Below are positions 1 to 64,000 of a stretch of DNA of 64,000 nucleotides, piece by piece. Both the position numbers and the translations under genes were made by a program. The first letter of the stretch is position 1; each line of letters starts with the position of its first letter. The notes beneath the pieces were generated by a model. It had not been told where the DNA came from and did not search any database. It worked only from the letters and a program-made list of their open reading frames with translations. This DNA is from an uncultured Hyphomonas sp. (GTDB taxonomy: Bacteria; Pseudomonadota; Alphaproteobacteria; Caulobacterales; Hyphomonadaceae): positions 2,170,001-2,234,000 of the forward strand of contig NZ_OY782759.1 of the NCBI RefSeq assembly GCF_963678195.1, written 5' to 3'.

Positions 1-547
1 TCCGCTGGATGGCTTCCACATTCCGAAACGCCTGAAGCGCCGGGTCAAACAGGAACCGTACCGCGTCACGGCTGACACCGCTTTCACCCGGGTCATGGAA
101 ATGTGCGCCGAAAGCGCTGAGGGCCGGGAGACGACCTGGATCAACTCGACGATCCTGAACCTCTACAGCGCCCTCTACCGCGAAGGTCACGCCCACTCCG
201 TCGAATGCTGGGATGAATCGGGCGAGCTGGTCGGCGGATTGTATGGCGTCGCTGTTGGCGGTGCCTTCTTTGGCGAAAGCATGTTCTCGCGGGCGACGGA
301 TGCTTCGAAGATCGCTCTGGTCCATCTGGCCGCCCGCCTGATAGAAGGCGGGTTCACGCTTCTGGATGCGCAGTTTCACAACCCGCATCTGGAACAGTTT
401 GGATTGATCGAAATCCCGCGCGCGGAATTCAAGCGCCTGCTCAAGGCCGCGCTTGTCGTGGAAGCCGACTTTTACTGCGGCCGCTCCGGGTTATCCGATG
501 GATTCACAGGATCCGGCGCCGTGCAGCGGATCACCCAGACATCGTAG
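1..547 (+). CDS. aat: Leucyl/phenylalanyl-tRNA--protein transferase, 5' end cut by window
   Basis: Transfers Leu or Phe from aminoacyl-tRNA to proteins with N-terminal Arg or Lys, marking them for ClpAP via the N-end rule; cytoplasmic. The frame is open from base 2, so the true start lies before the window and an in-frame ATG at 95 is internal. Family landmarks are visible: HSVE.W, then [19 protein letters not shown], then [23 protein letters not shown] and the C-terminal ITQTS. The 3' end overlaps the convergent DUF2155 gene by 76 bases. The C-terminal third is intact. Confidence 0.95.
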
Positions 548-936
548 ACCGGGTGTTCCAGGGCGCTGAGACCAGGTGACGAGGCATACATCCAACCCGA
601 GAAGAGTTCCGGATTGTCTTCGCTCACCGTCTCCACGGCATTGGCATCGACAGCAGCATCCATCGTCTCGACCGCGACAGGCTGCGTCGAGAAGATCTTC
701 AGGAATGCCGCGCTTTCCGGCGCCTCTTCCGGCGGGGTCTGGTAGCAGACTTCCAGCTCCACTCTGAGGGAACCGAAGACAACCGGTTGTCCGACGAAGA
801 CTTCAATATCCGTCGAGCGCCCGGTGATCTTGTCGAGCGCTCGCAGCGTTGCCTTGTCTTTCTGGACGAAGGTTGCGGCATGCGCCGCTCCGACCAGTCC
901 GGCTATGACAGCAGCTGAAACGAGCGCTCGAAACAT
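472..936 (-). CDS. DUF2155 domain protein, exported
   Basis: 154 aa of unknown function. An N-terminal signal peptide ([15 protein letters not shown], cleavage near residue 20) sends it to the periplasm. The body has the DUF2155 pattern: [13 protein letters not shown], a [10 protein letters not shown] segment, one Cys in the VCYQTPPEE stretch and a YDVWVIRC segment near the end, so the two Cys could pair. It is last in an NDUFA12-MCE-DUF2155 run; its ATG overlaps the MCE stop by one base (TAATG), suggesting translational coupling. The last 25 codons lie opposite the end of aat. The domain name is recognised from pattern; no biochemical role is known to me. Confidence 0.85.
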
Positions 937-1460
937 TATTGATCTCCATCCGCTGGATAGGCGTCATCCGATGCAGACGAAGACGCACCGGCAGACCCGG
1001 CGTCTCCACCGCCACCACCGGAGGCAAAGGATGCAAACAGCGTCAGCAGATCGACGCTGCCGCGCGTGTATTTGACTTCGCCAGTTCCATCCTGGGGCAG
1101 GTTATCGAAGCTGCCGCCCGGTTCCAGGGCCACATAAGAGCCGCCGAGAAGGCCGTCGGTCGAGATGCGGGCGTCGGTATCGTCCGGCAGCGCCCATTTC
1201 TTGTCGAGGCTCATCGTCAGTACGGCTTCGAATCGTTTCGGGTCGCCGTCAATCGCTTTGACGACACCGGCCTTCACGCCGGCGATCCGCACATCGGCGC
1301 CCCGGTCGATGCCGCTGATATTATTGAAGCGCGCAGTCAGTTCATACCGGTCCGGGCCTGCCGACGCTTCCCCGCCGCGGTCGATCGCGAACCAGAGGAA
1401 AACGCCTGCGACGGCGATCACTGCCGCGCCGACGAGGGATTCGAACATCGACTCACGCAT
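936..1460 (-). CDS. mlaD: MlaD-like MCE-domain protein
   Basis: About 174 aa, with one N-terminal membrane segment (LVGAAVIAVAGVFLWFAI) followed by a single MCE domain (RYELTARFNNISGIDRGADVRIAGV and GLLGGSYVALEPGG). MCE proteins of this size are the periplasmic lipid-binding hexamer subunit of the MlaFEDB transporter that returns phospholipids from the outer to the inner membrane. No mlaE, mlaF or mlaB is visible here, so its partners are encoded elsewhere. The C-terminus is a Gly/Ser/Ala-rich low-complexity tail. I chose ATG 1460, which overlaps the upstream stop by 8 bases; ATG 1478 and GTG 1484 are alternatives adding 6-8 residues. Confidence 0.85.
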   Translation of the reverse strand: MRESMFESLVGAAVIAVAGVFLWFAIDRGGEASAGPDRYELTARFNNISGIDRGADVRIAGVKAGVVKAIDGDPKRFEAVLTMSLDKKWALPDDTDARISTDGLLGGSYVALEPGGSFDNLPQDGTGEVKYTRGSVDLLTLFASFASGGGGGDAGSAGASSSASDDAYPADGDQ

Positions 1461-1845
1461 CGGGAGACCACGCCTCATAGTCACCCGTTGCCTTCTGGCG
1501 ATGACCGCCCGTGGACAGGCTGCCTTTGGGCTTCGTGGCCCATGGCGTTCCGGTCATGTTGGGCTTGTGATCGGTTTCCCACTCGCGCCGGGTGAGCGGC
1601 GACTTGGTCGGCGGCTCATCCACGGTGTGATGGAGCCAGCCATGCCAGTCGGCAGGCACTTTCGACGGCTCTGCGAGACCTTTGTACATGACGTAACGAC
1701 GGCGGCGGCCTTCGAGCGAAGGCTTGCGCTCCTCGTAGTATTTGTTGCCGTATTCGTCCGTTCCGACGAATGTGGAACGCCGTCCGATATCGAACGCTGC
1801 ACCGAGCGTATGACCGCTCCACCAGGTAAAGAGTTGCTTCAGCAT
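1453..1845 (-). CDS. NADH:ubiquinone oxidoreductase NDUFA12-like subunit
   Basis: 130 aa, bacterial counterpart of the mitochondrial complex I accessory subunit NDUFA12 (B17.2), found in alphaproteobacteria. Seen: TWWSGHTLGAAFDIGRR, then VGTDEYGNKYYEER, RRRRYVMYKG, the WHGWLHHT motif and PPT...RREWETDHKPNMTGT. These are the family signatures in order. No nuo genes are nearby; the gene sits instead with MCE and DUF2155 genes next to aat, an arrangement I know from other alphaproteobacteria. ATG 1845 was preferred over an upstream start at 1881 because the family begins with the short aromatic WWSG stretch. Confidence 0.9.
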   Translation of the reverse strand: MLKQLFTWWSGHTLGAAFDIGRRSTFVGTDEYGNKYYEERKPSLEGRRRRYVMYKGLAEPSKVPADWHGWLHHTVDEPPTKSPLTRREWETDHKPNMTGTPWATKPKGSLSTGGHRQKATGDYEAWSPDA

Positions 1846-2047
1846 CGTATGGCCTGTCCTGCCGTGAGTTGGTGGCCGCAATATGGCGGCTCAGGGGCAA
1901 CTAATCCATAGCGCCACCGCAGGCAATGCGGTGCAACTTCCCGTGTGCCCAGCCCTTGGGAGTTGTCGCGGGAGTTGTTGTGCAGCGCTTGCCCCGGGCG
2001 GTCTCAGGCGTCACGCTTGTACAAGTGATTCGCTGGGGAGAATTGGC

Positions 2048-4318
2048 ATGAACGAGATGCAGGCAAATGAAATCCTGCGGGCAGCCGAATCGGATGGCCT
2101 GTTGTCGGAGCAGACCACGCTTTCCGAGCTTTACAGAGGCGCAGGACGGCCTCCGCGGCGGCTAACTCCCGAGGCGCTCAAAGCCTCCGCGGCCGCTTGT
2201 TCTGCCGCAGCGCTCGTCAGCGTCTCCCAGCTCGCATCTGCTGAAATTCTCGAGCGATTCGGTGATGCCCCGCGCAATGCAGACCTCGCCGAAGCCCTGG
2301 CGGCAGGATTGCCTCAGGATGTGCTGGAAGAAGCTTTGCGCCAGCCTGGCGGGTTTCAGCGCACCGCCGACTCGCTCCGCGCCTCCGCCGTCAGCGCCGC
2401 CGCGCCGCCGCCTGCCGTTTTTCAACCGGAAGCCCTCGACCCGGTTCTTGAGCAATTGCTGATCGGATCATTGCTCGAAGGTGCGGAAATCATCCTCACG
2501 CATGACAGCCTTCCGGCGGCAGGTTCAGCTGCCCGTATCCTCGATATCGCAATGGCCGTCGGACCGGATGGCCTTGAGGCGGACTATCTGCGGGAAGCCC
2601 TGGAGGCAGCCGGAGAAGAGATGCCGGATGGATCTGTGGTGATTGCAGGTCTGTCAGCCGCAATTATGTCCCTTGGAATCGATTACGCCTCACCGGAAGC
2701 CGCAGCCACTGCGGCGGCCCTATGCGCACTTGTGCGCTCCGGGGTGACGGGCGCAGCATTGCCAGCTGCCCAGGCAAAGGTTTTGGGGCTTTCTGCTCAG
2801 AAAACCTCCGGCAAGCGGACCTGTAATGTGCTGATCCTGCCTATCGCGGATCTTGGAGCGTTCCTGCCGGATTGCGAAAGCCATGGCACAGCGCCGCTCG
2901 CCACCGTCCTCGCATATGGCGATGAAACGCCGACCCTCTCGCGTGCCGGGCGGCTCGGAATCGCCCATCACGCGCCGGAACGCCTGCCGATGGCCCTGGA
3001 ACGAATCTCCGCCTCGGCAGAGTCGGACCTCGACCGCGCCCTCGGCCTGGACCGGTTGCGGGATCGCGGATTTTCAGAAGTGGCGCTCGACAAAGTATCG
3101 AGAGCACTCGGCGAAGGCTTGCCCCTGAATGCGGCCTTCTCCCGCTGGGTGCTGGGGGACGAGGTCATCTCCAGCGACCTGAAACTCGCCCCGGAAGAGT
3201 TCGACTCGGACGGCAGCGGCCTCCTCTCAGCGATCGGCTTCTCGCGGAAAGACATTCAGGCCGCAGAAACGACTATCGCTGGAGAGAATGGCGACGCAAC
3301 CGCAGAAATCATGGCAGAATGCGGCCTACAGATCGGCGCGTCCCCGGAAGCTGAGATTGCCTTTGCGTCAGCCTGCGCCAAAGCGCTGGGCGGAAACGTT
3401 ACGCTCACCGTCGACGGCCGTGGCGGCCTCGACATGGCTGAAGCGGCGCTGGAGGCCGGCCTGTCCGTGCAGCTGCTTGGCCACCGGGCACCTCCTTCTG
3501 ACGAAGTCCAGGAGCGCATGGAGCACATCGCCACGCTCGCTGAGGAGATCGCCGCCGAAGCCGATGCGCCAGCAGCCATTTCACATCCTGTTCATGCCGG
3601 TGAAGGTGCTGCCCGCACCCGCCTGCCAGACCGGCGGAAAGGGTACATCCAGAAAGCATCTGTCGGTGGCCACAAGGTCTACCTCCACACGGGTGAGTTT
3701 GAGGATGGGTCTCTGGGCGAGATCTTTATCGACATGCACAAAGAAGGCGCCGCCTTCCGGAGCCTGATGAACAATTTCGCCATCGCGACCTCGATTGGTC
3801 TTCAATATGGCGTGCCGCTGGAAGAGTTCGTCGATGCGTTCGTCTTTACGAGGTTCGAGCCGGCTGGCGCGGTCACCGGAAACGACCGGATTACGCGCGC
3901 AACGTCCATTCTCGACTATATCTTCCGCGAGTTGGCTGTGTCCTATCTCGGCCGGGACGACCTGGCTGAAGTGGACGTTACTCATGACGGCCTTGGCCGG
4001 GGCGCAGGTGATGGAACGCGGACAGAGGCGGCGCCATTTACGGAAGAAGCGGCCCAGATCATTTCCCGCGGTTTTTCGCGTGGCCAGCTGCCGGACAACA
4101 TTGTGATTCTGGACAGGAAACGCGCCCAGAAGCTCGCAGATGAGGAAGCCGAAGCAGCAGAATCTGCCTCGGAAGAGGCGGAAACCGAAGAGCTGGACGC
4201 TCCCGACTATCTGGGCGACGCCTGCCCGGTTTGTGGCAGTTTCACCCTCTTCGAGATCAGCGAAGACGGTGACATCGAGTGCGATACCTGCGGCGAAGAA
4301 TCCAGAAAACATAAATAG
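2048..4318 (+). CDS. Ribonucleotide-reductase-derived protein with NrdJ-like C-terminus, no visible catalytic core
   Basis: 756 aa from ATG 2048 (GGGGAG upstream). From about residue 530 it matches the C-terminal TSCPD region of B12-dependent ribonucleotide reductase NrdJ ([54 protein letters not shown]). It ends in a CxxC...CxxC ribbon (Cys 726, 729, 745, 748) but lacks the usual final GCS tail. Earlier stretches still follow NrdJ order: [19 protein letters not shown] near 201, PIADLG at 265-270 where NrdJ has PTGTIG, then [10 protein letters not shown] and GFSRKDI. No N-x-C-x-E active-site motif is visible and the first 190 residues are Ala-rich and unrecognised. Inference: a degenerate paralogue, perhaps regulatory, rather than an active reductase. 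Confidence 0.7.
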
Positions 4319-4458
4319 TTTCAAGCTCTTCGACAGCTTGGACGCCGATGGCCCAGCCTGCAAGCGGTCATGGCAAATCTGCAACACCTGTCACAATGAA
4401 ACAGTGGTTACAGCTTGTTCAGTTTTGGCCCGCAAAACAACGCTGTATCCAATTAGGC

Positions 4459-5175
4459 ATGATCCGGGTTCTGCTCAGCTTTGCCACCCTTATGGCCGTG
4501 ACCTCATTCGGGGCTGCGGCACAGGAGCGCGTCAAGCCGAGTCAGCCGGTCGCCTGGGCCCCCACCTATGTCGGATCCTGCAGCGGCTGTAACCTTAAGG
4601 GACGCAACCTCACTGGCTGGACACTGAGCGGCGCGAACTATCGTGGAGCGAACCTTGAATACGCCTACATGCGCGGAACCCAGGCGCGGGAAACCAATTT
4701 TGAGGGAATCGTGGCGACTAGCGCTGACTTGCGGTCGGCCGTCCTGACCTCGGCGAAACTTTCGGGCGCGAACCTCGTGAATGCCCGCATGCAGGCCGTT
4801 CAGGCGTCCGGAGCGGAATTCAAGCAGAGTGTGCTTGTTGGCACCAACCTGCAGAGGGCCATGCTTGTCGGAGCCAATTTTGCAGCTGCAAATCTTGCGA
4901 CGGCAGCCCTTGACGGCGCTGACTTTTCCGGCGCGAACCTGACTGGCGCGGATCTCAGCGGCACCATCATGATGTCGACCATTTTCAATGGCGCGAACCT
5001 GTCCCAGACAAAACTGGATGCCGCAAACGCCCAAGGGGCGTCGTTCAAGGACGTGCGCTTTGTCGACGCAAACCTGACAGGGCTGATTGGCTGGCACGAT
5101 GCGGATTTTGAAGGCGCGTGCGCATCCCAGCGTACGCTGTTGCCACGGGGCCTGACCCTTCCGGAATGCCAGTAA
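4459..5175 (+). CDS. Exported pentapeptide-repeat protein
   Basis: 238 aa. A signal peptide (VLLSFATLMAVTSFGAAA, cleavage before Q) is followed by a CSGC pair and then roughly 30 A(D/N)LXX pentapeptide repeats (GANLEYA, SADLRSA, GANLVNA, GADFSGANLTGADLSG), which fold as a right-handed quadrilateral beta-helix. Function is unknown; exported members are usually structural or binding proteins. The CSGC pair before the helix and two Cys at the end (GACAS, PECQ) could form disulfides. ATG 4459 was chosen because it begins the signal peptide; in-frame upstream starts give a non-signal leader. It is the last plus-strand gene before a bidirectional terminator. Confidence 0.85.
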   Translation: MIRVLLSFATLMAVTSFGAAAQERVKPSQPVAWAPTYVGSCSGCNLKGRNLTGWTLSGANYRGANLEYAYMRGTQARETNFEGIVATSADLRSAVLTSAKLSGANLVNARMQAVQASGAEFKQSVLVGTNLQRAMLVGANFAAANLATAALDGADFSGANLTGADLSGTIMMSTIFNGANLSQTKLDAANAQGASFKDVRFVDANLTGLIGWHDADFEGACASQRTLLPRGLTLPECQ

Positions 5176-5194
5176 GTTTGGCGCTTTCGCTGAC

Positions 5195-5241
5195 AAAATC
5201 AAAAGCCCGCGCCGATCAGATCAGCGCGGGCTTTGATTTTT
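5195..5241. terminator. Bidirectional rho-independent terminator
   Basis: The stem AGCCCGCGC / GCGCGGGCT with an 11-base loop is flanked by A-rich sequence on the left and TTTGATTTTT on the right, so it has a U-run in both directions. It separates the convergent pentapeptide-repeat gene and aspS. Confidence 0.9.
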
Positions 5242-7074
5242 CTAGGACTTCACCTGAGGCGCGAGCCGGATATTAAGCTCACGTAGCTGGCTGTCATCGA
5301 CCGGGCTGGGAGCGCCCATCATCAGGTCGCGCGCCTGGCCATTCATCGGGAACAGGGTCACATCGCGGATGTTCTCGGCGTCGGCCAGCAGCATGACGAT
5401 CCGGTCCACACCCGGCGCGATCCCGCCGTGCGGCGGCGCTCCGTGCCGGAATGCGTTCAGCATGCCGCCAAACTCCGCTTCGACCACTTCCGGGCCATAG
5501 CCAGCCATGGCGAACGCTTTCAGCATCACTTCCGGCCGGTGGTTCCGGATGGCGCCAGATGACAGCTCAATCCCGTTGCAGACGATGTCGTACTGGAACG
5601 CCTTGATGTCGAGGATCTCTTCATCCGTGCTGGCAGCTTCCAACGCCTCCATACCGCCCTGCGGCATCGAGAACGGGTTGTGGCTGAAGTCGATTTTCTT
5701 GGCGTCTTCGTCATATTCGAACATCGGGAAATCGACGATCCAGCAGAAGCGGAACACGCCCTGCTCGATCAGGTCGAGTTCGGCACCGATTTTGTTGCGT
5801 GCTGCACCGGCCAGCTTGTAGGCATCGCCTTTCTTGCCGGCGGAGAAGAACACGCCGTCACCGGCGCCAAGCCCCAGATGCTTCAGCAAGGCGGCCAGAT
5901 GGTCCGGCGCAAAGCCTTTCAGGGCGGGATCCTGGCTGTCGACTCCGCCGCCATCGGCCTCTTTCAGGCGCGCATAGCCAAGGCCCGGCGCCTGCATTTC
6001 CTTCTTCGCCCACTTGTCCATGTCGTCGAAGAATTTACGGGACTTCTCGGCAGCTGCTTTCGGCGCCGGAATTGCCACCACTTTGCCGCCGCCTTTGATG
6101 ATCTTCGCAAAAATGCCAAAGCCGGTCTTTTTCTCATCCACGAAGAACTCGGTCACGTCGGACAATTCGAGCGGGTTACGCAGATCAGGCTTGTCGGAGC
6201 CATATTTCGCCATCGCTTCGGCATAGGGAATGTGCGGGAACGGCTCGGTCGGAACCTTCCGGTCCTTGTTATCCCAGCCAGCGAATTCCTCGAAAACGCC
6301 ACGCATGACCGGTTCGATTGCGTTGAAAACATCATCCTGGGTGACGAAGCTCATCTCGATATCGAGCTGGTAGAACTCGCCAGGCGAGCGATCTGCGCGG
6401 GCGTCCTCATCGCGGAAACACGGCGCGATCTGGAAGTAGCGGTCAAAACCGGAAACCATGAGCAATTGCTTGAACTGCTGAGGCGCCTGCGGAAGGGCAT
6501 AGAACTCTCCCGGGTGCAGACGGGACGGCACGAGGAAGTCACGTGCCCCTTCCGGGCTCGACGCGGTCAGGATCGGGGTCTGATACTCGGTGAACCCCTG
6601 CTCCAACATCCGGCGGCGCAGGCTGGCGATCACGTCGCTTCGCAGGGTCATGTTCTTGTGAAGCGTTTCCCGGCGCAGATCGAGATAGCGGTGCTTCAGA
6701 CGGATATCTTCGGGATAGTCCGGCTCAGCAAAAACCGGCAGCGGCAGCTTTTCAGCCGCGCTTTCGATCACCAGCGACTCAGCCGGAAGTTCCACTTCAC
6801 CCGTCGGCAGCTCCGGATTCACGGCCTCGGCGTCGCGGGCAATGAGCTTGCCGGTCACTGTCAGGACGCTTTCCGCGGTTGCACGCTTGGCATCTTCGTA
6901 GAAGGCCGCATTCGGGTACACCACGACCTGGGTGAGGCCGTAATGGTCTCTCAAATCGATAAACAGGGCGCCGGCATGCTCCCGGCGGCGGTGCAGCCAG
7001 CCGGACAGCTTGACGGTTTCACCAACGTGGGATTTGCGAAGCTCCCCACAGGTATGGGTGCGATAGGCGTGCAT
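5242..7074 (-). CDS. aspS: Aspartyl-tRNA synthetase, probably non-discriminating
   Basis: 610 aa bacterial-type class II synthetase: N-terminal OB-fold anticodon-binding domain ([19 protein letters not shown]), class II motif 2 ([10 protein letters not shown]), a GAD insertion in the middle, and motif 3 ([14 protein letters not shown]) near the C-terminus. The His in RRREHAG aligns with His31 of the Pseudomonas non-discriminating enzyme, where discriminating E. coli AspRS has Leu. With gatCAB in the same window this suggests Asp is also charged onto tRNA-Asn and then amidated. ATG 7074 begins the family's conserved start; an in-frame start 63 codons upstream would run into the rnd promoter region and is rejected. 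Confidence 0.95.
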
Positions 7075-7168
7075 CGGATCAGTCTCCGGAAAGGGTCGGT
7101 CCAGTAAATGTCTGCGGGAGGTAATAGACTCTCGCATTTGTTCTGGCGATGCGATACGCAAGCCCGCG

Positions 7169-8335
7169 ATGACTGACAACACCCTGACTCCCATTACTGA
7201 GCAGTCGGCCCTCGAAGATTTCTGCGGAAAGCTGGCCGAAAGCGATTTTATCTGCGTCGACACCGAGTTTCATCGGGAAACGACTTATTGGCCCGAACTC
7301 TGCCTCGTTCAGGCTTCCGCCCCCGGCGTCGAGGGTCTGATCGACCCGCTCGCGGAAGATCTGGACATAGGTCCGTTCCTGAACCTCATCGCCGCGGACA
7401 ACCGTGTGAAGGTTTTTCACGCCGCCCGCCAGGACATTGAGATTTTCAATCGCCTGATCGGCCACCCGCCGGGGCCGATATTCGACACCCAGATTGCTGC
7501 TATGGCGCTCGGCTATGGGGATTCAATTTCCTACGACAATCTGGTTCAGCGCGTCCTGAGGCGCCAGATCGACAAGTCCAGCCAATTCACTGACTGGATG
7601 CGCCGGCCCCTGTCCCAGAAACAGCTGGTCTACGCGCTGGGCGATGTCACCCATTTGCGCGATGCCTACCTCATCATGCGCGAAAAGCTGGAGTCGAGCG
7701 GCCGCCTGCCATGGGTGCGGGAAGAGATGGCCGATCTGGAAGATCCGGCCAAATACGACACGGATCCAGCAAAGGCCTGGCAGCGTCTGAAACTGCGCAC
7801 CCCAAAGAAAGACTACGCAGCCCTGATCGTGGCCGTCGCGGCCTGGCGCGAGCAGCTCGCGCAGGATCTCGACAAGCCCCGCCGCCGGATCCTCAAGGAT
7901 GATGCGATCCAGGAAATCGCGAGCCAGAAACCGCGTAGCGAAAATGACTATAATCAGCTTCGCGCTGTGCCTAATGGCTTTATTCGTTCCAAACACGGGC
8001 AAGGCCTGATGGATGCCGTACAGGCAGCAATGGACAGTCCGGAGCAGTTTGCCCCTGAACTGGAGCCTCGCCGTCAGAATGCCCAGATCCCGGCCGGTGC
8101 ACCGGAATTGCTAAAAGTGCTTCTGAAACATGTTTCGGAAGACAATGACGTCGTGCCCCGCCTGATTGCGAACGCCGCAGACATCGACCGCATCGCCCGC
8201 GGTGAGACGTCAGAAGACATCGCTGCGATGACCGGGTGGCGTTACGAAATGTTCGGACGCAAGGCCCAGGCGCTATTGAGCGGCAAGCTCGCCGTCTCTT
8301 TTGAAAACGGTCAGGTTCGCCTGTTCGACGTCTGA
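7169..8335 (+). CDS. rnd: Ribonuclease D
   Basis: 388 aa 3'-5' exoribonuclease that trims tRNA and other small RNA precursors. The DEDDy nuclease domain occupies about residues 1-190: Exo I DTEFHRE (Asp and Glu metal ligands), Exo [16 protein letters not shown], and Exo III with YALGDVTHL. An HRDC domain follows ([16 protein letters not shown] onwards), and a second degenerate HRDC-like helical region fills the C-terminus, the usual RNase D plan. It is divergent from aspS with a 94-base shared promoter region and ends 1 base from the convergent ppx stop. Confidence 0.93.
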
Positions 8336-8336
8336 T

Positions 8337-9818
8337 CTAGCCGATACGAATGTCTGGCTGAAGGCGTAGCGCATTTGCGGTCTGGGCCAGACGCCGGGAG
8401 ACCGTTTCGGAGATCATGGCCTTGTCGGTCTTCCCGACACTCAGGCACAGCTTGTCGTCGTCCCGTGACAGTTTGGCACGCCGCAGGATCGGACCTGACC
8501 GGCCGGAAAACACCGCCCCAAGACGCATGGCACTGCCAAGTTGTTTTGCTCGTTCGGCCTGGGGTTCAGAGGTGAGGCCAACATACGCCCCCGGACGTTT
8601 GAAATCCTTCTGGTACCGGCAGCCGACCGCATAGGCGATCATCGCCCGCTCTGCATGAGAGACTCCGGCATATGGCGCACGCAACGCCTGATCATAGGCC
8701 ATCTGGGCACGATGATCCGGGTGAAAACGTCCCGCGCTGTCCGACATCATGCAGGCCGCCTGTTCAATCCTGACATCTGCTGCGGGCGATCCGAACAAAT
8801 CCGGCTCCGGCGCAAAGGCCGGTGCGATAAACTCATGAAGCGCCTGACCGAAGGCAATCTGATTGTGATCGAGACGAACGAATGCGATCACCCCGTCCAA
8901 CAACGGATCGGAGACGGCCGCGCCGGTGAGATCTGTCAGGACCCCCTCGCGCAAGCCGGCAGATGAAATGGAAACGCCATCCAGTTTGCTGATGGAAAGC
9001 AGCTCCTCCAGCACAATTGCCGCAATCGGCATATGCTTGGCCCGGCGCTTGTCGATCGATTCCAGCATCGACCGGGACGCCGAATTGGAGAGCGAGTCGA
9101 TACAAAGTTTGGCTGTCCGGGCGATCTGCCCCTGGTTCATCTGGTAGCCATGAAGAACCTGAAGCGCGTATTTTTCCAGTTCCATGTTGATCTTGGCAAA
9201 TGTTCGCCACGCGCCGCCGACAGCGAAGAAACGACCTTTGGCACTTGCAAGAACGTCAGACGATTTCAGCTCCGACCGGATCGCTTTTCGCAAATCCTTC
9301 GGGTCATTGCCAACTTCCATCAGCGACAATGGTCCCAGCATCAGGCTTTCGCCCTTTCCCTTGCCTTTCCCAACCTGCATGAACTCCAGGCTGGACCCGC
9401 CAAGGTCCCCGATGACGCCCTGAGGCTGGTGAAAGCTCGCCTCCACGCCCAGAGCGGAAAGCCGGGCTTCGTCTTCGCCTGAGAGCACCGACACCGGCCG
9501 GCCGAGAACGCGGTTGGCCTTGCGGATAAAGTCTGTTCCGTCTTCTGCAGCACGCACAGCCGCCGTCGCGACCGCCTGAAAGTTCCGGAGATTCAGAGCT
9601 TTCAAAATTGCGCGATACCGGGCCAGTGCAGAGAGTGCGGACTCTTGTCCGGGGGCGGAAAGCCGGCCTGTTTTGGCAAGCCCAACCCCCAGTCCCGCCA
9701 TGACCTTTTCATTGAATGTCGGCAGGATTGATCCGCCGAGCACATCAAAGATCACAAGGCGCACCGAGTTCGACCCGATATCGATGATCGCAACCCTGTG
9801 CGAATTCGGGAAGGGCAT
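8337..9818 (-). CDS. ppx: Exopolyphosphatase, Ppx/GppA family
   Basis: 493 aa. It hydrolyses terminal phosphates of polyphosphate (or pppGpp in GppA-type members). The ASKHA ATPase-like fold is evident from AIIDIGSNSVRLVIFD at the N-terminus, TAAVRAAEDG, the LSGEDEARLS loop and the GDLGGSSLEFM phosphate-binding loop near residue 140. The C-terminal half is an HD-like helical domain with HRAQMAYDQAL and HAERAMIAYAVG. Start ATG 9818 overlaps the ppk1 stop by one base, so the pair is a translationally coupled polyphosphate synthesis/degradation operon. Confidence 0.92.
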   Translation of the reverse strand: MPFPNSHRVAIIDIGSNSVRLVIFDVLGGSILPTFNEKVMAGLGVGLAKTGRLSAPGQESALSALARYRAILKALNLRNFQAVATAAVRAAEDGTDFIRKANRVLGRPVSVLSGEDEARLSALGVEASFHQPQGVIGDLGGSSLEFMQVGKGKGKGESLMLGPLSLMEVGNDPKDLRKAIRSELKSSDVLASAKGRFFAVGGAWRTFAKINMELEKYALQVLHGYQMNQGQIARTAKLCIDSLSNSASRSMLESIDKRRAKHMPIAAIVLEELLSISKLDGVSISSAGLREGVLTDLTGAAVSDPLLDGVIAFVRLDHNQIAFGQALHEFIAPAFAPEPDLFGSPAADVRIEQAACMMSDSAGRFHPDHRAQMAYDQALRAPYAGVSHAERAMIAYAVGCRYQKDFKRPGAYVGLTSEPQAERAKQLGSAMRLGAVFSGRSGPILRRAKLSRDDDKLCLSVGKTDKAMISETVSRRLAQTANALRLQPDIRIG

Positions 9819-11989
9819 CAGCCTTTGCTCCCTTTCGGCTGCAATCGTGGTGGCAGGCTGACTTCAAGCGCGCTTCCGCGTCCTGACAGGCTGGGATTGT
9901 CCATGAAATACCGGTGGGCCGAGAACCCCGAATTGTCTCCACTCGATTTGGCCCGGATGTAGGAACCATCTTCCCGCATCAACCAACTCTGCAATTCATC
10001 ATTCAGGTTCGCGACCATGATCTGGTTCATCACCTGACGATGCACCGTGGGGTTTTCGACCGGCACCAGCGCCTCGACACGGCGGTCCAGGTTTCGGGGC
10101 ATCCAGTCCGCTGAGGAAATGAAGACCTTGGCTTTCGCAGATGGCAACGCCTCGCCATTCGCACAGCACAGAATACGCGAATGCTCCAGGAAGCGTCCGA
10201 CAATGCTTTTGACACTTATATTGTCAGACAGTCCGACAACACCCGGCCTCAGGCAGCAAATGCCGCGAACGACCAGATCAATCGGAACACCGGCTTGGCT
10301 TGCCTTGTACAGAGCATCAATAACGTCTCCGTCCACGAGGGAGTTCATCTTGGCCCAGATCCCGCTGGGATTTCCTTTCCGGGCTGCGCTCGCTTCCTTT
10401 TCGATCATTTTGATCAGATCGGATTTGAGATTGAGCGGCGACATCGAAATCTTTTCGAGCTCCGGTCCCACTTCCGGCGGTTCCCGATACGCGGTCACGA
10501 AATTGAACAGCCGGTTTGCGTCCCGCCCCAGCGCCGGGTCAGCGGTAAACAGCGACAGATCCGTATAGATTTTGGCATTTACCGGGTGATAGTTGCCGGT
10601 ACCAAAATGGGTATAGGTCCGCAGTTCACTCCCCTCACGCCGAACAACCAGAGACACTTTAGCGTGGGTCTTGTACTCGATGAATCCGTACACGACCTGA
10701 ACCCCAGCCCGCTCCAGGTCCCGGGCGAGCCGGAGATTGGCCTCTTCATCAAAGCGCGCCTTGATTTCAACCAATGCGGTGACGTTCTTGCCGTTCTCTG
10801 CCGCTTCGACAAGCGCCGCAACGATGGGGGAATTGTTCGTCGTCCGGTAAAGAGTCTGCTTGATGGCGACGACCTGCGGATCCGCAGCCGCCTGACGGAT
10901 AAATTCGACAACAACGTCGAAACTCTCGAACGGATGATGGACCAGGATATCCTTCATCCGGATGGCTGCGAAACAATCTCCGCCCATTTCGCGGATACGT
11001 TCCGGATACCGCGGGTCGTAGGGCGGGAACTTCAGATCCGGCCGGTCATCGACAATCAGTTCTGAAAGCTGCGCCATTCCCAGGATGCCGTCATATAGAA
11101 CGACATCAGCATTTTCGGCACCAATTTCCCGCGTGATGAATTCCCGCAGGTGCTGCGGCGCGCTGGACTGCATACGCAGCCGGACAATCCGTCCTCGCCG
11201 CCGCTGCTTCAGCAAGACTTCGAATTCGCGGATCAGGTCTTCGGCCTCTTCCTCGATCTCGATATCGCTGTCACGGACGATACGGAACAGGCACCGGCTT
11301 TTTTCCTTGTAACCGGGGAAGAGATCGCCAATGAACAATCCGATCACATCTTCCAACGGAATAAAACGCAGCAGGCCTTTCTGCTTGCTCGGCAGACGGA
11401 TGAAACGGCGGACGAACGCCGGCAAGGGCACGATGCCGATATGCCCCTCATCGCCATGTTTGGAGACAAGATCCAGAGCGACAGAGAAGCCAAGATTAGG
11501 GATGAATGGAAATGGATGTGCGGGGTCAACAGCCAGCGGCGTCAGAACGGGAAAAATGTGACTTCGGAAAAACGAGTCCAGGTCCGCCAGATCTTTCTTG
11601 CTGAGGTCACCCGCAGACAGAACATGGATGTTCTCCGACTCCAGTTCCTCCTTCAGCTGCCGCCATCGCGACAATTGCTCTGCGATCAGTTTGAGCGACA
11701 ATTCCTCAATCTGCTCAACCTGAACCGCCGGGGTCAGTCCCTCCTGACTGGGCTTCGTCACGCCTGCACGGACCTGTTCCCTCAGGCCGGCATACCGGAC
11801 CATCTCGAACTCATCGAGATTGCTCGCCGATATCGACAGGAAGCGGAGACGTTCCAGCAAAGGGTGGTTCGGATTGGCCGCCTCTTCGAGCACACGCCGG
11901 TTGAATTCCAGCCAGGAAAGCTCCCGGTTCAGAAACCGGTCAGGCGAAGCCATCAATTGTCTCGCCGTCTTGGCAGCCCCATCAGCCAT
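9818..11989 (-). CDS. ppk1: Polyphosphate kinase 1
   Basis: 723 aa, normal family length. It makes polyphosphate from ATP at the inner membrane. Domain order is clear: N-terminal helical domain ([20 protein letters not shown]), head domain, then two phospholipase D-like C-terminal domains. The phosphorylated His lies in [10 protein letters not shown]...[10 protein letters not shown]; the second catalytic segment is [13 protein letters not shown] and the third [15 protein letters not shown]. It follows hdaA by 32 bases on the same strand; hdaA, ppk1 and ppx adjacency is known from Caulobacter, where polyphosphate and replication control are both starvation-responsive. Confidence 0.96.
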
Positions 11990-12021
11990 GGAAATCCTCT
12001 TTATATCAGGCCCCGGTCGCG

Positions 12022-12747
12022 TCAGCTGGTCGGCGGCTCGTCAGGCTCCGCCAGCCCCATGGCTTCCAATACCTCTTTTGCAAGTGGAACAGAAGGCGCG
12101 CGGCCTGTCGTTGTGACACCATGACTTAGCTTTTCCGCGAACGCCTCAATGGCTTCGTAGGTGAGGTCAAGGCGCGGCGAAAGATATGCGACAACTTCCG
12201 GCTCCAGCTTGAGGTAATGACGCGCAGCCGCTGCTCTCAGGCGGCCGATCAGCATGTCCTCGTCGGGCGGTAGGACTTCAACAATCGGCATCGAATTCAG
12301 ACGCGACTTCAGGTCTGCCGACGTAACGCGCCATTGCGAAGGGCTCTCCGCAGACGCAAGCAAAAGTCGCCCACCGGCCTCGGATGTCTGGTTGATAAAC
12401 GTCAGCAAGGCTTCCCTGCCCGCCACCTTTTCAGCATCGTCGACAGCAACGAATTCGCTGGCCAGAGCTGACAGACGATTCTGCTTCAGCTTTGCAAATT
12501 CAGCTGCAGTGAAGTAAGTGCCTTCGGTTTCACCACTCCAGGCCTGCAGCAAGGTGGTCAGACCGCACCGGCGCGGTCCCGTGATACAGAACACAGCCGT
12601 TGGCCACTTGTCCGGCTGGCGGATGATGCTGACCGCCGCCTGATTGGACGGCGTCACGACCAGTTGCTCAAACCGGAGCGGTCCTGCCGGGAAGGCAAAA
12701 CTCAACTGGTCTGGTTGTCCGGTCGGTACGGATGGCCGCTTGCTCAC
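12022..12747 (-). CDS. hdaA: DnaA-related regulator HdaA, degenerate Walker A
   Basis: 241 aa, DnaA domain III-like AAA+ protein without the DNA-binding domain. HdaA works with the beta clamp to make DnaA hydrolyse ATP. The QLSFAF near the N-terminus fits a clamp-binding motif. The GTG at 12747 is the likely start: it overlaps the upstream stop as GTGA and lies just after GCAGGGG, and it places QLSFAF about 15 residues in; an ATG 13 codons earlier reads Cys-rich sequence unlike the family. The P-loop reads GPRRCGLTT, so the Lys of GxxxxGK(T/S) is Leu; a VAVDDAEK segment replaces Walker B. Nucleotide binding may be altered. Confidence 0.85.
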
Positions 12748-13766
12748 GGAACCCCTGCAGCAGATACGGCAGAGCGGAGCACCCATCCCGCCTGCGGCTC
12801 ATCTCCAAGCGCCACACCCCGTTGCAAAAGGTCGTTCTGCAAACGTTGCGGGTCGCCCAGATAGGCAAATGTGACGACAGCGCCATCACGGGCGACAGCC
12901 GTCGTCCGGAAATCCGACACCAGCGGAGACCGTGCCAGCGCGCCGCGAAGCGTGTTCCATTCAGCAAGTGAGGTGTAACGGACAGTTGCCTTGGCCTGCG
13001 TCCGTTCACCGCCACGAATAATGGAGGCCCGTTTCCAGTTCTCTTCCAGAAGCCCAACCATGGCCGCTGCCGCATCCTCGACGGTGGGGGCCGGAAGCGT
13101 GATCCCGATTGTTTCCGTCCCTGCAGTTGTCACGATGGAGACGCTGACCCGCCAGGCGCCTTCGCGTCCCATCAGCTCGGCAAGCACCGCCCGGCGCGCA
13201 CGCAGGCTGCCAGCCTCAGGCGAGAGGGCGTTCCAGTCGCTATAACTCGAATAGCCTGCGAGATTCGCCGTCACATAGGGTGCCAGTGCGCCGGGATTCG
13301 CCGGGCCCAGAGCTTCGCGCCAGGCCTCTTCGAGGTCTGCCGAAGCCGCAAGCGGCACCATCAGGCTGAGGGGTGCCTGGGTATCCACATAAGGCACACC
13401 CAATCCGTCCAGATGGGCGCGCACCATGCGCGGATTGTAGACCACACGGAGTGTGCCCTTGTAGCGCCCTGCTCCGGCTGTTTCTTCCTGCACATCCACG
13501 GCCGCAGAAAGCCGGTTCGCCAACGCGCCATCAATCGGGACGCCGCCCGCCGCGATGCGGTCTTCGGAAAGCGTGATCTTGTCGATCAACCGGCGCGCGC
13601 CCTGAAGACGGGCCGCAGCCATGGCCTGCTCACGCGCCTGGATGAGGGTCGGCGCGACCTCATCGACCTCCAGATCCGAGATCGTGTAGACGTCCTGCGT
13701 GTCCGCCGCAGCACTGGAAACCGCAAACAAGGCTGCGAACACGGAAGCAAGAAGCATGCGAATCAT
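12744..13766 (-). CDS. DUF2066 domain protein, exported
   Basis: 340 aa of unknown function. The signal peptide (MLLASVFAALFAVSSAAA) predicts a periplasmic protein. DUF2066 features are seen early: ISDLEVDEVAPTLIQAREQAMAAARLQGARRLIDKI, then a long alpha/beta body. Start ATG 13766 follows a strong GGAGG with 7-base spacing; a start 12 codons upstream lacks one. It lies directly upstream of hdaA with a 4-base stop/start overlap, and divergent from purM, a neighbourhood I recognise from other alphaproteobacteria. Confidence 0.82.
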   Translation of the reverse strand: MIRMLLASVFAALFAVSSAAADTQDVYTISDLEVDEVAPTLIQAREQAMAAARLQGARRLIDKITLSEDRIAAGGVPIDGALANRLSAAVDVQEETAGAGRYKGTLRVVYNPRMVRAHLDGLGVPYVDTQAPLSLMVPLAASADLEEAWREALGPANPGALAPYVTANLAGYSSYSDWNALSPEAGSLRARRAVLAELMGREGAWRVSVSIVTTAGTETIGITLPAPTVEDAAAAMVGLLEENWKRASIIRGGERTQAKATVRYTSLAEWNTLRGALARSPLVSDFRTTAVARDGAVVTFAYLGDPQRLQNDLLQRGVALGDEPQAGWVLRSAVSAAGVP

Positions 13767-13873
13767 GGTCAGAGACCTCCTCGGTTGGCGACCTTGTAGC
13801 AAGTCATTCGCGGGGCTGGAACCGCGCTCGGCACTGGCAGAGTCGAATTCCCCATGCTAACGCGCGAGTCATC

Positions 13874-14899
13874 ATGAGCGACCCTTCCAAGACTTCCCTT
13901 TCTTACCGCGACGCTGGTGTCGATATTGAGGCAGGCGAGCGGCTCGTCGATGCGATTGGCCCCCTTGCCAAGGCGACCCGTCGCGCTGGCGTCATGGGCG
14001 GGCTGGGCGGCTTCGGCGCGCTGTTTGACCTCAAGGCGGCGGGCTATAACGATCCGGTTCTCGTGTCCGGCACGGACGGCGTCGGCACCAAGCTGATGCT
14101 CGCTTTCGAGACCGGCATTCACAACACCGTCGGCATCGACCTGGTGGCCATGTGCGCCAATGATGTTCTGGCTCAAGGCGCTGAACCCCTGTTTTTCCTG
14201 GACTATTTTGCCACGGGAAAACTGGAGGAAGGGATTGCTGAAGCCGTCATCTCCGGCATTGCCGAAGGCTGCCGCCAATCCGGTTGCGCGCTGGTCGGCG
14301 GCGAAACCGCCGAAATGCCAGGCATGTACCCGCCTGGGCATTACGACCTCGCCGGGTTCGTGGTTGGCGCGGTCGACCGGGACAAGGTCCTGCCACGCAT
14401 GGAGACAATGATCGCGGGTGATCTGCTCATCGGCATTGCCTCCTCCGGTCCGCATTCGAATGGCTATTCCCTGGTCCGCCGGATCGTGGAGCGCGAAGGC
14501 TTGTCCTATGATGGCGCCTCGCCCTTCTCCAATACCACGCTGGGTGAAGCCCTGCTGACACCCACCCGGCTGTACGCAGAGGCCGCTTTGCCGCTGATCC
14601 GCAAGGGTCTGGTCAAAGGCCTGGCCCATATTACCGGCGGCGGGTTGACTGAGAACACGCCGCGCATGTGTCCAGACCACCTGGCGCCGGTGATCGAGCG
14701 GAAAGCCTGGACACCCCCGCCTGTGTTCGAATGGCTGCAATCTGCAGGGAACGTTACAGAAGACGAGATGCACCGGACCTTCAATATGGGGATCGGCATG
14801 GTCTTCGCGGTGGCCCCTGAAGACGCCGATACGGTTTGTGCCGTTCTCCAGACAGCAGGTGAAGCGCCTGTCATTCTGGGCCGCCTCGCCGACGCATGA
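13874..14899 (+). CDS. purM: Phosphoribosylformylglycinamidine cyclo-ligase
   Basis: 341 aa; AIR synthetase, fifth step of purine synthesis, ATP-dependent ring closure of FGAM. Family motifs: SGTDGVGTKLMLA near residue 60, DLVAMCANDVLAQGAEPLFFLDYFA, VGGETAEMPGMY near 140, GIASSGPHSNGYSLVR and HITGGGLTEN. Its stop overlaps the purN start (ATGA), so the two are coupled. It is divergent from the DUF2066-hdaA-ppk1-ppx transcript. Confidence 0.97.
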   Translation: MSDPSKTSLSYRDAGVDIEAGERLVDAIGPLAKATRRAGVMGGLGGFGALFDLKAAGYNDPVLVSGTDGVGTKLMLAFETGIHNTVGIDLVAMCANDVLAQGAEPLFFLDYFATGKLEEGIAEAVISGIAEGCRQSGCALVGGETAEMPGMYPPGHYDLAGFVVGAVDRDKVLPRMETMIAGDLLIGIASSGPHSNGYSLVRRIVEREGLSYDGASPFSNTTLGEALLTPTRLYAEAALPLIRKGLVKGLAHITGGGLTENTPRMCPDHLAPVIERKAWTPPPVFEWLQSAGNVTEDEMHRTFNMGIGMVFAVAPEDADTVCAVLQTAGEAPVILGRLADA

Positions 14900-15483
14900 A
14901 ACGCCTGCAGCTGGCCATCCTGATCTCCGGGCGCGGCTCCAATATGGAGGCGCTGCTGGAGGCGGCAGCCGATCCTTCCTATCCTGCTGAGCCCGTTCTG
15001 GTGGCCTCAAACCGGCCGGATGCGAAGGGTCTGGAAACCGCGGCTTCTGCAGGCATTGCAACAGCTTCGGTTGATCACAGGATCTATGGCAAGGACCGGG
15101 AATCCTTTGAACGCGCCCTGGATGCCGAGCTTAAGAAGGCTGGGACCGAGATCATCGCGCTGGCGGGCTTCATGCGGGTTTTGACGCCTTGGTTCGTGAC
15201 AAGGTGGCAAGGCCGGATGATCAACATCCACCCCTCTCTTCTTCCGAAATACAAGGGCCTGCATACCCACCAGCGCGCCATTGACGCCGGCGATGCCGAA
15301 GGCGGCTGCTCGGTTCACTGGGTGTCTGCGGGCGTGGATGAGGGCAAGGTCATTGCGCAGGCGCGCGTGCCGATCCTGCCGGGCGATACCGAAGACAGCC
15401 TCGCCGACCGCGTGCTGGTCGAGGAGCACAAGCTCTATCCGCGCGCTCTGGCGATGGCGTGCGAGCAGATTCTGGCCGACTAA
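14896..15483 (+). CDS. purN: Phosphoribosylglycinamide formyltransferase
   Basis: 195 aa; transfers the formyl group of 10-formyl-THF to GAR in purine synthesis. Seen: LISGRGSNMEALL (phosphate loop), LAGFMRVLTPWFV, INIHPSLLPKYKGLHTH with the catalytic His, and GCSVHWV.AGVDEG, matching GART domains in order and length. Coupled to purM through ATGA. A stem-loop follows its stop. Confidence 0.97.
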   Translation: MKRLQLAILISGRGSNMEALLEAAADPSYPAEPVLVASNRPDAKGLETAASAGIATASVDHRIYGKDRESFERALDAELKKAGTEIIALAGFMRVLTPWFVTRWQGRMINIHPSLLPKYKGLHTHQRAIDAGDAEGGCSVHWVSAGVDEGKVIAQARVPILPGDTEDSLADRVLVEEHKLYPRALAMACEQILAD

Positions 15484-15499
15484 GCCGGACCAAAGAAAG

Positions 15500-15523
15500 A
15501 GCCCGCCGGATCACCGGCGGGCC
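15500..15523. terminator. Stem-loop between convergent purN and ndk
   Basis: GCCCGCCGG / CCGGCGGGC with a 4-base ATCA loop. On the minus strand it is followed by TCTTTCTTT, so it fits best as the ndk terminator; on the plus strand there is no clear U-run. Confidence 0.75.
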
Positions 15524-15563
15524 AATTCAGACTATATCGGATTATAACGGACTATGCCGTGCC

Positions 15564-15986
15564 TCAGCCGGCGATGTCGGCTTCGGAGAAGAATTGCGCG
15601 ATTTCGATCGCGGCGTTCTCTTCGGAGTCGGAGCCGTGGACCGAGTTCTCGCCGATCGATTTTGCGTAGAGTTTGCGGATCGTGCCCTCATCGGCATCGG
15701 CCGGGTTCGTGGCGCCCATCACTTCGCGGTATTTCGCGACGGCGTTCTCGCCTTCCAGCACCTGGACGACAACCGGACCGGAGGTCATGAATTCGACCAG
15801 CTCGCCAAAGAACGGACGCTCGGAGTGGACGGCGTAGAAACGCTCGGCCTGTTCCTGGGTCATCTTGATGCGGCGCTGGCCGATGATGCGCAGACCGGCT
15901 TTCTCGATGACGGCATTGACGGCGCCGGTCAGGTTACGCTCGGTCGCGTCGGGCTTGATGATGGAAAAAGTGCGCTGGACAGCCAT
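15564..15986 (-). CDS. ndk: Nucleoside diphosphate kinase
   Basis: 140 aa, standard length. Balances NTP and dNTP pools by a ping-pong phospho-His mechanism. Seen: [14 protein letters not shown] at the start, [30 protein letters not shown], the [15 protein letters not shown] loop and NSVHGSDS carrying the catalytic His near residue 117. Stands alone between stem-loop 15500-15523 and a 146-base gap to yjdM. Confidence 0.97.
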
Positions 15987-16132
15987 GGGAGGGTTCCTGT
16001 TGTGCGGAAATTAGAATGTTGGCGGGCCTATAGCGGCGCCCGCCCGCAGGGGCAAGGACAGAGCGCCGCGCTTGCACACACTTTGATCAGAGCGTAGGGC
16101 CGAGCCAGTCTATCAATCCGAAAGTCCCCTCC

Positions 16133-16468
16133 ATGAGCGCTCTGCCACCCTGCCCGAAATGCCAGTCTGAATTCACGTATGAAGACGGACCGCTGCTGAT
16201 CTGTCCTGAATGCGGTCACGAATGGTCTGCGGATTCGGCGGGCGCCTCTGACGAGAAAGTGGTGAAGGATTCCAACGGCAACCCGCTGGCGGATGGCGAC
16301 ACGGTGACCGTGATCAAGGACCTCAAGATCAAGGGCAGTTCCCAGGTCGTGAAGCGCGGGACGAAGGTGAAAAACATCCGCCTCGTCGATGGCGATCACG
16401 ACATCGACTGCAAGATCGACGGCATCGGCCAGATGGGCCTCAAGTCCGAATTCGTGAAGAAGGCCTAG
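16133..16468 (+). CDS. yjdM: YjdM/PhnA zinc-ribbon protein
   Basis: 111 aa. The N-terminal ribbon CPKC...CPEC (residues about 7-30) precedes the PhnA domain: [28 protein letters not shown], then [24 protein letters not shown]. The old name linking it to alkylphosphonate use reflects map position in E. coli rather than a known activity; the true role is uncertain. It overlaps the convergent holC stop by four bases (CTAG). Confidence 0.9.
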
Positions 16469-16938
16469 ACGCCCGCCTCTTTCCAGCCGCCGCTACTGGT
16501 CTGCTGGAAGTAGCGTGTGACGAGGCCCGCATCCTTGGCGGTCTTGAATGCTTCGCGCGCGGCGCCGCGGGCATCCATGTCGCCATCGTCGAACATCATC
16601 ATACAGCGCGTATAGGGCGCATCGACGGGCGCTTTCACACCGTCCATCAGGAACAGCGCCGCCGCGCCGTTCACATTGTCCGCTTTGGCTGAAATCAGTA
16701 CAGGTTGGCGCGCGGCGTCGAGCCCCGGCGCTTCGGCCTGGCCGTGCGGCAGGAAGGACCGGTCGTCATAGGTCCAAAGGACTGCGTCCAGCGCCGCTCG
16801 CCGGTCTGCATTCGGGCTGACGGCCAGCACGCGCCAGCCAACTTCAAGGCATTTGGACATGAGGGGCGCCGCCGCCTGCTCCAGCGTGGTGCGGGAGAGG
16901 TGGTAAAACCACCATTCCGGCTTTGGCGCCTCGCTCAA
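16465..16938 (-). CDS. holC: DNA polymerase III chi subunit
   Basis: 157 aa. Chi links the clamp loader to single-strand binding protein. Recognised by [20 protein letters not shown] at the N-terminus, the [33 protein letters not shown] segment, PVLIS and a late [15 protein letters not shown] end. The start is TTG at 16938, three bases after the pepA stop with AGGA just upstream; the first ATG further in would remove the conserved N-terminus. Adjacent pepA-holC is the usual arrangement in proteobacteria. Confidence 0.9.
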
Positions 16939-16941
16939 ATC

Positions 16942-18405
16942 CTATGCCTCGTAATTGTCGGCGATCCAGCGGTCCAACAGGCGCGGGCCGAAGCCGGAGG
17001 CCCAGCTGACGTCAAACGCGGCTTTCTCACCTTCAACCCAGGCAGCGCCTGCAATGTCGATGTGGGCCCATTTCACGCCGTCTTTCACGAAGCGCTTCAG
17101 GAATTGCGCGGCGGTGATCGAGCCAGCTGCCCGGCCGCCGATATTGCGCATATCCGCGAATTTCGACTTGAGCAGCGCGTCATATTCCGGACCCATCGGC
17201 AGGCGCCAGACGCGCTCGCCTTCGGTCAGGCCAGACTTGGTCAGCTCATCCGCAAGCTCGTCACTATTGGTGAACAGGCCGGCATGGTGATGGCCGAGCG
17301 AGATCACGATGGCGCCGGTCAGCGTGGCGAGGTCGACGATGGCCGTCGGCTTGAATTTCTCCTGCGCGTACCAAAGTACATCGCAAAGAACGAGGCGGCC
17401 TTCCGCGTCGGTGTTCTGGACTTCGATGGTTTGCCCGGACGCGGACTTCAGGATGTCACCGGGGCGGATCGCATTGCCGTCGGGCATGTTCTCAACGAGG
17501 CCGATGAGGCCCACAGCATTGACCTTCGCCTTGCGCTCGGCGAGCGCCTTGATCGTGCCGGTCACTGCGGCTGCACCACCCATGTCACCGCGCATGTCTT
17601 CCATGCCGGGGCCCGGCTTCAGCGAGATGCCACCGGTGTCAAAACAGACCCCTTTGCCGACCAGGATCACCGGATCCTCGCCGTCCTTGCCGCCGTTCCA
17701 GCGCATGATGCCGAGCTGGCTTTCTTTAACGGAGCCCTGCCCCACGCCGAGCATGGAGTTCATACCGAGCTTGGCCAGTTGCTTCTCGCCGAGAATTTCA
17801 ACTTCGACGCCGATGTCGGACAGTTCCTTGATCTTTTCGGCGAAGGTCTCGGGATTGAGGTCGTTCGGCGGCATGTTGACGAGGTCGCGCGCCAGCATGG
17901 TCCCTTCGGCAGCCGCGCCAAGCGGTGCAAAGGCAGCCTTGGCGGTTTTCACGTCATCAACGACGAAAGACACGGCCGTAAGGCTCGGCTTCTGGTCCGG
18001 CTTCAGCTTGGTGAAATAATTGTCGAAGCGATAGGCGGCGAGTTTCACGCCAATGCCCATCCGCGCCGCATCTTCGGCGGACCCGGCATGGATCGCCATG
18101 GATTTGAAGCCGCTCATGTTGAACGCCTTCACCAGATTGGCACCGAGACCCTCCAGAACGCGTGCATCACGCTTGCCTGGCTTGCCGCCGCCAATCAGGA
18201 TGGCACGGCGTGCATCAGCATCTTTTGGCAGGACGACAACGGCCTGCTGGTCTTTCTTGCCGGTAAACCGGCCATCAATCGCGGCGGACAGAAGGCCGCC
18301 TGTCGCCTTGTCGAGCGCAGCAGCCGCTTCCGGCAGGCCCCCGGCTTCGTCGACAATAAAAGCAAAAACGTCAGCCTTGGCAGCATCGGTGAAGGTGATT
18401 TTCAT
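16942..18405 (-). CDS. pepA: Leucyl aminopeptidase
   Basis: 487 aa M17 dinuclear zinc aminopeptidase, cytosolic hexamer. Regulatory N-terminal domain to about residue 160; the catalytic domain shows GKGVCFDTGGISLKPG, MEDMRGDMGGAAAVTGTI and the family signature NTDAEGRLVLCD, which supplies metal ligands and the bicarbonate-site Arg. Length and order are normal. Followed by holC and divergent from lptF, as in many proteobacteria. Confidence 0.97.
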   Translation of the reverse strand: MKITFTDAAKADVFAFIVDEAGGLPEAAAALDKATGGLLSAAIDGRFTGKKDQQAVVVLPKDADARRAILIGGGKPGKRDARVLEGLGANLVKAFNMSGFKSMAIHAGSAEDAARMGIGVKLAAYRFDNYFTKLKPDQKPSLTAVSFVVDDVKTAKAAFAPLGAAAEGTMLARDLVNMPPNDLNPETFAEKIKELSDIGVEVEILGEKQLAKLGMNSMLGVGQGSVKESQLGIMRWNGGKDGEDPVILVGKGVCFDTGGISLKPGPGMEDMRGDMGGAAAVTGTIKALAERKAKVNAVGLIGLVENMPDGNAIRPGDILKSASGQTIEVQNTDAEGRLVLCDVLWYAQEKFKPTAIVDLATLTGAIVISLGHHHAGLFTNSDELADELTKSGLTEGERVWRLPMGPEYDALLKSKFADMRNIGGRAAGSITAAQFLKRFVKDGVKWAHIDIAGAAWVEGEKAAFDVSWASGFGPRLLDRWIADNYEA

Positions 18406-18526
18406 GTGAGGAATCTCCGTTTGAGACGGAAACTAAGCATCGACGCGCGCAGCGCAACTCGTTAGGCAGGGAAAATATGCCCGACAGCTGCCAGTTTCTG
18501 CTTTATTTCCCGGCACGTGACACTCG

Positions 18527-19669
18527 ATGACGAAAGTGCAGTCGTACCTGTTTTATGAAGTCCTGCGTGCGGTCGTGATCATCGTGGGCGGTCTCGCCTT
18601 GCTCGCACTTCTGGCTCAGGGCCTGTCCCGCACCGATCTGATCCTCGAAAACCGCCAGTCTGCACTGACCTATTTCTACATCGTGATGCTGGGCTCGCCT
18701 CAGATCATCGCCCTCCTGACGCCTCTGGCCCTGTTTGTGGCCGGGGTCTGGTCACTCAACCGCATCCACAAGGACAGCGAGATCGTTGTGGCTCAGGCTG
18801 CCGGCATGACGCGCTGGCAGATCGCCTCGCCGATCATGCGGCTGGCGGTGATCTGCGCCATCGCACACCTCGGGGTGAATCTCTGGGTCCAGCCGCTGGC
18901 CCAGCGCGCGATGCGGGAAACCGTCGCTGTGGCACGGGCAGACCTCGCGGCTGCGCTGATCCGTCCCGGACAATTCACCACCAATGATGACCGGCTGACC
19001 TTCTACGCCCGCGAACAGATCGGCGGAGAACTCCGCGGCGTGCTCATCTCGGACATGACCGACGAGCTTAATCCGACGGATATTCTCGCCCGAAGCGCGG
19101 CACTCGTCGAAGTCGATGGCAAGCCAACGCTGCTGCTGCGGGATGCCATCAGCATGCAACTGGACGAGAACAAGCAACTCTCGATCCTCGAATTTGCACA
19201 ATATCCGTTCGATCTCAGCGAATACATGAAAGAGGATTCCGACCTGGCCCTGAAAGCGTCGGACAAATTCCTGCATGAACTCTTCTTCGTCGACCGGACG
19301 AATTATTTTGAGCTGAGAGACGCAGACGCCCTGCTGGCAGAGGCAAACACGCGGCTGACATCGCCTTTGCTCAATATCGTCATGGCACTCATTGCCATCA
19401 TTGCGGTGCTGGGCGGAGACTTCAGCCGGAAAGGCTACGGCAAACGGATCGCGATTTCATCCGCTGCAGCGATTACCGTGCTGATCGTGCAGCTGACGGC
19501 GCAGTCGGCGGCGGCTGACGACCCGGCCATGAATGCGCTGCAGTGGATCCTGCCGATTACCCTGATTGCAGGCTTGAGCTATGCCTATTTCTCGCGCGGC
19601 CGACATCTGGGGCGTATAGACAGGCCAAATATTGACCTCTTCCGTGGCGCAGGAGGCGCGCGCGCCTGA
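18527..19669 (+). CDS. lptF: LPS export permease LptF
   Basis: 380 aa inner-membrane subunit of the LptB2FG extractor that pulls lipopolysaccharide from the inner membrane onto LptC. Topology seen: three N-terminal membrane segments (VVIIVGGLALLALLAQGL; IIALLTPLALFVAGVW; IMRLAVICAIAHLGVNLWV), a periplasmic beta-jellyroll between about 120 and 270, and three C-terminal segments. The RIHKDSEIVVAQAAGMTRW coupling helix faces LptB. Its stop overlaps lptG by one base (TGATG). In most alphaproteobacteria lptD follows lptG; here topA does. Confidence 0.93.
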   Translation: MTKVQSYLFYEVLRAVVIIVGGLALLALLAQGLSRTDLILENRQSALTYFYIVMLGSPQIIALLTPLALFVAGVWSLNRIHKDSEIVVAQAAGMTRWQIASPIMRLAVICAIAHLGVNLWVQPLAQRAMRETVAVARADLAAALIRPGQFTTNDDRLTFYAREQIGGELRGVLISDMTDELNPTDILARSAALVEVDGKPTLLLRDAISMQLDENKQLSILEFAQYPFDLSEYMKEDSDLALKASDKFLHELFFVDRTNYFELRDADALLAEANTRLTSPLLNIVMALIAIIAVLGGDFSRKGYGKRIAISSAAAITVLIVQLTAQSAAADDPAMNALQWILPITLIAGLSYAYFSRGRHLGRIDRPNIDLFRGAGGARA

Positions 19670-20790
19670 TGCCTTTCGGATCCCGCATCCAGTTTTATAT
19701 CCTGCGTGAGTGCCTCTCCGGCCTGGCGCTGGTGCTCGGCATCCTGCTGATCGCGATCCTTATGATCGATGTAGTGGAGCAGCTGCGGACGGTGGGCAGC
19801 GATGTCAGTCTCAGCCTGTTTAGCGCATTGCAGCTGTCGCTTCTGAAACTGCCTCAGATCATGGAGCAGACCCTGCCTTTCGCCCTGCTCGTGGCCTCGA
19901 TGATGGCGTTCACACGGCTCAACCGGCGCTCTGAACTCTCCATCATCCGGGCGAGCGGGATTTCCGCCTGGCGGTTCCTGACACCGGTGATCGTGCTGGG
20001 TCTGGTGGTCGGCATCGCCACAACGACGCTTCTCAACCCGATTTCAGCCCGGCTGACCGAGTCGTTCGAAGTGGCGCGCGCGCAGATCCTGAACAAGGGC
20101 CGCATGGCGATGGCCGTGTCCGATTCCGGCGTCTGGCTGCGCCAGGGCGACGATACCAGCCAGATCGTGATCCATGCCCAGCATGTCGATCAGGGCGGCG
20201 TTGTGCTGCGGAACGTGAAGATGATCGAGGAAGAACGTCTCTATTCCGGCAGCAAGCCAACCAGCGATTTCGCCTTCGCCCGCCGCATCGATGCCCAGCG
20301 TGCGACCTTGCAGGACGGTTTCTGGCAGCTGGAAAATGTAATCGAGAACATTCCGAACCAGCCGCCGGAGCGCAAAGCGAATCTCGCCATCCCCTCACCG
20401 CTCGATGCCGTGACCCTGTTCGACAAGTTTGCCTCTCCGAACACGATCGGCTTCTGGCGCCTGCCGCGTTTCATCCAGCAGACACAGGCTGCCGGGCTCG
20501 ACGCGTCGCGCTACCGCATGCGCTGGCACGCGCTGATGGCTACCCCCGCCCTGTTCGTCGCCATGGCACTGATCGGCGCTGTCGTGTGCCTCCGACTGCA
20601 GCGAATGGGCGGCACTTCGCAGTTGCTCGCGATAGGTGCCCTGGCCGCGGTCGGGCTCTATTTCTTCACGCAATTCTCGACCAGCCTTGGGGCCACAGGT
20701 GCTGCGCCGCCTATTGTTGCAGCCTGGAGTCCGCCGCTTTTTGTTCTGTTCTGCACGCTCGGTTACATCGCCTACCGCGAAGACGGCTGA
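19669..20790 (+). CDS. lptG: LPS export permease LptG
   Basis: 373 aa partner of LptF with the same fold. Seen: N-terminal segments (GLALVLGILLIAILMI), MEQTLPFALLVASMMAFTRLNRRSELSIIRASGISAWR as the coupling helix, the periplasmic domain from about 130 to 270 (SDSGVWLRQGDD, VVLRNVKMIEE), and a C-terminal group of three membrane segments (MATPALFVAMALIGAVVCLRL, LAIGALAAVGLYF). One-base overlap with lptF indicates coupling. The 68-base gap to topA is one edge of the rearrangement described in the findings. Confidence 0.93.
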   Translation: MPFGSRIQFYILRECLSGLALVLGILLIAILMIDVVEQLRTVGSDVSLSLFSALQLSLLKLPQIMEQTLPFALLVASMMAFTRLNRRSELSIIRASGISAWRFLTPVIVLGLVVGIATTTLLNPISARLTESFEVARAQILNKGRMAMAVSDSGVWLRQGDDTSQIVIHAQHVDQGGVVLRNVKMIEEERLYSGSKPTSDFAFARRIDAQRATLQDGFWQLENVIENIPNQPPERKANLAIPSPLDAVTLFDKFASPNTIGFWRLPRFIQQTQAAGLDASRYRMRWHALMATPALFVAMALIGAVVCLRLQRMGGTSQLLAIGALAAVGLYFFTQFSTSLGATGAAPPIVAAWSPPLFVLFCTLGYIAYREDG

Positions 20791-20858
20791 CACGCATCCA
20801 GCCTTGACATTGGCTCGCCGACGCGGCCATCACTCGCGCCCTTGAAGAGGTATCCCGA

Positions 20859-23444
20859 ATGAAACTTGTCGTCGTCGAGTCTCCCGCGAAGGCCAAAACG
20901 ATCAACAAATATCTGGGCAAGGACTACAAAGTCCTGGCCTCCTACGGCCATATCCGGGACCTTCCCTCGAAGAATGGCTCGGTCGATCCCGACAATGATT
21001 TCGAGATGGTCTGGGAAGCGGATTCAAAGTCTTCCAAGCGCATTACCGACATCGCCAACGCGCTGAAAGAAGCCGACACGCTCGTCCTCGCGACCGACCC
21101 GGATCGCGAAGGGGAAGCCATTTCCTGGCACCTGATCGAAGCGCTGAAGAAGCGCCGGGCGCTCAAAAAGGATGTCGCCGTCGAACGCGTCGTGTTCAAC
21201 GCCATCACCAAGAACGCGGTCACCAAGGCGATGGAACAGCCGCGCCAGATCGATGCCGAACTGGTGGATGCCTACCTCGCCCGCCGGGCGCTGGACTATC
21301 TGGTCGGCTTCAACCTCTCCCCCGTCCTCTGGCGCAAGCTGCCGGGCTCCCGTTCGGCCGGCCGCGTGCAGTCGGTTGCCCTGCGCATCGTCTGCGACCG
21401 CGAGAACGAGATCGAGATGTTCAAGCCGCAGGAGTACTGGACCGTTGCGGCCGACCTGCGCGCGCCCAACGGCACGGACTTCCAGGCGCGCCTCCACGCG
21501 CTGGATGGCAAGACGCTGAAAAAGTTCACGCTTGGCGACAAGGGTGAGGCCGACAAGGCCCTCGAAGCGGTCCGCGTCGGCGGGTATTCTGTCAGCTCGG
21601 TTGAGGCCAAGCCTGTCAAGCGGAACCCGGCCCCGCCCTTCATCACTTCGACGCTGCAGCAGGAAGCGTCCCGCAAGCTGGGCTTCACCGCCAAGCGCAC
21701 CATGCAGGCCGCCCAGAAGCTCTACGAGGAAGGCCGCATCACCTATATGCGTACCGACGGCGTCAACATGGCCGAGGAAGCCTATGTCGCCGCCCGTTCG
21801 ATGATCCAGTCGAATTATGGCGCACGCTACCTGCCGGAAAAGACGCGCTACTATTCCTCCAAGGCCAAGAACGCTCAGGAAGCGCACGAAGCCATCCGCC
21901 CGACGGATTTCGATCTGCGGCCCGAACAGTACAATGGCGACGACGACCTGCGGAAACTCTACACGCTGGTCTGGCGCCGGGCTGTCGCGTCCCAGATGGA
22001 AGCGGCTATTTTCGAACGCACCACGATCGACATGTTGTCCAAAGACAAGCGGGCCCAGCTGCGCGCCAGCGGCCAGGTTCTGGTGTTCGACGGCTTCATC
22101 AAGCTCTACACCGAAGGTCACGACGCCGGGGACGATGATGACGACTCCGAAAACCGCCTGCCCAAAATGTCAGAAGGTGAGCATGCGGACCTTCTGAAGG
22201 CTGACGCCACCCAGCACTTCACCACGCCGCCACCGCGCTACACCGAAGCCTCGCTGGTCAAGCGGCTCGAAGAACTCGGCATCGGCCGCCCGTCGACCTA
22301 CGCTTCCACGCTCTCGACCCTGGAAGACCGCGGATATGTGCGTCTCGAAAGCAAGGCGCTGATCCCGGAAGACAAGGGCCGCCTTGTCACGGCCTTCCTC
22401 GAAAACTTCTTCCAGCGCTATGTCGAATACGACTTCACGGCCGGCCTTGAAGAGAAGCTGGACATCATTTCCGACGGCAAACTCGATTGGAAAGCTTTCC
22501 TGCACGAGTTCTGGAAGCAATTCGCCGACGACATCGGCCAGACGAAAGACCTTCGCGTCAGCGAAGTGCTCGACGCCCTCAACGACGCGCTCGCGGCGCA
22601 CGTCTTCCCGGACCATGACTCAGACGGCAATGTCATCGAACAGCCGCGCCTCTGCCCGCTCTGCAAGGAAGGCGAACTGTCGATCAAGGTCGGCCGGTTT
22701 GGCGCCTTCGTCGGATGCTCACGCCACCCGGATTGCAAATATACCCGCCAGTTCTCGTCCGATGGCGAGGAAGCCGGTTTTATCGATCCGGACGGGAACG
22801 AACTGGGCGTACACCCGGAAACGGGCGAAACCGTCTGGCTGAAGAGCGGACGTTTCGGGCCTTATGTCGAGATGGCCAATGGCGAGAAACCGAAACGCTC
22901 CTCGCTGACCAAGAATGATACGCCACAGACCCTGACGCTGGAACGCGCCGTCGAGCTTCTGTCCCTGCCCCGCGAAGTCGGTCCGCACCCGGAAGATGGC
23001 GAGATGATCTATGCGAACTTCGGCCGCTTCGGGCCGTACGTTCAGCACCACAAGACCTATGCGAACCTGAAAGACCCTGCCGACGTCTTCAATATCGGCC
23101 TCAACCGCGCCGTGACGCTGATCGAGGACAAGAAAGCGCGCGGCTCCAAGCGCGGCGGCGCCACCCCGCTGAAGACGCTGGGCGAGCATCCGGATGGCGG
23201 ACCGATCGAAGTCTATGAAGGCCGCTACGGCCCTTATGTGAAGCACGCCAAGACCAACGCCACCCTGCCCAAGGATGTGACGCCGGATGCCGTAACGCTG
23301 GAACAGGCCATTGAGCTGATCAACGCCAAGGCAGCGAAGGGCGGCAAGAAGAAGGCCCCGGCGAAGAAACCCGCTGCCAAGAAAAAGGCCCCCGCGAAGA
23401 AGAAGGCACCGGCCAAAAAGGCTGAAAAGCCTGACGAAGGCTGA
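20859..23444 (+). CDS. topA: DNA topoisomerase I
   Basis: 861 aa type IA enzyme that relaxes negative supercoils. TOPRIM domain at the start (MKLVVVESPAKAKTI, ATDPDREGEAISWHL), then the core with RSAGRVQSVALR and the catalytic Tyr in RITYMRTDG. After the core come a CPLC...CSRHPDC zinc finger and repeated topo-C modules (KSGRFGPYV, FGRFGPYVQ, EGRYGPYVK). The last 30 residues are a Lys/Ala/Pro run, which helps DNA binding in related enzymes. RBS GAGG lies 8 bases before ATG. In relatives topA usually follows dprA; here it follows lptG. Confidence 0.97.
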   Translation: MKLVVVESPAKAKTINKYLGKDYKVLASYGHIRDLPSKNGSVDPDNDFEMVWEADSKSSKRITDIANALKEADTLVLATDPDREGEAISWHLIEALKKRRALKKDVAVERVVFNAITKNAVTKAMEQPRQIDAELVDAYLARRALDYLVGFNLSPVLWRKLPGSRSAGRVQSVALRIVCDRENEIEMFKPQEYWTVAADLRAPNGTDFQARLHALDGKTLKKFTLGDKGEADKALEAVRVGGYSVSSVEAKPVKRNPAPPFITSTLQQEASRKLGFTAKRTMQAAQKLYEEGRITYMRTDGVNMAEEAYVAARSMIQSNYGARYLPEKTRYYSSKAKNAQEAHEAIRPTDFDLRPEQYNGDDDLRKLYTLVWRRAVASQMEAAIFERTTIDMLSKDKRAQLRASGQVLVFDGFIKLYTEGHDAGDDDDDSENRLPKMSEGEHADLLKADATQHFTTPPPRYTEASLVKRLEELGIGRPSTYASTLSTLEDRGYVRLESKALIPEDKGRLVTAFLENFFQRYVEYDFTAGLEEKLDIISDGKLDWKAFLHEFWKQFADDIGQTKDLRVSEVLDALNDALAAHVFPDHDSDGNVIEQPRLCPLCKEGELSIKVGRFGAFVGCSRHPDCKYTRQFSSDGEEAGFIDPDGNELGVHPETGETVWLKSGRFGPYVEMANGEKPKRSSLTKNDTPQTLTLERAVELLSLPREVGPHPEDGEMIYANFGRFGPYVQHHKTYANLKDPADVFNIGLNRAVTLIEDKKARGSKRGGATPLKTLGEHPDGGPIEVYEGRYGPYVKHAKTNATLPKDVTPDAVTLEQAIELINAKAAKGGKKKAPAKKPAAKKKAPAKKKAPAKKAEKPDEG

Positions 23445-23747
23445 TCGAACCTCAAACAGAGATTGAGCAAGAGCACCTCGAATCGTTTATCGGGCGAGGT
23501 ACTTTGCTCGGCACGAGGGCAACATTTCGAACTCCACGAAGCGCTTCACCTACACTTGAGCGTACTGACCAGTACATGGAGGCCCGCCTGGGCTCGTTCG
23601 TGTTGACACCTGTGGATGTGATGGCACTCCCGGCGGTCAACCAACATTTGGCCAACCTGCTGTCCGTGCGCCACAACTGGCGCATTGACAGGACCTTCAA
23701 TCAGTCACCAATAGATTGAACTGTAACCGCTGCGGGGTAATCGGAAA
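23445..23747. other. 303-base gap between topA and MtfA-like gene; hairpin and dyad
   Basis: No gene can be assigned with confidence. An imperfect hairpin spans 23465-23509 (GAGCAA..ACCTCG against CGAGGT..TTGCTC, 14-base loop) without a U-run. A dyad GTACTG-AC-CAGTAC lies at 23562-23575, operator-like. The plus frame at 23447-23719 is open for 90 codons and its last 47 codons (from ATG 23576) use codons much like the neighbours, but no ribosome site or family is visible. Confidence 0.5.
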
Positions 23748-24572
23748 TTGTCGGCAGATGCTCCATTAGAATCCTTGCCTGAAGGTGTTCAGGTAACGGT
23801 TGTATTGGCAGGACTTGTTATCACGGTCTTCCTTTCATGGTACTTCATGCGGCGTGCGCGCACCGGATTACCCTCCACGCTTTCCGAACGCGGAAAATTG
23901 CTGCTGGAGGAACGCATTCCCCTGGTGCGCCACCTTGGTGATGCGAACAAAGCCAGACTATTTGAGGCCGTGTCAGCACTGCGGAAAGTTGGCAGCTTCC
24001 AGTCACGTGTACCCACGACAAACGGTGGACAGGCTTTCATTGACATCCAGACGGACGATCAGGCCATCCTGTTCGGTCTGATGGGTCTTGCAATGCTTTA
24101 CCGCTCAGCGCCGGCACCAGATAATATATTCCCGCTGGTGCTGACGGGTGAAACTGTCGTCTCGACCGATCCGATCTACCGCGGAGAATTCAAGAAGGGG
24201 CGAATGAAGTTCATCAGCCGGGATGACTTGAACCTCGATCAGCAAGTTCATGCACTTGGGATCTCCCCCCTGGTTTTTCAGTTTGCGAAATGCCTCGACA
24301 CGCCTGAACTGGCACATGCAAAACCCGAGCACCGCGCCGAGTTCAACGCAATGCTGGATAGCCTCGATGCCGCGTATGAGAGGCTGGTTCTGGAACCAGC
24401 GCGAACCCTCCATGAAGAAACCGGCGAAGCGCAGGAATTCCTCACTGGGGTGGGATTCTTGCTTGAAGCTCAGAAGATGTACTTCGGCCCCAATGACGAG
24501 TTTATAAAGCTGGATGGTGAAGTCAGGGATGCATTGGCTGTTCTGTACGGCGAACGCCGCATTCTGAACTGA
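23748..24572 (+). CDS. Membrane-anchored MtfA-like protein lacking the HExxH zinc motif
   Basis: 274 aa. One N-terminal membrane segment (VTVVLAGLVITVFLSWYFM) then a cytoplasmic body. The order of blocks resembles MtfA (M90) peptidases: LLEERIPLVRHLGDANKARLF, AILFGLMGLAMLY, GRMKFISRDDL, then VFQFAKCLD where MtfA has HExxHxLD, and a final EFLTGVGFLLEA before VLYGERR. If this alignment holds, both zinc His and the catalytic Glu are gone. MtfA proteins bind the regulator Mlc and cleave peptides; this would be a binding-only form. Start is TTG 23748 (no ATG before the membrane segment). It separates topA from rnr, normally adjacent, and looks less GC-biased at third positions. Confidence 0.5.
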   Translation: MSADAPLESLPEGVQVTVVLAGLVITVFLSWYFMRRARTGLPSTLSERGKLLLEERIPLVRHLGDANKARLFEAVSALRKVGSFQSRVPTTNGGQAFIDIQTDDQAILFGLMGLAMLYRSAPAPDNIFPLVLTGETVVSTDPIYRGEFKKGRMKFISRDDLNLDQQVHALGISPLVFQFAKCLDTPELAHAKPEHRAEFNAMLDSLDAAYERLVLEPARTLHEETGEAQEFLTGVGFLLEAQKMYFGPNDEFIKLDGEVRDALAVLYGERRILN

Positions 24573-24623
24573 GAAGCCACGCCACCGCAAATCCCCCGCG
24601 CAATTCGGCGCGATTCGCCTTAT

Positions 24624-26903
24624 ATGGCGGTCATGACATTCCCTGACCGCCAGACTGTTCTGGACTTTCTTCGCGAGAACCCAAGCGCCACCACCAAGCA
24701 GGAAATCGCCCGCGGCCTTAAGCTGAAGGGCAAGGAACGCACGATTTTGCGTGAAATCCTGAAGGAAATGGAGGGCGACGGCACGCTGGAGCGCACCGGC
24801 AAACGCGCCTGGGCGCAGGCAGACCGGCCGCCGCCCACCGGTGTTGTTGAATTCACGCATCTCGATGGCGATGGCGAGCTGATCGGCAAATCCGTTGGCG
24901 ACAATGGCCTGTTCGGGCCGGAAATCCGCTATGCGGGCCCCTCCGGCAAACCGAAAGCCAAGGCGCCTGCCGTCGGCGATCGCGCCCTCTGCAAGATCTC
25001 AGAGCGTGACGGAGAATGGCTGGCCCGCGCCATCACCGTGTTCGAGAAACGCCTGTCCGACAAGCTGGTCGGCCTCTACAGCCAGACCCAGCGCGGCGGC
25101 AAGGTTGTCCCCTCCTCCCGCAAAGAGAAACGTGAATTCGTCATTCAGGAAGCTGACCGCAACGGCGCCGAGGAAGGCGATCTCGTCATCGCAGAGCCGA
25201 AGCCCGTCGGACGCCGGCAATACGGCCCGGCCTTCGGAATCGTCACCGAGGTCATCGGCCACATCACCGATCCGCGCTCAGCCAGCCTGCTGGCCATCCA
25301 CGCACACGACATTCCGACGGAATTCCCGGAAGAGGCCCTCGAACAGGCGCGCGACCCGAAACCGGCTGCGGCAGAGCGCGAAGACCTGACAGCGGTTCAG
25401 CTGATCACCATCGACCCCCACGATGCCCGCGACCATGACGATGCCGTCTGGGCCGAGGAGCTGAAGGATGGCTGGCGCGTGATCGTCGCGATTGCCGATG
25501 TGGCAGCTTATGTCACCGAAGGCTCGCCCCTCGACAAGGAGGCCCTGAAGCGAGGTAACTCCACCTATTTCCCAGACCGCGTTGTGCCCATGCTGCCGTT
25601 CGAACTGTCGGCGGACGAATGCTCCCTGCGTGAGGGCGAACTGCGCCGCTGTATGGCGGTGGAGATGGTGTTCGACAAATCCGGCACCAAACGCTCCCAC
25701 CGCTTCATCCGTGGCATGATGAAGTCTGCCGCCAAGCTTTCCTATGAGGAGGCTCAGGCCGCCATCGATGGGAAGCCGGGCGGCAAGGCGGAGGAATTGC
25801 TGGACAGCGTTCTGAAGCCGCTCTGGGGTGCCTATGCAGCTCTGACGAAGGCACGTGACAAGCGCAGCCCGCTGGACCTCGACCTGCCCGAACGCCGGAT
25901 CGTGTTCGACGAGGACGGCGAGATCCAGGGCATCATCGCCAAGGAGCGGCTGGACGCGCACCGCCTGATCGAAGAATTCATGATTCAGGCGAACGTCGCC
26001 GCCGCCGAGTCGCTGGAGAAAGCGAACAGCCCGCTGGTCTACCGCGTCCACGACGTGCCGAGCGACGCCAAGATCGCCGCCTTTGCGGAGTTCCTGCAGA
26101 CCATCGACATCAAATGGCATATCGGTGAGCGCCCGCAGACGCAGCGTTTCAACAAGCTGCTCGAAGACATTCGCGGCGGCGTCTATGACGAGATGGTCAC
26201 CCAGATGGTGCTGCGCTCTCAGGCACAGGCGATCTATTCGGAAGAGAACCTCGGCCATTTCGGCCTGAACCTGGCGAAGTATGCGCACTTTACCTCGCCG
26301 ATCCGCCGTTATGCAGACCTGATCGTCCACCGCGCCCTGATCCGGGCCCTGAAGCTCGGCCCGGACGGGCTGAGCGACCAGAATGCTGTGCGGCTGGAAG
26401 AAATCGCCGAGCACATCTCAACGACCGAACGCCGCTCCATGGCCGCTGAGCGCGAAGCCACAGACCGCTATCTCGCCATTTTCCTGGCCGACCGGGTCGG
26501 CGCAGAGTTCGAAGGCCGCATCATGGGCGTCACCGGCTCCGGCCTGTTCGTCGCCTTGGCAGGCTCCGGAGCAGACGGGTTCGTGCCGATCTCGTCCATC
26601 TCGGATGACTATTGGGTGCTCGATCAGGCCGCGATGGAAATCTACGCACGTGGCAGCGGCAAGACCTATTCCATGGGCCAGACCGTGCGGGTGCGCCTCA
26701 AGGAAGTCACACCGCTGCAGGGCGGCCTCCTGCTGGAAATGCTGTCGGAGCCCCAGCCTGCCCCCAAGGGCCGCGCTGAGGCGCGCAAGGCGGCGGACGC
26801 CGGCGGACGTTCCCCTCGCGGCAGGGGTGGACCTCCACGGCGCGGCAAGCCCAAATTCAATAAAAAGACGCTTCCGAAGCATAAACGGAGAAGCCGGAAA
26901 TGA
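24624..26903 (+). CDS. rnr: Ribonuclease R
   Basis: 759 aa processive 3'-5' exoribonuclease of the RNB family, able to degrade structured RNA. N-terminal winged-helix (VLDFLRENPSATTKQEIARGL), cold-shock domains, RNB catalytic domain with the Asp cluster TIDPHDARDHDDAVW near residue 265, GNSTYFPDRVVPMLP, and YAHFTSPIRRYADLIVHR; then an S1 domain (GRIMGVTGSGLFVAL) and a basic tail. ATG 24624 or 24633 could be used (three codons apart). Its stop overlaps the next ATG (ATGA). Confidence 0.96.
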   Translation: MAVMTFPDRQTVLDFLRENPSATTKQEIARGLKLKGKERTILREILKEMEGDGTLERTGKRAWAQADRPPPTGVVEFTHLDGDGELIGKSVGDNGLFGPEIRYAGPSGKPKAKAPAVGDRALCKISERDGEWLARAITVFEKRLSDKLVGLYSQTQRGGKVVPSSRKEKREFVIQEADRNGAEEGDLVIAEPKPVGRRQYGPAFGIVTEVIGHITDPRSASLLAIHAHDIPTEFPEEALEQARDPKPAAAEREDLTAVQLITIDPHDARDHDDAVWAEELKDGWRVIVAIADVAAYVTEGSPLDKEALKRGNSTYFPDRVVPMLPFELSADECSLREGELRRCMAVEMVFDKSGTKRSHRFIRGMMKSAAKLSYEEAQAAIDGKPGGKAEELLDSVLKPLWGAYAALTKARDKRSPLDLDLPERRIVFDEDGEIQGIIAKERLDAHRLIEEFMIQANVAAAESLEKANSPLVYRVHDVPSDAKIAAFAEFLQTIDIKWHIGERPQTQRFNKLLEDIRGGVYDEMVTQMVLRSQAQAIYSEENLGHFGLNLAKYAHFTSPIRRYADLIVHRALIRALKLGPDGLSDQNAVRLEEIAEHISTTERRSMAAEREATDRYLAIFLADRVGAEFEGRIMGVTGSGLFVALAGSGADGFVPISSISDDYWVLDQAAMEIYARGSGKTYSMGQTVRVRLKEVTPLQGGLLLEMLSEPQPAPKGRAEARKAADAGGRSPRGRGGPPRRGKPKFNKKTLPKHKRRSRK

Positions 26904-27700
26904 GCCGCGCCACCTCATCTGCCAAAAAGACCGAACGTGGCACGCCGGCGTCAGCTGAAAGCACCGGTAAGTCTGGTATGGTCATGATCAAGTCCGCTTT
27001 CGACAAGGAAAGCGACGACGAAGTCATCATCAAAGACCAGAAATCGCCGCGTCCGAAGGATGCTGCCACGCTGATTCTGATTCGCCGTGACGCCGAGAAA
27101 CCGCGCGTCCTGATGGGCAAACGCTCCGGCGGTCATGTCTTCATGCCGGACAAGTACGTCTTCCCCGGCGGCCGCGTGGACCCAGGCGATGGCCGCGCCG
27201 TCTCATGGTGCGAATTGCGGCCCGAAGTCGAGGCGAAACTGCGGATCAGCGCCCGTCGCCAGCCGCGGGCATTTGCTCTGACGGCGATCCGGGAAACCTT
27301 TGAAGAAACAGGGCTTTTGGTTGCGCGGCCGGCGGAAATGCCGGCATCTGCCCCGAAGGGCTGGGACCGGTTCCATGAGCTGGACGCCGCGCCTCACCTG
27401 TCCCCGCTCACCTTTATCGGACGGGCGGTCACGCCGCCTTACCGGCCACGCCGCTTCGATGCGCGCTTCTTCATGGCCGACGCCGAAGAAGCCCTGATCG
27501 ACGAGCGTCCGCCGGTCGACGGGGCCGAACTGTCAGACCTGCAATGGGTGACGCTGAAAGACGCCCACGACCTCGACCTGCCGAGCGTAACCCGCTTCAT
27601 GTTGGACGAGATCGATGCGCGCCTGAAGGCCAGGGATTACAAGGAAGGACCGCCCTTCCTGCGCTGGACGCGTTCCGGCCACAGCACAGAGCGGCTCTAG
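26900..27700 (+). CDS. NUDIX hydrolase with long insertion before the helix
   Basis: 266 aa. NUDIX enzymes cleave nucleoside diphosphates linked to another group. Here FPGGRVDPGD is followed about 30 residues later by AIRETFEETGLLV, so the usual GX5EX7REUXEEXGU box is split by an insertion (RPEVEAKLRISARRQPR), as in NUDT7/NUDT19-like coenzyme A diphosphatase relatives. Metal-binding RExxEE residues are intact. The first 45 residues are Lys/Ser-rich and poorly conserved; an internal Met near residue 27 could be the real start. Translationally coupled to rnr; substrate unknown. Confidence 0.85.
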   Translation: MSRATSSAKKTERGTPASAESTGKSGMVMIKSAFDKESDDEVIIKDQKSPRPKDAATLILIRRDAEKPRVLMGKRSGGHVFMPDKYVFPGGRVDPGDGRAVSWCELRPEVEAKLRISARRQPRAFALTAIRETFEETGLLVARPAEMPASAPKGWDRFHELDAAPHLSPLTFIGRAVTPPYRPRRFDARFFMADAEEALIDERPPVDGAELSDLQWVTLKDAHDLDLPSVTRFMLDEIDARLKARDYKEGPPFLRWTRSGHSTERL

Positions 27701-27787
27701 AACGGTAACGGGTGCTTGACTTCGCTCGCGCACCCCGCCATTAAGCCGCTTTCCGATTTCAGACGCTAGCACAAGCGAGCCCGCGCC

Positions 27788-27955
27788 ATGGCAAAACCCG
27801 CCACCATCAAGATCCGCCTCAACTCGACGGCTGACACCGGCTTCTTCTATGTGACCAAGAAGAACCCGCGCAACATGACCGAGAAAATGGTCAAGCGGAA
27901 GTACGATCCGATTGCCAAGAAGCACGTCGAGTTCAAAGAAGGTAAAATCAAGTAA
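27788..27955 (+). CDS. rpmG: 50S ribosomal protein L33
   Basis: 55 aa: [11 protein letters not shown]...[10 protein letters not shown]...[18 protein letters not shown], the Cys-free (non-zinc) form of L33. A weak promoter-like pair TTGACT (27716) and CATTAA (27739), 17 bases apart, precedes it. It is followed directly by a strong terminator. Downstream of rnr and NUDIX as in other alphaproteobacteria. Confidence 0.96.
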
Positions 27956-27980
27956 GCGCTTGATACTTCTGGACTTTTGA

Positions 27981-28010
27981 AAAGCCCGCTCCTCACCGAG
28001 CGGGCTTTTT
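27981..28010 (+). terminator. Rho-independent terminator after rpmG
   Basis: AAAGCCCGCT / AGCGGGCTTT, 10-base stem, 8-base loop, continuing into TTTTT. The U-run ends at the first base of the convergent MFS gene's stop codon. Confidence 0.93.
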
Positions 28011-29233
28011 CATTGGATCTCATCGCGGTGCAGATAGCGCGTCTTGCGGATCGCCGGGAAAAGGAACGACCAGGCCGCTGCAACGCCAATGGCGGCGGCG
28101 CCGCCTGCCACGACGGTGAACACCGCTCCGTAGAAGTGCGCCATGAAACCGGCGCGCGCTTCGCCCAGTTCGTTCGAGGCGCCGAGGAACACGGAATTCA
28201 CAGCATTCACTCGCCCGCGTACCTCGTCCGGTGTCCACAGCTGTAGCAGGATCTCGCGGATATAGACCGACACCATGTCGAAGGCACCGATCAGCGCCAG
28301 CGCAAGGATTGAGAGCCAGGCCAGGGTGGATGCCCCGAAGACCATGGTGGCAAGCCCGAACAGAGCCACACAGACAAACAGAATGACGCCAGCATGGTCA
28401 CGGATCGGAAAGGCCGTGATGATCCCGATCATGATCACAGCCCCCACGCCCGGCGCAGCGCGAAGCAGACCGAGCCCTGAAGGCCCTAGTTCCAGAATAT
28501 CGCGCGCATAGATCGGCAACAGCGCCACAGCTCCGCCGAGCAGGACAGCAAACAGGTCCAGAGAGATCGCGCCCAGCACCACCTTTTCTTTCCAGACATA
28601 AGAGAAACCACCGAGAAGCGTACGAATCGTCGTCGGCTCTTTCGCCCCCTTCTGCGCGGGCTTCGGGATCGTCAGTACGATCACCCCCGAAATGAGGAAA
28701 AGCGAGACGGCGGTCGTGTAGGCAACCGGCGCCCCGATGCCATAGATCAATCCACCTAGAACAGGCCCAAGGATAGACGCCAGTTGCCAGGATGCCGTGA
28801 TCCATCCCACGGCATTCGCGAAGTCTTCTTTCGGAACCAGATTGACTGCCAGACTCGACGATGCCGGCGAATAGAATGCCCTGGCAACGCCGAAGACTGT
28901 CAGCGTGGCGAGCACCCAGAATGGCTCAAACTTGCCCGTCAGGGCGAGCAGCAGGATGGCCAGCGCACAGGCCATCTCAACGAAGACTGCCAACCCCATG
29001 ACATTGCGGCGCCCGAACCGATCAGCCGTTACGCCCGTGACGACGACCAGTACAAGCGCCGGAAGGAACTGAACCAGCCCGATCCAGCCAAGCAGGGCCG
29101 CGTTCTGGGTCAGGTCATAGATCTGCCAGGCCACAGAGACCGAGACGATCTGGGCGCCGAGCGACGTGCAGAAGCGGGAAATGAAGTAGCGGCTGTAGGC
29201 TGAATGCCGGAACGCTGAAAACCTGTCGGTCAC
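28010..29233 (-). CDS. MFS transporter, EntS-like family
   Basis: 407 aa with about 12 membrane segments. The N-terminus (FRHSAYSRYFISRFCTSLGAQIVSVSVAWQIYDLT) and the loop TGVTADRFGRRNVM match the MFS_3 family, whose best-known member EntS exports enterobactin; later VRGRVNAVNSVFLGASNELGEARAG is the matching C-terminal loop. No siderophore genes are nearby, so the substrate is unknown. Start codon is GTG 29233 with AGGGGA upstream. Monocistronic and convergent with rpmG. Confidence 0.85.
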   Translation of the reverse strand: MTDRFSAFRHSAYSRYFISRFCTSLGAQIVSVSVAWQIYDLTQNAALLGWIGLVQFLPALVLVVVTGVTADRFGRRNVMGLAVFVEMACALAILLLALTGKFEPFWVLATLTVFGVARAFYSPASSSLAVNLVPKEDFANAVGWITASWQLASILGPVLGGLIYGIGAPVAYTTAVSLFLISGVIVLTIPKPAQKGAKEPTTIRTLLGGFSYVWKEKVVLGAISLDLFAVLLGGAVALLPIYARDILELGPSGLGLLRAAPGVGAVIMIGIITAFPIRDHAGVILFVCVALFGLATMVFGASTLAWLSILALALIGAFDMVSVYIREILLQLWTPDEVRGRVNAVNSVFLGASNELGEARAGFMAHFYGAVFTVVAGGAAAIGVAAAWSFLFPAIRKTRYLHRDEIQ

Positions 29234-29286
29234 GCCTTATCCCCTGAGCTGAGCGCCTCTGTGGCGACAGCCGGATGCCAAGTCAA

Positions 29287-30654
29287 TCAGGCGGCTGTGC
29301 TCTCGACCCGGTTCCGGCCGGTCGTCTTGGCCTGATAAAGCGCCTGATCGGCCCGCTTGGTGAGATCTGCGATCGTGTCCTGCTCACCCGCAATGGTCGA
29401 AACACCGACACTGACCGTGATCTGAATGTTCAGTCCGGCCTTACCAATGATGAAGGGCGCAGCCGCGACCGCCCGCCGGATTCGCTCTGCAGCGGCGCAA
29501 GCCCGGTCCCCCGGTGTTTCCGGCATGATGACGAGGAATTCTTCACCACCGGGCCGGCAGACAATGTCCATCGGGCGCACATTCTCGCGCAGCCGGTTGG
29601 CGATCTCCTGCAGGACCTCGTCCCCGGCGTCGTGACCATAAGTATCGTTCACCGATTTGAAGTGATCGATGTCCGCCATCATGACCGAAACCGGCTTTCC
29701 GCCCATAACCGAACGCTGCATGAACTGGTGTAATTGGCCCATCATGTAACGGCGATTGTACAGCCCGGTCAGCTGGTCGATCACGGACAGTTCCAGGCCC
29801 TTGTCCACCCGGCGGCGCAACATCTCGATGTAGCGGGCCCGGCGCGCCTGAGTGCGGACGCGCACCAGCAGCTCCTGCTTGTCGACGGGAGTCAGGATGA
29901 CGTCGCTGGCGCCGATCTCGAGCCCTTTCGCCGCGCGGGCCCGGTCATCGGGATCGCATATCAGGAGAATGGACACCGCCCGGGTCGATTCCGTCACCTT
30001 GAAATGCGCACAAAGCTTCAGGGCATCAAAGGATTTGCTGGGCAGCGAGAGGATCATCAGGTCCACGCCGAGGCTGGACAGGCCGCTCATGGACCCCGCC
30101 TCGGCAAGCGTCACCACAGTGTGGCCGGCCTCCCGCAACACAGATGCGAGGCGGGCAGATGCCCGGGGATTGTCATCAACAATGAAGATCCGCGCAGGCT
30201 GGTCGGATTCTTCCTTGGTGGTTTCGTGGTCCAGCCCACCGCCAAGACCATTGGCCTGCCGCTGTCTGAGCTCAGACGCCACGGCATTGTAGCGCATCAG
30301 CGCCCCGACACGCGACATCAGCGCGAAATCATCAACCGGCTTGGTCAGGAAGTCTTCAGCGCCGGCCTCCAGCCCCCTGACGCGGTCCTCGGTGTCACTC
30401 AGAGCCGTCACCATAACGACCGGAATGAACGCCGTCGCCGGATCCTCTTTCAGCCGTCGGCAAACCTCATAGCCATCCATCCCAGGCATCATCACGTCGA
30501 GCAGGATGATATCCGGCAATTCCTTGCTGGCGACCTCTAGTGCCTGAGGCCCGTTCTCTGCCTGGATGACGGTGTAGTATTGAGCTTCCAGCTTGGCCTG
30601 CAGCAGCCGCCGGTTCGCTTCGATATCATCGACAACGAGAATCCGCGCACTCAT
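29287..30654 (-). CDS. pleD: PleD-type response regulator diguanylate cyclase
   Basis: 455 aa: REC1 (LVVDDIEANRRL, phospho-Asp in IILLDVMMPGMDG at about 53, KP near 105), REC2 that lacks the Asp (LMILSLPSK), and a C-terminal GGDEF domain. The active site reads RPGGEEFLVIMP (GGEEF, active type) and the inhibitory I-site RPMD lies five residues upstream, so product feedback is likely. This is the exact Caulobacter PleD plan; there phosphorylated PleD dimerises at the stalked pole and makes c-di-GMP for the swarmer-to-stalked transition. Coupled to divK by ATGA. Confidence 0.96.
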   Translation of the reverse strand: MSARILVVDDIEANRRLLQAKLEAQYYTVIQAENGPQALEVASKELPDIILLDVMMPGMDGYEVCRRLKEDPATAFIPVVMVTALSDTEDRVRGLEAGAEDFLTKPVDDFALMSRVGALMRYNAVASELRQRQANGLGGGLDHETTKEESDQPARIFIVDDNPRASARLASVLREAGHTVVTLAEAGSMSGLSSLGVDLMILSLPSKSFDALKLCAHFKVTESTRAVSILLICDPDDRARAAKGLEIGASDVILTPVDKQELLVRVRTQARRARYIEMLRRRVDKGLELSVIDQLTGLYNRRYMMGQLHQFMQRSVMGGKPVSVMMADIDHFKSVNDTYGHDAGDEVLQEIANRLRENVRPMDIVCRPGGEEFLVIMPETPGDRACAAAERIRRAVAAAPFIIGKAGLNIQITVSVGVSTIAGEQDTIADLTKRADQALYQAKTTGRNRVESTAA

Positions 30655-31040
30655 GCCGCTTCCTTCGGCATGAGCGCTTCAACAGCCTTGATAAAGGTCA
30701 TGATCTGGATCGGCTTGGACAGATAGCCCTCACATCCTGCTTCGCGCACACGTTGCTCGTCTGCACGCATGGCAAAAGCTGTCACCGCAAGCACCGGGAT
30801 ATGGGCAACTTTCTCGTCATCCTTCAGCCAGCGCGTGATATCCAGTCCGGACACTTCAGGCAGCTGGATGTCCATGATGATGAGGTCCGGCTGCTCCCGG
30901 CGGGCAATTTCGACCGCCTTGGCGCCATCGCGGCACTGATAGGTTTCGTAGCCGTAAGCGTCCAACAGGTCGCAAAACAGGCGCATGTTGAGTTCGTTGT
31001 CCTCAACAACCAGCACTTTTCTGGCTTTTGCGTCTGCCAT
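30651..31040 (-). CDS. divK: Single-domain response regulator DivK
   Basis: 129 aa receiver with no output domain. VLVVEDNELNMRLFCDLLD supplies the acidic pair, MDIQLPEVSG the phospho-Asp at about 53, AVTAFAM the Thr, and YLSKPIQ the Lys. In Caulobacter DivK is phosphorylated by DivJ, dephosphorylated by PleC and controls CtrA through DivL/CckA. divK-pleD adjacency is diagnostic for this order and related alphaproteobacteria. A CtrA-like site lies 68-82 bases upstream. Confidence 0.96.
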   Translation of the reverse strand: MADAKARKVLVVEDNELNMRLFCDLLDAYGYETYQCRDGAKAVEIARREQPDLIIMDIQLPEVSGLDITRWLKDDEKVAHIPVLAVTAFAMRADEQRVREAGCEGYLSKPIQIMTFIKAVEALMPKEAA

Positions 31041-31107
31041 TTTTTCCCACGATTACGAGCGATTCGGAACGGACCTTACCGTACCAGACCAGCTATACGG
31101 CAAAAGC

Positions 31108-31122
31108 TTAACGGGTGTTTAC
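31108..31122. promoter_or_regulatory. Candidate CtrA box upstream of divK
   Basis: TTAA-CGGGTGT-TTAC, one mismatch from TTAA-N7-TTAA. It lies in the 133-base divergent region shared with dinB. divK is CtrA-dependent in Caulobacter, which supports the reading, but a single near-consensus box is weak evidence alone. Confidence 0.45.
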
Positions 31123-31150
31123 GGGTCTCTTCAGATTGCCGCCACCCCCG

Positions 31151-31165
31151 GAACATGGCATGAAC
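31151..31165. promoter_or_regulatory. LexA (SOS) box at dinB
   Basis: GAAC-ATGGCAT-GAAC, a perfect match to the alphaproteobacterial LexA site GTTC-N7-GTTC read on the other strand. It ends 8 bases before the dinB ATG, where bound repressor would block transcript elongation or cover the start region. A third GAAC follows at 31169. Confidence 0.75.
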
Positions 31166-31173
31166 ATGGAACG

Positions 31174-32448
31174 ATGAGCCTGTTGTGCCGGGATTGTTTC
31201 CACTTCGAACTCACAGACGGGCGCGCCTGCCCCGCCTGCAAGAGCCATCGTGTGGTTTGCCATCCTGTCCTGCACACGCTGACTGTCGCCCACATCGATT
31301 GCGATGCCTTTTTCGCGGCGATCGAGAAACGTGACAACCCCGCCCTGCACGACAAGCCTGTTATCGTCGGCGGCGGAGAACGCGGCGTGGTCCTCACCTG
31401 CTGCTACATTGCCCGGCTGTACGGCGTCCGGTCAGCGATGCCTATGTTCCAGGCCCTGAAGCTCTGCCCGGAGGCAACGGTAGTGAAGCCCAGCCGGGGC
31501 AAATATTCCGAAGCTGCCGCCATTGTGAGGGAAAAGATGGAGGCCCTCACGCCGCTGGTACAACCCGTTTCCATCGACGAGGCCTATCTCGACCTGTCTG
31601 GCACCGAAACGATCCACAAGGCCCCGCCGGCAGCCTCGCTCGCCCGGCTCGCGGCTGAGATAGAGCAGGAACTTCAGATCACGGTTTCAGTGGGCCTCTC
31701 CGCCAACAAATTCCTCGCTAAAACAGCCAGCGAGCTCGACAAGCCCCGCGGCTTCGCCGTCATCTCACCTGACGAGGCCGAAGCGCTTCTTGCTCCCCGC
31801 CCGGTGGGCTTCCTTCATGGTGTGGGGCCGAAATTTGCTGCGAAGCTTGAACAGGACGGATTTGAAACGATCGGAGACCTGCAGAAAGCGGAGCTGAAGG
31901 CCCTGATCGGGCGGTATGGCGAAACCGGCATGTGGCTGAAGCGCGTGGCACATGGGCAGGACAATCGACCCGTCCGCACGGATGATGAGCGCAAATCCGT
32001 GTCAGCGGAAACCACGTTCCGGACCGACATTTCCGATCTTGCCGCACTGGAGGACCAGCTCTGGAAACTCTGCGTCAAAACCTCCGACCGGGCAAAGCAG
32101 ATCGGTGTTGTCGGCTCAGTCATCACCCTCAAGCTGAAGACCTCCACCTTCAAGCCGCTTACCCGGCGCGTGTCCTTGTCAGAACCGACCCAGATCGCGC
32201 AATCGATCTTCCGGGCGGCCCGTCCGCTGCTCGCACGGGAAGTTGACGGGCGGAGGAAGTACCGGCTGATCGGTATCGGCATCTCCGAACTCTCGGATCA
32301 TCGCGCAGACGAAACCGACCTCCTTGACCCGCGCATCGCCCGGCGCGCGGCCGCGGAACGCGCTTCGGACGCCGCGCGGGCAAAGTTTGGCCAGGATGCC
32401 GTCATGACCGGCCGTGCGGCGCGCATGGGCCAGAAGCAAAAGGAATAG
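31174..32448 (+). CDS. dinB: DNA polymerase IV with N-terminal zinc ribbon
   Basis: 424 aa Y-family translesion polymerase. Before the usual start there is a CRDC...CPAC ribbon (residues about 5-25), typical of an alphaproteobacterial DinB subgroup. The polymerase follows: VAHIDCDAFFAAIEKRDNP, the YIARLYGVRSAMPM finger region, SIDEAYLDLSG with the second pair of catalytic acids, SVGLSANKFLAKTASELDKPRG, HhH and little-finger domains. The C-terminal DLLDP precedes an Ala/Arg-rich tail and I see no clear clamp peptide QLxLF. ATG 31174 was chosen because it starts the zinc ribbon and sits just after the LexA box. Confidence 0.93.
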   Translation: MSLLCRDCFHFELTDGRACPACKSHRVVCHPVLHTLTVAHIDCDAFFAAIEKRDNPALHDKPVIVGGGERGVVLTCCYIARLYGVRSAMPMFQALKLCPEATVVKPSRGKYSEAAAIVREKMEALTPLVQPVSIDEAYLDLSGTETIHKAPPAASLARLAAEIEQELQITVSVGLSANKFLAKTASELDKPRGFAVISPDEAEALLAPRPVGFLHGVGPKFAAKLEQDGFETIGDLQKAELKALIGRYGETGMWLKRVAHGQDNRPVRTDDERKSVSAETTFRTDISDLAALEDQLWKLCVKTSDRAKQIGVVGSVITLKLKTSTFKPLTRRVSLSEPTQIAQSIFRAARPLLAREVDGRRKYRLIGIGISELSDHRADETDLLDPRIARRAAAERASDAARAKFGQDAVMTGRAARMGQKQKE

Positions 32449-32524
32449 GCGCGGGGCGCTTGCGGCCATGAGCGGCGTGCGGCAAGTCTGCAGATCTTAA
32501 TCAGTAAATTCCGGAGATACATCC

Positions 32525-32986
32525 ATGAGCACCCCTGAAGCCCGTCTCGATGCACTCGGCATCACCCTTCCCGAGCCGATGAAACCTGTCGCGACCTATG
32601 TGGCCTATGTGCAAACCGGGAACCTGCTCTTCATCTCAGGTCAGGTCAGCGCCACGGCAGAAGGCCGTATGCTCGGCCGCCTTGGCGAAAACATGGAACT
32701 CTCTGCAGGACAACAGGCTGCGCGCCAGTGCGGCATCAATATCATCTCGCAATGCAAGGCCGCTCTGGGGGACCTTTCCCGTGTGAAACGCGTGGTCAAG
32801 CTCGGCGGCTTCGTGAACGCCCATCCTGACTTCACGGACATTCCTCAAGTCATCAATGGATGTTCGGACCTGATGGTTGAAGTGTTCGGTGATGCCGGCC
32901 GTCACGCCCGCTCTGCCGTTGCCTGCCCGGTTCTGCCCCTTGGCGTTGCGGTTGAGGTCGATGCCGTTATCGAGATCGCCGACTAG
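32525..32986 (+). CDS. RidA family protein
   Basis: 153 aa. RidA proteins hydrolyse reactive enamine/imine intermediates from PLP enzymes. The YjgF fold is indicated by TGNLLFISGQVS, AARQCGINIISQCKAALGDLSRVKRVVKL, FVNAHPDF, and HARSAVACPVLPLGVAVEVDAVIE; the conserved Arg is present (HARSAV). It is a longer YjgH-like member, where activity is less certain. RBS GGAGA precedes ATG. It leads a tight run of five genes to the HIT gene. Confidence 0.9.
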   Translation: MSTPEARLDALGITLPEPMKPVATYVAYVQTGNLLFISGQVSATAEGRMLGRLGENMELSAGQQAARQCGINIISQCKAALGDLSRVKRVVKLGGFVNAHPDFTDIPQVINGCSDLMVEVFGDAGRHARSAVACPVLPLGVAVEVDAVIEIAD

Positions 32987-32988
32987 AC

Positions 32989-33723
32989 ATGGCCACGCCG
33001 TTCGATCCCCGCAAGTTCCGCTACGCGCATCGCGGCCTGTGGTCGGCGAATGGCCCGCCTGAGAATTCGCTGGAAGCTTTCCGGCGTGCCCGCATGGCCG
33101 GTCTGGGCATTGAATTCGATGTTCGTCCCGCCCGCGATGGCACGCCGGTTGTTTTCCACGATGACACGCTGGACAGGTTGACCAAACGGTCCGGTAAGAC
33201 TGAGGAACTGAACGCGAAAGAGCTCGGCAGACTGTCGCTTGCCGGGTCGTCGGAGCATCTGCCGACATTCCTCGAACTCCTGCGGATATGGCCTTACCAG
33301 CTGCCGCTACTGACCGAACTGAAGATAGATGGAAAGACTGACACGGAGGCCTTCGCCCGCCGGGTCGGCGACCGCCTGGCGCACTGGAAAGGCTTCGCGG
33401 CCGCGATGAGCTTTTCTGAAAAGGCTGTCCGAGCCCTGCCCATGGGACTGATGCGGGGGCAACTGATCGGGCCGACCTCCAAAGTCGGTGACGACGCGTT
33501 TGACGCCGTACTTGAGCGCGCGGTTGCAGACCGCGTCGACTATCTCGCTGTCCACACGTCCGACGTCGAGCAGGCCGCGCTGAAGTCGCAGGGCAGCAAT
33601 CTGCCCGTCGTCGTCTGGACCGTACGCGGTGAAGACGAACTGGAGCGTTGCAAGGAGCATGACGCGGCCGTCATCTTCGAACATCTGGACCCGGAACTGG
33701 TCTCGCAGCGCCTGAACCCCTAG
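32989..33723 (+). CDS. Glycerophosphodiester phosphodiesterase
   Basis: 244 aa; splits glycerophosphodiesters into glycerol 3-phosphate and an alcohol. TIM-barrel motifs: YAHRGLWS and PENSLEAFRRA, EFDVRPARDGTPVVFHDDTLDRLT with the metal and catalytic residues, and LTELKIDG. No signal peptide, so cytoplasmic (UgpQ-like). Begins 2 bases after the RidA stop. Confidence 0.92.
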   Translation: MATPFDPRKFRYAHRGLWSANGPPENSLEAFRRARMAGLGIEFDVRPARDGTPVVFHDDTLDRLTKRSGKTEELNAKELGRLSLAGSSEHLPTFLELLRIWPYQLPLLTELKIDGKTDTEAFARRVGDRLAHWKGFAAAMSFSEKAVRALPMGLMRGQLIGPTSKVGDDAFDAVLERAVADRVDYLAVHTSDVEQAALKSQGSNLPVVVWTVRGEDELERCKEHDAAVIFEHLDPELVSQRLNP

Positions 33724-33732
33724 ATTGGTGGT

Positions 33733-34896
33733 ATGGACGAAACGACTTTCCGCATCGACATCGCCACCGGCCTCTCGGAAGTCGATCCGGACGAGTGGAA
33801 TGCCGTTGCCAACCCGCCAGGTATCCGCCGGGATCCGTTCCTGAGCTGGGAGTTTCTCGAAGCGCTGGAAAGCTCAGGCGCCGCGACCCCCGATACAGGC
33901 TGGATCCCGCGTCATATCCTGGTGAGAGACGCAAATGACGTGCTACGCGGCGCCATGCCTCTCTATGGCAAGAGGCATTCCCGCGGCGAATTCGTCTTCG
34001 ACCATTCCTGGGCCGATGCCTTTGAGCGTGCGGGCGGGTCTTACTACCCGAAACTCCTCAGCGCAGTGCCTTTCACGCCGGTTACCGGCCGCCGGCGACT
34101 GACCTCACCCGGACCGGACGAAGCCAGGATCAGGGCGCTTCTGCTGAGCGCCGCCGTCAGCTTTGCCGAACAGAACAAGCTCTCTTCCCTGCACATAAAT
34201 TTCCTCGAAGAAGAGGAATCGCAATCCCTGATGCTCAACGGGATGCTGTGCCGGACAGACCAGCAGTTTCACTGGCTCAATAATGATTATGACAGTTTCG
34301 ACGATTTCCTGGCGGAACTTTCGTCATCGAAGCGTAAGAACCTGCGGAAGGAACGCGCAAGGGCACAGGAAGGGCTCGACTTCGTTCACATCAGAGGCAG
34401 TGACATCACCGAAGCCCATCTCGATCGCTTCTACGAATTCTACTTGGACACCGGCAGCCGCAAATGGGGCTCTCCATATCTCAATCGCAAGACCTTCTCG
34501 CTTCTGCGGGAACGTATGGCGGACGACATGCTGTTCGTTTTCGCCATGGAAGACGGCGAGGCAATTGCCGGCGCCCTGAACATGATCGGGTCTGATACGC
34601 TCTATGGCCGTTACTGGGGTACACTCGATCCGCGCCCGATGCTGCATTTCGAAACCTGCTACTATCAGGCAATCGACTATGCCATTGCCAACAAGCTGGC
34701 TGTAGTCGAAGCCGGTGCGCAGGGCGGGCACAAACTGGCGCGGGGATATGTCCCCGTACTGACTTATTCCGCTCACTGGATCGCGCATCCCGGCCTGCGG
34801 GATGCCGTCGCAGACTATCTCGAACGCGAACGCGCCGCGGTGGAGCACGATCAGGACTACCTGAACGAGCGAACGCCGTTTAAGAAGGGCGAATGA
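33733..34896 (+). CDS. FemAB-like GNAT acyltransferase
   Basis: 387 aa of the COG3146 family, a double GNAT-like fold often labelled peptidoglycan-bridge acyltransferase. Seen: DEWNAVANPPGIRRDPFLSWEFLEALE at the start, HSWADAFERAGGSYYPKL, LSSSKRKNLRKERARA, and VVEAGAQGGHKLARGYVPVLTYSAHWI near the C-terminus, all family landmarks. True substrate is not established. Its stop overlaps the next ATG by four bases. Confidence 0.87.
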   Translation: MDETTFRIDIATGLSEVDPDEWNAVANPPGIRRDPFLSWEFLEALESSGAATPDTGWIPRHILVRDANDVLRGAMPLYGKRHSRGEFVFDHSWADAFERAGGSYYPKLLSAVPFTPVTGRRRLTSPGPDEARIRALLLSAAVSFAEQNKLSSLHINFLEEEESQSLMLNGMLCRTDQQFHWLNNDYDSFDDFLAELSSSKRKNLRKERARAQEGLDFVHIRGSDITEAHLDRFYEFYLDTGSRKWGSPYLNRKTFSLLRERMADDMLFVFAMEDGEAIAGALNMIGSDTLYGRYWGTLDPRPMLHFETCYYQAIDYAIANKLAVVEAGAQGGHKLARGYVPVLTYSAHWIAHPGLRDAVADYLERERAAVEHDQDYLNERTPFKKGE

Positions 34897-35303
34897 GCCC
34901 CAGATCTACATTCGGCACCTATCTGATGATGGAAGAAGCGCTGATCGTTGCTTCCTTGCTGACCGATGGCGGCTTCAACGCCACGGTAGACAATTATAGC
35001 CACACATCCATCAATCCCTTTTACATCCCTGCGCTGGGTGGCATCAGGATCAGCATTCCGACCAGACAGCTGCAAGCTGCCCGGGAGTATGTGCGGAACA
35101 TGAAGGACACTGCGGCTGTCCGTCTGGAAGAAGCGCTGCAGGAACCCGTTGTCTACGTTGTCCCCAAGCGCATCCGATGGCGGGCATGGGCAATGGTTTT
35201 GATTTCCCTTGATCCTCTGATCATTCTCGTCGGAATAGCATTGATCTGGAAACACCGAACAAGCGATGCCCAAAAACACATGACAATTCTGGAAAGGCCC
35301 TAA
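34893..35303 (+). CDS. DUF2007-like small protein with C-terminal membrane segment
   Basis: 136 aa. The first 75 residues resemble DUF2007-type domains (MMEEALIVASLLTDGGFNATVDN and GGIRISIPTRQLQAAREYV), which are predicted signalling/binding modules of unknown ligand. A single membrane segment near 105-122 (MVLISLDPLIILVGIALIW) anchors it. Coupled to the acyltransferase gene (ATGA) and to the HIT gene 1 base downstream. Function unknown. Confidence 0.65.
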   Translation: MSPRSTFGTYLMMEEALIVASLLTDGGFNATVDNYSHTSINPFYIPALGGIRISIPTRQLQAAREYVRNMKDTAAVRLEEALQEPVVYVVPKRIRWRAWAMVLISLDPLIILVGIALIWKHRTSDAQKHMTILERP

Positions 35304-35304
35304 A

Positions 35305-35739
35305 TTGACGCTTCACGACTCTTACGACCCGAACAACATTTTTGCGAAAATCATCAAAGGCGAAATGCCGAGCATCAAGGTGTATGAGGATGATGTGGCC
35401 CTCGCCTTCATGGATGTCTTCCCTCAAAGCGAAGGACATACGCTGGTCATCCCCAAGCTGGTTCAGGCCCGCAACTTGCTCGACATGCCGTCAGACTATC
35501 TTGGCCAGTACATGCTGAAGGTGCAGAAAGTCGCCCGCGCCGTCGAGAAAGCTCTGACGCCGGACGGCCTGATGGTCAGCCAGTTCAATGGCGCACCGGC
35601 CGGACAGACCGTCTATCACCTGCACTTCCACATCATCCCGCGCTGGGAAGACAAGCCCCTCGGCCGCCACGCCGAAGGCGGCATGGCGAAGCCGGAAGAA
35701 CTGGAACCGATCGCGGAAAAGATCCGCGCGGCGCTCTAA
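35305..35739 (+). CDS. HIT family hydrolase
   Basis: 144 aa. Histidine-triad proteins hydrolyse nucleoside phosphoramidates or dinucleotides. [30 protein letters not shown] and the triad YHLHFHIIPRW are present. Start is TTG 35305 after GGAAAGG; there is no ATG before the conserved N-terminus. Its stop is 3 bases from the convergent gatB stop. Confidence 0.93.
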   Translation: MTLHDSYDPNNIFAKIIKGEMPSIKVYEDDVALAFMDVFPQSEGHTLVIPKLVQARNLLDMPSDYLGQYMLKVQKVARAVEKALTPDGLMVSQFNGAPAGQTVYHLHFHIIPRWEDKPLGRHAEGGMAKPEELEPIAEKIRAAL

Positions 35740-35742
35740 CGC

Positions 35743-37254
35743 CTACAGGCCGAGCTTTGCTTTCAGGATGTCGTTGACGGCTTTCGGGTTGGCCTTGCCG
35801 CCCGAAGCCTTCATCACCTGCCCGACGAACCAACCCATCGTCTTCGGCTTTTCCTTGACCTGTGCGACCTGATCCGGGTTTGCCGCGATGATCTCGTCGA
35901 CAACCTTCTCAATCGCGCCGGTGTCGGTCACCTGCTTCAGGCCGTGCTTCTCGACGATCTCAGCCGGCTTGCCTTCACCGGCGATCATCCGCGCAAAGAC
36001 GTCCTTGGCGATCTTGCCGCTGATCGTGTCGTTGGAGATGAGCTCAATCAGGCCGCCGAGGTCAGCCGCAGAGACCGGGCTGTCGGACAGCTCAAGGTCT
36101 TCCTTGTTGAGATAGCCGAACAGTTCCTGCGTCACCCAGTTGGCGGCGAGCTTCGCATCGCGTCCTTCGGCAGCTTCCTCGAAGAAGGCTGCCTTATCGG
36201 CTTCTGCCGTCAGGACGCCCGCATCATAGCGCGACAGGCCATAGACTTTTTCAAAACGCGCCCGCTTTTCATCCGGCAGTTCCGGGAGCGTCGAACGGAT
36301 TTCCTCGATCCACGCCTCTTCCACTTCCAGCGGCAGGAGGTCCGGGTCCGGGAAATAACGGTAATCGTGGGCGTCTTCCTTGGAGCGCATGGACCGGGTC
36401 TCGCCCTTGTTCGGATCGAACAGACGGGTTTCCTGATCCACCTTGCCACCGGCTTCGATGATCTCGATCTGGCGGCGGGCTTCATATTCGATGGCCTGCT
36501 GGATGAAGCGGAACGAGTTCATGTTCTTGATCTCGCATCGCGTACCCAGATGGCCGAAGTCGCCCGTTTCACGGTATTTCTCATACTGGCCGGGCTTGCA
36601 GACAGACACGTTCACATCGGCGCGAAGATTGCCCTTCTCCATATCGCCGTCGCAGGTGCCAAGCGCGATCACGATGGCGCGCAGCTTCTTCACATAGGCA
36701 GCGGCTTCGGCCGGAGTGCGAACGTCCGGACGGGAAACGATCTCCATCAACGCCACGCCAGACCGGTTCAGGTCCACATAGGTGGAGTTCGGATCCATGT
36801 CGTGGATGGATTTGCCGGCATCCTGTTCCAGGTGCAGGCGCTCGATCCGGCACGGGAAGGTGTAAGCCTCACCGCCATGGGCGGGCTCCACATCCACCTC
36901 GATCTCGCCCTCCCCGACAATCGGGTGCGCGAACTGGCTGATCTGATAGCCCTGCGGCAGGTCAGGATAAAAATAGTTCTTCCGGTCGAACCGGCTGTAG
37001 TGATTGATCTGCGCCTTGAGACCCAGACCTGTCCGAATCGCCTGTTCCACGCAGAACCGGTTGATGACCGGCAGCATGCCGGGCATGGCCGCATCGACGA
37101 GGGAAACATTGCAGTTCGGATCGGCACCGAACGCTGTGGCCGCCCCGGAGAACAGCTTCGCATTGGATGACACCTGGGCATGGACTTCGAGGCCCATGAC
37201 CAGCTCCCAGTCACCCGTTTCGCCCTTGATCGTGTAGGGGGTGCGTACAGACAT
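35743..37254 (-). CDS. gatB: Asp-tRNA(Asn)/Glu-tRNA(Gln) amidotransferase subunit B
   Basis: 503 aa. Kinase-like cradle domain ([37 protein letters not shown]) that phosphorylates the mischarged amino acid, and a C-terminal YqeY tail domain ([17 protein letters not shown]) that binds tRNA. All landmarks intact. gatA lies upstream on the same strand but is separated by a small membrane-protein gene and a 0.5 kb plus-strand gene, so the classic tight gatCAB operon is broken. Confidence 0.97.
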
Positions 37255-37455
37255 CGTTCCCTCGATTAGTCACAGCAGAATCCGGTCCTTTTAGCCCCCG
37301 GGGCCCAGCCCTGTCGAGCCGCGCTGACACCCTATAAGGCGCTGAAATATCCGGTTTTATGGAGATGCTCAAAACTAAGGGGTTTTCCTTAGCCGAAATG
37401 TGCGGCAAATTTACACCACTGCTTCGGGAGGAAGCGAGAAGGGGAAACAAGAATA

Positions 37456-37842
37456 ATGCTCTTCAAAATGATACTTGATGGCGCCAACGACGACGAGCGT
37501 CACATCGCGCAGGGCTTCCTGCGTCACATCATTGCCGGGTTTGCGATCGGCCTGATCTTCGGCGGGGCCATGTTTGGCGCCCTGTTCCTGACGCTCGGCA
37601 ATCTGGACATGAACATTCCGATCCTGTTCATCCTGGCCATGCTGCTTCAGTTCGGCCCGATTGGTGGCCTGATCGGCGCTGGCGTTCACGTTACGCGGAT
37701 CGCAGATCGCGGCGAAAAGCCAGCTGACGAGGACGAAGGCCCGCGGGGCGGCACAAAGGCACCGGCTGTAAGCGCTGCCGACGCAGCGCCGTCCACCCGC
37801 CGGAAGCCGCCTAAAGCTTCCCCTGTTCCTTCGCTTGCCTGA
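37456..37842 (+). CDS. Small two-segment membrane protein
   Basis: 128 aa, not recognised. Two hydrophobic segments (IIAGFAIGLIFGGAMFGALFLTL and IPILFILAMLLQFGPIGGLIGAGVHV) are followed by a charged then Pro/Ala/Lys-rich cytoplasmic tail. RBS-like GGGGAAAC precedes ATG 37456. It ends by overlapping the convergent 37811-38260 gene by 32 bases. The 201-base upstream region holds a CTAAGG-ggtttt-CCTTAG hairpin at 37375-37392. Confidence 0.7.
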   Translation: MLFKMILDGANDDERHIAQGFLRHIIAGFAIGLIFGGAMFGALFLTLGNLDMNIPILFILAMLLQFGPIGGLIGAGVHVTRIADRGEKPADEDEGPRGGTKAPAVSAADAAPSTRRKPPKASPVPSLA

Positions 37843-38260
37843 CCCGTTCCGCCCGGGCGGCCATCCGATCCTTGATCGGGGCTGCCTGTGAGACTCGGCT
37901 GGGCGCCTCGTCACCGGTTTCCGGTTTCGTCTCCGGTTCCGGATCGGCCTCCAGCTTGCCTTCCGCGATGAGTTTCTTGCGACGCGCAGCAACCCGTGCT
38001 GCGCGGGCTGATTGCGCCGGAGAGACCTTTGTCTTCAGGAAGCCGCGCCCCTCACCGACCGACACATCCTGTTTCCGCTCGCGGCGCTTGAGCACGCCAT
38101 CAATCCGCCAGGCGACATAAGCCGCGACAGCAACAGCGCAGAGCCAAAGCGGGGTTGCCTTCGAATCCATCAGACTGATGTCAGCCTGCATCGCCGCGGC
38201 TGCTATCATCGCAATCGCGATAACCAGTAGAATTCCAAACAGGACGAGAAAGCGGGTCAT
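37811..38260 (-). CDS. Hypothetical membrane protein between gatA and gatB
   Basis: 149 aa, family not recognised. Two N-terminal membrane segments (FLVLFGILLVIAIAMIAAAAM; PLWLCAVAVAAYVAWRI) precede a long highly charged Arg/Lys/Ala-rich tail likely to be cytoplasmic and helical. ATG 38260 is 10 bases after the gatA stop, so it is probably cotranscribed with gatA. Upstream in-frame starts would overlap gatA and were not used. Confidence 0.7.
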   Translation of the reverse strand: MTRFLVLFGILLVIAIAMIAAAAMQADISLMDSKATPLWLCAVAVAAYVAWRIDGVLKRRERKQDVSVGEGRGFLKTKVSPAQSARAARVAARRKKLIAEGKLEADPEPETKPETGDEAPSRVSQAAPIKDRMAARAERVRQAKEQGKL

Positions 38261-38270
38261 GGCGCGAAGC

Positions 38271-39743
38271 CTACCACCACTTCTCCGGTCTGGCCACGAA
38301 ACCGGCTGCACGTTCCAGCTCGCCGCCGACGCGGAAACAGGCCGATTCGTCCAGCGCCTTGCCGATCACCTGCAGGCCCAGGGGCAGACCATCAGACGAC
38401 AGGCCGGCAGGCACGGAAATGCCCGGAAGGCCAGCGAGGTTGGTCGTCACCGTGAACACATCGTTGAGGTACATTTCCACCGGATCGCCGCTCTTCTCAC
38501 CGAAGGCGAAGGCAGCAGACGGACAGGTCGGCGTCAGGATCGCATCGCAGGTTTCAAATGCATCGACGAAGTCATGCAGGATCTTGGTACGCACCTTCTG
38601 CGCACGCAGATAATACGCATCGTAATAACCGGATGAAAGCACATAGGTGCCGATCATCAGACGGCGCTGAACTTCCCGGCCGAACCCGTCTGCGCGGGTG
38701 GCTTCATAAGTGGCCGTCAGGTTCTCACCATCCACACGCGCGCCGTAGCGCATGCCGTCATAGCGCGCGAGGTTGGATGAGGCTTCTGCCGGCGCGACGA
38801 TATAATAAGCCGGCAGGGCGTATTTTGTGTGCGGCAGGCTGATGTCGACAATCTCGGCACCGGCAGCTTTCAGCCATTCAATGCCCTTGTTCCAGAGCGC
38901 ATCGATCTCTTCAGACATGCCATCCATGCGGTACTCTTTCGGAATACCGATGCGCATGCCTTTCACGCCTTTCGAAACCTCGGACCGCCAATCCGGCTGG
39001 TCGGCTTTAAGAGACGTTGAGTCCTTCGGATCATGACTGCACATGACATCGAGCAGGATCGCGGAGTCTTCCACGGTCTTTGCGATCGGTCCGGCCTGAT
39101 CCAGCGAAGAAGCAAAAGCCACCATGCCCCAACGGCTCGCCCGGCCATAGGTGGGCTTGATCCCGACGGTGCCCGTGAAAGCGGCAGGCTGGCGGATAGA
39201 GCCGCCGGTATCGGAAGCCGTCGCCGCCAGGCACAGGTCTCCGGAAACCGCCGCGGCTGATCCACCGGACGATCCGCCCGGCGTCAGTCCGGCATTGTCG
39301 CCCTGACGGCGCCACGGGTTGATCGGCGGCCCGAACCGGGACGTCTCGTTGGAAGAGCCCATGGCAAACTCATCCATGTTGAGCTTGCCCAGCATAACTG
39401 CGCCTTCGTCCCACAGGTTCTGCGTGACGGTGGATTCATAGGTCGGTGTAAACTCACCCAGGATATTGCTGCAGGCCGTCGTACGGACGCCTTTGGTACA
39501 ATAGAGGTCCTTCACGCCGAGCGGTGCGCCTTCCAGCTTTCCGCCCTCACCCTTGGCGAGGCGCGCGTCAGCCAGATCAGCCATTTCGAGCGCTTTTTCC
39601 GGCGTTTCAACGACATAGGCGTTGATGACACGAGAAGCCTCAATGCTCTGGATGAAGTCCTGCGTGATTTCCCGGGACGAAAACTTCTTCGCTTTCAGCC
39701 CGTCCAGAGCGTCCGCAAGGGTCAGTTTCGTCAGATCGGTCAT
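38271..39743 (-). CDS. gatA: Asp-tRNA(Asn)/Glu-tRNA(Gln) amidotransferase subunit A
   Basis: 490 aa amidase-signature enzyme that releases ammonia from glutamine for GatB. Catalytic Lys in [14 protein letters not shown] (near 79), cis-Ser and Ser nucleophile in [18 protein letters not shown] and [12 protein letters not shown]. Length is normal. Separated from gatC by a lipoprotein gene on the opposite strand, so gatA needs its own promoter in the 139 bases before that gene. Confidence 0.97.
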
Positions 39744-39882
39744 CGTGGCGTATCTCCAGCAATTCTGACCGCCTGCTATGACGGCTTATGACGAAAGTTC
39801 AAGTCTCTGTGAGAGCGCTTGTCAGGAAGAAATCAGTTCGTCACACCATTGTGAGCCTTTAATTGCGCAGAAGGAGAGTGTG

Positions 39883-40347
39883 ATGCGCCCGAGTCTGGTC
39901 CTTTTCACAGCAATGATTGCCGTCACCGGCTGCACCTCAACAGCCGGCACCGAACCGAAGGCGAAAGGCGTAGAGAAATACGCCGATGACCCACGTCTGG
40001 GTGAGGAAGTCGACCGAATCTGCTTCGCGAGCAATATCGACAGCTTTGGTGACAACACGCGCGACACGTTCACCGTCCGGGAAGGCCGCGACTACTTCCT
40101 GATCGAGGTGTTCGGATCATGCCCGCCGCTCCAGCATGCAATGACCATGCGAATGGACTCGACCATGAATTGCCTTACCTCCGGCGATCATGTGATTGTG
40201 TCGGACTCCCTGACAAACAGCGGCAGCACCCCCTTCAGCAAGGAACGCTGCATGGTGAAATCCATCTACAAATGGGATCCGAAGGCTGGTGAGGCGGACA
40301 GCGAGTCTGACGAACAGGCAGCCGAACAAGCCCAGGACGAAAGCTAA
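39883..40347 (+). CDS. DUF6491-like lipoprotein
   Basis: 154 aa. Lipobox VTGC at residues 14-17 (MRPSLVLFTAMIAVTGC) after AAGGAGAG, so an outer or inner membrane lipoprotein. The body carries the DUF6491 pattern: ICFASNIDSF, a DYFLIEVFGSCPPLQHAM segment and a CLTSGDHVIV end; four Cys could form two disulfides. The last 20 residues are acidic Glu/Asp/Gln-rich. Function unknown. It lies in opposite orientation between gatC and gatA. ATG 39883 starts the signal sequence; the longer in-frame leader is not signal-like. Confidence 0.8.
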   Translation: MRPSLVLFTAMIAVTGCTSTAGTEPKAKGVEKYADDPRLGEEVDRICFASNIDSFGDNTRDTFTVREGRDYFLIEVFGSCPPLQHAMTMRMDSTMNCLTSGDHVIVSDSLTNSGSTPFSKERCMVKSIYKWDPKAGEADSESDEQAAEQAQDES

Positions 40348-40527
40348 ACTACGGTTGTGTTCGCCATGGTCTGGCGCTTTGACTTCCTGAATTCTGCGAA
40401 CATCAGGATTTCAAAGCCCAGATCATAGGAAGAGGCAGACAGCGATCGGCGCACCTATCAGCGTCATCAGGGAAACTGCCAGCTGAGCAATCTGATTCAA
40501 TTGCTACAGCGCGCATCCACCCAAATA

Positions 40528-40815
40528 CTACTCCACAGATTTCGGAACCACGAAGAAACCGTCTTCGGTACGGGGCGCATTGGCCAGCACCTGATCGGGA
40601 ATGTCGCCGTCGGTCACGACGTCTTCACGCATCGGCAGTTTGGTTTCGACCACCGAAGTCATCGGCTCCACGCCGTCAATGTCAACTTCGTTCAGCTGGT
40701 CGATCCAGCCGAGAATGCCGTTCAGTTCGCCGGCCAATTCTTCCAGATGCGCCTCGTCGACCGCGATGCGCGACAGGCGCGCAACCTTGCGAACATCGTC
40801 CTTCGTGACACTCAT
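40528..40815 (-). CDS. gatC: Asp-tRNA(Asn)/Glu-tRNA(Gln) amidotransferase subunit C
   Basis: 95 aa belt subunit that wraps GatA and Gat[23 protein letters not shown]...[19 protein letters not shown], then VEPMTSV and LRED-type [10 protein letters not shown] and a terminal FFVVPKSVE, all conserved. Divergent from ruvX with a 74-base gap, the usual alphaproteobacterial arrangement. Confidence 0.96.
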
Positions 40816-40889
40816 GCGAACTCTCCGAAATTGCTGCGGCCGGAATACGCCATAGGCAACGCCCCATCAAGGCGCTATGTGGGCAGCCC

Positions 40890-41348
40890 ATGCCACTCGT
40901 TGATGTCGCCGATTTCCCCTCTGCCGGTCCCCTGCTCGGGCTTGACCCCGGGACGAAGACAATCGGCGTCGCGTCCTGCGACGCCCTGCGCATGATTGCC
41001 AGTCCGGTGGAAACCATTCCCAAGGGCCGGAAACTCCCGCCCGTGCTGGAGCGCCTGTTCGCGCTTTATGATGAGCGGAACGCTGTCGGACTGGTGCTTG
41101 GCCTTCCCCTCAACATGGATGGCAGCGAAGGCCCTCGCGCGCAGTCGGTCCGGGCGCTTGCCTGGAATATCCTGAAATACCGCGATGTGCCAATCCTGCT
41201 GCAGGACGAGCGCCTTTCCACAGCAGAAGCCGAATGGGCCATGCTGGAGGCCGACCTGTCCCGCAAACGCCGGGCCGAGCGCATAGACGCATCCGCAGCA
41301 GCGATCATCCTCAAATCGGCTCTGGAACGGCTGGAGCGCGGCGCATGA
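40890..41348 (+). CDS. ruvX: Putative Holliday-junction resolvase / pre-16S rRNA nuclease
   Basis: 152 aa YqgF/RuvX family with RNase H fold: [17 protein letters not shown] (first acidic residue), [36 protein letters not shown] and a late [10 protein letters not shown]. YqgF matures the 16S rRNA 5' end in E. coli; the resolvase role is less certain. Coupled by ATGA to the permease gene. Confidence 0.93.
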
Positions 41349-42271
41349 GCGGATTTCTTTATGCCCTGCTGCCGGTCATTGCGATTGTCACGCTCGGCCA
41401 TGTGCTCTCGGTCCGCAAATGGATTCCGACCGAGAGCTGGCGCGCCATTGAGCGGCTGTCTTATGTTGTCCTGTTTCCGGCTCTCATCGTCCGGACCCTC
41501 GCCAACGCCCCGTTTGAAACAGCCCCCTGGCGCCTGGCGGGCGCATTGATCCTGGCGCAGTTTGCCCTCGCAGGCGTTGGCTGGCTTGGGCGGTTCCTGC
41601 CGGGTATGCCGCGGCCGGCGGTCGGGTCGGTCATTCAGTCGAATGTCCGGTGGAACACGATGATCGGCCTCTCGATTGGCAGCCTTCTGTTCGGACAGGA
41701 CGGCCTCGCCTTGGTCACCATCGCCGCCGCCGCCATGATTCCGACGGCCAATGTCCTGTCGGTGTATGCGTTGATCGCCCATGCCGACCGCCCGCACGGC
41801 CCTGCGCCCAAGCCGATTCTGGCCCTTGTCCGCAATCCGATCGTGCTTGCCTGTGCAGCAGGACTTACGCTGGCGGCCGCCAATGTCGAATTGCCGGAGC
41901 TTCTGGACGACAGTCTGGGCATTCTGGGTGATGCAGCCCTCGCGCTCGGCCTGCTGTCCGCCGGCGCCGGTGTGGATTTGTCCGCCCTGCGCCGGGCCGG
42001 GCCGCGTACTTTCTCCTGGTCTCTCGTCAGGCTCGTAGGACTGCCCGTCTTTGCCGTGGGATTCGGCCTATTGCTTGGGCTGTCTGGCATTCCCCTGACC
42101 ATCGCCGTGATCTGCGCCGCGACGCCGACCGCGACATCCTCCTACATTCTTGCCCGGGAACTGGGCGGGGACGCGCCACTCGCCGCCAACCTGATCGCGG
42201 TCGAGACGGTCCTAGCCATGATCACGATGCCGCTTCTCTACCTCGCAGTGATGCAGCTTGCTTCGGCCTGA
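41345..42271 (+). CDS. AEC family permease
   Basis: 308 aa with about ten membrane segments ([38 protein letters not shown]; and so on), auxin-efflux-carrier family. These export or import organic anions such as malonate or unknown metabolites. Characteristic [11 protein letters not shown] and the C-terminal [17 protein letters not shown] are visible. ATG 41345 overlaps the ruvX stop; earlier in-frame starts lie inside ruvX. Confidence 0.88.
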
Positions 42272-42326
42272 GGGCTTGAAGCCCGGCGGAATCGGGCCTA
42301 AACCGCCAAAAATCGAAAGGGCCTCC

Positions 42327-43274
42327 ATGAACCGGGCGGCATATCACTACAGCTTCGATCACGAGCACCTGCTCAGTATTGAAGGGCTTTCACCTCTCGA
42401 TATTACCCATATTCTGGACCTTGCAGATCGCTACGCCGAGGCGACCCGCGCGGGTATCCGGCCGGATCCTGTGCTCAAGGGCAAGGTTGTGGTGAACCTG
42501 TTCTTCGAGAACTCCACGCGGACCATGAGCAGTTTCGAAATCGCCGCCCGCCGCCTCGGTGCGGACGTGATTTCGATGCCTGTTGCCGCGTCCAGTGTGA
42601 AGAAAGGCGAAACGCTGATCGACACCGCGATGACGCTGAACGCCATGAAACCGGACGCCCTGATCGTCCGGCATTCGGCATCTGGCGGGCCGAAACTCCT
42701 TTCCCGCAAGGTCGACTGCGCCGTCATCAATGCTGGCGATGGAACGCATCAACACCCGACACAGGGCCTGCTCGACACGCTCACCATCCGGCGCACCAAG
42801 GGACGGATTGAAGGCCTGAAAGTGGTCATCTGCGGTGACATTGCTCACTCCCGGGTGGCCCGGTCGACAACGCAGGCGCTTCACCTGATGGGCGCCGAAG
42901 TGCACCTTTGTGCACCGCGTACGCTGCTGCCGTCCGGCACTGAAACCTGGGGCGCGGCAAGTGCGACGACCGACTTCGACAAAGCCCTGAAAGGCGCAGA
43001 CATCGTTATGATGCTGCGCCTGCAGCTGGAACGGATGGACGGCGCATTCCTGCCGAGCCGCCGCGAATACTTCAGCTATTTCGGCCTGACAAAGGACCGG
43101 CTCGCACTGGCCAAACCGGATGCGACGGTGATGCATCCCGGCCCGATGAACCGGGGAATCGAGATTGAAAGCGCAATTGCTGACGGCGAACAGTCCGTCA
43201 TCACGGAACAAGTCGAGATGGGCGTCGCCGTCCGCGAAGCCGTGCTTCACCTTCTAGCGGGAGGGCACGCATGA
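42327..43274 (+). CDS. pyrB: Aspartate carbamoyltransferase
   Basis: 315 aa; joins carbamoyl phosphate and aspartate in pyrimidine synthesis. [23 protein letters not shown] holds the STRT phosphate loop, [14 protein letters not shown] the second, then [10 protein letters not shown] and [10 protein letters not shown] near the end. ATG 42327 follows GAAAGGG. Its stop overlaps the next ATG (ATGA), the arrangement of PyrB with a non-catalytic dihydroorotase-like partner in Pseudomonas-type enzymes. Confidence 0.96.
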
Positions 43275-44563
43275 GCCTCAGCATCTACAATGCCCGCCTG
43301 CTCGACCCGGCCAGCGGACTGGATGAAACCGGCGCAATCCTGCTTGACCGGGGCAAGATCAAGGAAATCGCCAAAGGTCAGACCTCGCCTCATGCGGACG
43401 CAGCTAACGCCATCGATGCGGCGGGTTTATGCCTCGCCCCCGGTCTGATCGACCTTCGCGTCAAAACAGGCGAGCCGGGCATCGAGCAAAAAGAGACACT
43501 GGCCACAGCCTCACGTTCTGCAGTCGCTGGCGGAATTACCAGTTTCGTCGTCATGCCCGACACACGGCCCGTTATAGATGATATGGCGCTGGTCAGGTTC
43601 GTCATGGACACGGCCAAAGCCAATGCCGCCGCTCGCATTTATCCGGCGGGCGCCCTGACAACCGGTCTGGAAGGCAGTGCGATGGCCGAGATCGGGCTGA
43701 TGGCCAGATCAGGCGCGATCCTGTTCACGAACGGCGATATACCGGTTGCGAACGCCTCTATCCTGAAACGTGCAATGGCATACGCCGCCAGTCTCGGGGC
43801 CACGATCATGTCGCGCCCGGATGAGCGGTCTCTTTCAGGCTCCGGCGTGATGAATGCCGGAGAACTCGCCGGACGCATGGGCTTGCCCGGAATCCCCGTC
43901 GAGGCGGAATGGATCGGCGCAATGCGCGATACTTCACTGGCCGAAGCAACGGGATGCACCCTGATCCTTGATCAGGTTTCCACACCGCGCACCGTGGCAA
44001 TCGCCATGGAAGCCCGCAAGCGCGGAACAAAAGTATTTACAACCGCTGCTGCGCACAGCTTCTTTTTCAATGAACTGGATGTCGGGGACTATCTGACCTA
44101 CTGCAAGGTCAACCCTCCGTTCCGGGACGAAGAGAGTCGCCTGGGGCTGATCGAGGCACTGAAGAACGGACAGATCGATGCTGTCGTGTCCGCTCACGAT
44201 CCTCAGCCACCGGAAGAAAAGCGCCTGCCATTCGGCGAGGCTGCTTTCGGGGCGGCCGGACTGGAAACCGTGCTACCCGCGATGCTGAGCCTGGTTCACG
44301 ACGGCCCGCTTAATATACTGGAGGCGCTGGCGCCCATAACCTGCAGGCCTGCCGATATGCTGGGCCTGCCGCAAGGCCGTCTCGCGAAGAACGCACCGGC
44401 AGACCTCATTCTCTTCGATCCTGGCAAGCCCTGGCTGTGCGAACGTGAGCACTTGGGTTCACGCTCTACCAACTCGCCATTCGACGGACGGCGCCTGCAG
44501 GGCCGCGTCTTGCGGACTTTTGTCGGCGGAGAGGAAGTCTTTGCGCATGCGAGCCTCGCCTGA
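43271..44563 (+). CDS. pyrC': Catalytically inactive dihydroorotase-like subunit PyrC'
   Basis: 430 aa, class I dihydroorotase fold, but the metal site is gone. The usual GLIDLHVHLREPG is [13 protein letters not shown] (both His replaced), IVHCED becomes MSRPDE, the HVST His is QVST and TDHAPH is SAHDPQ. The rest of the family pattern ([35 protein letters not shown]) is kept, so it is selected for folding rather than catalysis. Immediate coupling to pyrB fits the non-catalytic PyrC' that scaffolds ATCase in Pseudomonas. The active dihydroorotase must be elsewhere. Confidence 0.88.
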
Positions 44564-44623
44564 GAAGGCTTGCCCGGACACTCATCTCTGCCTACCACTT
44601 AAACGTGTTTCCGGGAGTTGCGC

Positions 44624-45256
44624 ATGGACGCATATCTTGTTTTTCCGCTTGCCGCACTGGCCGGCTACCTCGCCGGTTCAATCCCGTTTGGGCTCCTGCT
44701 GACACGGGCAGCCGGGCTGGGAGACATCCGTCAGGTCGGCTCCGGCAATATTGGTGCGACAAACGTTCTGCGCACCGGCCGCAAGGACCTGGCGCTTGCG
44801 ACGCTTCTGCTCGATAGCCTGAAAGCCGGCCTCGTTGCGCTGGGATTTGGCCTGATGGGCGGCGCAGAGCTTGGCCTTGTTGCCGGGGCGGCGGCTTTTG
44901 TCGGGCATTGTTACCCCGTCTGGCTCGGCTTCAAGGGCGGCAAAGGCGTTGCAACTTTCGCCGGCCTGCTGCCGTTTGTGTCTTTGCCCGCCTTCTATGT
45001 GGCAGCACCTGTGTGGTTGAGCATTTTCGCGATCACACGGATTTCTTCCCTTGCGGCCCTGACTGCCGCAGCGCTCGTCGCACCTGGCGCTTGGGTCGTT
45101 GAGGAATTGATGCACCGGCCACACAACTGGTTTGTGCTTCTCGGACTGGCAGGTTTGTCGGTATTTGTCTTCTGGACCCATCGCGCCAATCTCGGCCGCC
45201 TTCTGAAAGGCACTGAGCCGCGCTTTGGAAGCTCAAAAGCGAAGCCGGACGCATGA
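44624..45256 (+). CDS. plsY: Acyl-phosphate glycerol-3-phosphate acyltransferase
   Basis: 210 aa integral membrane enzyme, first acylation of phospholipid synthesis. GYLAGSIPFGLLLTR, GSGNIGATNVLRTG and GHCYPVWLGFKGGKGVAT (the three conserved loops) are all seen, with about six to seven hydrophobic segments. ATG 44624 was chosen over TTG 44618 since GGGAG then sits at proper spacing. Four-base overlap with dprA. Confidence 0.94.
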   Translation: MDAYLVFPLAALAGYLAGSIPFGLLLTRAAGLGDIRQVGSGNIGATNVLRTGRKDLALATLLLDSLKAGLVALGFGLMGGAELGLVAGAAAFVGHCYPVWLGFKGGKGVATFAGLLPFVSLPAFYVAAPVWLSIFAITRISSLAALTAAALVAPGAWVVEELMHRPHNWFVLLGLAGLSVFVFWTHRANLGRLLKGTEPRFGSSKAKPDA

Positions 45257-46350
45257 CTTCTGACAGCGAAAGGCTGGACTGGATTCGTCTCGCCAGGACC
45301 CACGGGATAGGACCTGTCAGCTTTTTTCAGCTCATTCGCCGCTTTGGTTCCGCCAGTGCCGCGCTGGACGCCCTTCCAGAACTATCTGCCCGCTCACGCA
45401 AGGGGCGTCCGCTTCAGCCTCCGGAACGCCAGCTTGTCGAGCAGGAGCTGGACGCTGCCAATCGATATGGCGCTCGTCTCGTTCTCAGCTCCGAACCGGA
45501 CTATCCGCCGCTTCTGAATGATCTTGAGCCGCCCCCGCCTGTCCTCACCCTGCTGGGACAGGCAGACCTTGCATCCCGGCCAACCGTTGCGATTGTCGGA
45601 GCGCGTAACGCGTCTGCTGCAGGCCGAAAGATTGCACGCGATATGGCAGCGGAACTTGGCCGGAATGGGTTCACCATCGTGTCCGGTCTGGCTCTGGGCA
45701 TCGATGGCGAAGCACATGCGGCAAGCATAGAAACAGGCACGATCGCAGTGCTGGGCGGCGCAATCGACCATGTGTACCCACCACAACACAAGCGCCTCTA
45801 CGCTGAGATTGCAGCTTCTGGCCTGATTGTTTCCGAAAGCCCGTTTGGCTACCGGGCCAAGGCGCAGGATTTTCCACGCCGCAACAGGATCATCACCGGA
45901 ATGTCCCTTGGGGTCGTGGTTGTGGAGGCCGCTGAACGTTCCGGATCGCTGATTTCAGCACGGGTCGCCGGAGAACAGGGGCGCGAAGTCATGGCCGTGC
46001 CCGGCTCTCCCCTGGATCCACGCGCGGCGGGAACAAACAGCCTTCTTCACCAGGGCGCAACGCTTGTCCGTCATGCGGACGACATATTGGACATTCTTGC
46101 GACGCTTGACCGGCGCCAGGTGTGCGCGCCACCTCCGCGCCCGTTCGAATTCGACCCGGACGCCGGGGAGCCGAGCGAATCGGAATTGCATCGGGTGCTG
46201 GAGGCACTGTCACCTCACCCAATGCCAATCGACGAAATTGCACGCGCCAGCAGCCTGCCTGCTTCGCGTTGCGCAGCCGTCCTATTGGAGCTTGAATTGT
46301 CCGGAGAAGCCCAGACTTTGCCAGGCGGACTGGCCGCCAGGGCATTTTGA
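45253..46350 (+). CDS. dprA: DNA processing protein DprA
   Basis: 365 aa. Loads RecA on incoming single strands in transformation; also common in non-competent bacteria. N-terminal SAM-like helices (RLARTHGIGPVSFFQLIRRFG), Rossmann core (VAIVGARNASAAGRKIARDMA, ALGIDGEAHAASIETGTIAVLGGAIDHVYP, SESPFGYRAKAQDFPRRNRIITGMS), then a C-terminal winged helix (EALSPHPMPIDEIA...LELSGEAQTLPGG). In many alphaproteobacteria topA follows; here lptD does. A perfect palindrome CACACGTGTG lies 9 bases past its stop. Confidence 0.95.
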   Translation: MTSDSERLDWIRLARTHGIGPVSFFQLIRRFGSASAALDALPELSARSRKGRPLQPPERQLVEQELDAANRYGARLVLSSEPDYPPLLNDLEPPPPVLTLLGQADLASRPTVAIVGARNASAAGRKIARDMAAELGRNGFTIVSGLALGIDGEAHAASIETGTIAVLGGAIDHVYPPQHKRLYAEIAASGLIVSESPFGYRAKAQDFPRRNRIITGMSLGVVVVEAAERSGSLISARVAGEQGREVMAVPGSPLDPRAAGTNSLLHQGATLVRHADDILDILATLDRRQVCAPPPRPFEFDPDAGEPSESELHRVLEALSPHPMPIDEIARASSLPASRCAAVLLELELSGEAQTLPGGLAARAF

Positions 46351-46518
46351 TCAGACGGCACACGTGTGGCCAAGCTGCACCGGCTGGGTGCCGAAAAAAT
46401 CACTCATCCGCGCTCCGTGGCTGGACGATGCCGGGGACAGCCTCTAAGCCTCAGACACCGAGACAGAATTCCGTATTCCGCAGCCGGCGCTGCCGGGGCA
46501 AAACCGAGGTAGCCCGAA

Positions 46519-48705
46519 TTGGCCAACTGGTACCATTACGCTGCAGCCCTGGCCCTTGCCGCATCCCCGTCATTCGGGGCGGTTGCGCAGGAAAGTAGCG
46601 CGCCAGATGCGACGGCCAGTTCGGAACAGGTCGTCCTCGAAGCTGACTATGTTTATGAGTTGCGGGACGAGAACTCCATCGTCGCGGAAGGCAATGTAGA
46701 GGCGCTCTATGACGGGCGAATCCTGCGCGCTGACCGGCTTGTTTACAACCGGACCACCGAGCGCGTCCGGGCGACCGGAAATGTCGTTATCATCGAAACA
46801 GACGGCTCCCAGCAATTTTCTGATGAAGTCGAAGTCGGTTCCAATCTCTCGGATGGATACGCGATCGGCTATTCGGCCCGTCTGACCGACGGCTCGACCA
46901 TTGTGGCAAATTCAGCCATCCGCCAGCCGGACGGCATAAACGCGATGGATCAGGTCATTTATACGGCCTGCCCTATCTGTGAGGCCAAGGGCCAGACACC
47001 GACATGGTCCCTGCGGGCCCGCCGCGCTGTGCTGGACCAGGAAACCCAGATGATTTCCTATCGCGACGCGGTTCTGGAAGTCATGGGCATTCCGGTGTTC
47101 TACTTCCCCTATCTGGCGCACCCGGACCCCACGTCTGACCGGCGCTCCGGCCTGATGATCCCATCCGCCGGATTCTCGTCAAAGCTCGGCGCGTTTTACC
47201 AGCAGCCCTATTACTGGGCGATCTCGGACTCCTCGGACCTGACGATCGCGCCGCTGATCACGGAAAACGTCAATCCGATGCTGGAACTCGATTACCGCAA
47301 GCGGTTCTATTCGGGTGCGATCAACATAAATACCAGCATCACACGGGAAAAAGACTTCGACAGCGACGGCGAGAAGTTTGGCGAGGAAAAGTGGCGCGGC
47401 CATTTGTATGGCAGTGGCAAGTTCGCACTGACAGAAGAGTGGCAATGGGGCTTCGGTGTCGAAACCCAGACCGACGATCTGTATGACCGCCGCTATGACA
47501 TTGACGGGCAAGGCGATAAACGCGGGATCTATCAGAGTCAGCCACGTCGACTCCTGTCCCAGCTATACGCCGTGGGCCAGGGCGACTCTTACTACACCGA
47601 CGTTTCCCTTCTCTCGATACAGGGCCTTCGTGCAAGCGATGCCGATGGCAGCCTACCGACTGTCACACCTTTGCTGTTCAGCGAAAAATACTGGGACCTC
47701 GGCGATTACGGCTTTGCCAGCGTGAACGCCTCAACTGCCATTCTGCGCCGCGATGTCGGCGATGACAGCCAGCGCGTCAGCGTTGGGGCAGACTGGTCGA
47801 CATACAAGATTCTGCCCGGCGGCTTTACGTTCGAGCCTTTTGCAGAACTGCGCGGTGATTATTATCAACTCGATCAGAAAGGCATCGAAGACGACAACGC
47901 ATCGAGGCTGGTCGGCAATACCGGAGCACGCCTCGCCTATCCGATGATCCGTCCCGGCAAGACGGTGGACATCATGCTTGAGCCGGAAGTCATGGCCGCA
48001 TGGGGCACGTCCAATTCGAATGACCCGATCATCCCGAATGAAGATGCCCTGTTATTCGAAATGGATGAAACTGTCCTCTTCGATGCGAACACGGTTGCCG
48101 GTTATGACCTTTACGAAGGTGACGGGAAAATCTCTGCCGGGCTGACAGCTCGGGCAGTCTGGAAAGAGGGCCCGGAACTTTCTGCCACTGTCGGCCGGAG
48201 ATGGCGGTCCCGGCCAGACCCAAGCTTTGAAAAAGTCACCAACCTCGATGGCACAACATCCGACTGGGTGGCCGCGGCGACTGCGGATTTCGGCAAGGCC
48301 TTGCGCATCGATACACGGGTCCGGCTTGATGAAGACGGGCTGGAACTGAACCGGATCGATACCCGCCTGTCCACAAAGTCTTCCCGATGGCGCGCAACTG
48401 GCCAGTATTACAAAATCAGCGAACGGCTGAACCCGCAGCAGGAGGAAGACGAAGGTTTCTTCATGACCGGAGAATTCCGGATTACAGAACGCTACTCCTT
48501 CATCTACGGCCAACTGCGCGACATCGCGAACAATCGGAACGCCCGAAAGGATTTCGGTATCGCATATGAAGACGATTGTTCACGCCTGGAACTGGTCTAC
48601 AGCCGCACGGAACTACAGGACCGCACGCAAGGTCCGTCCGAAAACATTCAGATTCGCTTTTCTCTCAAAACACTCGGCCAGTTCGGCTCCAGCGAATTCG
48701 ATTGA
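46519..48705 (+). CDS. lptD: LPS assembly protein LptD
   Basis: 728 aa outer membrane beta-barrel that inserts LPS with LptE. Signal peptide (YHYAAALALAASPSFGAVAQ), then the OstA/LptA-like jellyroll (VLEADYVYELRDENSIVAEGNVEALYDGRILRADRL) and the TACPICEAKGQTPTWSLRARRAV segment with a CxxC pair; the barrel from about residue 210 opens with FYFPYLAHPDPTSDRRSGLMIPS. No in-frame ATG precedes the signal peptide, so the start is TTG 46519 after GAGGT. The C-terminal aromatic FGSSEFD end is barrel-like. Followed by surA, pdxA and rsmA. Confidence 0.94.
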   Translation: MANWYHYAAALALAASPSFGAVAQESSAPDATASSEQVVLEADYVYELRDENSIVAEGNVEALYDGRILRADRLVYNRTTERVRATGNVVIIETDGSQQFSDEVEVGSNLSDGYAIGYSARLTDGSTIVANSAIRQPDGINAMDQVIYTACPICEAKGQTPTWSLRARRAVLDQETQMISYRDAVLEVMGIPVFYFPYLAHPDPTSDRRSGLMIPSAGFSSKLGAFYQQPYYWAISDSSDLTIAPLITENVNPMLELDYRKRFYSGAININTSITREKDFDSDGEKFGEEKWRGHLYGSGKFALTEEWQWGFGVETQTDDLYDRRYDIDGQGDKRGIYQSQPRRLLSQLYAVGQGDSYYTDVSLLSIQGLRASDADGSLPTVTPLLFSEKYWDLGDYGFASVNASTAILRRDVGDDSQRVSVGADWSTYKILPGGFTFEPFAELRGDYYQLDQKGIEDDNASRLVGNTGARLAYPMIRPGKTVDIMLEPEVMAAWGTSNSNDPIIPNEDALLFEMDETVLFDANTVAGYDLYEGDGKISAGLTARAVWKEGPELSATVGRRWRSRPDPSFEKVTNLDGTTSDWVAAATADFGKALRIDTRVRLDEDGLELNRIDTRLSTKSSRWRATGQYYKISERLNPQQEEDEGFFMTGEFRITERYSFIYGQLRDIANNRNARKDFGIAYEDDCSRLELVYSRTELQDRTQGPSENIQIRFSLKTLGQFGSSEFD

Positions 48706-48857
48706 GTCTGTCCCTGCCCCGAAATCGCCGTGAACCCTAAATATCCGTAAGTTATCAGGGCTGACTGCGGGCCCGCGTTGCGCCATGCATCAGGAATTGT
48801 ATGGTCGAAGTTGAATACCTGCCTTGCGGGATCGCGGGCATGAATTGGAGACCTCTG

Positions 48858-50105
48858 ATGGTTCGCAAACTCGCCGTTGCCGCAATGATGCTGGCCCTTC
48901 CCTTCGCCGGACAAGCGAGTGCGCAGGAGACTCCGGCAGATGATGGCAGTCTGACGCTGGAAGCCATCGCGGCGGTGGTCAACGACCGCCCCATCTCGTT
49001 CACAGACGTCCGGGACCGTGCCCGCATGCTGCTGCTAAGCCTTGGCGGACAGCAGCCCTCCCCGGAACAGGTTCAGCAGATTACCGGACAAGCTCTGGAG
49101 CAGCTGATTGATGAGCGCCTGCAGCTTGAAAAGGCATCCGAATTTGAACTGGAGATCAGCAAGGAAGAGATCGACGGCGCCGTGGAGGGCATGGCGGCCC
49201 AATCCGGACTGACCGGCGCCGACCTGAAATCCCAGCTTCTGGCAGCGGGAATCGATCCCTCCAGCCTTGAAGAACAGATGCGCGCTGAAATCGCCTGGAA
49301 CCGTGTCATGAGCGGCCTCTACGGGTCGCGCATTCGCATTTCCGACAACCAGGTGGACGACCAGATCGAACAATTGCGCCTTGCCGCTCAGAAGACCCAG
49401 TACCGGATTTCCGAGATCTTCCTGTTCGCACCGGATCCGGAAACGCGCACCCAGGCCGAAGAAGCTGCCCGCTCCATTCTGGAACAGCTGAAAGCCGGCG
49501 CGGACTTCCGCGTTGCGGCCCAGCGCCTATCCTCGGCGCCGACCGCGGCGACCGGCGGAGACATGGGCTGGGTCTCCAGCTCGGACCTCCCCCCTGAACT
49601 GGTACCCGCGATCGAATCAGCTGCCGGCCCGGGCCTGTTGGACCCGATCACTGTCGATAATGGCGTCTACATTCTCTACATTCAGAACAAGCGGGAGCCG
49701 GCTGAAGCCACGACCAAGGTTGATCTCATCCGCCTGATCACCAGCGACGCAACGGACGAAAACCTGAAAGCGGCGATGGACCGCATCACATCATGTGACG
49801 ACGTCCAGACCGTCGCCAACACGACTCAGGGCCTCCGGGCTCAGCCGCTGGAAGACATCAACATTGAAGAGCTGGGTCCTGAAGGCAAATCACTCGTCGA
49901 AAGTGCCGAAATCGGCAAGCCAACAGACATCTTTGCGGTCAGCGGCGGATTGGGCACCATGTATGTCTGCCGGCGGGAAGAAGGGGCTGAAGCACTTCCT
50001 TCACGGGAAGATCTCAAGAGCAGCCTCAAAGGACGCGAGCTCAACATGATCTCCGAACGCGAGCTGCGGAACCTGCGCCGGGACGCCACGATTATCTACC
50101 GATAA
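48858..50105 (+). CDS. surA: Peptidyl-prolyl isomerase/chaperone SurA
   Basis: 415 aa periplasmic chaperone for outer membrane proteins such as LptD. Signal peptide (VRKLAVAAMMLALPFAGQASA), SurA N-domain (LEAIAAVVNDRPISFTDVRDRARML), then one recognisable parvulin domain (YRISEIFLFAPDPETRTQAEEAARSILEQL, GGDMGWVSSSDLP) and an anchoring C-terminal helix. ATG 48858 has GGAG 8 bases upstream; ATG 48840 lacks one. The gap from lptD contains a 10-base palindrome GCGGGCCCGC. Confidence 0.92.
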   Translation: MVRKLAVAAMMLALPFAGQASAQETPADDGSLTLEAIAAVVNDRPISFTDVRDRARMLLLSLGGQQPSPEQVQQITGQALEQLIDERLQLEKASEFELEISKEEIDGAVEGMAAQSGLTGADLKSQLLAAGIDPSSLEEQMRAEIAWNRVMSGLYGSRIRISDNQVDDQIEQLRLAAQKTQYRISEIFLFAPDPETRTQAEEAARSILEQLKAGADFRVAAQRLSSAPTAATGGDMGWVSSSDLPPELVPAIESAAGPGLLDPITVDNGVYILYIQNKREPAEATTKVDLIRLITSDATDENLKAAMDRITSCDDVQTVANTTQGLRAQPLEDINIEELGPEGKSLVESAEIGKPTDIFAVSGGLGTMYVCRREEGAEALPSREDLKSSLKGRELNMISERELRNLRRDATIIYR

Positions 50106-50114
50106 GGCTTGCAC

Positions 50115-50134
50115 GTCGCGCCATTTGGCGCGAC
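50115..50134 (+). promoter_or_regulatory. Perfect hairpin abutting the pdxA start codon
   Basis: GTCGCGCC-ATTT-GGCGCGAC, 8 bp with a 4-base loop, ends at 50134; the next base begins ATG 50135. It would occlude the ribosome-binding region and lacks a U-run, so it is not a standard terminator. See the findings for the start-codon implication. Confidence 0.65.
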
Positions 50135-51151
50135 ATGCGGCGCGTGACCAAGAAAACGTCCTCTCTTCCCCTCGTCCTCTCCATGGGCGACCCAGCTGGC
50201 GTGGGCCCCTCCATTACCGCCGCTGCCTGGCAGGCTTTGAAAACTGACCCTGAGCTTCGATTCTATGTGATCGGCGCACCGGACCTCTACCGTGAGCATT
50301 GCCAAGTGCAGGAGATAACCACGCCGGAAGACGCCGCTGCCGTGTTCGGGAATGCGCTGCCTGTCCTGCCGTTAGGCCCTCTGCCTGAGATCACCCCCGG
50401 CAAGCCGGACAATGCTGCAGCGCCCTTCATTATCTCCGCCATTGAAATGGGTGTCGCGCATGTCCGCGAGGGAAAAGCCTCCGGCATTGTCACCAACCCG
50501 ATCAACAAGGCCCTGCTCTACGGCGCCGGATTTCGTCATCCGGGTCACACAGAATTCATTGCAGAACTTTGTCGCCCGGAGGGTGGCGAACCGATACGGC
50601 CTGTCATGATGCTCACCGGCGGTGGTCTGAGGGTGGCTCTGGCAACGATCCACCAACCGCTGGCCACTGTGCCTGCAAGCCTGACGCAGGAAGCACTCGT
50701 GGAACTGGGGTCCATTGTTCACGCTGCCATGAAATCAGACTTCGGAATCGCCACGCCCCGCATCGCCTTTACAGGGCTTAATCCCCATGCTGGCGAAGAC
50801 GGCGCCATCGGGCGCGAGGAGATTGAAATCATCAATCCCGCCGCTGCCACACTCCGCTCCCGGAGTATCGACATTTCCAATGCCCGCCCCGCTGATACCG
50901 TATTCGCAGAAGCCTTGTCCGGGGCTTATGACGCCGTGATCGCCATGACGCATGACCAGGGCCTTATCCCGGTCAAAACACTGGACTTCTGGGGCGGCGT
51001 GAACATGACACTCGGCCTTCCGATCGTCCGGACAAGCCCCGACCATGGCACAGGTTACGATGCAGCCGCGGCAGGCACCGCCCGGCCGGACAGCCTGATC
51101 GCAGCCATCCGCTCAGCCGCCATGGTCGCGAAAAACAGGAACACCGCATGA
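50135..51151 (+). CDS. pdxA: 4-hydroxythreonine-4-phosphate dehydrogenase
   Basis: 338 aa; NAD-dependent step of pyridoxal phosphate synthesis. SMGDPAGVGPSITAAAW at the start, NPINKALLYGAGFRHPGHTEFIAELC with metal-binding His, LNPHAGEDGAIGREE and THDQGLIPVKTL confirm the family. ATG 50135 is used; GTG 50144 is possible and would start after the hairpin. Four-base overlap with rsmA, conserved surA-pdxA-rsmA order. Confidence 0.95.
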   Translation: MRRVTKKTSSLPLVLSMGDPAGVGPSITAAAWQALKTDPELRFYVIGAPDLYREHCQVQEITTPEDAAAVFGNALPVLPLGPLPEITPGKPDNAAAPFIISAIEMGVAHVREGKASGIVTNPINKALLYGAGFRHPGHTEFIAELCRPEGGEPIRPVMMLTGGGLRVALATIHQPLATVPASLTQEALVELGSIVHAAMKSDFGIATPRIAFTGLNPHAGEDGAIGREEIEIINPAAATLRSRSIDISNARPADTVFAEALSGAYDAVIAMTHDQGLIPVKTLDFWGGVNMTLGLPIVRTSPDHGTGYDAAAAGTARPDSLIAAIRSAAMVAKNRNTA

Positions 51152-51984
51152 GCGAACAGAACGACCCCGAACTGACACAGGCCCCAGCGCGCAAGGCGCT
51201 CGGACAGCACTTCCTGTTTGATCCCAGTATTCTTCACCGTGCCGCGACGGCTGCCGGTCCGCTTGAAGGGCGCACCGTCATTGAAGTTGGCCCCGGACCG
51301 GGCGGCCTGACACGTGCTATCCTGAAAGAAGGCGCTGCAAAGCTGATCGCTGTTGAAACCGACCCGCGGTTTGCGTCTGCCCTGCAGGAATGGCCGGAAG
51401 CCCGCGACGGCCGGTTGACCGTCATTGAAAAAGACGCCCGCAAGGTGAAATGGGAGCAAGTGCTGACCGACGCCGGTGCCGATACGCCGGCGATGATCAT
51501 TGCGAACCTGCCATACAATGTCGGCACGGTGCTGCTGATCGATTGGCTGAAAGCCGGTGCATGGCGGGGTGAAATGGCGCTGATGTTCCAGAAGGAAGTC
51601 GCCCAACGTATCTGCGCCGATCCGGGAACGGAACATTATGGACGGCTTGCCGTTCTGACGCACGCGGTGACGCGCCCGCACATCGCCTTCACCCTGCCGC
51701 CTGGTGCGTTCAAACCTCCGCCGAAGGTCGACAGCGCAGTCGCTGTCCTGGAACCTCTTCCCGAAAGCGAACGCTTCCCTCACCTCGAAAAGCTGGAACA
51801 GGTCGCTGGCGCTGCATTCGGCCAGCGCAGAAAAATGCTTCGCGCTGGCCTCAAACCCTTTGCGAAACGCCACGGGCTGAAGGCAGATGAGTGGCTGAAA
51901 AGCCTGGACATCGATCCGACCGCCCGCGCCGAGACCCTGACACAGGAAGAGTTCCAGCGGATGGCAATTTCGCTGGTCAAATAG
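51148..51984 (+). CDS. rsmA: 16S rRNA dimethyladenosine transferase KsgA
   Basis: 278 aa; dimethylates A1518/A1519 of 16S rRNA during small-subunit maturation. KALGQHFLFDPSIL (the typical LGQNFL Asn is His here), VIEVGPGPGGLTRAIL for SAM, IANLPYNVGT for the target adenine and VTRPHIAFTLPPGAFKPPPKVDSAVAVLEPL for the C-terminal region. Coupled with pdxA. Ends at a stem-loop shared with katG. Confidence 0.95.
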   Translation: MSEQNDPELTQAPARKALGQHFLFDPSILHRAATAAGPLEGRTVIEVGPGPGGLTRAILKEGAAKLIAVETDPRFASALQEWPEARDGRLTVIEKDARKVKWEQVLTDAGADTPAMIIANLPYNVGTVLLIDWLKAGAWRGEMALMFQKEVAQRICADPGTEHYGRLAVLTHAVTRPHIAFTLPPGAFKPPPKVDSAVAVLEPLPESERFPHLEKLEQVAGAAFGQRRKMLRAGLKPFAKRHGLKADEWLKSLDIDPTARAETLTQEEFQRMAISLVK

Positions 51985-51986
51985 AA

Positions 51987-52017
51987 AGCGGCGTCCCGAA
52001 ATTTCCGGAACGCCGCC
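51987..52017. terminator. Stem-loop between convergent rsmA and katG
   Basis: GCGGCGT / ACGCCGC outer stem with an imperfect inner CCG/CGG pairing around GAAATTTC. The minus-strand exit (TTTCTATTTG) resembles a weak U-run, so it may end katG. Confidence 0.65.
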
Positions 52018-52038
52018 TCTGATTTGGATAATGCTTTC

Positions 52039-54228
<2,190 letters not shown>

Positions 54229-54385
54229 TCAAGCGTCTTTCAAATCCGAACAGAGGCATGCCTGGCACACCGCAATTGTTTGGGTGATGAGCGGACGCCG
54301 TATCGGCACCAGAGGGGTTCATCACCGCAGCATGACTGTACGCTCTTCAAATGAATAGAACCAATTGATTACTTAAGGGGCGGCT

Positions 54386-54400
54386 ATAGGTTTTAGCTAT
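54386..54400. promoter_or_regulatory. OxyR-like dyad upstream of katG
   Basis: ATAG-N7-CTAT (ATAG-gttttag-CTAT) is the core half of the OxyR tetrad. The two outer quarter-sites do not match well, so binding would be by half-site. Sits in the 265-base region that also holds the hppA terminator. Confidence 0.45.
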
Positions 54401-54426
54401 ATCGTTTTTTTCCCTCGCAAAAACAA

Positions 54427-54454
54427 AGGCCCCGGAGCGTTTGCACCGGGGCCT
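54427..54454 (-). terminator. Terminator after hppA
   Basis: AGGCCCCGG / CCGGGGCCT, 9-bp stem, 10-base loop; on the minus strand it exits into TTTGTTTTTG. It follows the hppA stop by 22 bases. Confidence 0.88.
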
Positions 54455-54475
54455 CCTGAGAAAAATTCATTTTCC

Positions 54476-56629
54476 TTACATGCCGGCGAGAACAGCCAGC
54501 AGCAAGAGCGCCACGATATTCGTGATCTTGATCATCGGGTTCACGGCCGGACCGGCGGTATCCTTGTAGGGATCCCCCACCGTATCGCCCGTCACAGCAG
54601 CCTTGTGGGCTTCAGAGCCCTTGCCGCCATGATTGCCATCTTCGATGTACTTCTTGGCATTGTCCCATGCCCCACCGCCCGACGTCATCGAAATGGCGAC
54701 GAACAGGCCGGTGACGATCACACCCAACAGCATGGCCCCGACGGCTGCGAAGGCAGCACTCTTGCCAGCGATCGCCAGGATGACACCGAACAGGACCACA
54801 GGTGACAGCACCGGCAGAAGCGACGGCACAATCATTTCCTTGATGGCTGCCTGGGTCAGAAGGTCAACGGCGCGGCCGTAATCCGGCTTCACCTCGCCTT
54901 TCATGATGCCCGGCATTTCGCGGAACTGACGGCGAACTTCCTCAACCACAGCCTGGGCTGCACGCCCCACCGCCATCATCGACATGCCGCCGAAGAGGAA
55001 CGGCAGAAGACCGCCAAACAGGAGACCAACCACGACATATGGGTTGGCAATCGAGAAATCGACATCCACGCCGGAGAAGAAGGACCCTTCCGTGGCTTTC
55101 GCCGAGAAGTATTTCAAATCCTCCGAATACGCAGCAAACAGAACAAGCGCCCCGAGACCGGCAGAACCGATCGCGTAACCCTTGGTCACAGCCTTGGTCG
55201 TGTTGCCAACCGCGTCGAGCGCATCCGTCGTGTCACGCACTTCCGATGGAAGTTCCGACATTTCCGCAATGCCGCCCGCATTGTCCGTCACCGGACCGAA
55301 TGCATCGAGCGCGACGATCATGCCTGCCAGTGCGAGCATCGTGGTTGTCGCAATCGCGACACCATAGAGGCCGGCAAGGTTATAGGTGGCGATGATGCCA
55401 GCGATGATCGTCAGGGCCGGCAGCGCTGTCGATTCCAGCGAGACCGCGAGACCCTGGATCACATTGGTACCGTGACCGGACTCCGATGCCTTCGCCACAG
55501 ACCGCACCGGACGATACTTTGTCTCGGTATAGTAAGCGGTAATGACCACGATGAGCCCCGTCACAACCAGACCCAGCAGGCCGCAGAGGAACAGGTCCAT
55601 ACCGGTGATCTCACCAGACAGGCCGAGGGCCGCTGCAGCACCATCAAGAACGCCGAATCCTGCCGGCAGAACCTGGCTGATCACCAGCGCAAGTGCGCCG
55701 ACCGACAGAACGCCGGTGACGATAAGGCCCTTATAGAGCGCCCCCATCACATCGGTTTTGCCGGGGCCAAGATTCACGAAATAGGTCCCGATAATTGACG
55801 TGATGATACAGACGCCGCCAATCGCGAGCGGAAGCAGCATCAGGTCACCGAGATAGGCAGCGTCCGAGAAATAGATCGCCCCCAGAACCATCGTCGCAAC
55901 CAGCGTCACCGCATAGGTTTCGAACAGGTCAGCCGCCATGCCCGCACAGTCGCCGACATTGTCACCGACATTGTCAGCGATGGTCGCAGCGTTACGGGGG
56001 TCATCTTCCGGAATACCGGCTTCGACCTTGCCAACCATGTCGCCGCCGACGTCCGCACCTTTTGTAAAGATGCCGCCGCCGAGACGGGCGAAGATAGAGA
56101 TAAGCGAAGCGCCGAAGCCCAGAGAAACGAGCGAATCGATAATTTCCCGCTTCTCGAGCTCATCAGCCAGGCTGAGGCCCATGACCATGGTCAGGAAGCC
56201 ATAATAAAGAACGATACCAAGCAGAGCGAGGCCAACGACGAGCATGCCCGTCACTGCGCCGGATTTGAATGCCATTTTGAGGCCGGCATTGAGGCCGGAT
56301 TTTGCGGCCTCTGTTGTGCGGACGTTGGCTTGCACCGACACTTTCATGCCGATGAAACCGGCAGCACCTGACAAGACGGCGCCGACGACGAAGCCAAGTG
56401 GCTGCTGCCAGCTCTGGAATGCCAATGCCAACAGGACAACGACCACGACACCGACAATGGCGATGGTCCGATACTGGCGGCCGAGATAGGCGTTTGCGCC
56501 TTCCTGAATGGCCGCAGCAATTTCGCGCATTCGCGCGTCACCCGCGGGGGCGGACTGGATCGAGCGGGCCTGAATGAACCCGTACAAAACCGAGATAACG
56601 CCCGCTGCGAGAGCGAGATAATACCACAT
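54476..56629 (-). CDS. hppA: H+-translocating membrane pyrophosphatase, K+-independent type
   Basis: 717 aa with about 16 membrane segments. Pumps H+ using PPi hydrolysis. Substrate loops [47 protein letters not shown] (residues about 185-230), and DNAGGIAEM are intact. The site [16 protein letters not shown] has Lys where K+-dependent forms have Ala, which marks the K+-insensitive H+ type. ATG 56629 precedes the first hydrophobic helix. Upstream gap of 144 bases to thiL. Confidence 0.95.
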
Positions 56630-56773
56630 GAACCTATTTTCCTTCCCTAGCCAAATCGAACCGGTTTTGCCCGGTTTCTCCCTGAGCTTTCATTATTATG
56701 GATACTTTGCTGCCACCCCCTGACGTTACGTGCAAGATGCCTCACGCTTGAAGCGAGTCAGACAGGACCCGGT

Positions 56774-57709
56774 TCAGCCATGCTCGAAGCCGAGAGTTTC
56801 CGGCAGGTTAACGCGCGTACCATCCATAAAAGCCGCCAGACCGGCGCCCGACGCAAAAGAACCTATTTGCGTGACCTTGATGCCCCCTTCCTCGGAATAA
56901 GCCTGGATCCGAGAAGTCGCCGACTCAGGTGCGGCAAAAAGAACCTGATAGTCATCGCCCCAGGACGCGAGCGCGATCCATTCTTCAAGACCTGAGACTC
57001 CACCGGCATAAGGCACGGCGCCCAGATCGACCGCGGCCGACAGACCGGAGGCCTCGGCGAGCATGCGGGCATCCCCCAATAGTCCGTCAGAGACGTCCAT
57101 TGATCCGGTCGCGCAATCACGTAGCAATCCGGTAATCGCCAATGGCGCGAGCTGAGGCTCCCGGTAGGCCGCGACATGAGGGTCACTCAGACGCCCGTCG
57201 CGCAGCGCTCTGTAGCCGAGATATGCCGCACCGATCTCTCCAGTGACCCAAAGCATATCGCCCGCTTGCGCCCCACTGCGCCTGATCGCACCGCCCGGGC
57301 CGCACTGACCGGTCAGGGTGAGGGACAGGAACAGTCCCTGCGGACTGGCCGTCGTATCGCCGCCTATGAGCCGGATGCCCCAGCTGGCGAGTTCATCACC
57401 GAAGGCGGCGGCAAAACACGCAAGGTCCTCCTCCGGCCTGTCACCTGGCCAGCCCAGCGTCAGCAAGGCCTCCAGCGGCCGGGCACCTTTGGCAATGATA
57501 TCCGACACATTCGCCCGCACCAGCTTCCGAGCCACCGTCTCAAGGGGGTCGTCAGGAAAGAAGTGCACACCCTCGACCAATGCATCGACAGTTGCGATGA
57601 CGGGCCCCTCCGGCGCCGACAGTTCGGCCACATCATCCCGCAAGGCTTCAGCCCCTGGTGAAGATGCCAGTGGCGCAAAATACCGGGAGATCCAGTCTCG
57701 CTCGCCCAC
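56774..57709 (-). CDS. thiL: Thiamine-monophosphate kinase
   Basis: 311 aa; ATP-dependent phosphorylation of thiamine phosphate to the diphosphate cofactor. PurM-like fold: ATVDALVEGVHFF, VRANVSDIIAKGARPLEALLTLGWP with metal-binding Asp residues, RLIGGDTTASP and SMDVSDGLLGDARMLAEA. Start is GTG 57709, 2 bases after the amidohydrolase stop, so cotranscribed. No thiamine riboswitch is visible. Confidence 0.93.
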   Translation of the reverse strand: MGERDWISRYFAPLASSPGAEALRDDVAELSAPEGPVIATVDALVEGVHFFPDDPLETVARKLVRANVSDIIAKGARPLEALLTLGWPGDRPEEDLACFAAAFGDELASWGIRLIGGDTTASPQGLFLSLTLTGQCGPGGAIRRSGAQAGDMLWVTGEIGAAYLGYRALRDGRLSDPHVAAYREPQLAPLAITGLLRDCATGSMDVSDGLLGDARMLAEASGLSAAVDLGAVPYAGGVSGLEEWIALASWGDDYQVLFAAPESATSRIQAYSEEGGIKVTQIGSFASGAGLAAFMDGTRVNLPETLGFEHG

Positions 57710-57711
57710 GG

Positions 57712-59463
57712 CTAGTCAGACACCTCTTGTTCTGCCAATGGCCGCTTCACGCCATCCAGCACCACGCCCCAGACCAGGATCGCATCCCAGTCCTTCCCGC
57801 CGGTCTCCAGCGGGTTCGCGCCAAGTATGGTGAAATCCGCACGCTTGCCAGGCTCGATCGAGCCGATTTCCGCTTCCAGGCCGAGCACGCGGGCCGCATC
57901 GAGCGTGATCGCTTCGAGCGCCTCATAGGGGCTGAGCGCCATCTCCGCTTCATACACGCCGCCCTCCCGCGTGGCGCGGGTCATGTGTACGCCTGCCGCC
58001 CGCAGCGGATAAGGCGGTGCCAACGGCGCATCGCTATGGACAGCAACGGGCACGCCAGCAGCCGTCAGAGCGCCCAGCGGAGAAATCCACTTCGCCCTCA
58101 CATCCCCCAACGGTCCGGCATATTCATTTGCCATGTAGAACACATAGTGGCTGGCGGCGGAGAGCCGGGCATCCAGCCGTCCGGCCGCCTCCACCTGTTC
58201 CGGTGAGAACAGTCCGCCATGCTCGATGACGAAGCTGTTGTCCGGCCCATCACCCTGCCGCAGGATTTCCAGCGCCTCCAGCGTGGCGCTTTGGGCCGCG
58301 TCGCCATTGGAATGGATATTCACACCGAGCCCCGCGTCCCAGTAAGGCTGGATCGCCGGGACGATTCCGTCCGGCCCGGCCACCCACAGCCCCTCTGATC
58401 CCTTGGACTGTCCGGAGAGGTAGCCCGGCGGCGAAAGCCGCATTGTCTGGCTGTAAAACGCGCCATCGGTAAAGAATTTCACGCGCGGCAGAACTGGCGC
58501 TGGCGTCTCCTGCGCCCCGCTGACCATGTCGAGCACGGCCTGCACCCGGTTTTCTCCATAGGTCCGCTCCAGGGCGCGATATTCCGGGACGAGATAGAGG
58601 TGATACCCCGCCTCCTGGGGGCTGCCCCAATTGGCGCGGATGTTTGCATCCTCCATCTCCCAGCCGAACAGGCCGTACGCCATCTCGGCCGTGGTCGTGA
58701 CGCCTGCCTGACGCAGCATGGACGAGAAACCGTGGAAACCCGCCGTGACATTCTCCGGCGCGAGGATCACGCCTGCATAGGCCTGGATGACCAGCAGAGC
58801 GGCATCCTCATAGATCCGGCCGGTCAGCTCCCCCGCCTCATCGAGATCGACGCCATGAAACGACTGCGCCAACGCAGGCGTGAAGCCAGCCGCATTGATC
58901 GCCGCGCTGTTCAGGTAAAAGTCATGCGAGGAATAGTGCCAGACAATCAGAGGCTGGTCCGGCGCAATCATGTCGAGGTCCGCCCGGGTCAGGTCACCGT
59001 GCACAAGATTGTGGTAGCCATACGCGACGACGGCCGCGTCCGGCTGGGCGTCCGTAACGATGTCAGACAAGGCTGCGAGAAACGCTTCCCTGTTCGGCAG
59101 GCCGGGTTTCATTCCATGAGGCGTTGCCATCGGCCAGGGCGGCGTGATGGGCAGATTGTACTGCAGCGCGCCCAGCACGACATGCACATGCGGGTCAATC
59201 AGCCCCGGCACGATCACGCGATCCTCAAAGGTCGTGTCGACCATCGCCGCAGGCATCGCGTCCTGCAGGCCCTTGAGGGTCCCAGTGGAAAGAATGCGGT
59301 CTCCAGACATAGCCACCGCCTCAGCCGTATCGCCCTCTCCCGTCATCGTGACTACAACTTTCGCGGGGTAGATAACGACTCCCTCGCCTGCCGCAGGCTC
59401 CGGTGACGAAGGCGCAGCACACGCCGAGACCGCAATCGCTGCGGCCAGCATCAACCTTTTCAT
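57712..59463 (-). CDS. Amidohydrolase lipoprotein, YtcJ-like
   Basis: 583 aa. Lipobox VSAC (MLAAAIAVSAC) makes it a lipoprotein, unusual for this metal-dependent TIM-barrel family. Metal motifs: PGLIDPHVHVVLGALQ (HxH), later VNIHSNGDAAQSAT and VIEHGGLFSPEQ, and the late VAVHSDAPLAPPYPL. C-terminal SIEPGKRADFTILGANP is the amidohydrolase_3 signature. Substrate unknown; exported forms may act on periplasmic amides or formamides. Leads a two-gene transcript with thiL. Confidence 0.87.
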   Translation of the reverse strand: MKRLMLAAAIAVSACAAPSSPEPAAGEGVVIYPAKVVVTMTGEGDTAEAVAMSGDRILSTGTLKGLQDAMPAAMVDTTFEDRVIVPGLIDPHVHVVLGALQYNLPITPPWPMATPHGMKPGLPNREAFLAALSDIVTDAQPDAAVVAYGYHNLVHGDLTRADLDMIAPDQPLIVWHYSSHDFYLNSAAINAAGFTPALAQSFHGVDLDEAGELTGRIYEDAALLVIQAYAGVILAPENVTAGFHGFSSMLRQAGVTTTAEMAYGLFGWEMEDANIRANWGSPQEAGYHLYLVPEYRALERTYGENRVQAVLDMVSGAQETPAPVLPRVKFFTDGAFYSQTMRLSPPGYLSGQSKGSEGLWVAGPDGIVPAIQPYWDAGLGVNIHSNGDAAQSATLEALEILRQGDGPDNSFVIEHGGLFSPEQVEAAGRLDARLSAASHYVFYMANEYAGPLGDVRAKWISPLGALTAAGVPVAVHSDAPLAPPYPLRAAGVHMTRATREGGVYEAEMALSPYEALEAITLDAARVLGLEAEIGSIEPGKRADFTILGANPLETGGKDWDAILVWGVVLDGVKRPLAEQEVSD

Positions 59464-59527
59464 GGGCCCCTCCTCCCTGTCTTTGTCAGAGAAGCGTGGC
59501 GTGCCCGGTGACCGATTGCAAGCGGGA

Positions 59528-60487
59528 TCAGAGGCCTTCGCGGCCGATCGCGTAGAAACGTTCCGCCCGCTGGCGGCGCAGTTCCGCCGGAGACAGTCCG
59601 TCCAGTTCCTTCAGCGACTTCTCGAGCGCCTTGGCCGCAGTGGCCATCGCCCGCTGGGGATCACGATGAGCGCCGCCGACAGGCTCTTTGACCACGTCAT
59701 CGATGACTTTCGTCCGCAACAGATCCGGCGCAGTGATCTTCATCGCGTCTGCCGCGTCCTTCGCCTTGCCCGCATCGCGATAGAGAATGGACGCGCAGCC
59801 TTCCGGCGAGATCACCGAATAGATGGCATGCTCCATCATCAGTACCTTGTTGGCTGCTGCAATGCCGATGGCGCCGCCAGACATGCCTTCACCGATGATG
59901 AGCGTGACAAACGGAACGCCCAGCGTCAGGCCGCGCTGCGTGCCGCGCGCGATGGCTTCCGCCTGCCCGCGTTCCTCGCCGCCCTTGCCCGGATAGGCGC
60001 CGGCCGTGTCCGGAAAGCTGAGGACAGGCAGATTGAACTTCTCGGCCAGGTCCATCAGGCGTACGGCCTTCCGGTATCCTTCCGGGTGAGCCATGCCGAA
60101 ATTGTGCCGCAGGCGCGTTTCAGTCGTCCGGCCTTTTTCGTGGCCCATGACAACTACCGGGCGCCCCTTGAAGCGCGCCAAACCGCCGATGACGGCCTCG
60201 TCATTGCCATAGACCCTGTCGCCGGCCAGTTCTTCGAAATCTTCAAAGACGTTCTCGACGAAATCGCTGAAATGCGGCCGGTCCGGATGGCGGGCCACCT
60301 GCGTCTTCTGCCAGGCGCTGAGATCGGAATAGGTGTCCTTCAGCAGCTTCTGGGATTTCGCCTTCAGCTTTGTCAGCTCGTCCGAAATCGACGGGCCATC
60401 CTTGCGGCCCGACAGCGTTTCCAATTCGGCGATCTTGGAATCCAGTTCCGCCAGCGGCTTTTCGAATTCGAGATATGAAACTTTCAT
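59528..60487 (-). CDS. accA: Acetyl-CoA carboxylase carboxyltransferase alpha
   Basis: 319 aa. With AccD transfers carboxyl from biotin to acetyl-CoA in fatty acid synthesis. Long N-terminal coiled region (SYLEFEKPLAELDSKIAELE), RPHFSDFVENVF, then GDRVYGNDEAVIGGLAR, and the crotonase core PVLSFPDTAGAYPGKGGEERGQAEAIARG and GEGMSGGAIGIAAANKVLMMEHAIYSVISPEGCASILYRD. ATG 60487 is the family start. Confidence 0.97.
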   Translation of the reverse strand: MKVSYLEFEKPLAELDSKIAELETLSGRKDGPSISDELTKLKAKSQKLLKDTYSDLSAWQKTQVARHPDRPHFSDFVENVFEDFEELAGDRVYGNDEAVIGGLARFKGRPVVVMGHEKGRTTETRLRHNFGMAHPEGYRKAVRLMDLAEKFNLPVLSFPDTAGAYPGKGGEERGQAEAIARGTQRGLTLGVPFVTLIIGEGMSGGAIGIAAANKVLMMEHAIYSVISPEGCASILYRDAGKAKDAADAMKITAPDLLRTKVIDDVVKEPVGGAHRDPQRAMATAAKALEKSLKELDGLSPAELRRQRAERFYAIGREGL

Positions 60488-60532
60488 GGCGCGCAAACTA
60501 GCAATCACAGACTGACTCGCCTAGTGCCGAGA

Positions 60533-61477
60533 TCAGAAGAGCACGCCTTGCATTTTCGCGACGGCCGGCAGGATCAGGACGCCCAGAAGGACGGGAAAAA
60601 CGAATAAAATCAATGGCAGTGTTAGCTTCGCGGGCAGCGCCATGGCTTTTTCTTCTGCCAGGAGGATCCGCCGCTGACGCATATCTGCCGAGAAGATGCG
60701 CAAAGTGGCGCCCAGACTCGTCCCCATTTCCTCTGCCTGACGCAACATGGTGGCGAGCGATCCGGCTTCTTCCAGGTTCATCCTGTCAGCAAAGGACCGC
60801 CAGGCCTGTTTGCGGGATTTACCGGCCCTGAGTTCCAGAGACAGGGTCTTCATGTGACCGGCAATGATAGGATGGCGAAGCTCCAGTTCCTCGCCGACAC
60901 GCTGCACAGACGCGTCGAGGCTGAGGCCGGCTTCAACGCACGCCACCATGAGGTCCATCATGTCCGGGAAGCCCAGGGAACACTGGCTTTGCCGGGCGGA
61001 GATCAGATGATCGACATAGAAGGACGGCGCGACCATCCCCACGATCAGCAGGCCGACACTGATGAAGAGAGGAACCGTCGACTGGAAATTGCTGAGGTAA
61101 GGCAACGCAAACAGTAGCGCCAGCTGGGGCAGGATCACGCAGACAAGTCGGGCGAGATAATACTGCCCCACAGCGCTTGAATGGGTCAGGCCTGCCAGCG
61201 CGAGACGCGCGCGCACTTCGCTGACCTTCTCTTCATTCGTCGGAGCAACTTTGCTGGAAACCTGAAGGACCAGATTGTCCACCGGGCTGACATGTTTGTG
61301 CGGCTCCATGAATTGGGTTCCACGCCGCTCCAGACGCCGCTCGACCTCTTCCTTCGCCTTGGCGTTACGCCACACAGAAAGGACGCCCGGCACAGCAACA
61401 GCGACGGCCACTGCCAGCATGGCAATCGGCAGCCAGATATCAATCAGGGGAAGATCACCGAACACGCTGCCCCTCAC
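60533..61477 (-). CDS. tadC: Tad pilus inner membrane platform protein TadC
   Basis: 314 aa type II secretion F domain protein. N-terminal helix (IDIWLPIAMLAVAVAVAVPGVLSV), two mid-protein segments, then the F domain (FPDMMDLMVACVEAGLSLDASVQRV, REEMGTSLGATL-type EEMGTSLGATLRIFSADMRQRR). Pairs with TadB as the pilus assembly platform. Start is GTG 61477, overlapping the tadB stop as GTGA. Confidence 0.92.
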   Translation of the reverse strand: MRGSVFGDLPLIDIWLPIAMLAVAVAVAVPGVLSVWRNAKAKEEVERRLERRGTQFMEPHKHVSPVDNLVLQVSSKVAPTNEEKVSEVRARLALAGLTHSSAVGQYYLARLVCVILPQLALLFALPYLSNFQSTVPLFISVGLLIVGMVAPSFYVDHLISARQSQCSLGFPDMMDLMVACVEAGLSLDASVQRVGEELELRHPIIAGHMKTLSLELRAGKSRKQAWRSFADRMNLEEAGSLATMLRQAEEMGTSLGATLRIFSADMRQRRILLAEEKAMALPAKLTLPLILFVFPVLLGVLILPAVAKMQGVLF

Positions 61478-62457
61478 ATTTTGAAATTGATCATTTTGCG
61501 CATGACCAGGTTTCCGATGAACATCCAGGTAAACAGGCCTGCGAAGGAATAACGGATCAGCGGCGTGTTGATCACATCGCCGTAGAATTCCGGCCGCAGC
61601 AGATGAATCGCCAGCATCACAAGGAATGGCGCTGCAGTCAGGATCATCGCCGAGGTACGCCCTTCGGACGATGCAGCGCGTACTTTCAATCGCATGGTCT
61701 GCCGTTCCCGGATCGTTGTCGCGAGGGCTTTCAGAAGTTCCGTCAGGTTGCCGCCGGTCTTTTCCTGCAGGCGGACGGTCGCGGCGAACAATTCGATGTC
61801 CGGATCCCCCGCCCGCTCCGCCATGCGCTGAACGGCATTCGTCAGCGACATACCATAGGACACTTCATCTGCGGCCATGCCGAATTCTGTACCGATTGGA
61901 TCCGGCATCTCCCGGGCGACCAGCGCAATCGCGGTCGCCACCGGATGGCCGGCCTCCAGGCTGCGGCAGGCGATCTGCATGGCATCCGGCAGCTGTTGCG
62001 CAAGCTTCTTCATTCGCTTGGCGCCGACCATTTTCAGGGCAATGATTGGCCCCAGAGCAAAAATCCCCAATGCGAGGCCGCCCGCCGTCAGAAAACCTCC
62101 GACGAGTTTCAGATAAGCAAACGCGATGACCATGCCGCCAATCGCGGAAATACCAAACCAGCGGGCCGGCTGGTAAGGCAGGCCCGAGCGGACAACAAGC
62201 TGATTGAACCACTGCAGCGGCATAGCGAAGTTACCGAACTCATCGAGACCGCGGCTCTTGCGCAGTTCGACCATCGCCTCATTGGTGCTTTCGAAACGTT
62301 CCTTGAACTGCAGCCGCTGGTTCACGATGCGCTGTGTCTGCGCAGTCGAGAAGAGCCCCATCACGGCCTGTAAAGCCAGGAACACAGCCCCGATCGCCAT
62401 GATCATGGGGATCATGAATGTCAGACTAACATCTGAAAGATCCGGCAGACCCAACAC
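61474..62457 (-). CDS. tadB: Tad pilus inner membrane platform protein TadB
   Basis: 327 aa type II secretion F domain protein, paralogue of TadC. LPDAMQIACRSLEAGHPVATAIALVAREMPDPIGTEFG and LFAATVRLQEKTGGNLTELLKALATTIRERQTMRLKVRA are the F-domain core between membrane segments. Start is GTG 62457, 8 bases after AGGAGAG that lies within the cpaF-tadB gap, better than any internal ATG. Confidence 0.92.
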   Translation of the reverse strand: MLGLPDLSDVSLTFMIPMIMAIGAVFLALQAVMGLFSTAQTQRIVNQRLQFKERFESTNEAMVELRKSRGLDEFGNFAMPLQWFNQLVVRSGLPYQPARWFGISAIGGMVIAFAYLKLVGGFLTAGGLALGIFALGPIIALKMVGAKRMKKLAQQLPDAMQIACRSLEAGHPVATAIALVAREMPDPIGTEFGMAADEVSYGMSLTNAVQRMAERAGDPDIELFAATVRLQEKTGGNLTELLKALATTIRERQTMRLKVRAASSEGRTSAMILTAAPFLVMLAIHLLRPEFYGDVINTPLIRYSFAGLFTWMFIGNLVMRKMINFKM

Positions 62458-62468
62458 TCTTCGCTCTC

Positions 62469-63851
62469 CTAGAACCGCGTAGAAGGATCGAACATGCCCG
62501 GCGGCATGTGAACGCCGCGGCGTTCCATTTCGTCCAGGAATTTCGGGCGAAGACCTGTGGCCGCGAAGTGGCCTTCGACCTTGCCCTCATCTGTCGTGCC
62601 GGTGCGGACGAACTGGAAGATTTCCTGCAACTGCACCACGGAACCCTCCATCCCCGTCACTTCGGCAATGGACATCACACGCCGGGACCCATCCGACAGA
62701 CGCGATGCCTGAACGATGAAGTTCACGGCAGAGGCGATCTGCCCACGGATCGCATGTTCGGAGATTTTCATGCCGCCGATCATCACCATCTGTTCCAGAC
62801 GTGTCAGCGCATCGCGCGGATTGTTCGCGTGGATCGTGGCCATGGACCCTTCATGACCGGTGTTCATGGCCTGGAGCATGTCAAAGGCTTCCTCGCCGCG
62901 AACCTCGCCAAGGATCACCCGGTCGGGTCGCATCCGCAGCGCGTTCTTGACCAGTTCCCGCTGGCGGATTTCGCCCTTACCTTCGATGTTCGGCGGTCGG
63001 GTTTCCATCCGGGCCACATGCGGCTGTTGCAGCTGAAGTTCTGCAGCGTCCTCAATCGTGATCATGCGCTCGTCCGGGCTGATCGCAGAAGACAACGCGT
63101 TCAGAAGCGTTGTTTTGCCCGATCCGGTCCCGCCTGAAATGACCGTAGATGCCCGGCACTTCACGGCGCCCAGGATAAAGTCAGCCACAGGACGCGGGAT
63201 GGCGCCGAATTCGACGAGCTTGTCGATGGTCAGCGGCGATTTCGAGAATTTCCGGATCGAGACCAACGGACCGTCAATTGCAATCGGCATTACGGCTGCA
63301 TTCACACGGCTACCATCGGCAAGACGTGCATCGACCAGCGGCTGGCTTTCATCCACGCGGCGGCCAACCGCCGAGACAATGCGCTGTACGATCCGCAAGA
63401 GGTGTTCATTGTCCGCAAAGCGAACCGGTGCCACCTGCAGCTTGCCGTGGCGCTCCACATAGACCTGATCACAGCCATTGATCAGGATGTCTGCAATGGA
63501 GTCATCCTTCAGAAGAGGCTCAATCGGACCAAGCCCCGTCATCTCGTCCATGACGGCATCGGCGAAGCTCGCTTCCTCCGCCGCTGACAGGGCCATTTCT
63601 TCCTTGCGGATAATATCGGAAATGATACTGCGCACGCGGCGGCGCAGAGTTTCATCGTCCAGCTTCTCGAGCTTTGACAGGTCCAGCTCGTCAATCAGCT
63701 TGGCGTGGATCTTAAGCTTGGCATCAAGCTGGTCGAAACCTCCGGTTTCCGCTTTTGCTCGCGGCGGTGCCGGTGGCGGAACAGGTGTGGATGGTTTGGC
63801 TTCCGCTTCCGGCGCAGGGGCCGTGGGGGTAGAGAATCCAAAACGGCTCAT
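62469..63851 (-). CDS. cpaF: Tad pilus ATPase CpaF/TadA
   Basis: 460 aa hexameric secretion ATPase, extends or retracts Flp/Tad pili. Pro/Ala-rich N-terminal 40 residues, then the N-domain ([37 protein letters not shown]), Walker [19 protein letters not shown], Asp box [10 protein letters not shown] and Walker [19 protein letters not shown] with the His box [21 protein letters not shown]. Four-base overlap with cpaE upstream. Confidence 0.96.
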
Positions 63852-64000
63852 CCGCGGCGCCTCCGCTTGCCTTCCGCCGGCGCAGCTGCCTGGATCTCTT
63901 CCGGCAGCATCATCTGCACCAGCTTGCCAATGTCTGATACGAGCGGGCTCTTCTGAACGACCTCAGCGATCGGGCGGCCAAGATTGACGGCCGTGCGCGC
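63848..64000 (-). CDS. cpaE: Tad pilus localisation protein CpaE/TadZ, C-terminal end only
   Basis: The last 50 codons of a gene entering from beyond the window: VNLGRPIAEVVQKSPLVSDIGKLVQ followed by an Ala/Arg-rich tail. The pattern and position before cpaF match CpaE/TadZ, the ParA-like protein that places the pilus machine at the pole. Not enough to confirm the ATPase domain. Confidence 0.75.
   Translation of the reverse strand, partial: ARTAVNLGRPIAEVVQKSPLVSDIGKLVQMMLPEEIQAAAPAEGKRRRRG

Follow-up and report, generated by a model that had tools for sequence, protein, structure and literature searches.

Core genes between lptG and lptD in Hyphomonas: a rotated cluster very probably produced by at least two separate exchanges

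Block interchange and transposition can be reproduced by two double cut-and-join steps, and one account describes them with a circular intermediate (PMC2683817). The gene block considered here, in an uncultured Hyphomonas sp., resembles such block interchange: segments swap places, their orientation is kept, four joints change, and two steps suffice. It also resembles a genomic island or integrated element in that a well-delimited stretch separates genes that are normally neighbours. The rearrangement is of a known kind with a readable history, and it is a good shared-derived marker; no prior report of the lptG–topA/dprA–lptD rearrangement was found in the literature among the matches listed. 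A block seemingly inserted whole can result from two exchanges.

The window, meaning the whole stretch of DNA analysed (64,000 bases), corresponds to positions 2,170,001–2,234,000 in a genome of 3,672,159 bases that consists of one contig (G000). Its LptD is 97% identical to that of H. jannaschiana VP2 and to that of a Hyphomonas MAG. pepA (window positions 16942–18405, Peptidase_M17) precedes lptF on the strand opposite to lptF–lptG. The pair lptF–lptG (18527..20790, plus strand; NCBIfam TIGR04407/TIGR04408) forms the left side of junction 1, the lptG–topA boundary (20791..20858), and lptD-surA-pdxA-rsmA (46519..51984, plus strand) forms the right side of junction 2, the dprA–lptD boundary (46351..46518). 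Between them, segment C (20859..35739) carries topA, rnr, a NUDIX gene, an MFS gene, pleD and divK (the last three on the minus strand), then dinB, rid, gdpd, a femAB-like gene and a HIT-domain gene (“hit”). Segment B (35743..46350) carries gatB and gatA (both minus strand), DUF6491, ruvX, aec, pyrB, pyrC, plsY and dprA. By coordinates, junction 3, the hit–gatB boundary, is the three bases 35740..35742 between convergent stops.

Family scans back lptF, lptG, topA, rnr, pleD, dinB, gatB, gatA, pyrB, pyrC, plsY, dprA and lptD. RNase R (rnr) next to TopA and the PyrB, PyrC, PlsY and DprA families are all confirmed, as are SurA, PdxA and RsmA on the lptD side; ruvX, divK and the NUDIX gene are also identified in the block. 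LptF and LptD score under the curated cut-offs and are assigned by match and place. Scans of 25 ORFs in the block, 5 of them without any family match, gave no integrase, recombinase or transposase, and the window holds no tRNA. GC content (2 kb windows) is 0.573–0.634 inside the block versus 0.565–0.646 outside, with no odd composition.

The older arrangement can be read in relatives. Of 24 order-level genomes (G037–G060), 19 have dprA and topA on the same strand and at most 1.3 kb apart; the exceptions are G047, G048, G049, G056 and G060. lptD was sought in 36 order-level genomes; among the 26 loci cut, lptG is directly upstream in 21 and dprA in none, and the other five show no lptG within the 1.5 kb examined. 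In the related genera g15, g16, g30 and g33 (15 of 20 genomes examined), lptG precedes lptD in 15/15 and dprA precedes topA in 11/15; the non-conforming four either give no dprA match (G189, G196 and G199, all of g15) or have no topA in the 1.5 kb after dprA (G192). The outgroup G043 carries, on one contig, the linear order gatB-gatA-...-aec-pyrB-pyrC-plsY-dprA-topA-rnr-NUDIX-pleD-divK-dinB-rid-femAB-hit. Compared with the window, the order of segment B is identical, as is that of segment C, gdpd apart, and both gatB...dprA and topA...hit keep their internal order and strand. Block order and strand are likewise kept in G132 and G167, with some genes missing. The comparison establishes the older state: lptG–lptD at one place and L-gatB...dprA-topA...hit-clpA at another, where L denotes the genes outside gatB.

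The swapped junctions reported in the preliminary description (lptG into topA, dprA into lptD) thus hold up in both the family scans and the relatives. Given the G043 cluster and the orders in order-level genomes and related genera, its assumed ancestral order (lptG–lptD, dprA–topA) was right, and so was its view of the block as a circular permutation: topA...hit followed by gatB...dprA is the old cluster, intact in G043, in rotated form. By comparison with relatives, the junctions are more than chance.

Two side observations concern dprA. It is separated from topA by 18 kb in G049 (f2, g10) and by hundreds of kb in G048, G056 and G060 (f5, g9), and these separations are probably independent changes. 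Decay or loss of dprA also recurs in the family (L035 9766–10001, L039, L040, L042, L043, G123, G189, G196, G199): the gene is fragmentary in G123, Hyphomonas sp. CY54-11-8 gives no dprA match between plsY and lptD, and several others keep only fragments.

The new junctions are widespread. Among 33 named lptD loci, which include Hyphomonas, Henriciella and other Hyphomonadaceae, the upstream gene is dprA in 29 (some fragmentary), plsY in 1 and lptG in 2; one locus begins within lptD. lptG precedes topA in all 30 topA loci cut (37 genus genomes searched), and dprA leads into lptD in all 20 dprA loci cut (10 from Hyphomonas, 10 from genus g14). An event shared by near relatives would be old, as had been allowed at the outset, and the junctions are indeed common to several genera. 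TopA of genus g32 is 69–71% identical to that of the window, which makes the first exchange an old one. The lptG–topA and dprA–lptD joints serve as a shared-derived marker that includes g32, of use where sequence trees waver; the hit–gatB joint is such a gene-order marker for Hyphomonas, Henriciella and g31.

Some lineages depart from this arrangement. In one Hyphomonas locus (L028, genome G014, 1501–5603), pyrB-pyrC directly follows topA, and rnr to aec are absent between them; this is probably a later change within the block. In g34 the block is scattered and dprA–lptD is kept (G183 contigs C38, C36 and C3; G185 = L246). G183 has no lptG within 13.5 kb before topA, and no hit lies within 1.5 kb of gatB in either G183 or G185.

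Genus g32 (7 genomes, of which G175, G177 and G181 were read further) bears on the order of steps. dprA leads into lptD in 7/7, with gatB 7–10 kb outside dprA in 7/7, and lptG leads into topA in the three read further. In these three, hit is followed by one other gene and then by clpA and dac, which follow hit likewise in G043, G132 and G167, and the hit–gatB joint is absent. In G181 both pieces lie on one contig and one strand, ~200 kb apart, in the order lptG-topA...hit-clpA, ~77 kb, L, ~119 kb, gatB...dprA-lptD. The internal order of the L genes is kept; because ~119 kb separates L from gatB, g32 is not an exact intermediate. The lptG–topA/dprA–lptD pair demonstrably appears without hit–gatB. 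Since g32 has the pair while hit is still beside clpA, the pair exchange would have come first and hit would have met gatB later. The gene beside gatB in g32 (N1) was considered as a scar partner, prompted by a homologue near clpA in Henriciella; it was dropped, the homologue being a PAPS-reductase-family gene with ~50% identity on the opposite side of clpA.

The position of g32 was examined in two trees, one of nine genes (28 rows, many gaps, g32 poorly placed) and one of 5 of those 9 genes (18 of the 28 rows). A clade of Hyphomonas, the Henriciella-like g14, g31, g34 and g29, with g32 excluded, has support of 100/100 in both. g32 is sister to this clade with 87.8/87 in the five-gene tree and 13.1/52 in the nine-gene tree. 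In the AU test the sister placement is preferred, grouping g32 with g15/g16 is rejected (p 0.032), and the test does not reject g32 at the base of the family (p 0.185).

The third joint has its own distribution. hit adjoins gatB in the window (G000), in G062, G095, G166, G152 and G174, and in the named loci L056, L058, L059 and L060; in g29 the contig ends, which makes it uninformative. In this genome the flanks of the old cluster are now neighbours ~1.13 Mb from the block, in old order and orientation: dac (minus) and clpA (plus) lie within 1,051,138–1,056,063 of the genome, followed by 4.7 kb of other genes, an RcnB-like gene (minus) and an RF-1-domain gene (plus) ending at 1,061,880. This is the Hirschia arrangement minus gatB...hit. 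The site in G019 is the same; in G183 the RF-1-domain gene comes after clpA, then L itself and the gene next to it on the L side. Block interchange calls for such a healed donor site with its flanks in the old orientation; it is found in 3 of the 10 clade genomes examined (G000, G019 and G183, two of them close kin) and was not seen in the 20 kb examined around clpA in G016, G063, G062, G095, G150, G166 and G174. L itself lies elsewhere in this genome, ~25 kb before lptG. Of the extra genes that separate clpA from the RcnB-like gene at the healed site (G000 1056194–1060699, L320), the first is a PF00144 (Beta-lactamase) family member. clpS is confirmed in G062 only; ORF Rf2156574 is on the opposite strand to clpS.

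With segment A defined as lptD...L, B as gatB...dprA and C as topA...hit, the change amounts to A-B-C becoming C-B-A. Both loci are taken to have started on the same strand because of G132, G167, G173 and G187, in which lptD precedes dprA on one strand by ~57, ~70, ~314 and ~55 kb, respectively; in G043 the two loci are on opposite strands. Enumeration from the same-strand start gives four changed joints, two sufficient cut-and-join steps and exactly two shortest routes. One frees B+C first, as the circle of the preliminary description; the other first makes lptG–topA and dprA–lptD and frees A+B. Of the four joints that mark the intermediate of the second route, g32 has three; it lacks every new joint of the intermediate on the first route.

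Very probably, the block is ordinary core chromosome that at least two separate exchanges rearranged in the ancestry of Hyphomonas, the first making lptG–topA and dprA–lptD and a later one making hit–gatB. The first step, as ordered by g32 and the tree, would have left hit with clpA. The second would have taken place in the clade that unites Hyphomonas and Henriciella with the genera nearest to them, joining hit to gatB and leaving the L genes beside clpA. The 25.7 kb unit would then have formed in place, by loss of the DNA between hit and gatB, and would not have arrived whole. Neither exchange would need a mobile element or a repeat, and each may have been an inversion or the excision and re-entry of a circle. 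Points that weigh against the account are the ~119 kb between L and gatB in G181, the differing support for the position of g32 in the two trees, the healed site in 3 of 10 clade genomes, and G183, where topA lacks lptG and gatB lacks hit. If the start resembled Hirschia, with the two loci on the same strand and lptD lying 57 kb ahead of dprA, the shortest path via a stage like g32 would excise the complementary stretch lptD...dprA, not topA...dprA; lptD...dprA measures ~60 kb in Hirschia coordinates and carries envelope and translation genes. Its re-entry in rotated order is suggested by the g32 order L...gatB...dprA-lptD-D. That both exchanges went through free circles, lptD...dprA leaving and re-entering rotated and the hit-to-gatB DNA later leaving with its ends joined (the L–clpA site), is a tentative proposal, on balance somewhat unlikely.

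Several other histories lead to the same final order. The block had been described as a 25.7 kb unit inserted as such. On this model gatB...hit was cut out as one circle, which joined hit to gatB and healed the donor site, and the circle was opened at dprA/topA and entered a single time between lptG and lptD. It accounts exactly for the final order and for the healed donor site, the latter not known to the preliminary description, and only one other two-step route is as short; however, it needs hit–gatB and the healed site first, while g32 has the pair of joints first, with hit still beside clpA. The predicted order, hit–gatB before lptG–topA/dprA–lptD, is thus not what g32 displays, assuming that g32 is no reversal; saving the model requires g32 to have undone hit–gatB and rejoined hit to clpA, and a single insertion is quite improbable. 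A larger circle (>200 kb), running from topA via hit, clpA, L and gatB to dprA, could instead have entered between lptG and lptD first, with the hit–gatB stretch lost later. It has the same step order as the two-exchange account and differs only in the segment that moved, and in G181 a single strand of one contig carries the pieces in precisely this sequence. Yet the same order follows if lptD...dprA was excised and re-entered farther along, and the 119 kb that part L from gatB show that g32 was rearranged further; this version is unlikely. Inversions are the commonest bacterial rearrangement, and a chain of plain inversions is compatible with the preferred step order. From opposite-strand loci as in G043, two inversions suffice (derived by hand); from the same-strand start of G132, G167, G173 and G187, however, inversions alone need three steps, and of the two step pairs found, neither includes a stage like g32. 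A two-inversion account loses weight through these four genomes and through the single strand of the G181 pieces; an inversion chain of some kind is still a real possibility, short of an even chance.

As for recombination at a short direct repeat, two 14-mers had been pointed out, one per edge, and their positions and 13/14 identity were correctly given: the first (20847–20860) spans the topA ribosome site and start, and the second (46506–46519) spans the ribosome site of lptD and reaches its TTG start. With the variable base as N and at most one mismatch, a scan of the 3,672,159-base genome finds only these two sites, and the reversed pattern gives 1. In a pairwise comparison of 64 gene starts from this genome (2,016 pairs, 54 bases compared), topA–lptD alone reaches 13/14, and as a pair fixed in advance this match is unusual. 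Against a role as the footprint of the event stands the distribution in kin: GAGGTATCCCGAAT is exact at topA in 3/30 Hyphomonas loci (L003–L005, L003 being this genome) and GAGGTAGCCCGAAT at lptD in 3/35 loci (L033, L034 and L066, the last being this genome; 43 lptD loci were read and the 35 with a match reaching residue 1 counted), yet whole genera share the junctions. The conserved part at topA is the ribosome site GAGGT (28/30 Hyphomonas loci). Limited to the closest kin, the repeat is a poor candidate trace of an exchange common to several genera; it was rejected as a recombination site despite being the best-matching gene-start pair, the suggested role in insertion is unsupported, and placement of the block by the repeat is extremely improbable. 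The 14-base match at the edges looks like coincidence, and an edge repeat can mislead. The odd TTG start of lptD (46519) does lie in the 14-mer, as remarked earlier, but does not depend on it: TTG is found in 24 of the 28 loci L033–L050 and L066–L075, which for the most part lack the repeat, and GTG in the remaining 4. A mobile element was considered as well and rejected, there being no such gene among the block ORFs scanned, no tRNA in the window and no sign in the composition.

Set against known systems, the block is unlike a genomic island in consisting of core housekeeping genes of normal composition, with no integrase or transposase seen and no conserved edge repeat; the conserved flanking direct repeats of such islands are absent here. 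It is closer to ordinary core-gene rearrangement in bacterial chromosomes, as PMC2483231 presents it, in that core genes are involved, the breaks fall between genes and no foreign genes are seen; it differs in its outcome, a circularly permuted cluster within the conserved lptG–lptD pair. Unlike block interchange in PMC2683817, the present case has a relative that keeps one step, which makes the order readable; a free circle is a putative intermediate in this comparison of present-day genomes. If both exchanges did pass through free circles, this locus would give a natural example of block interchange by way of circles, as models assume it, and living relatives would preserve the order of its steps.
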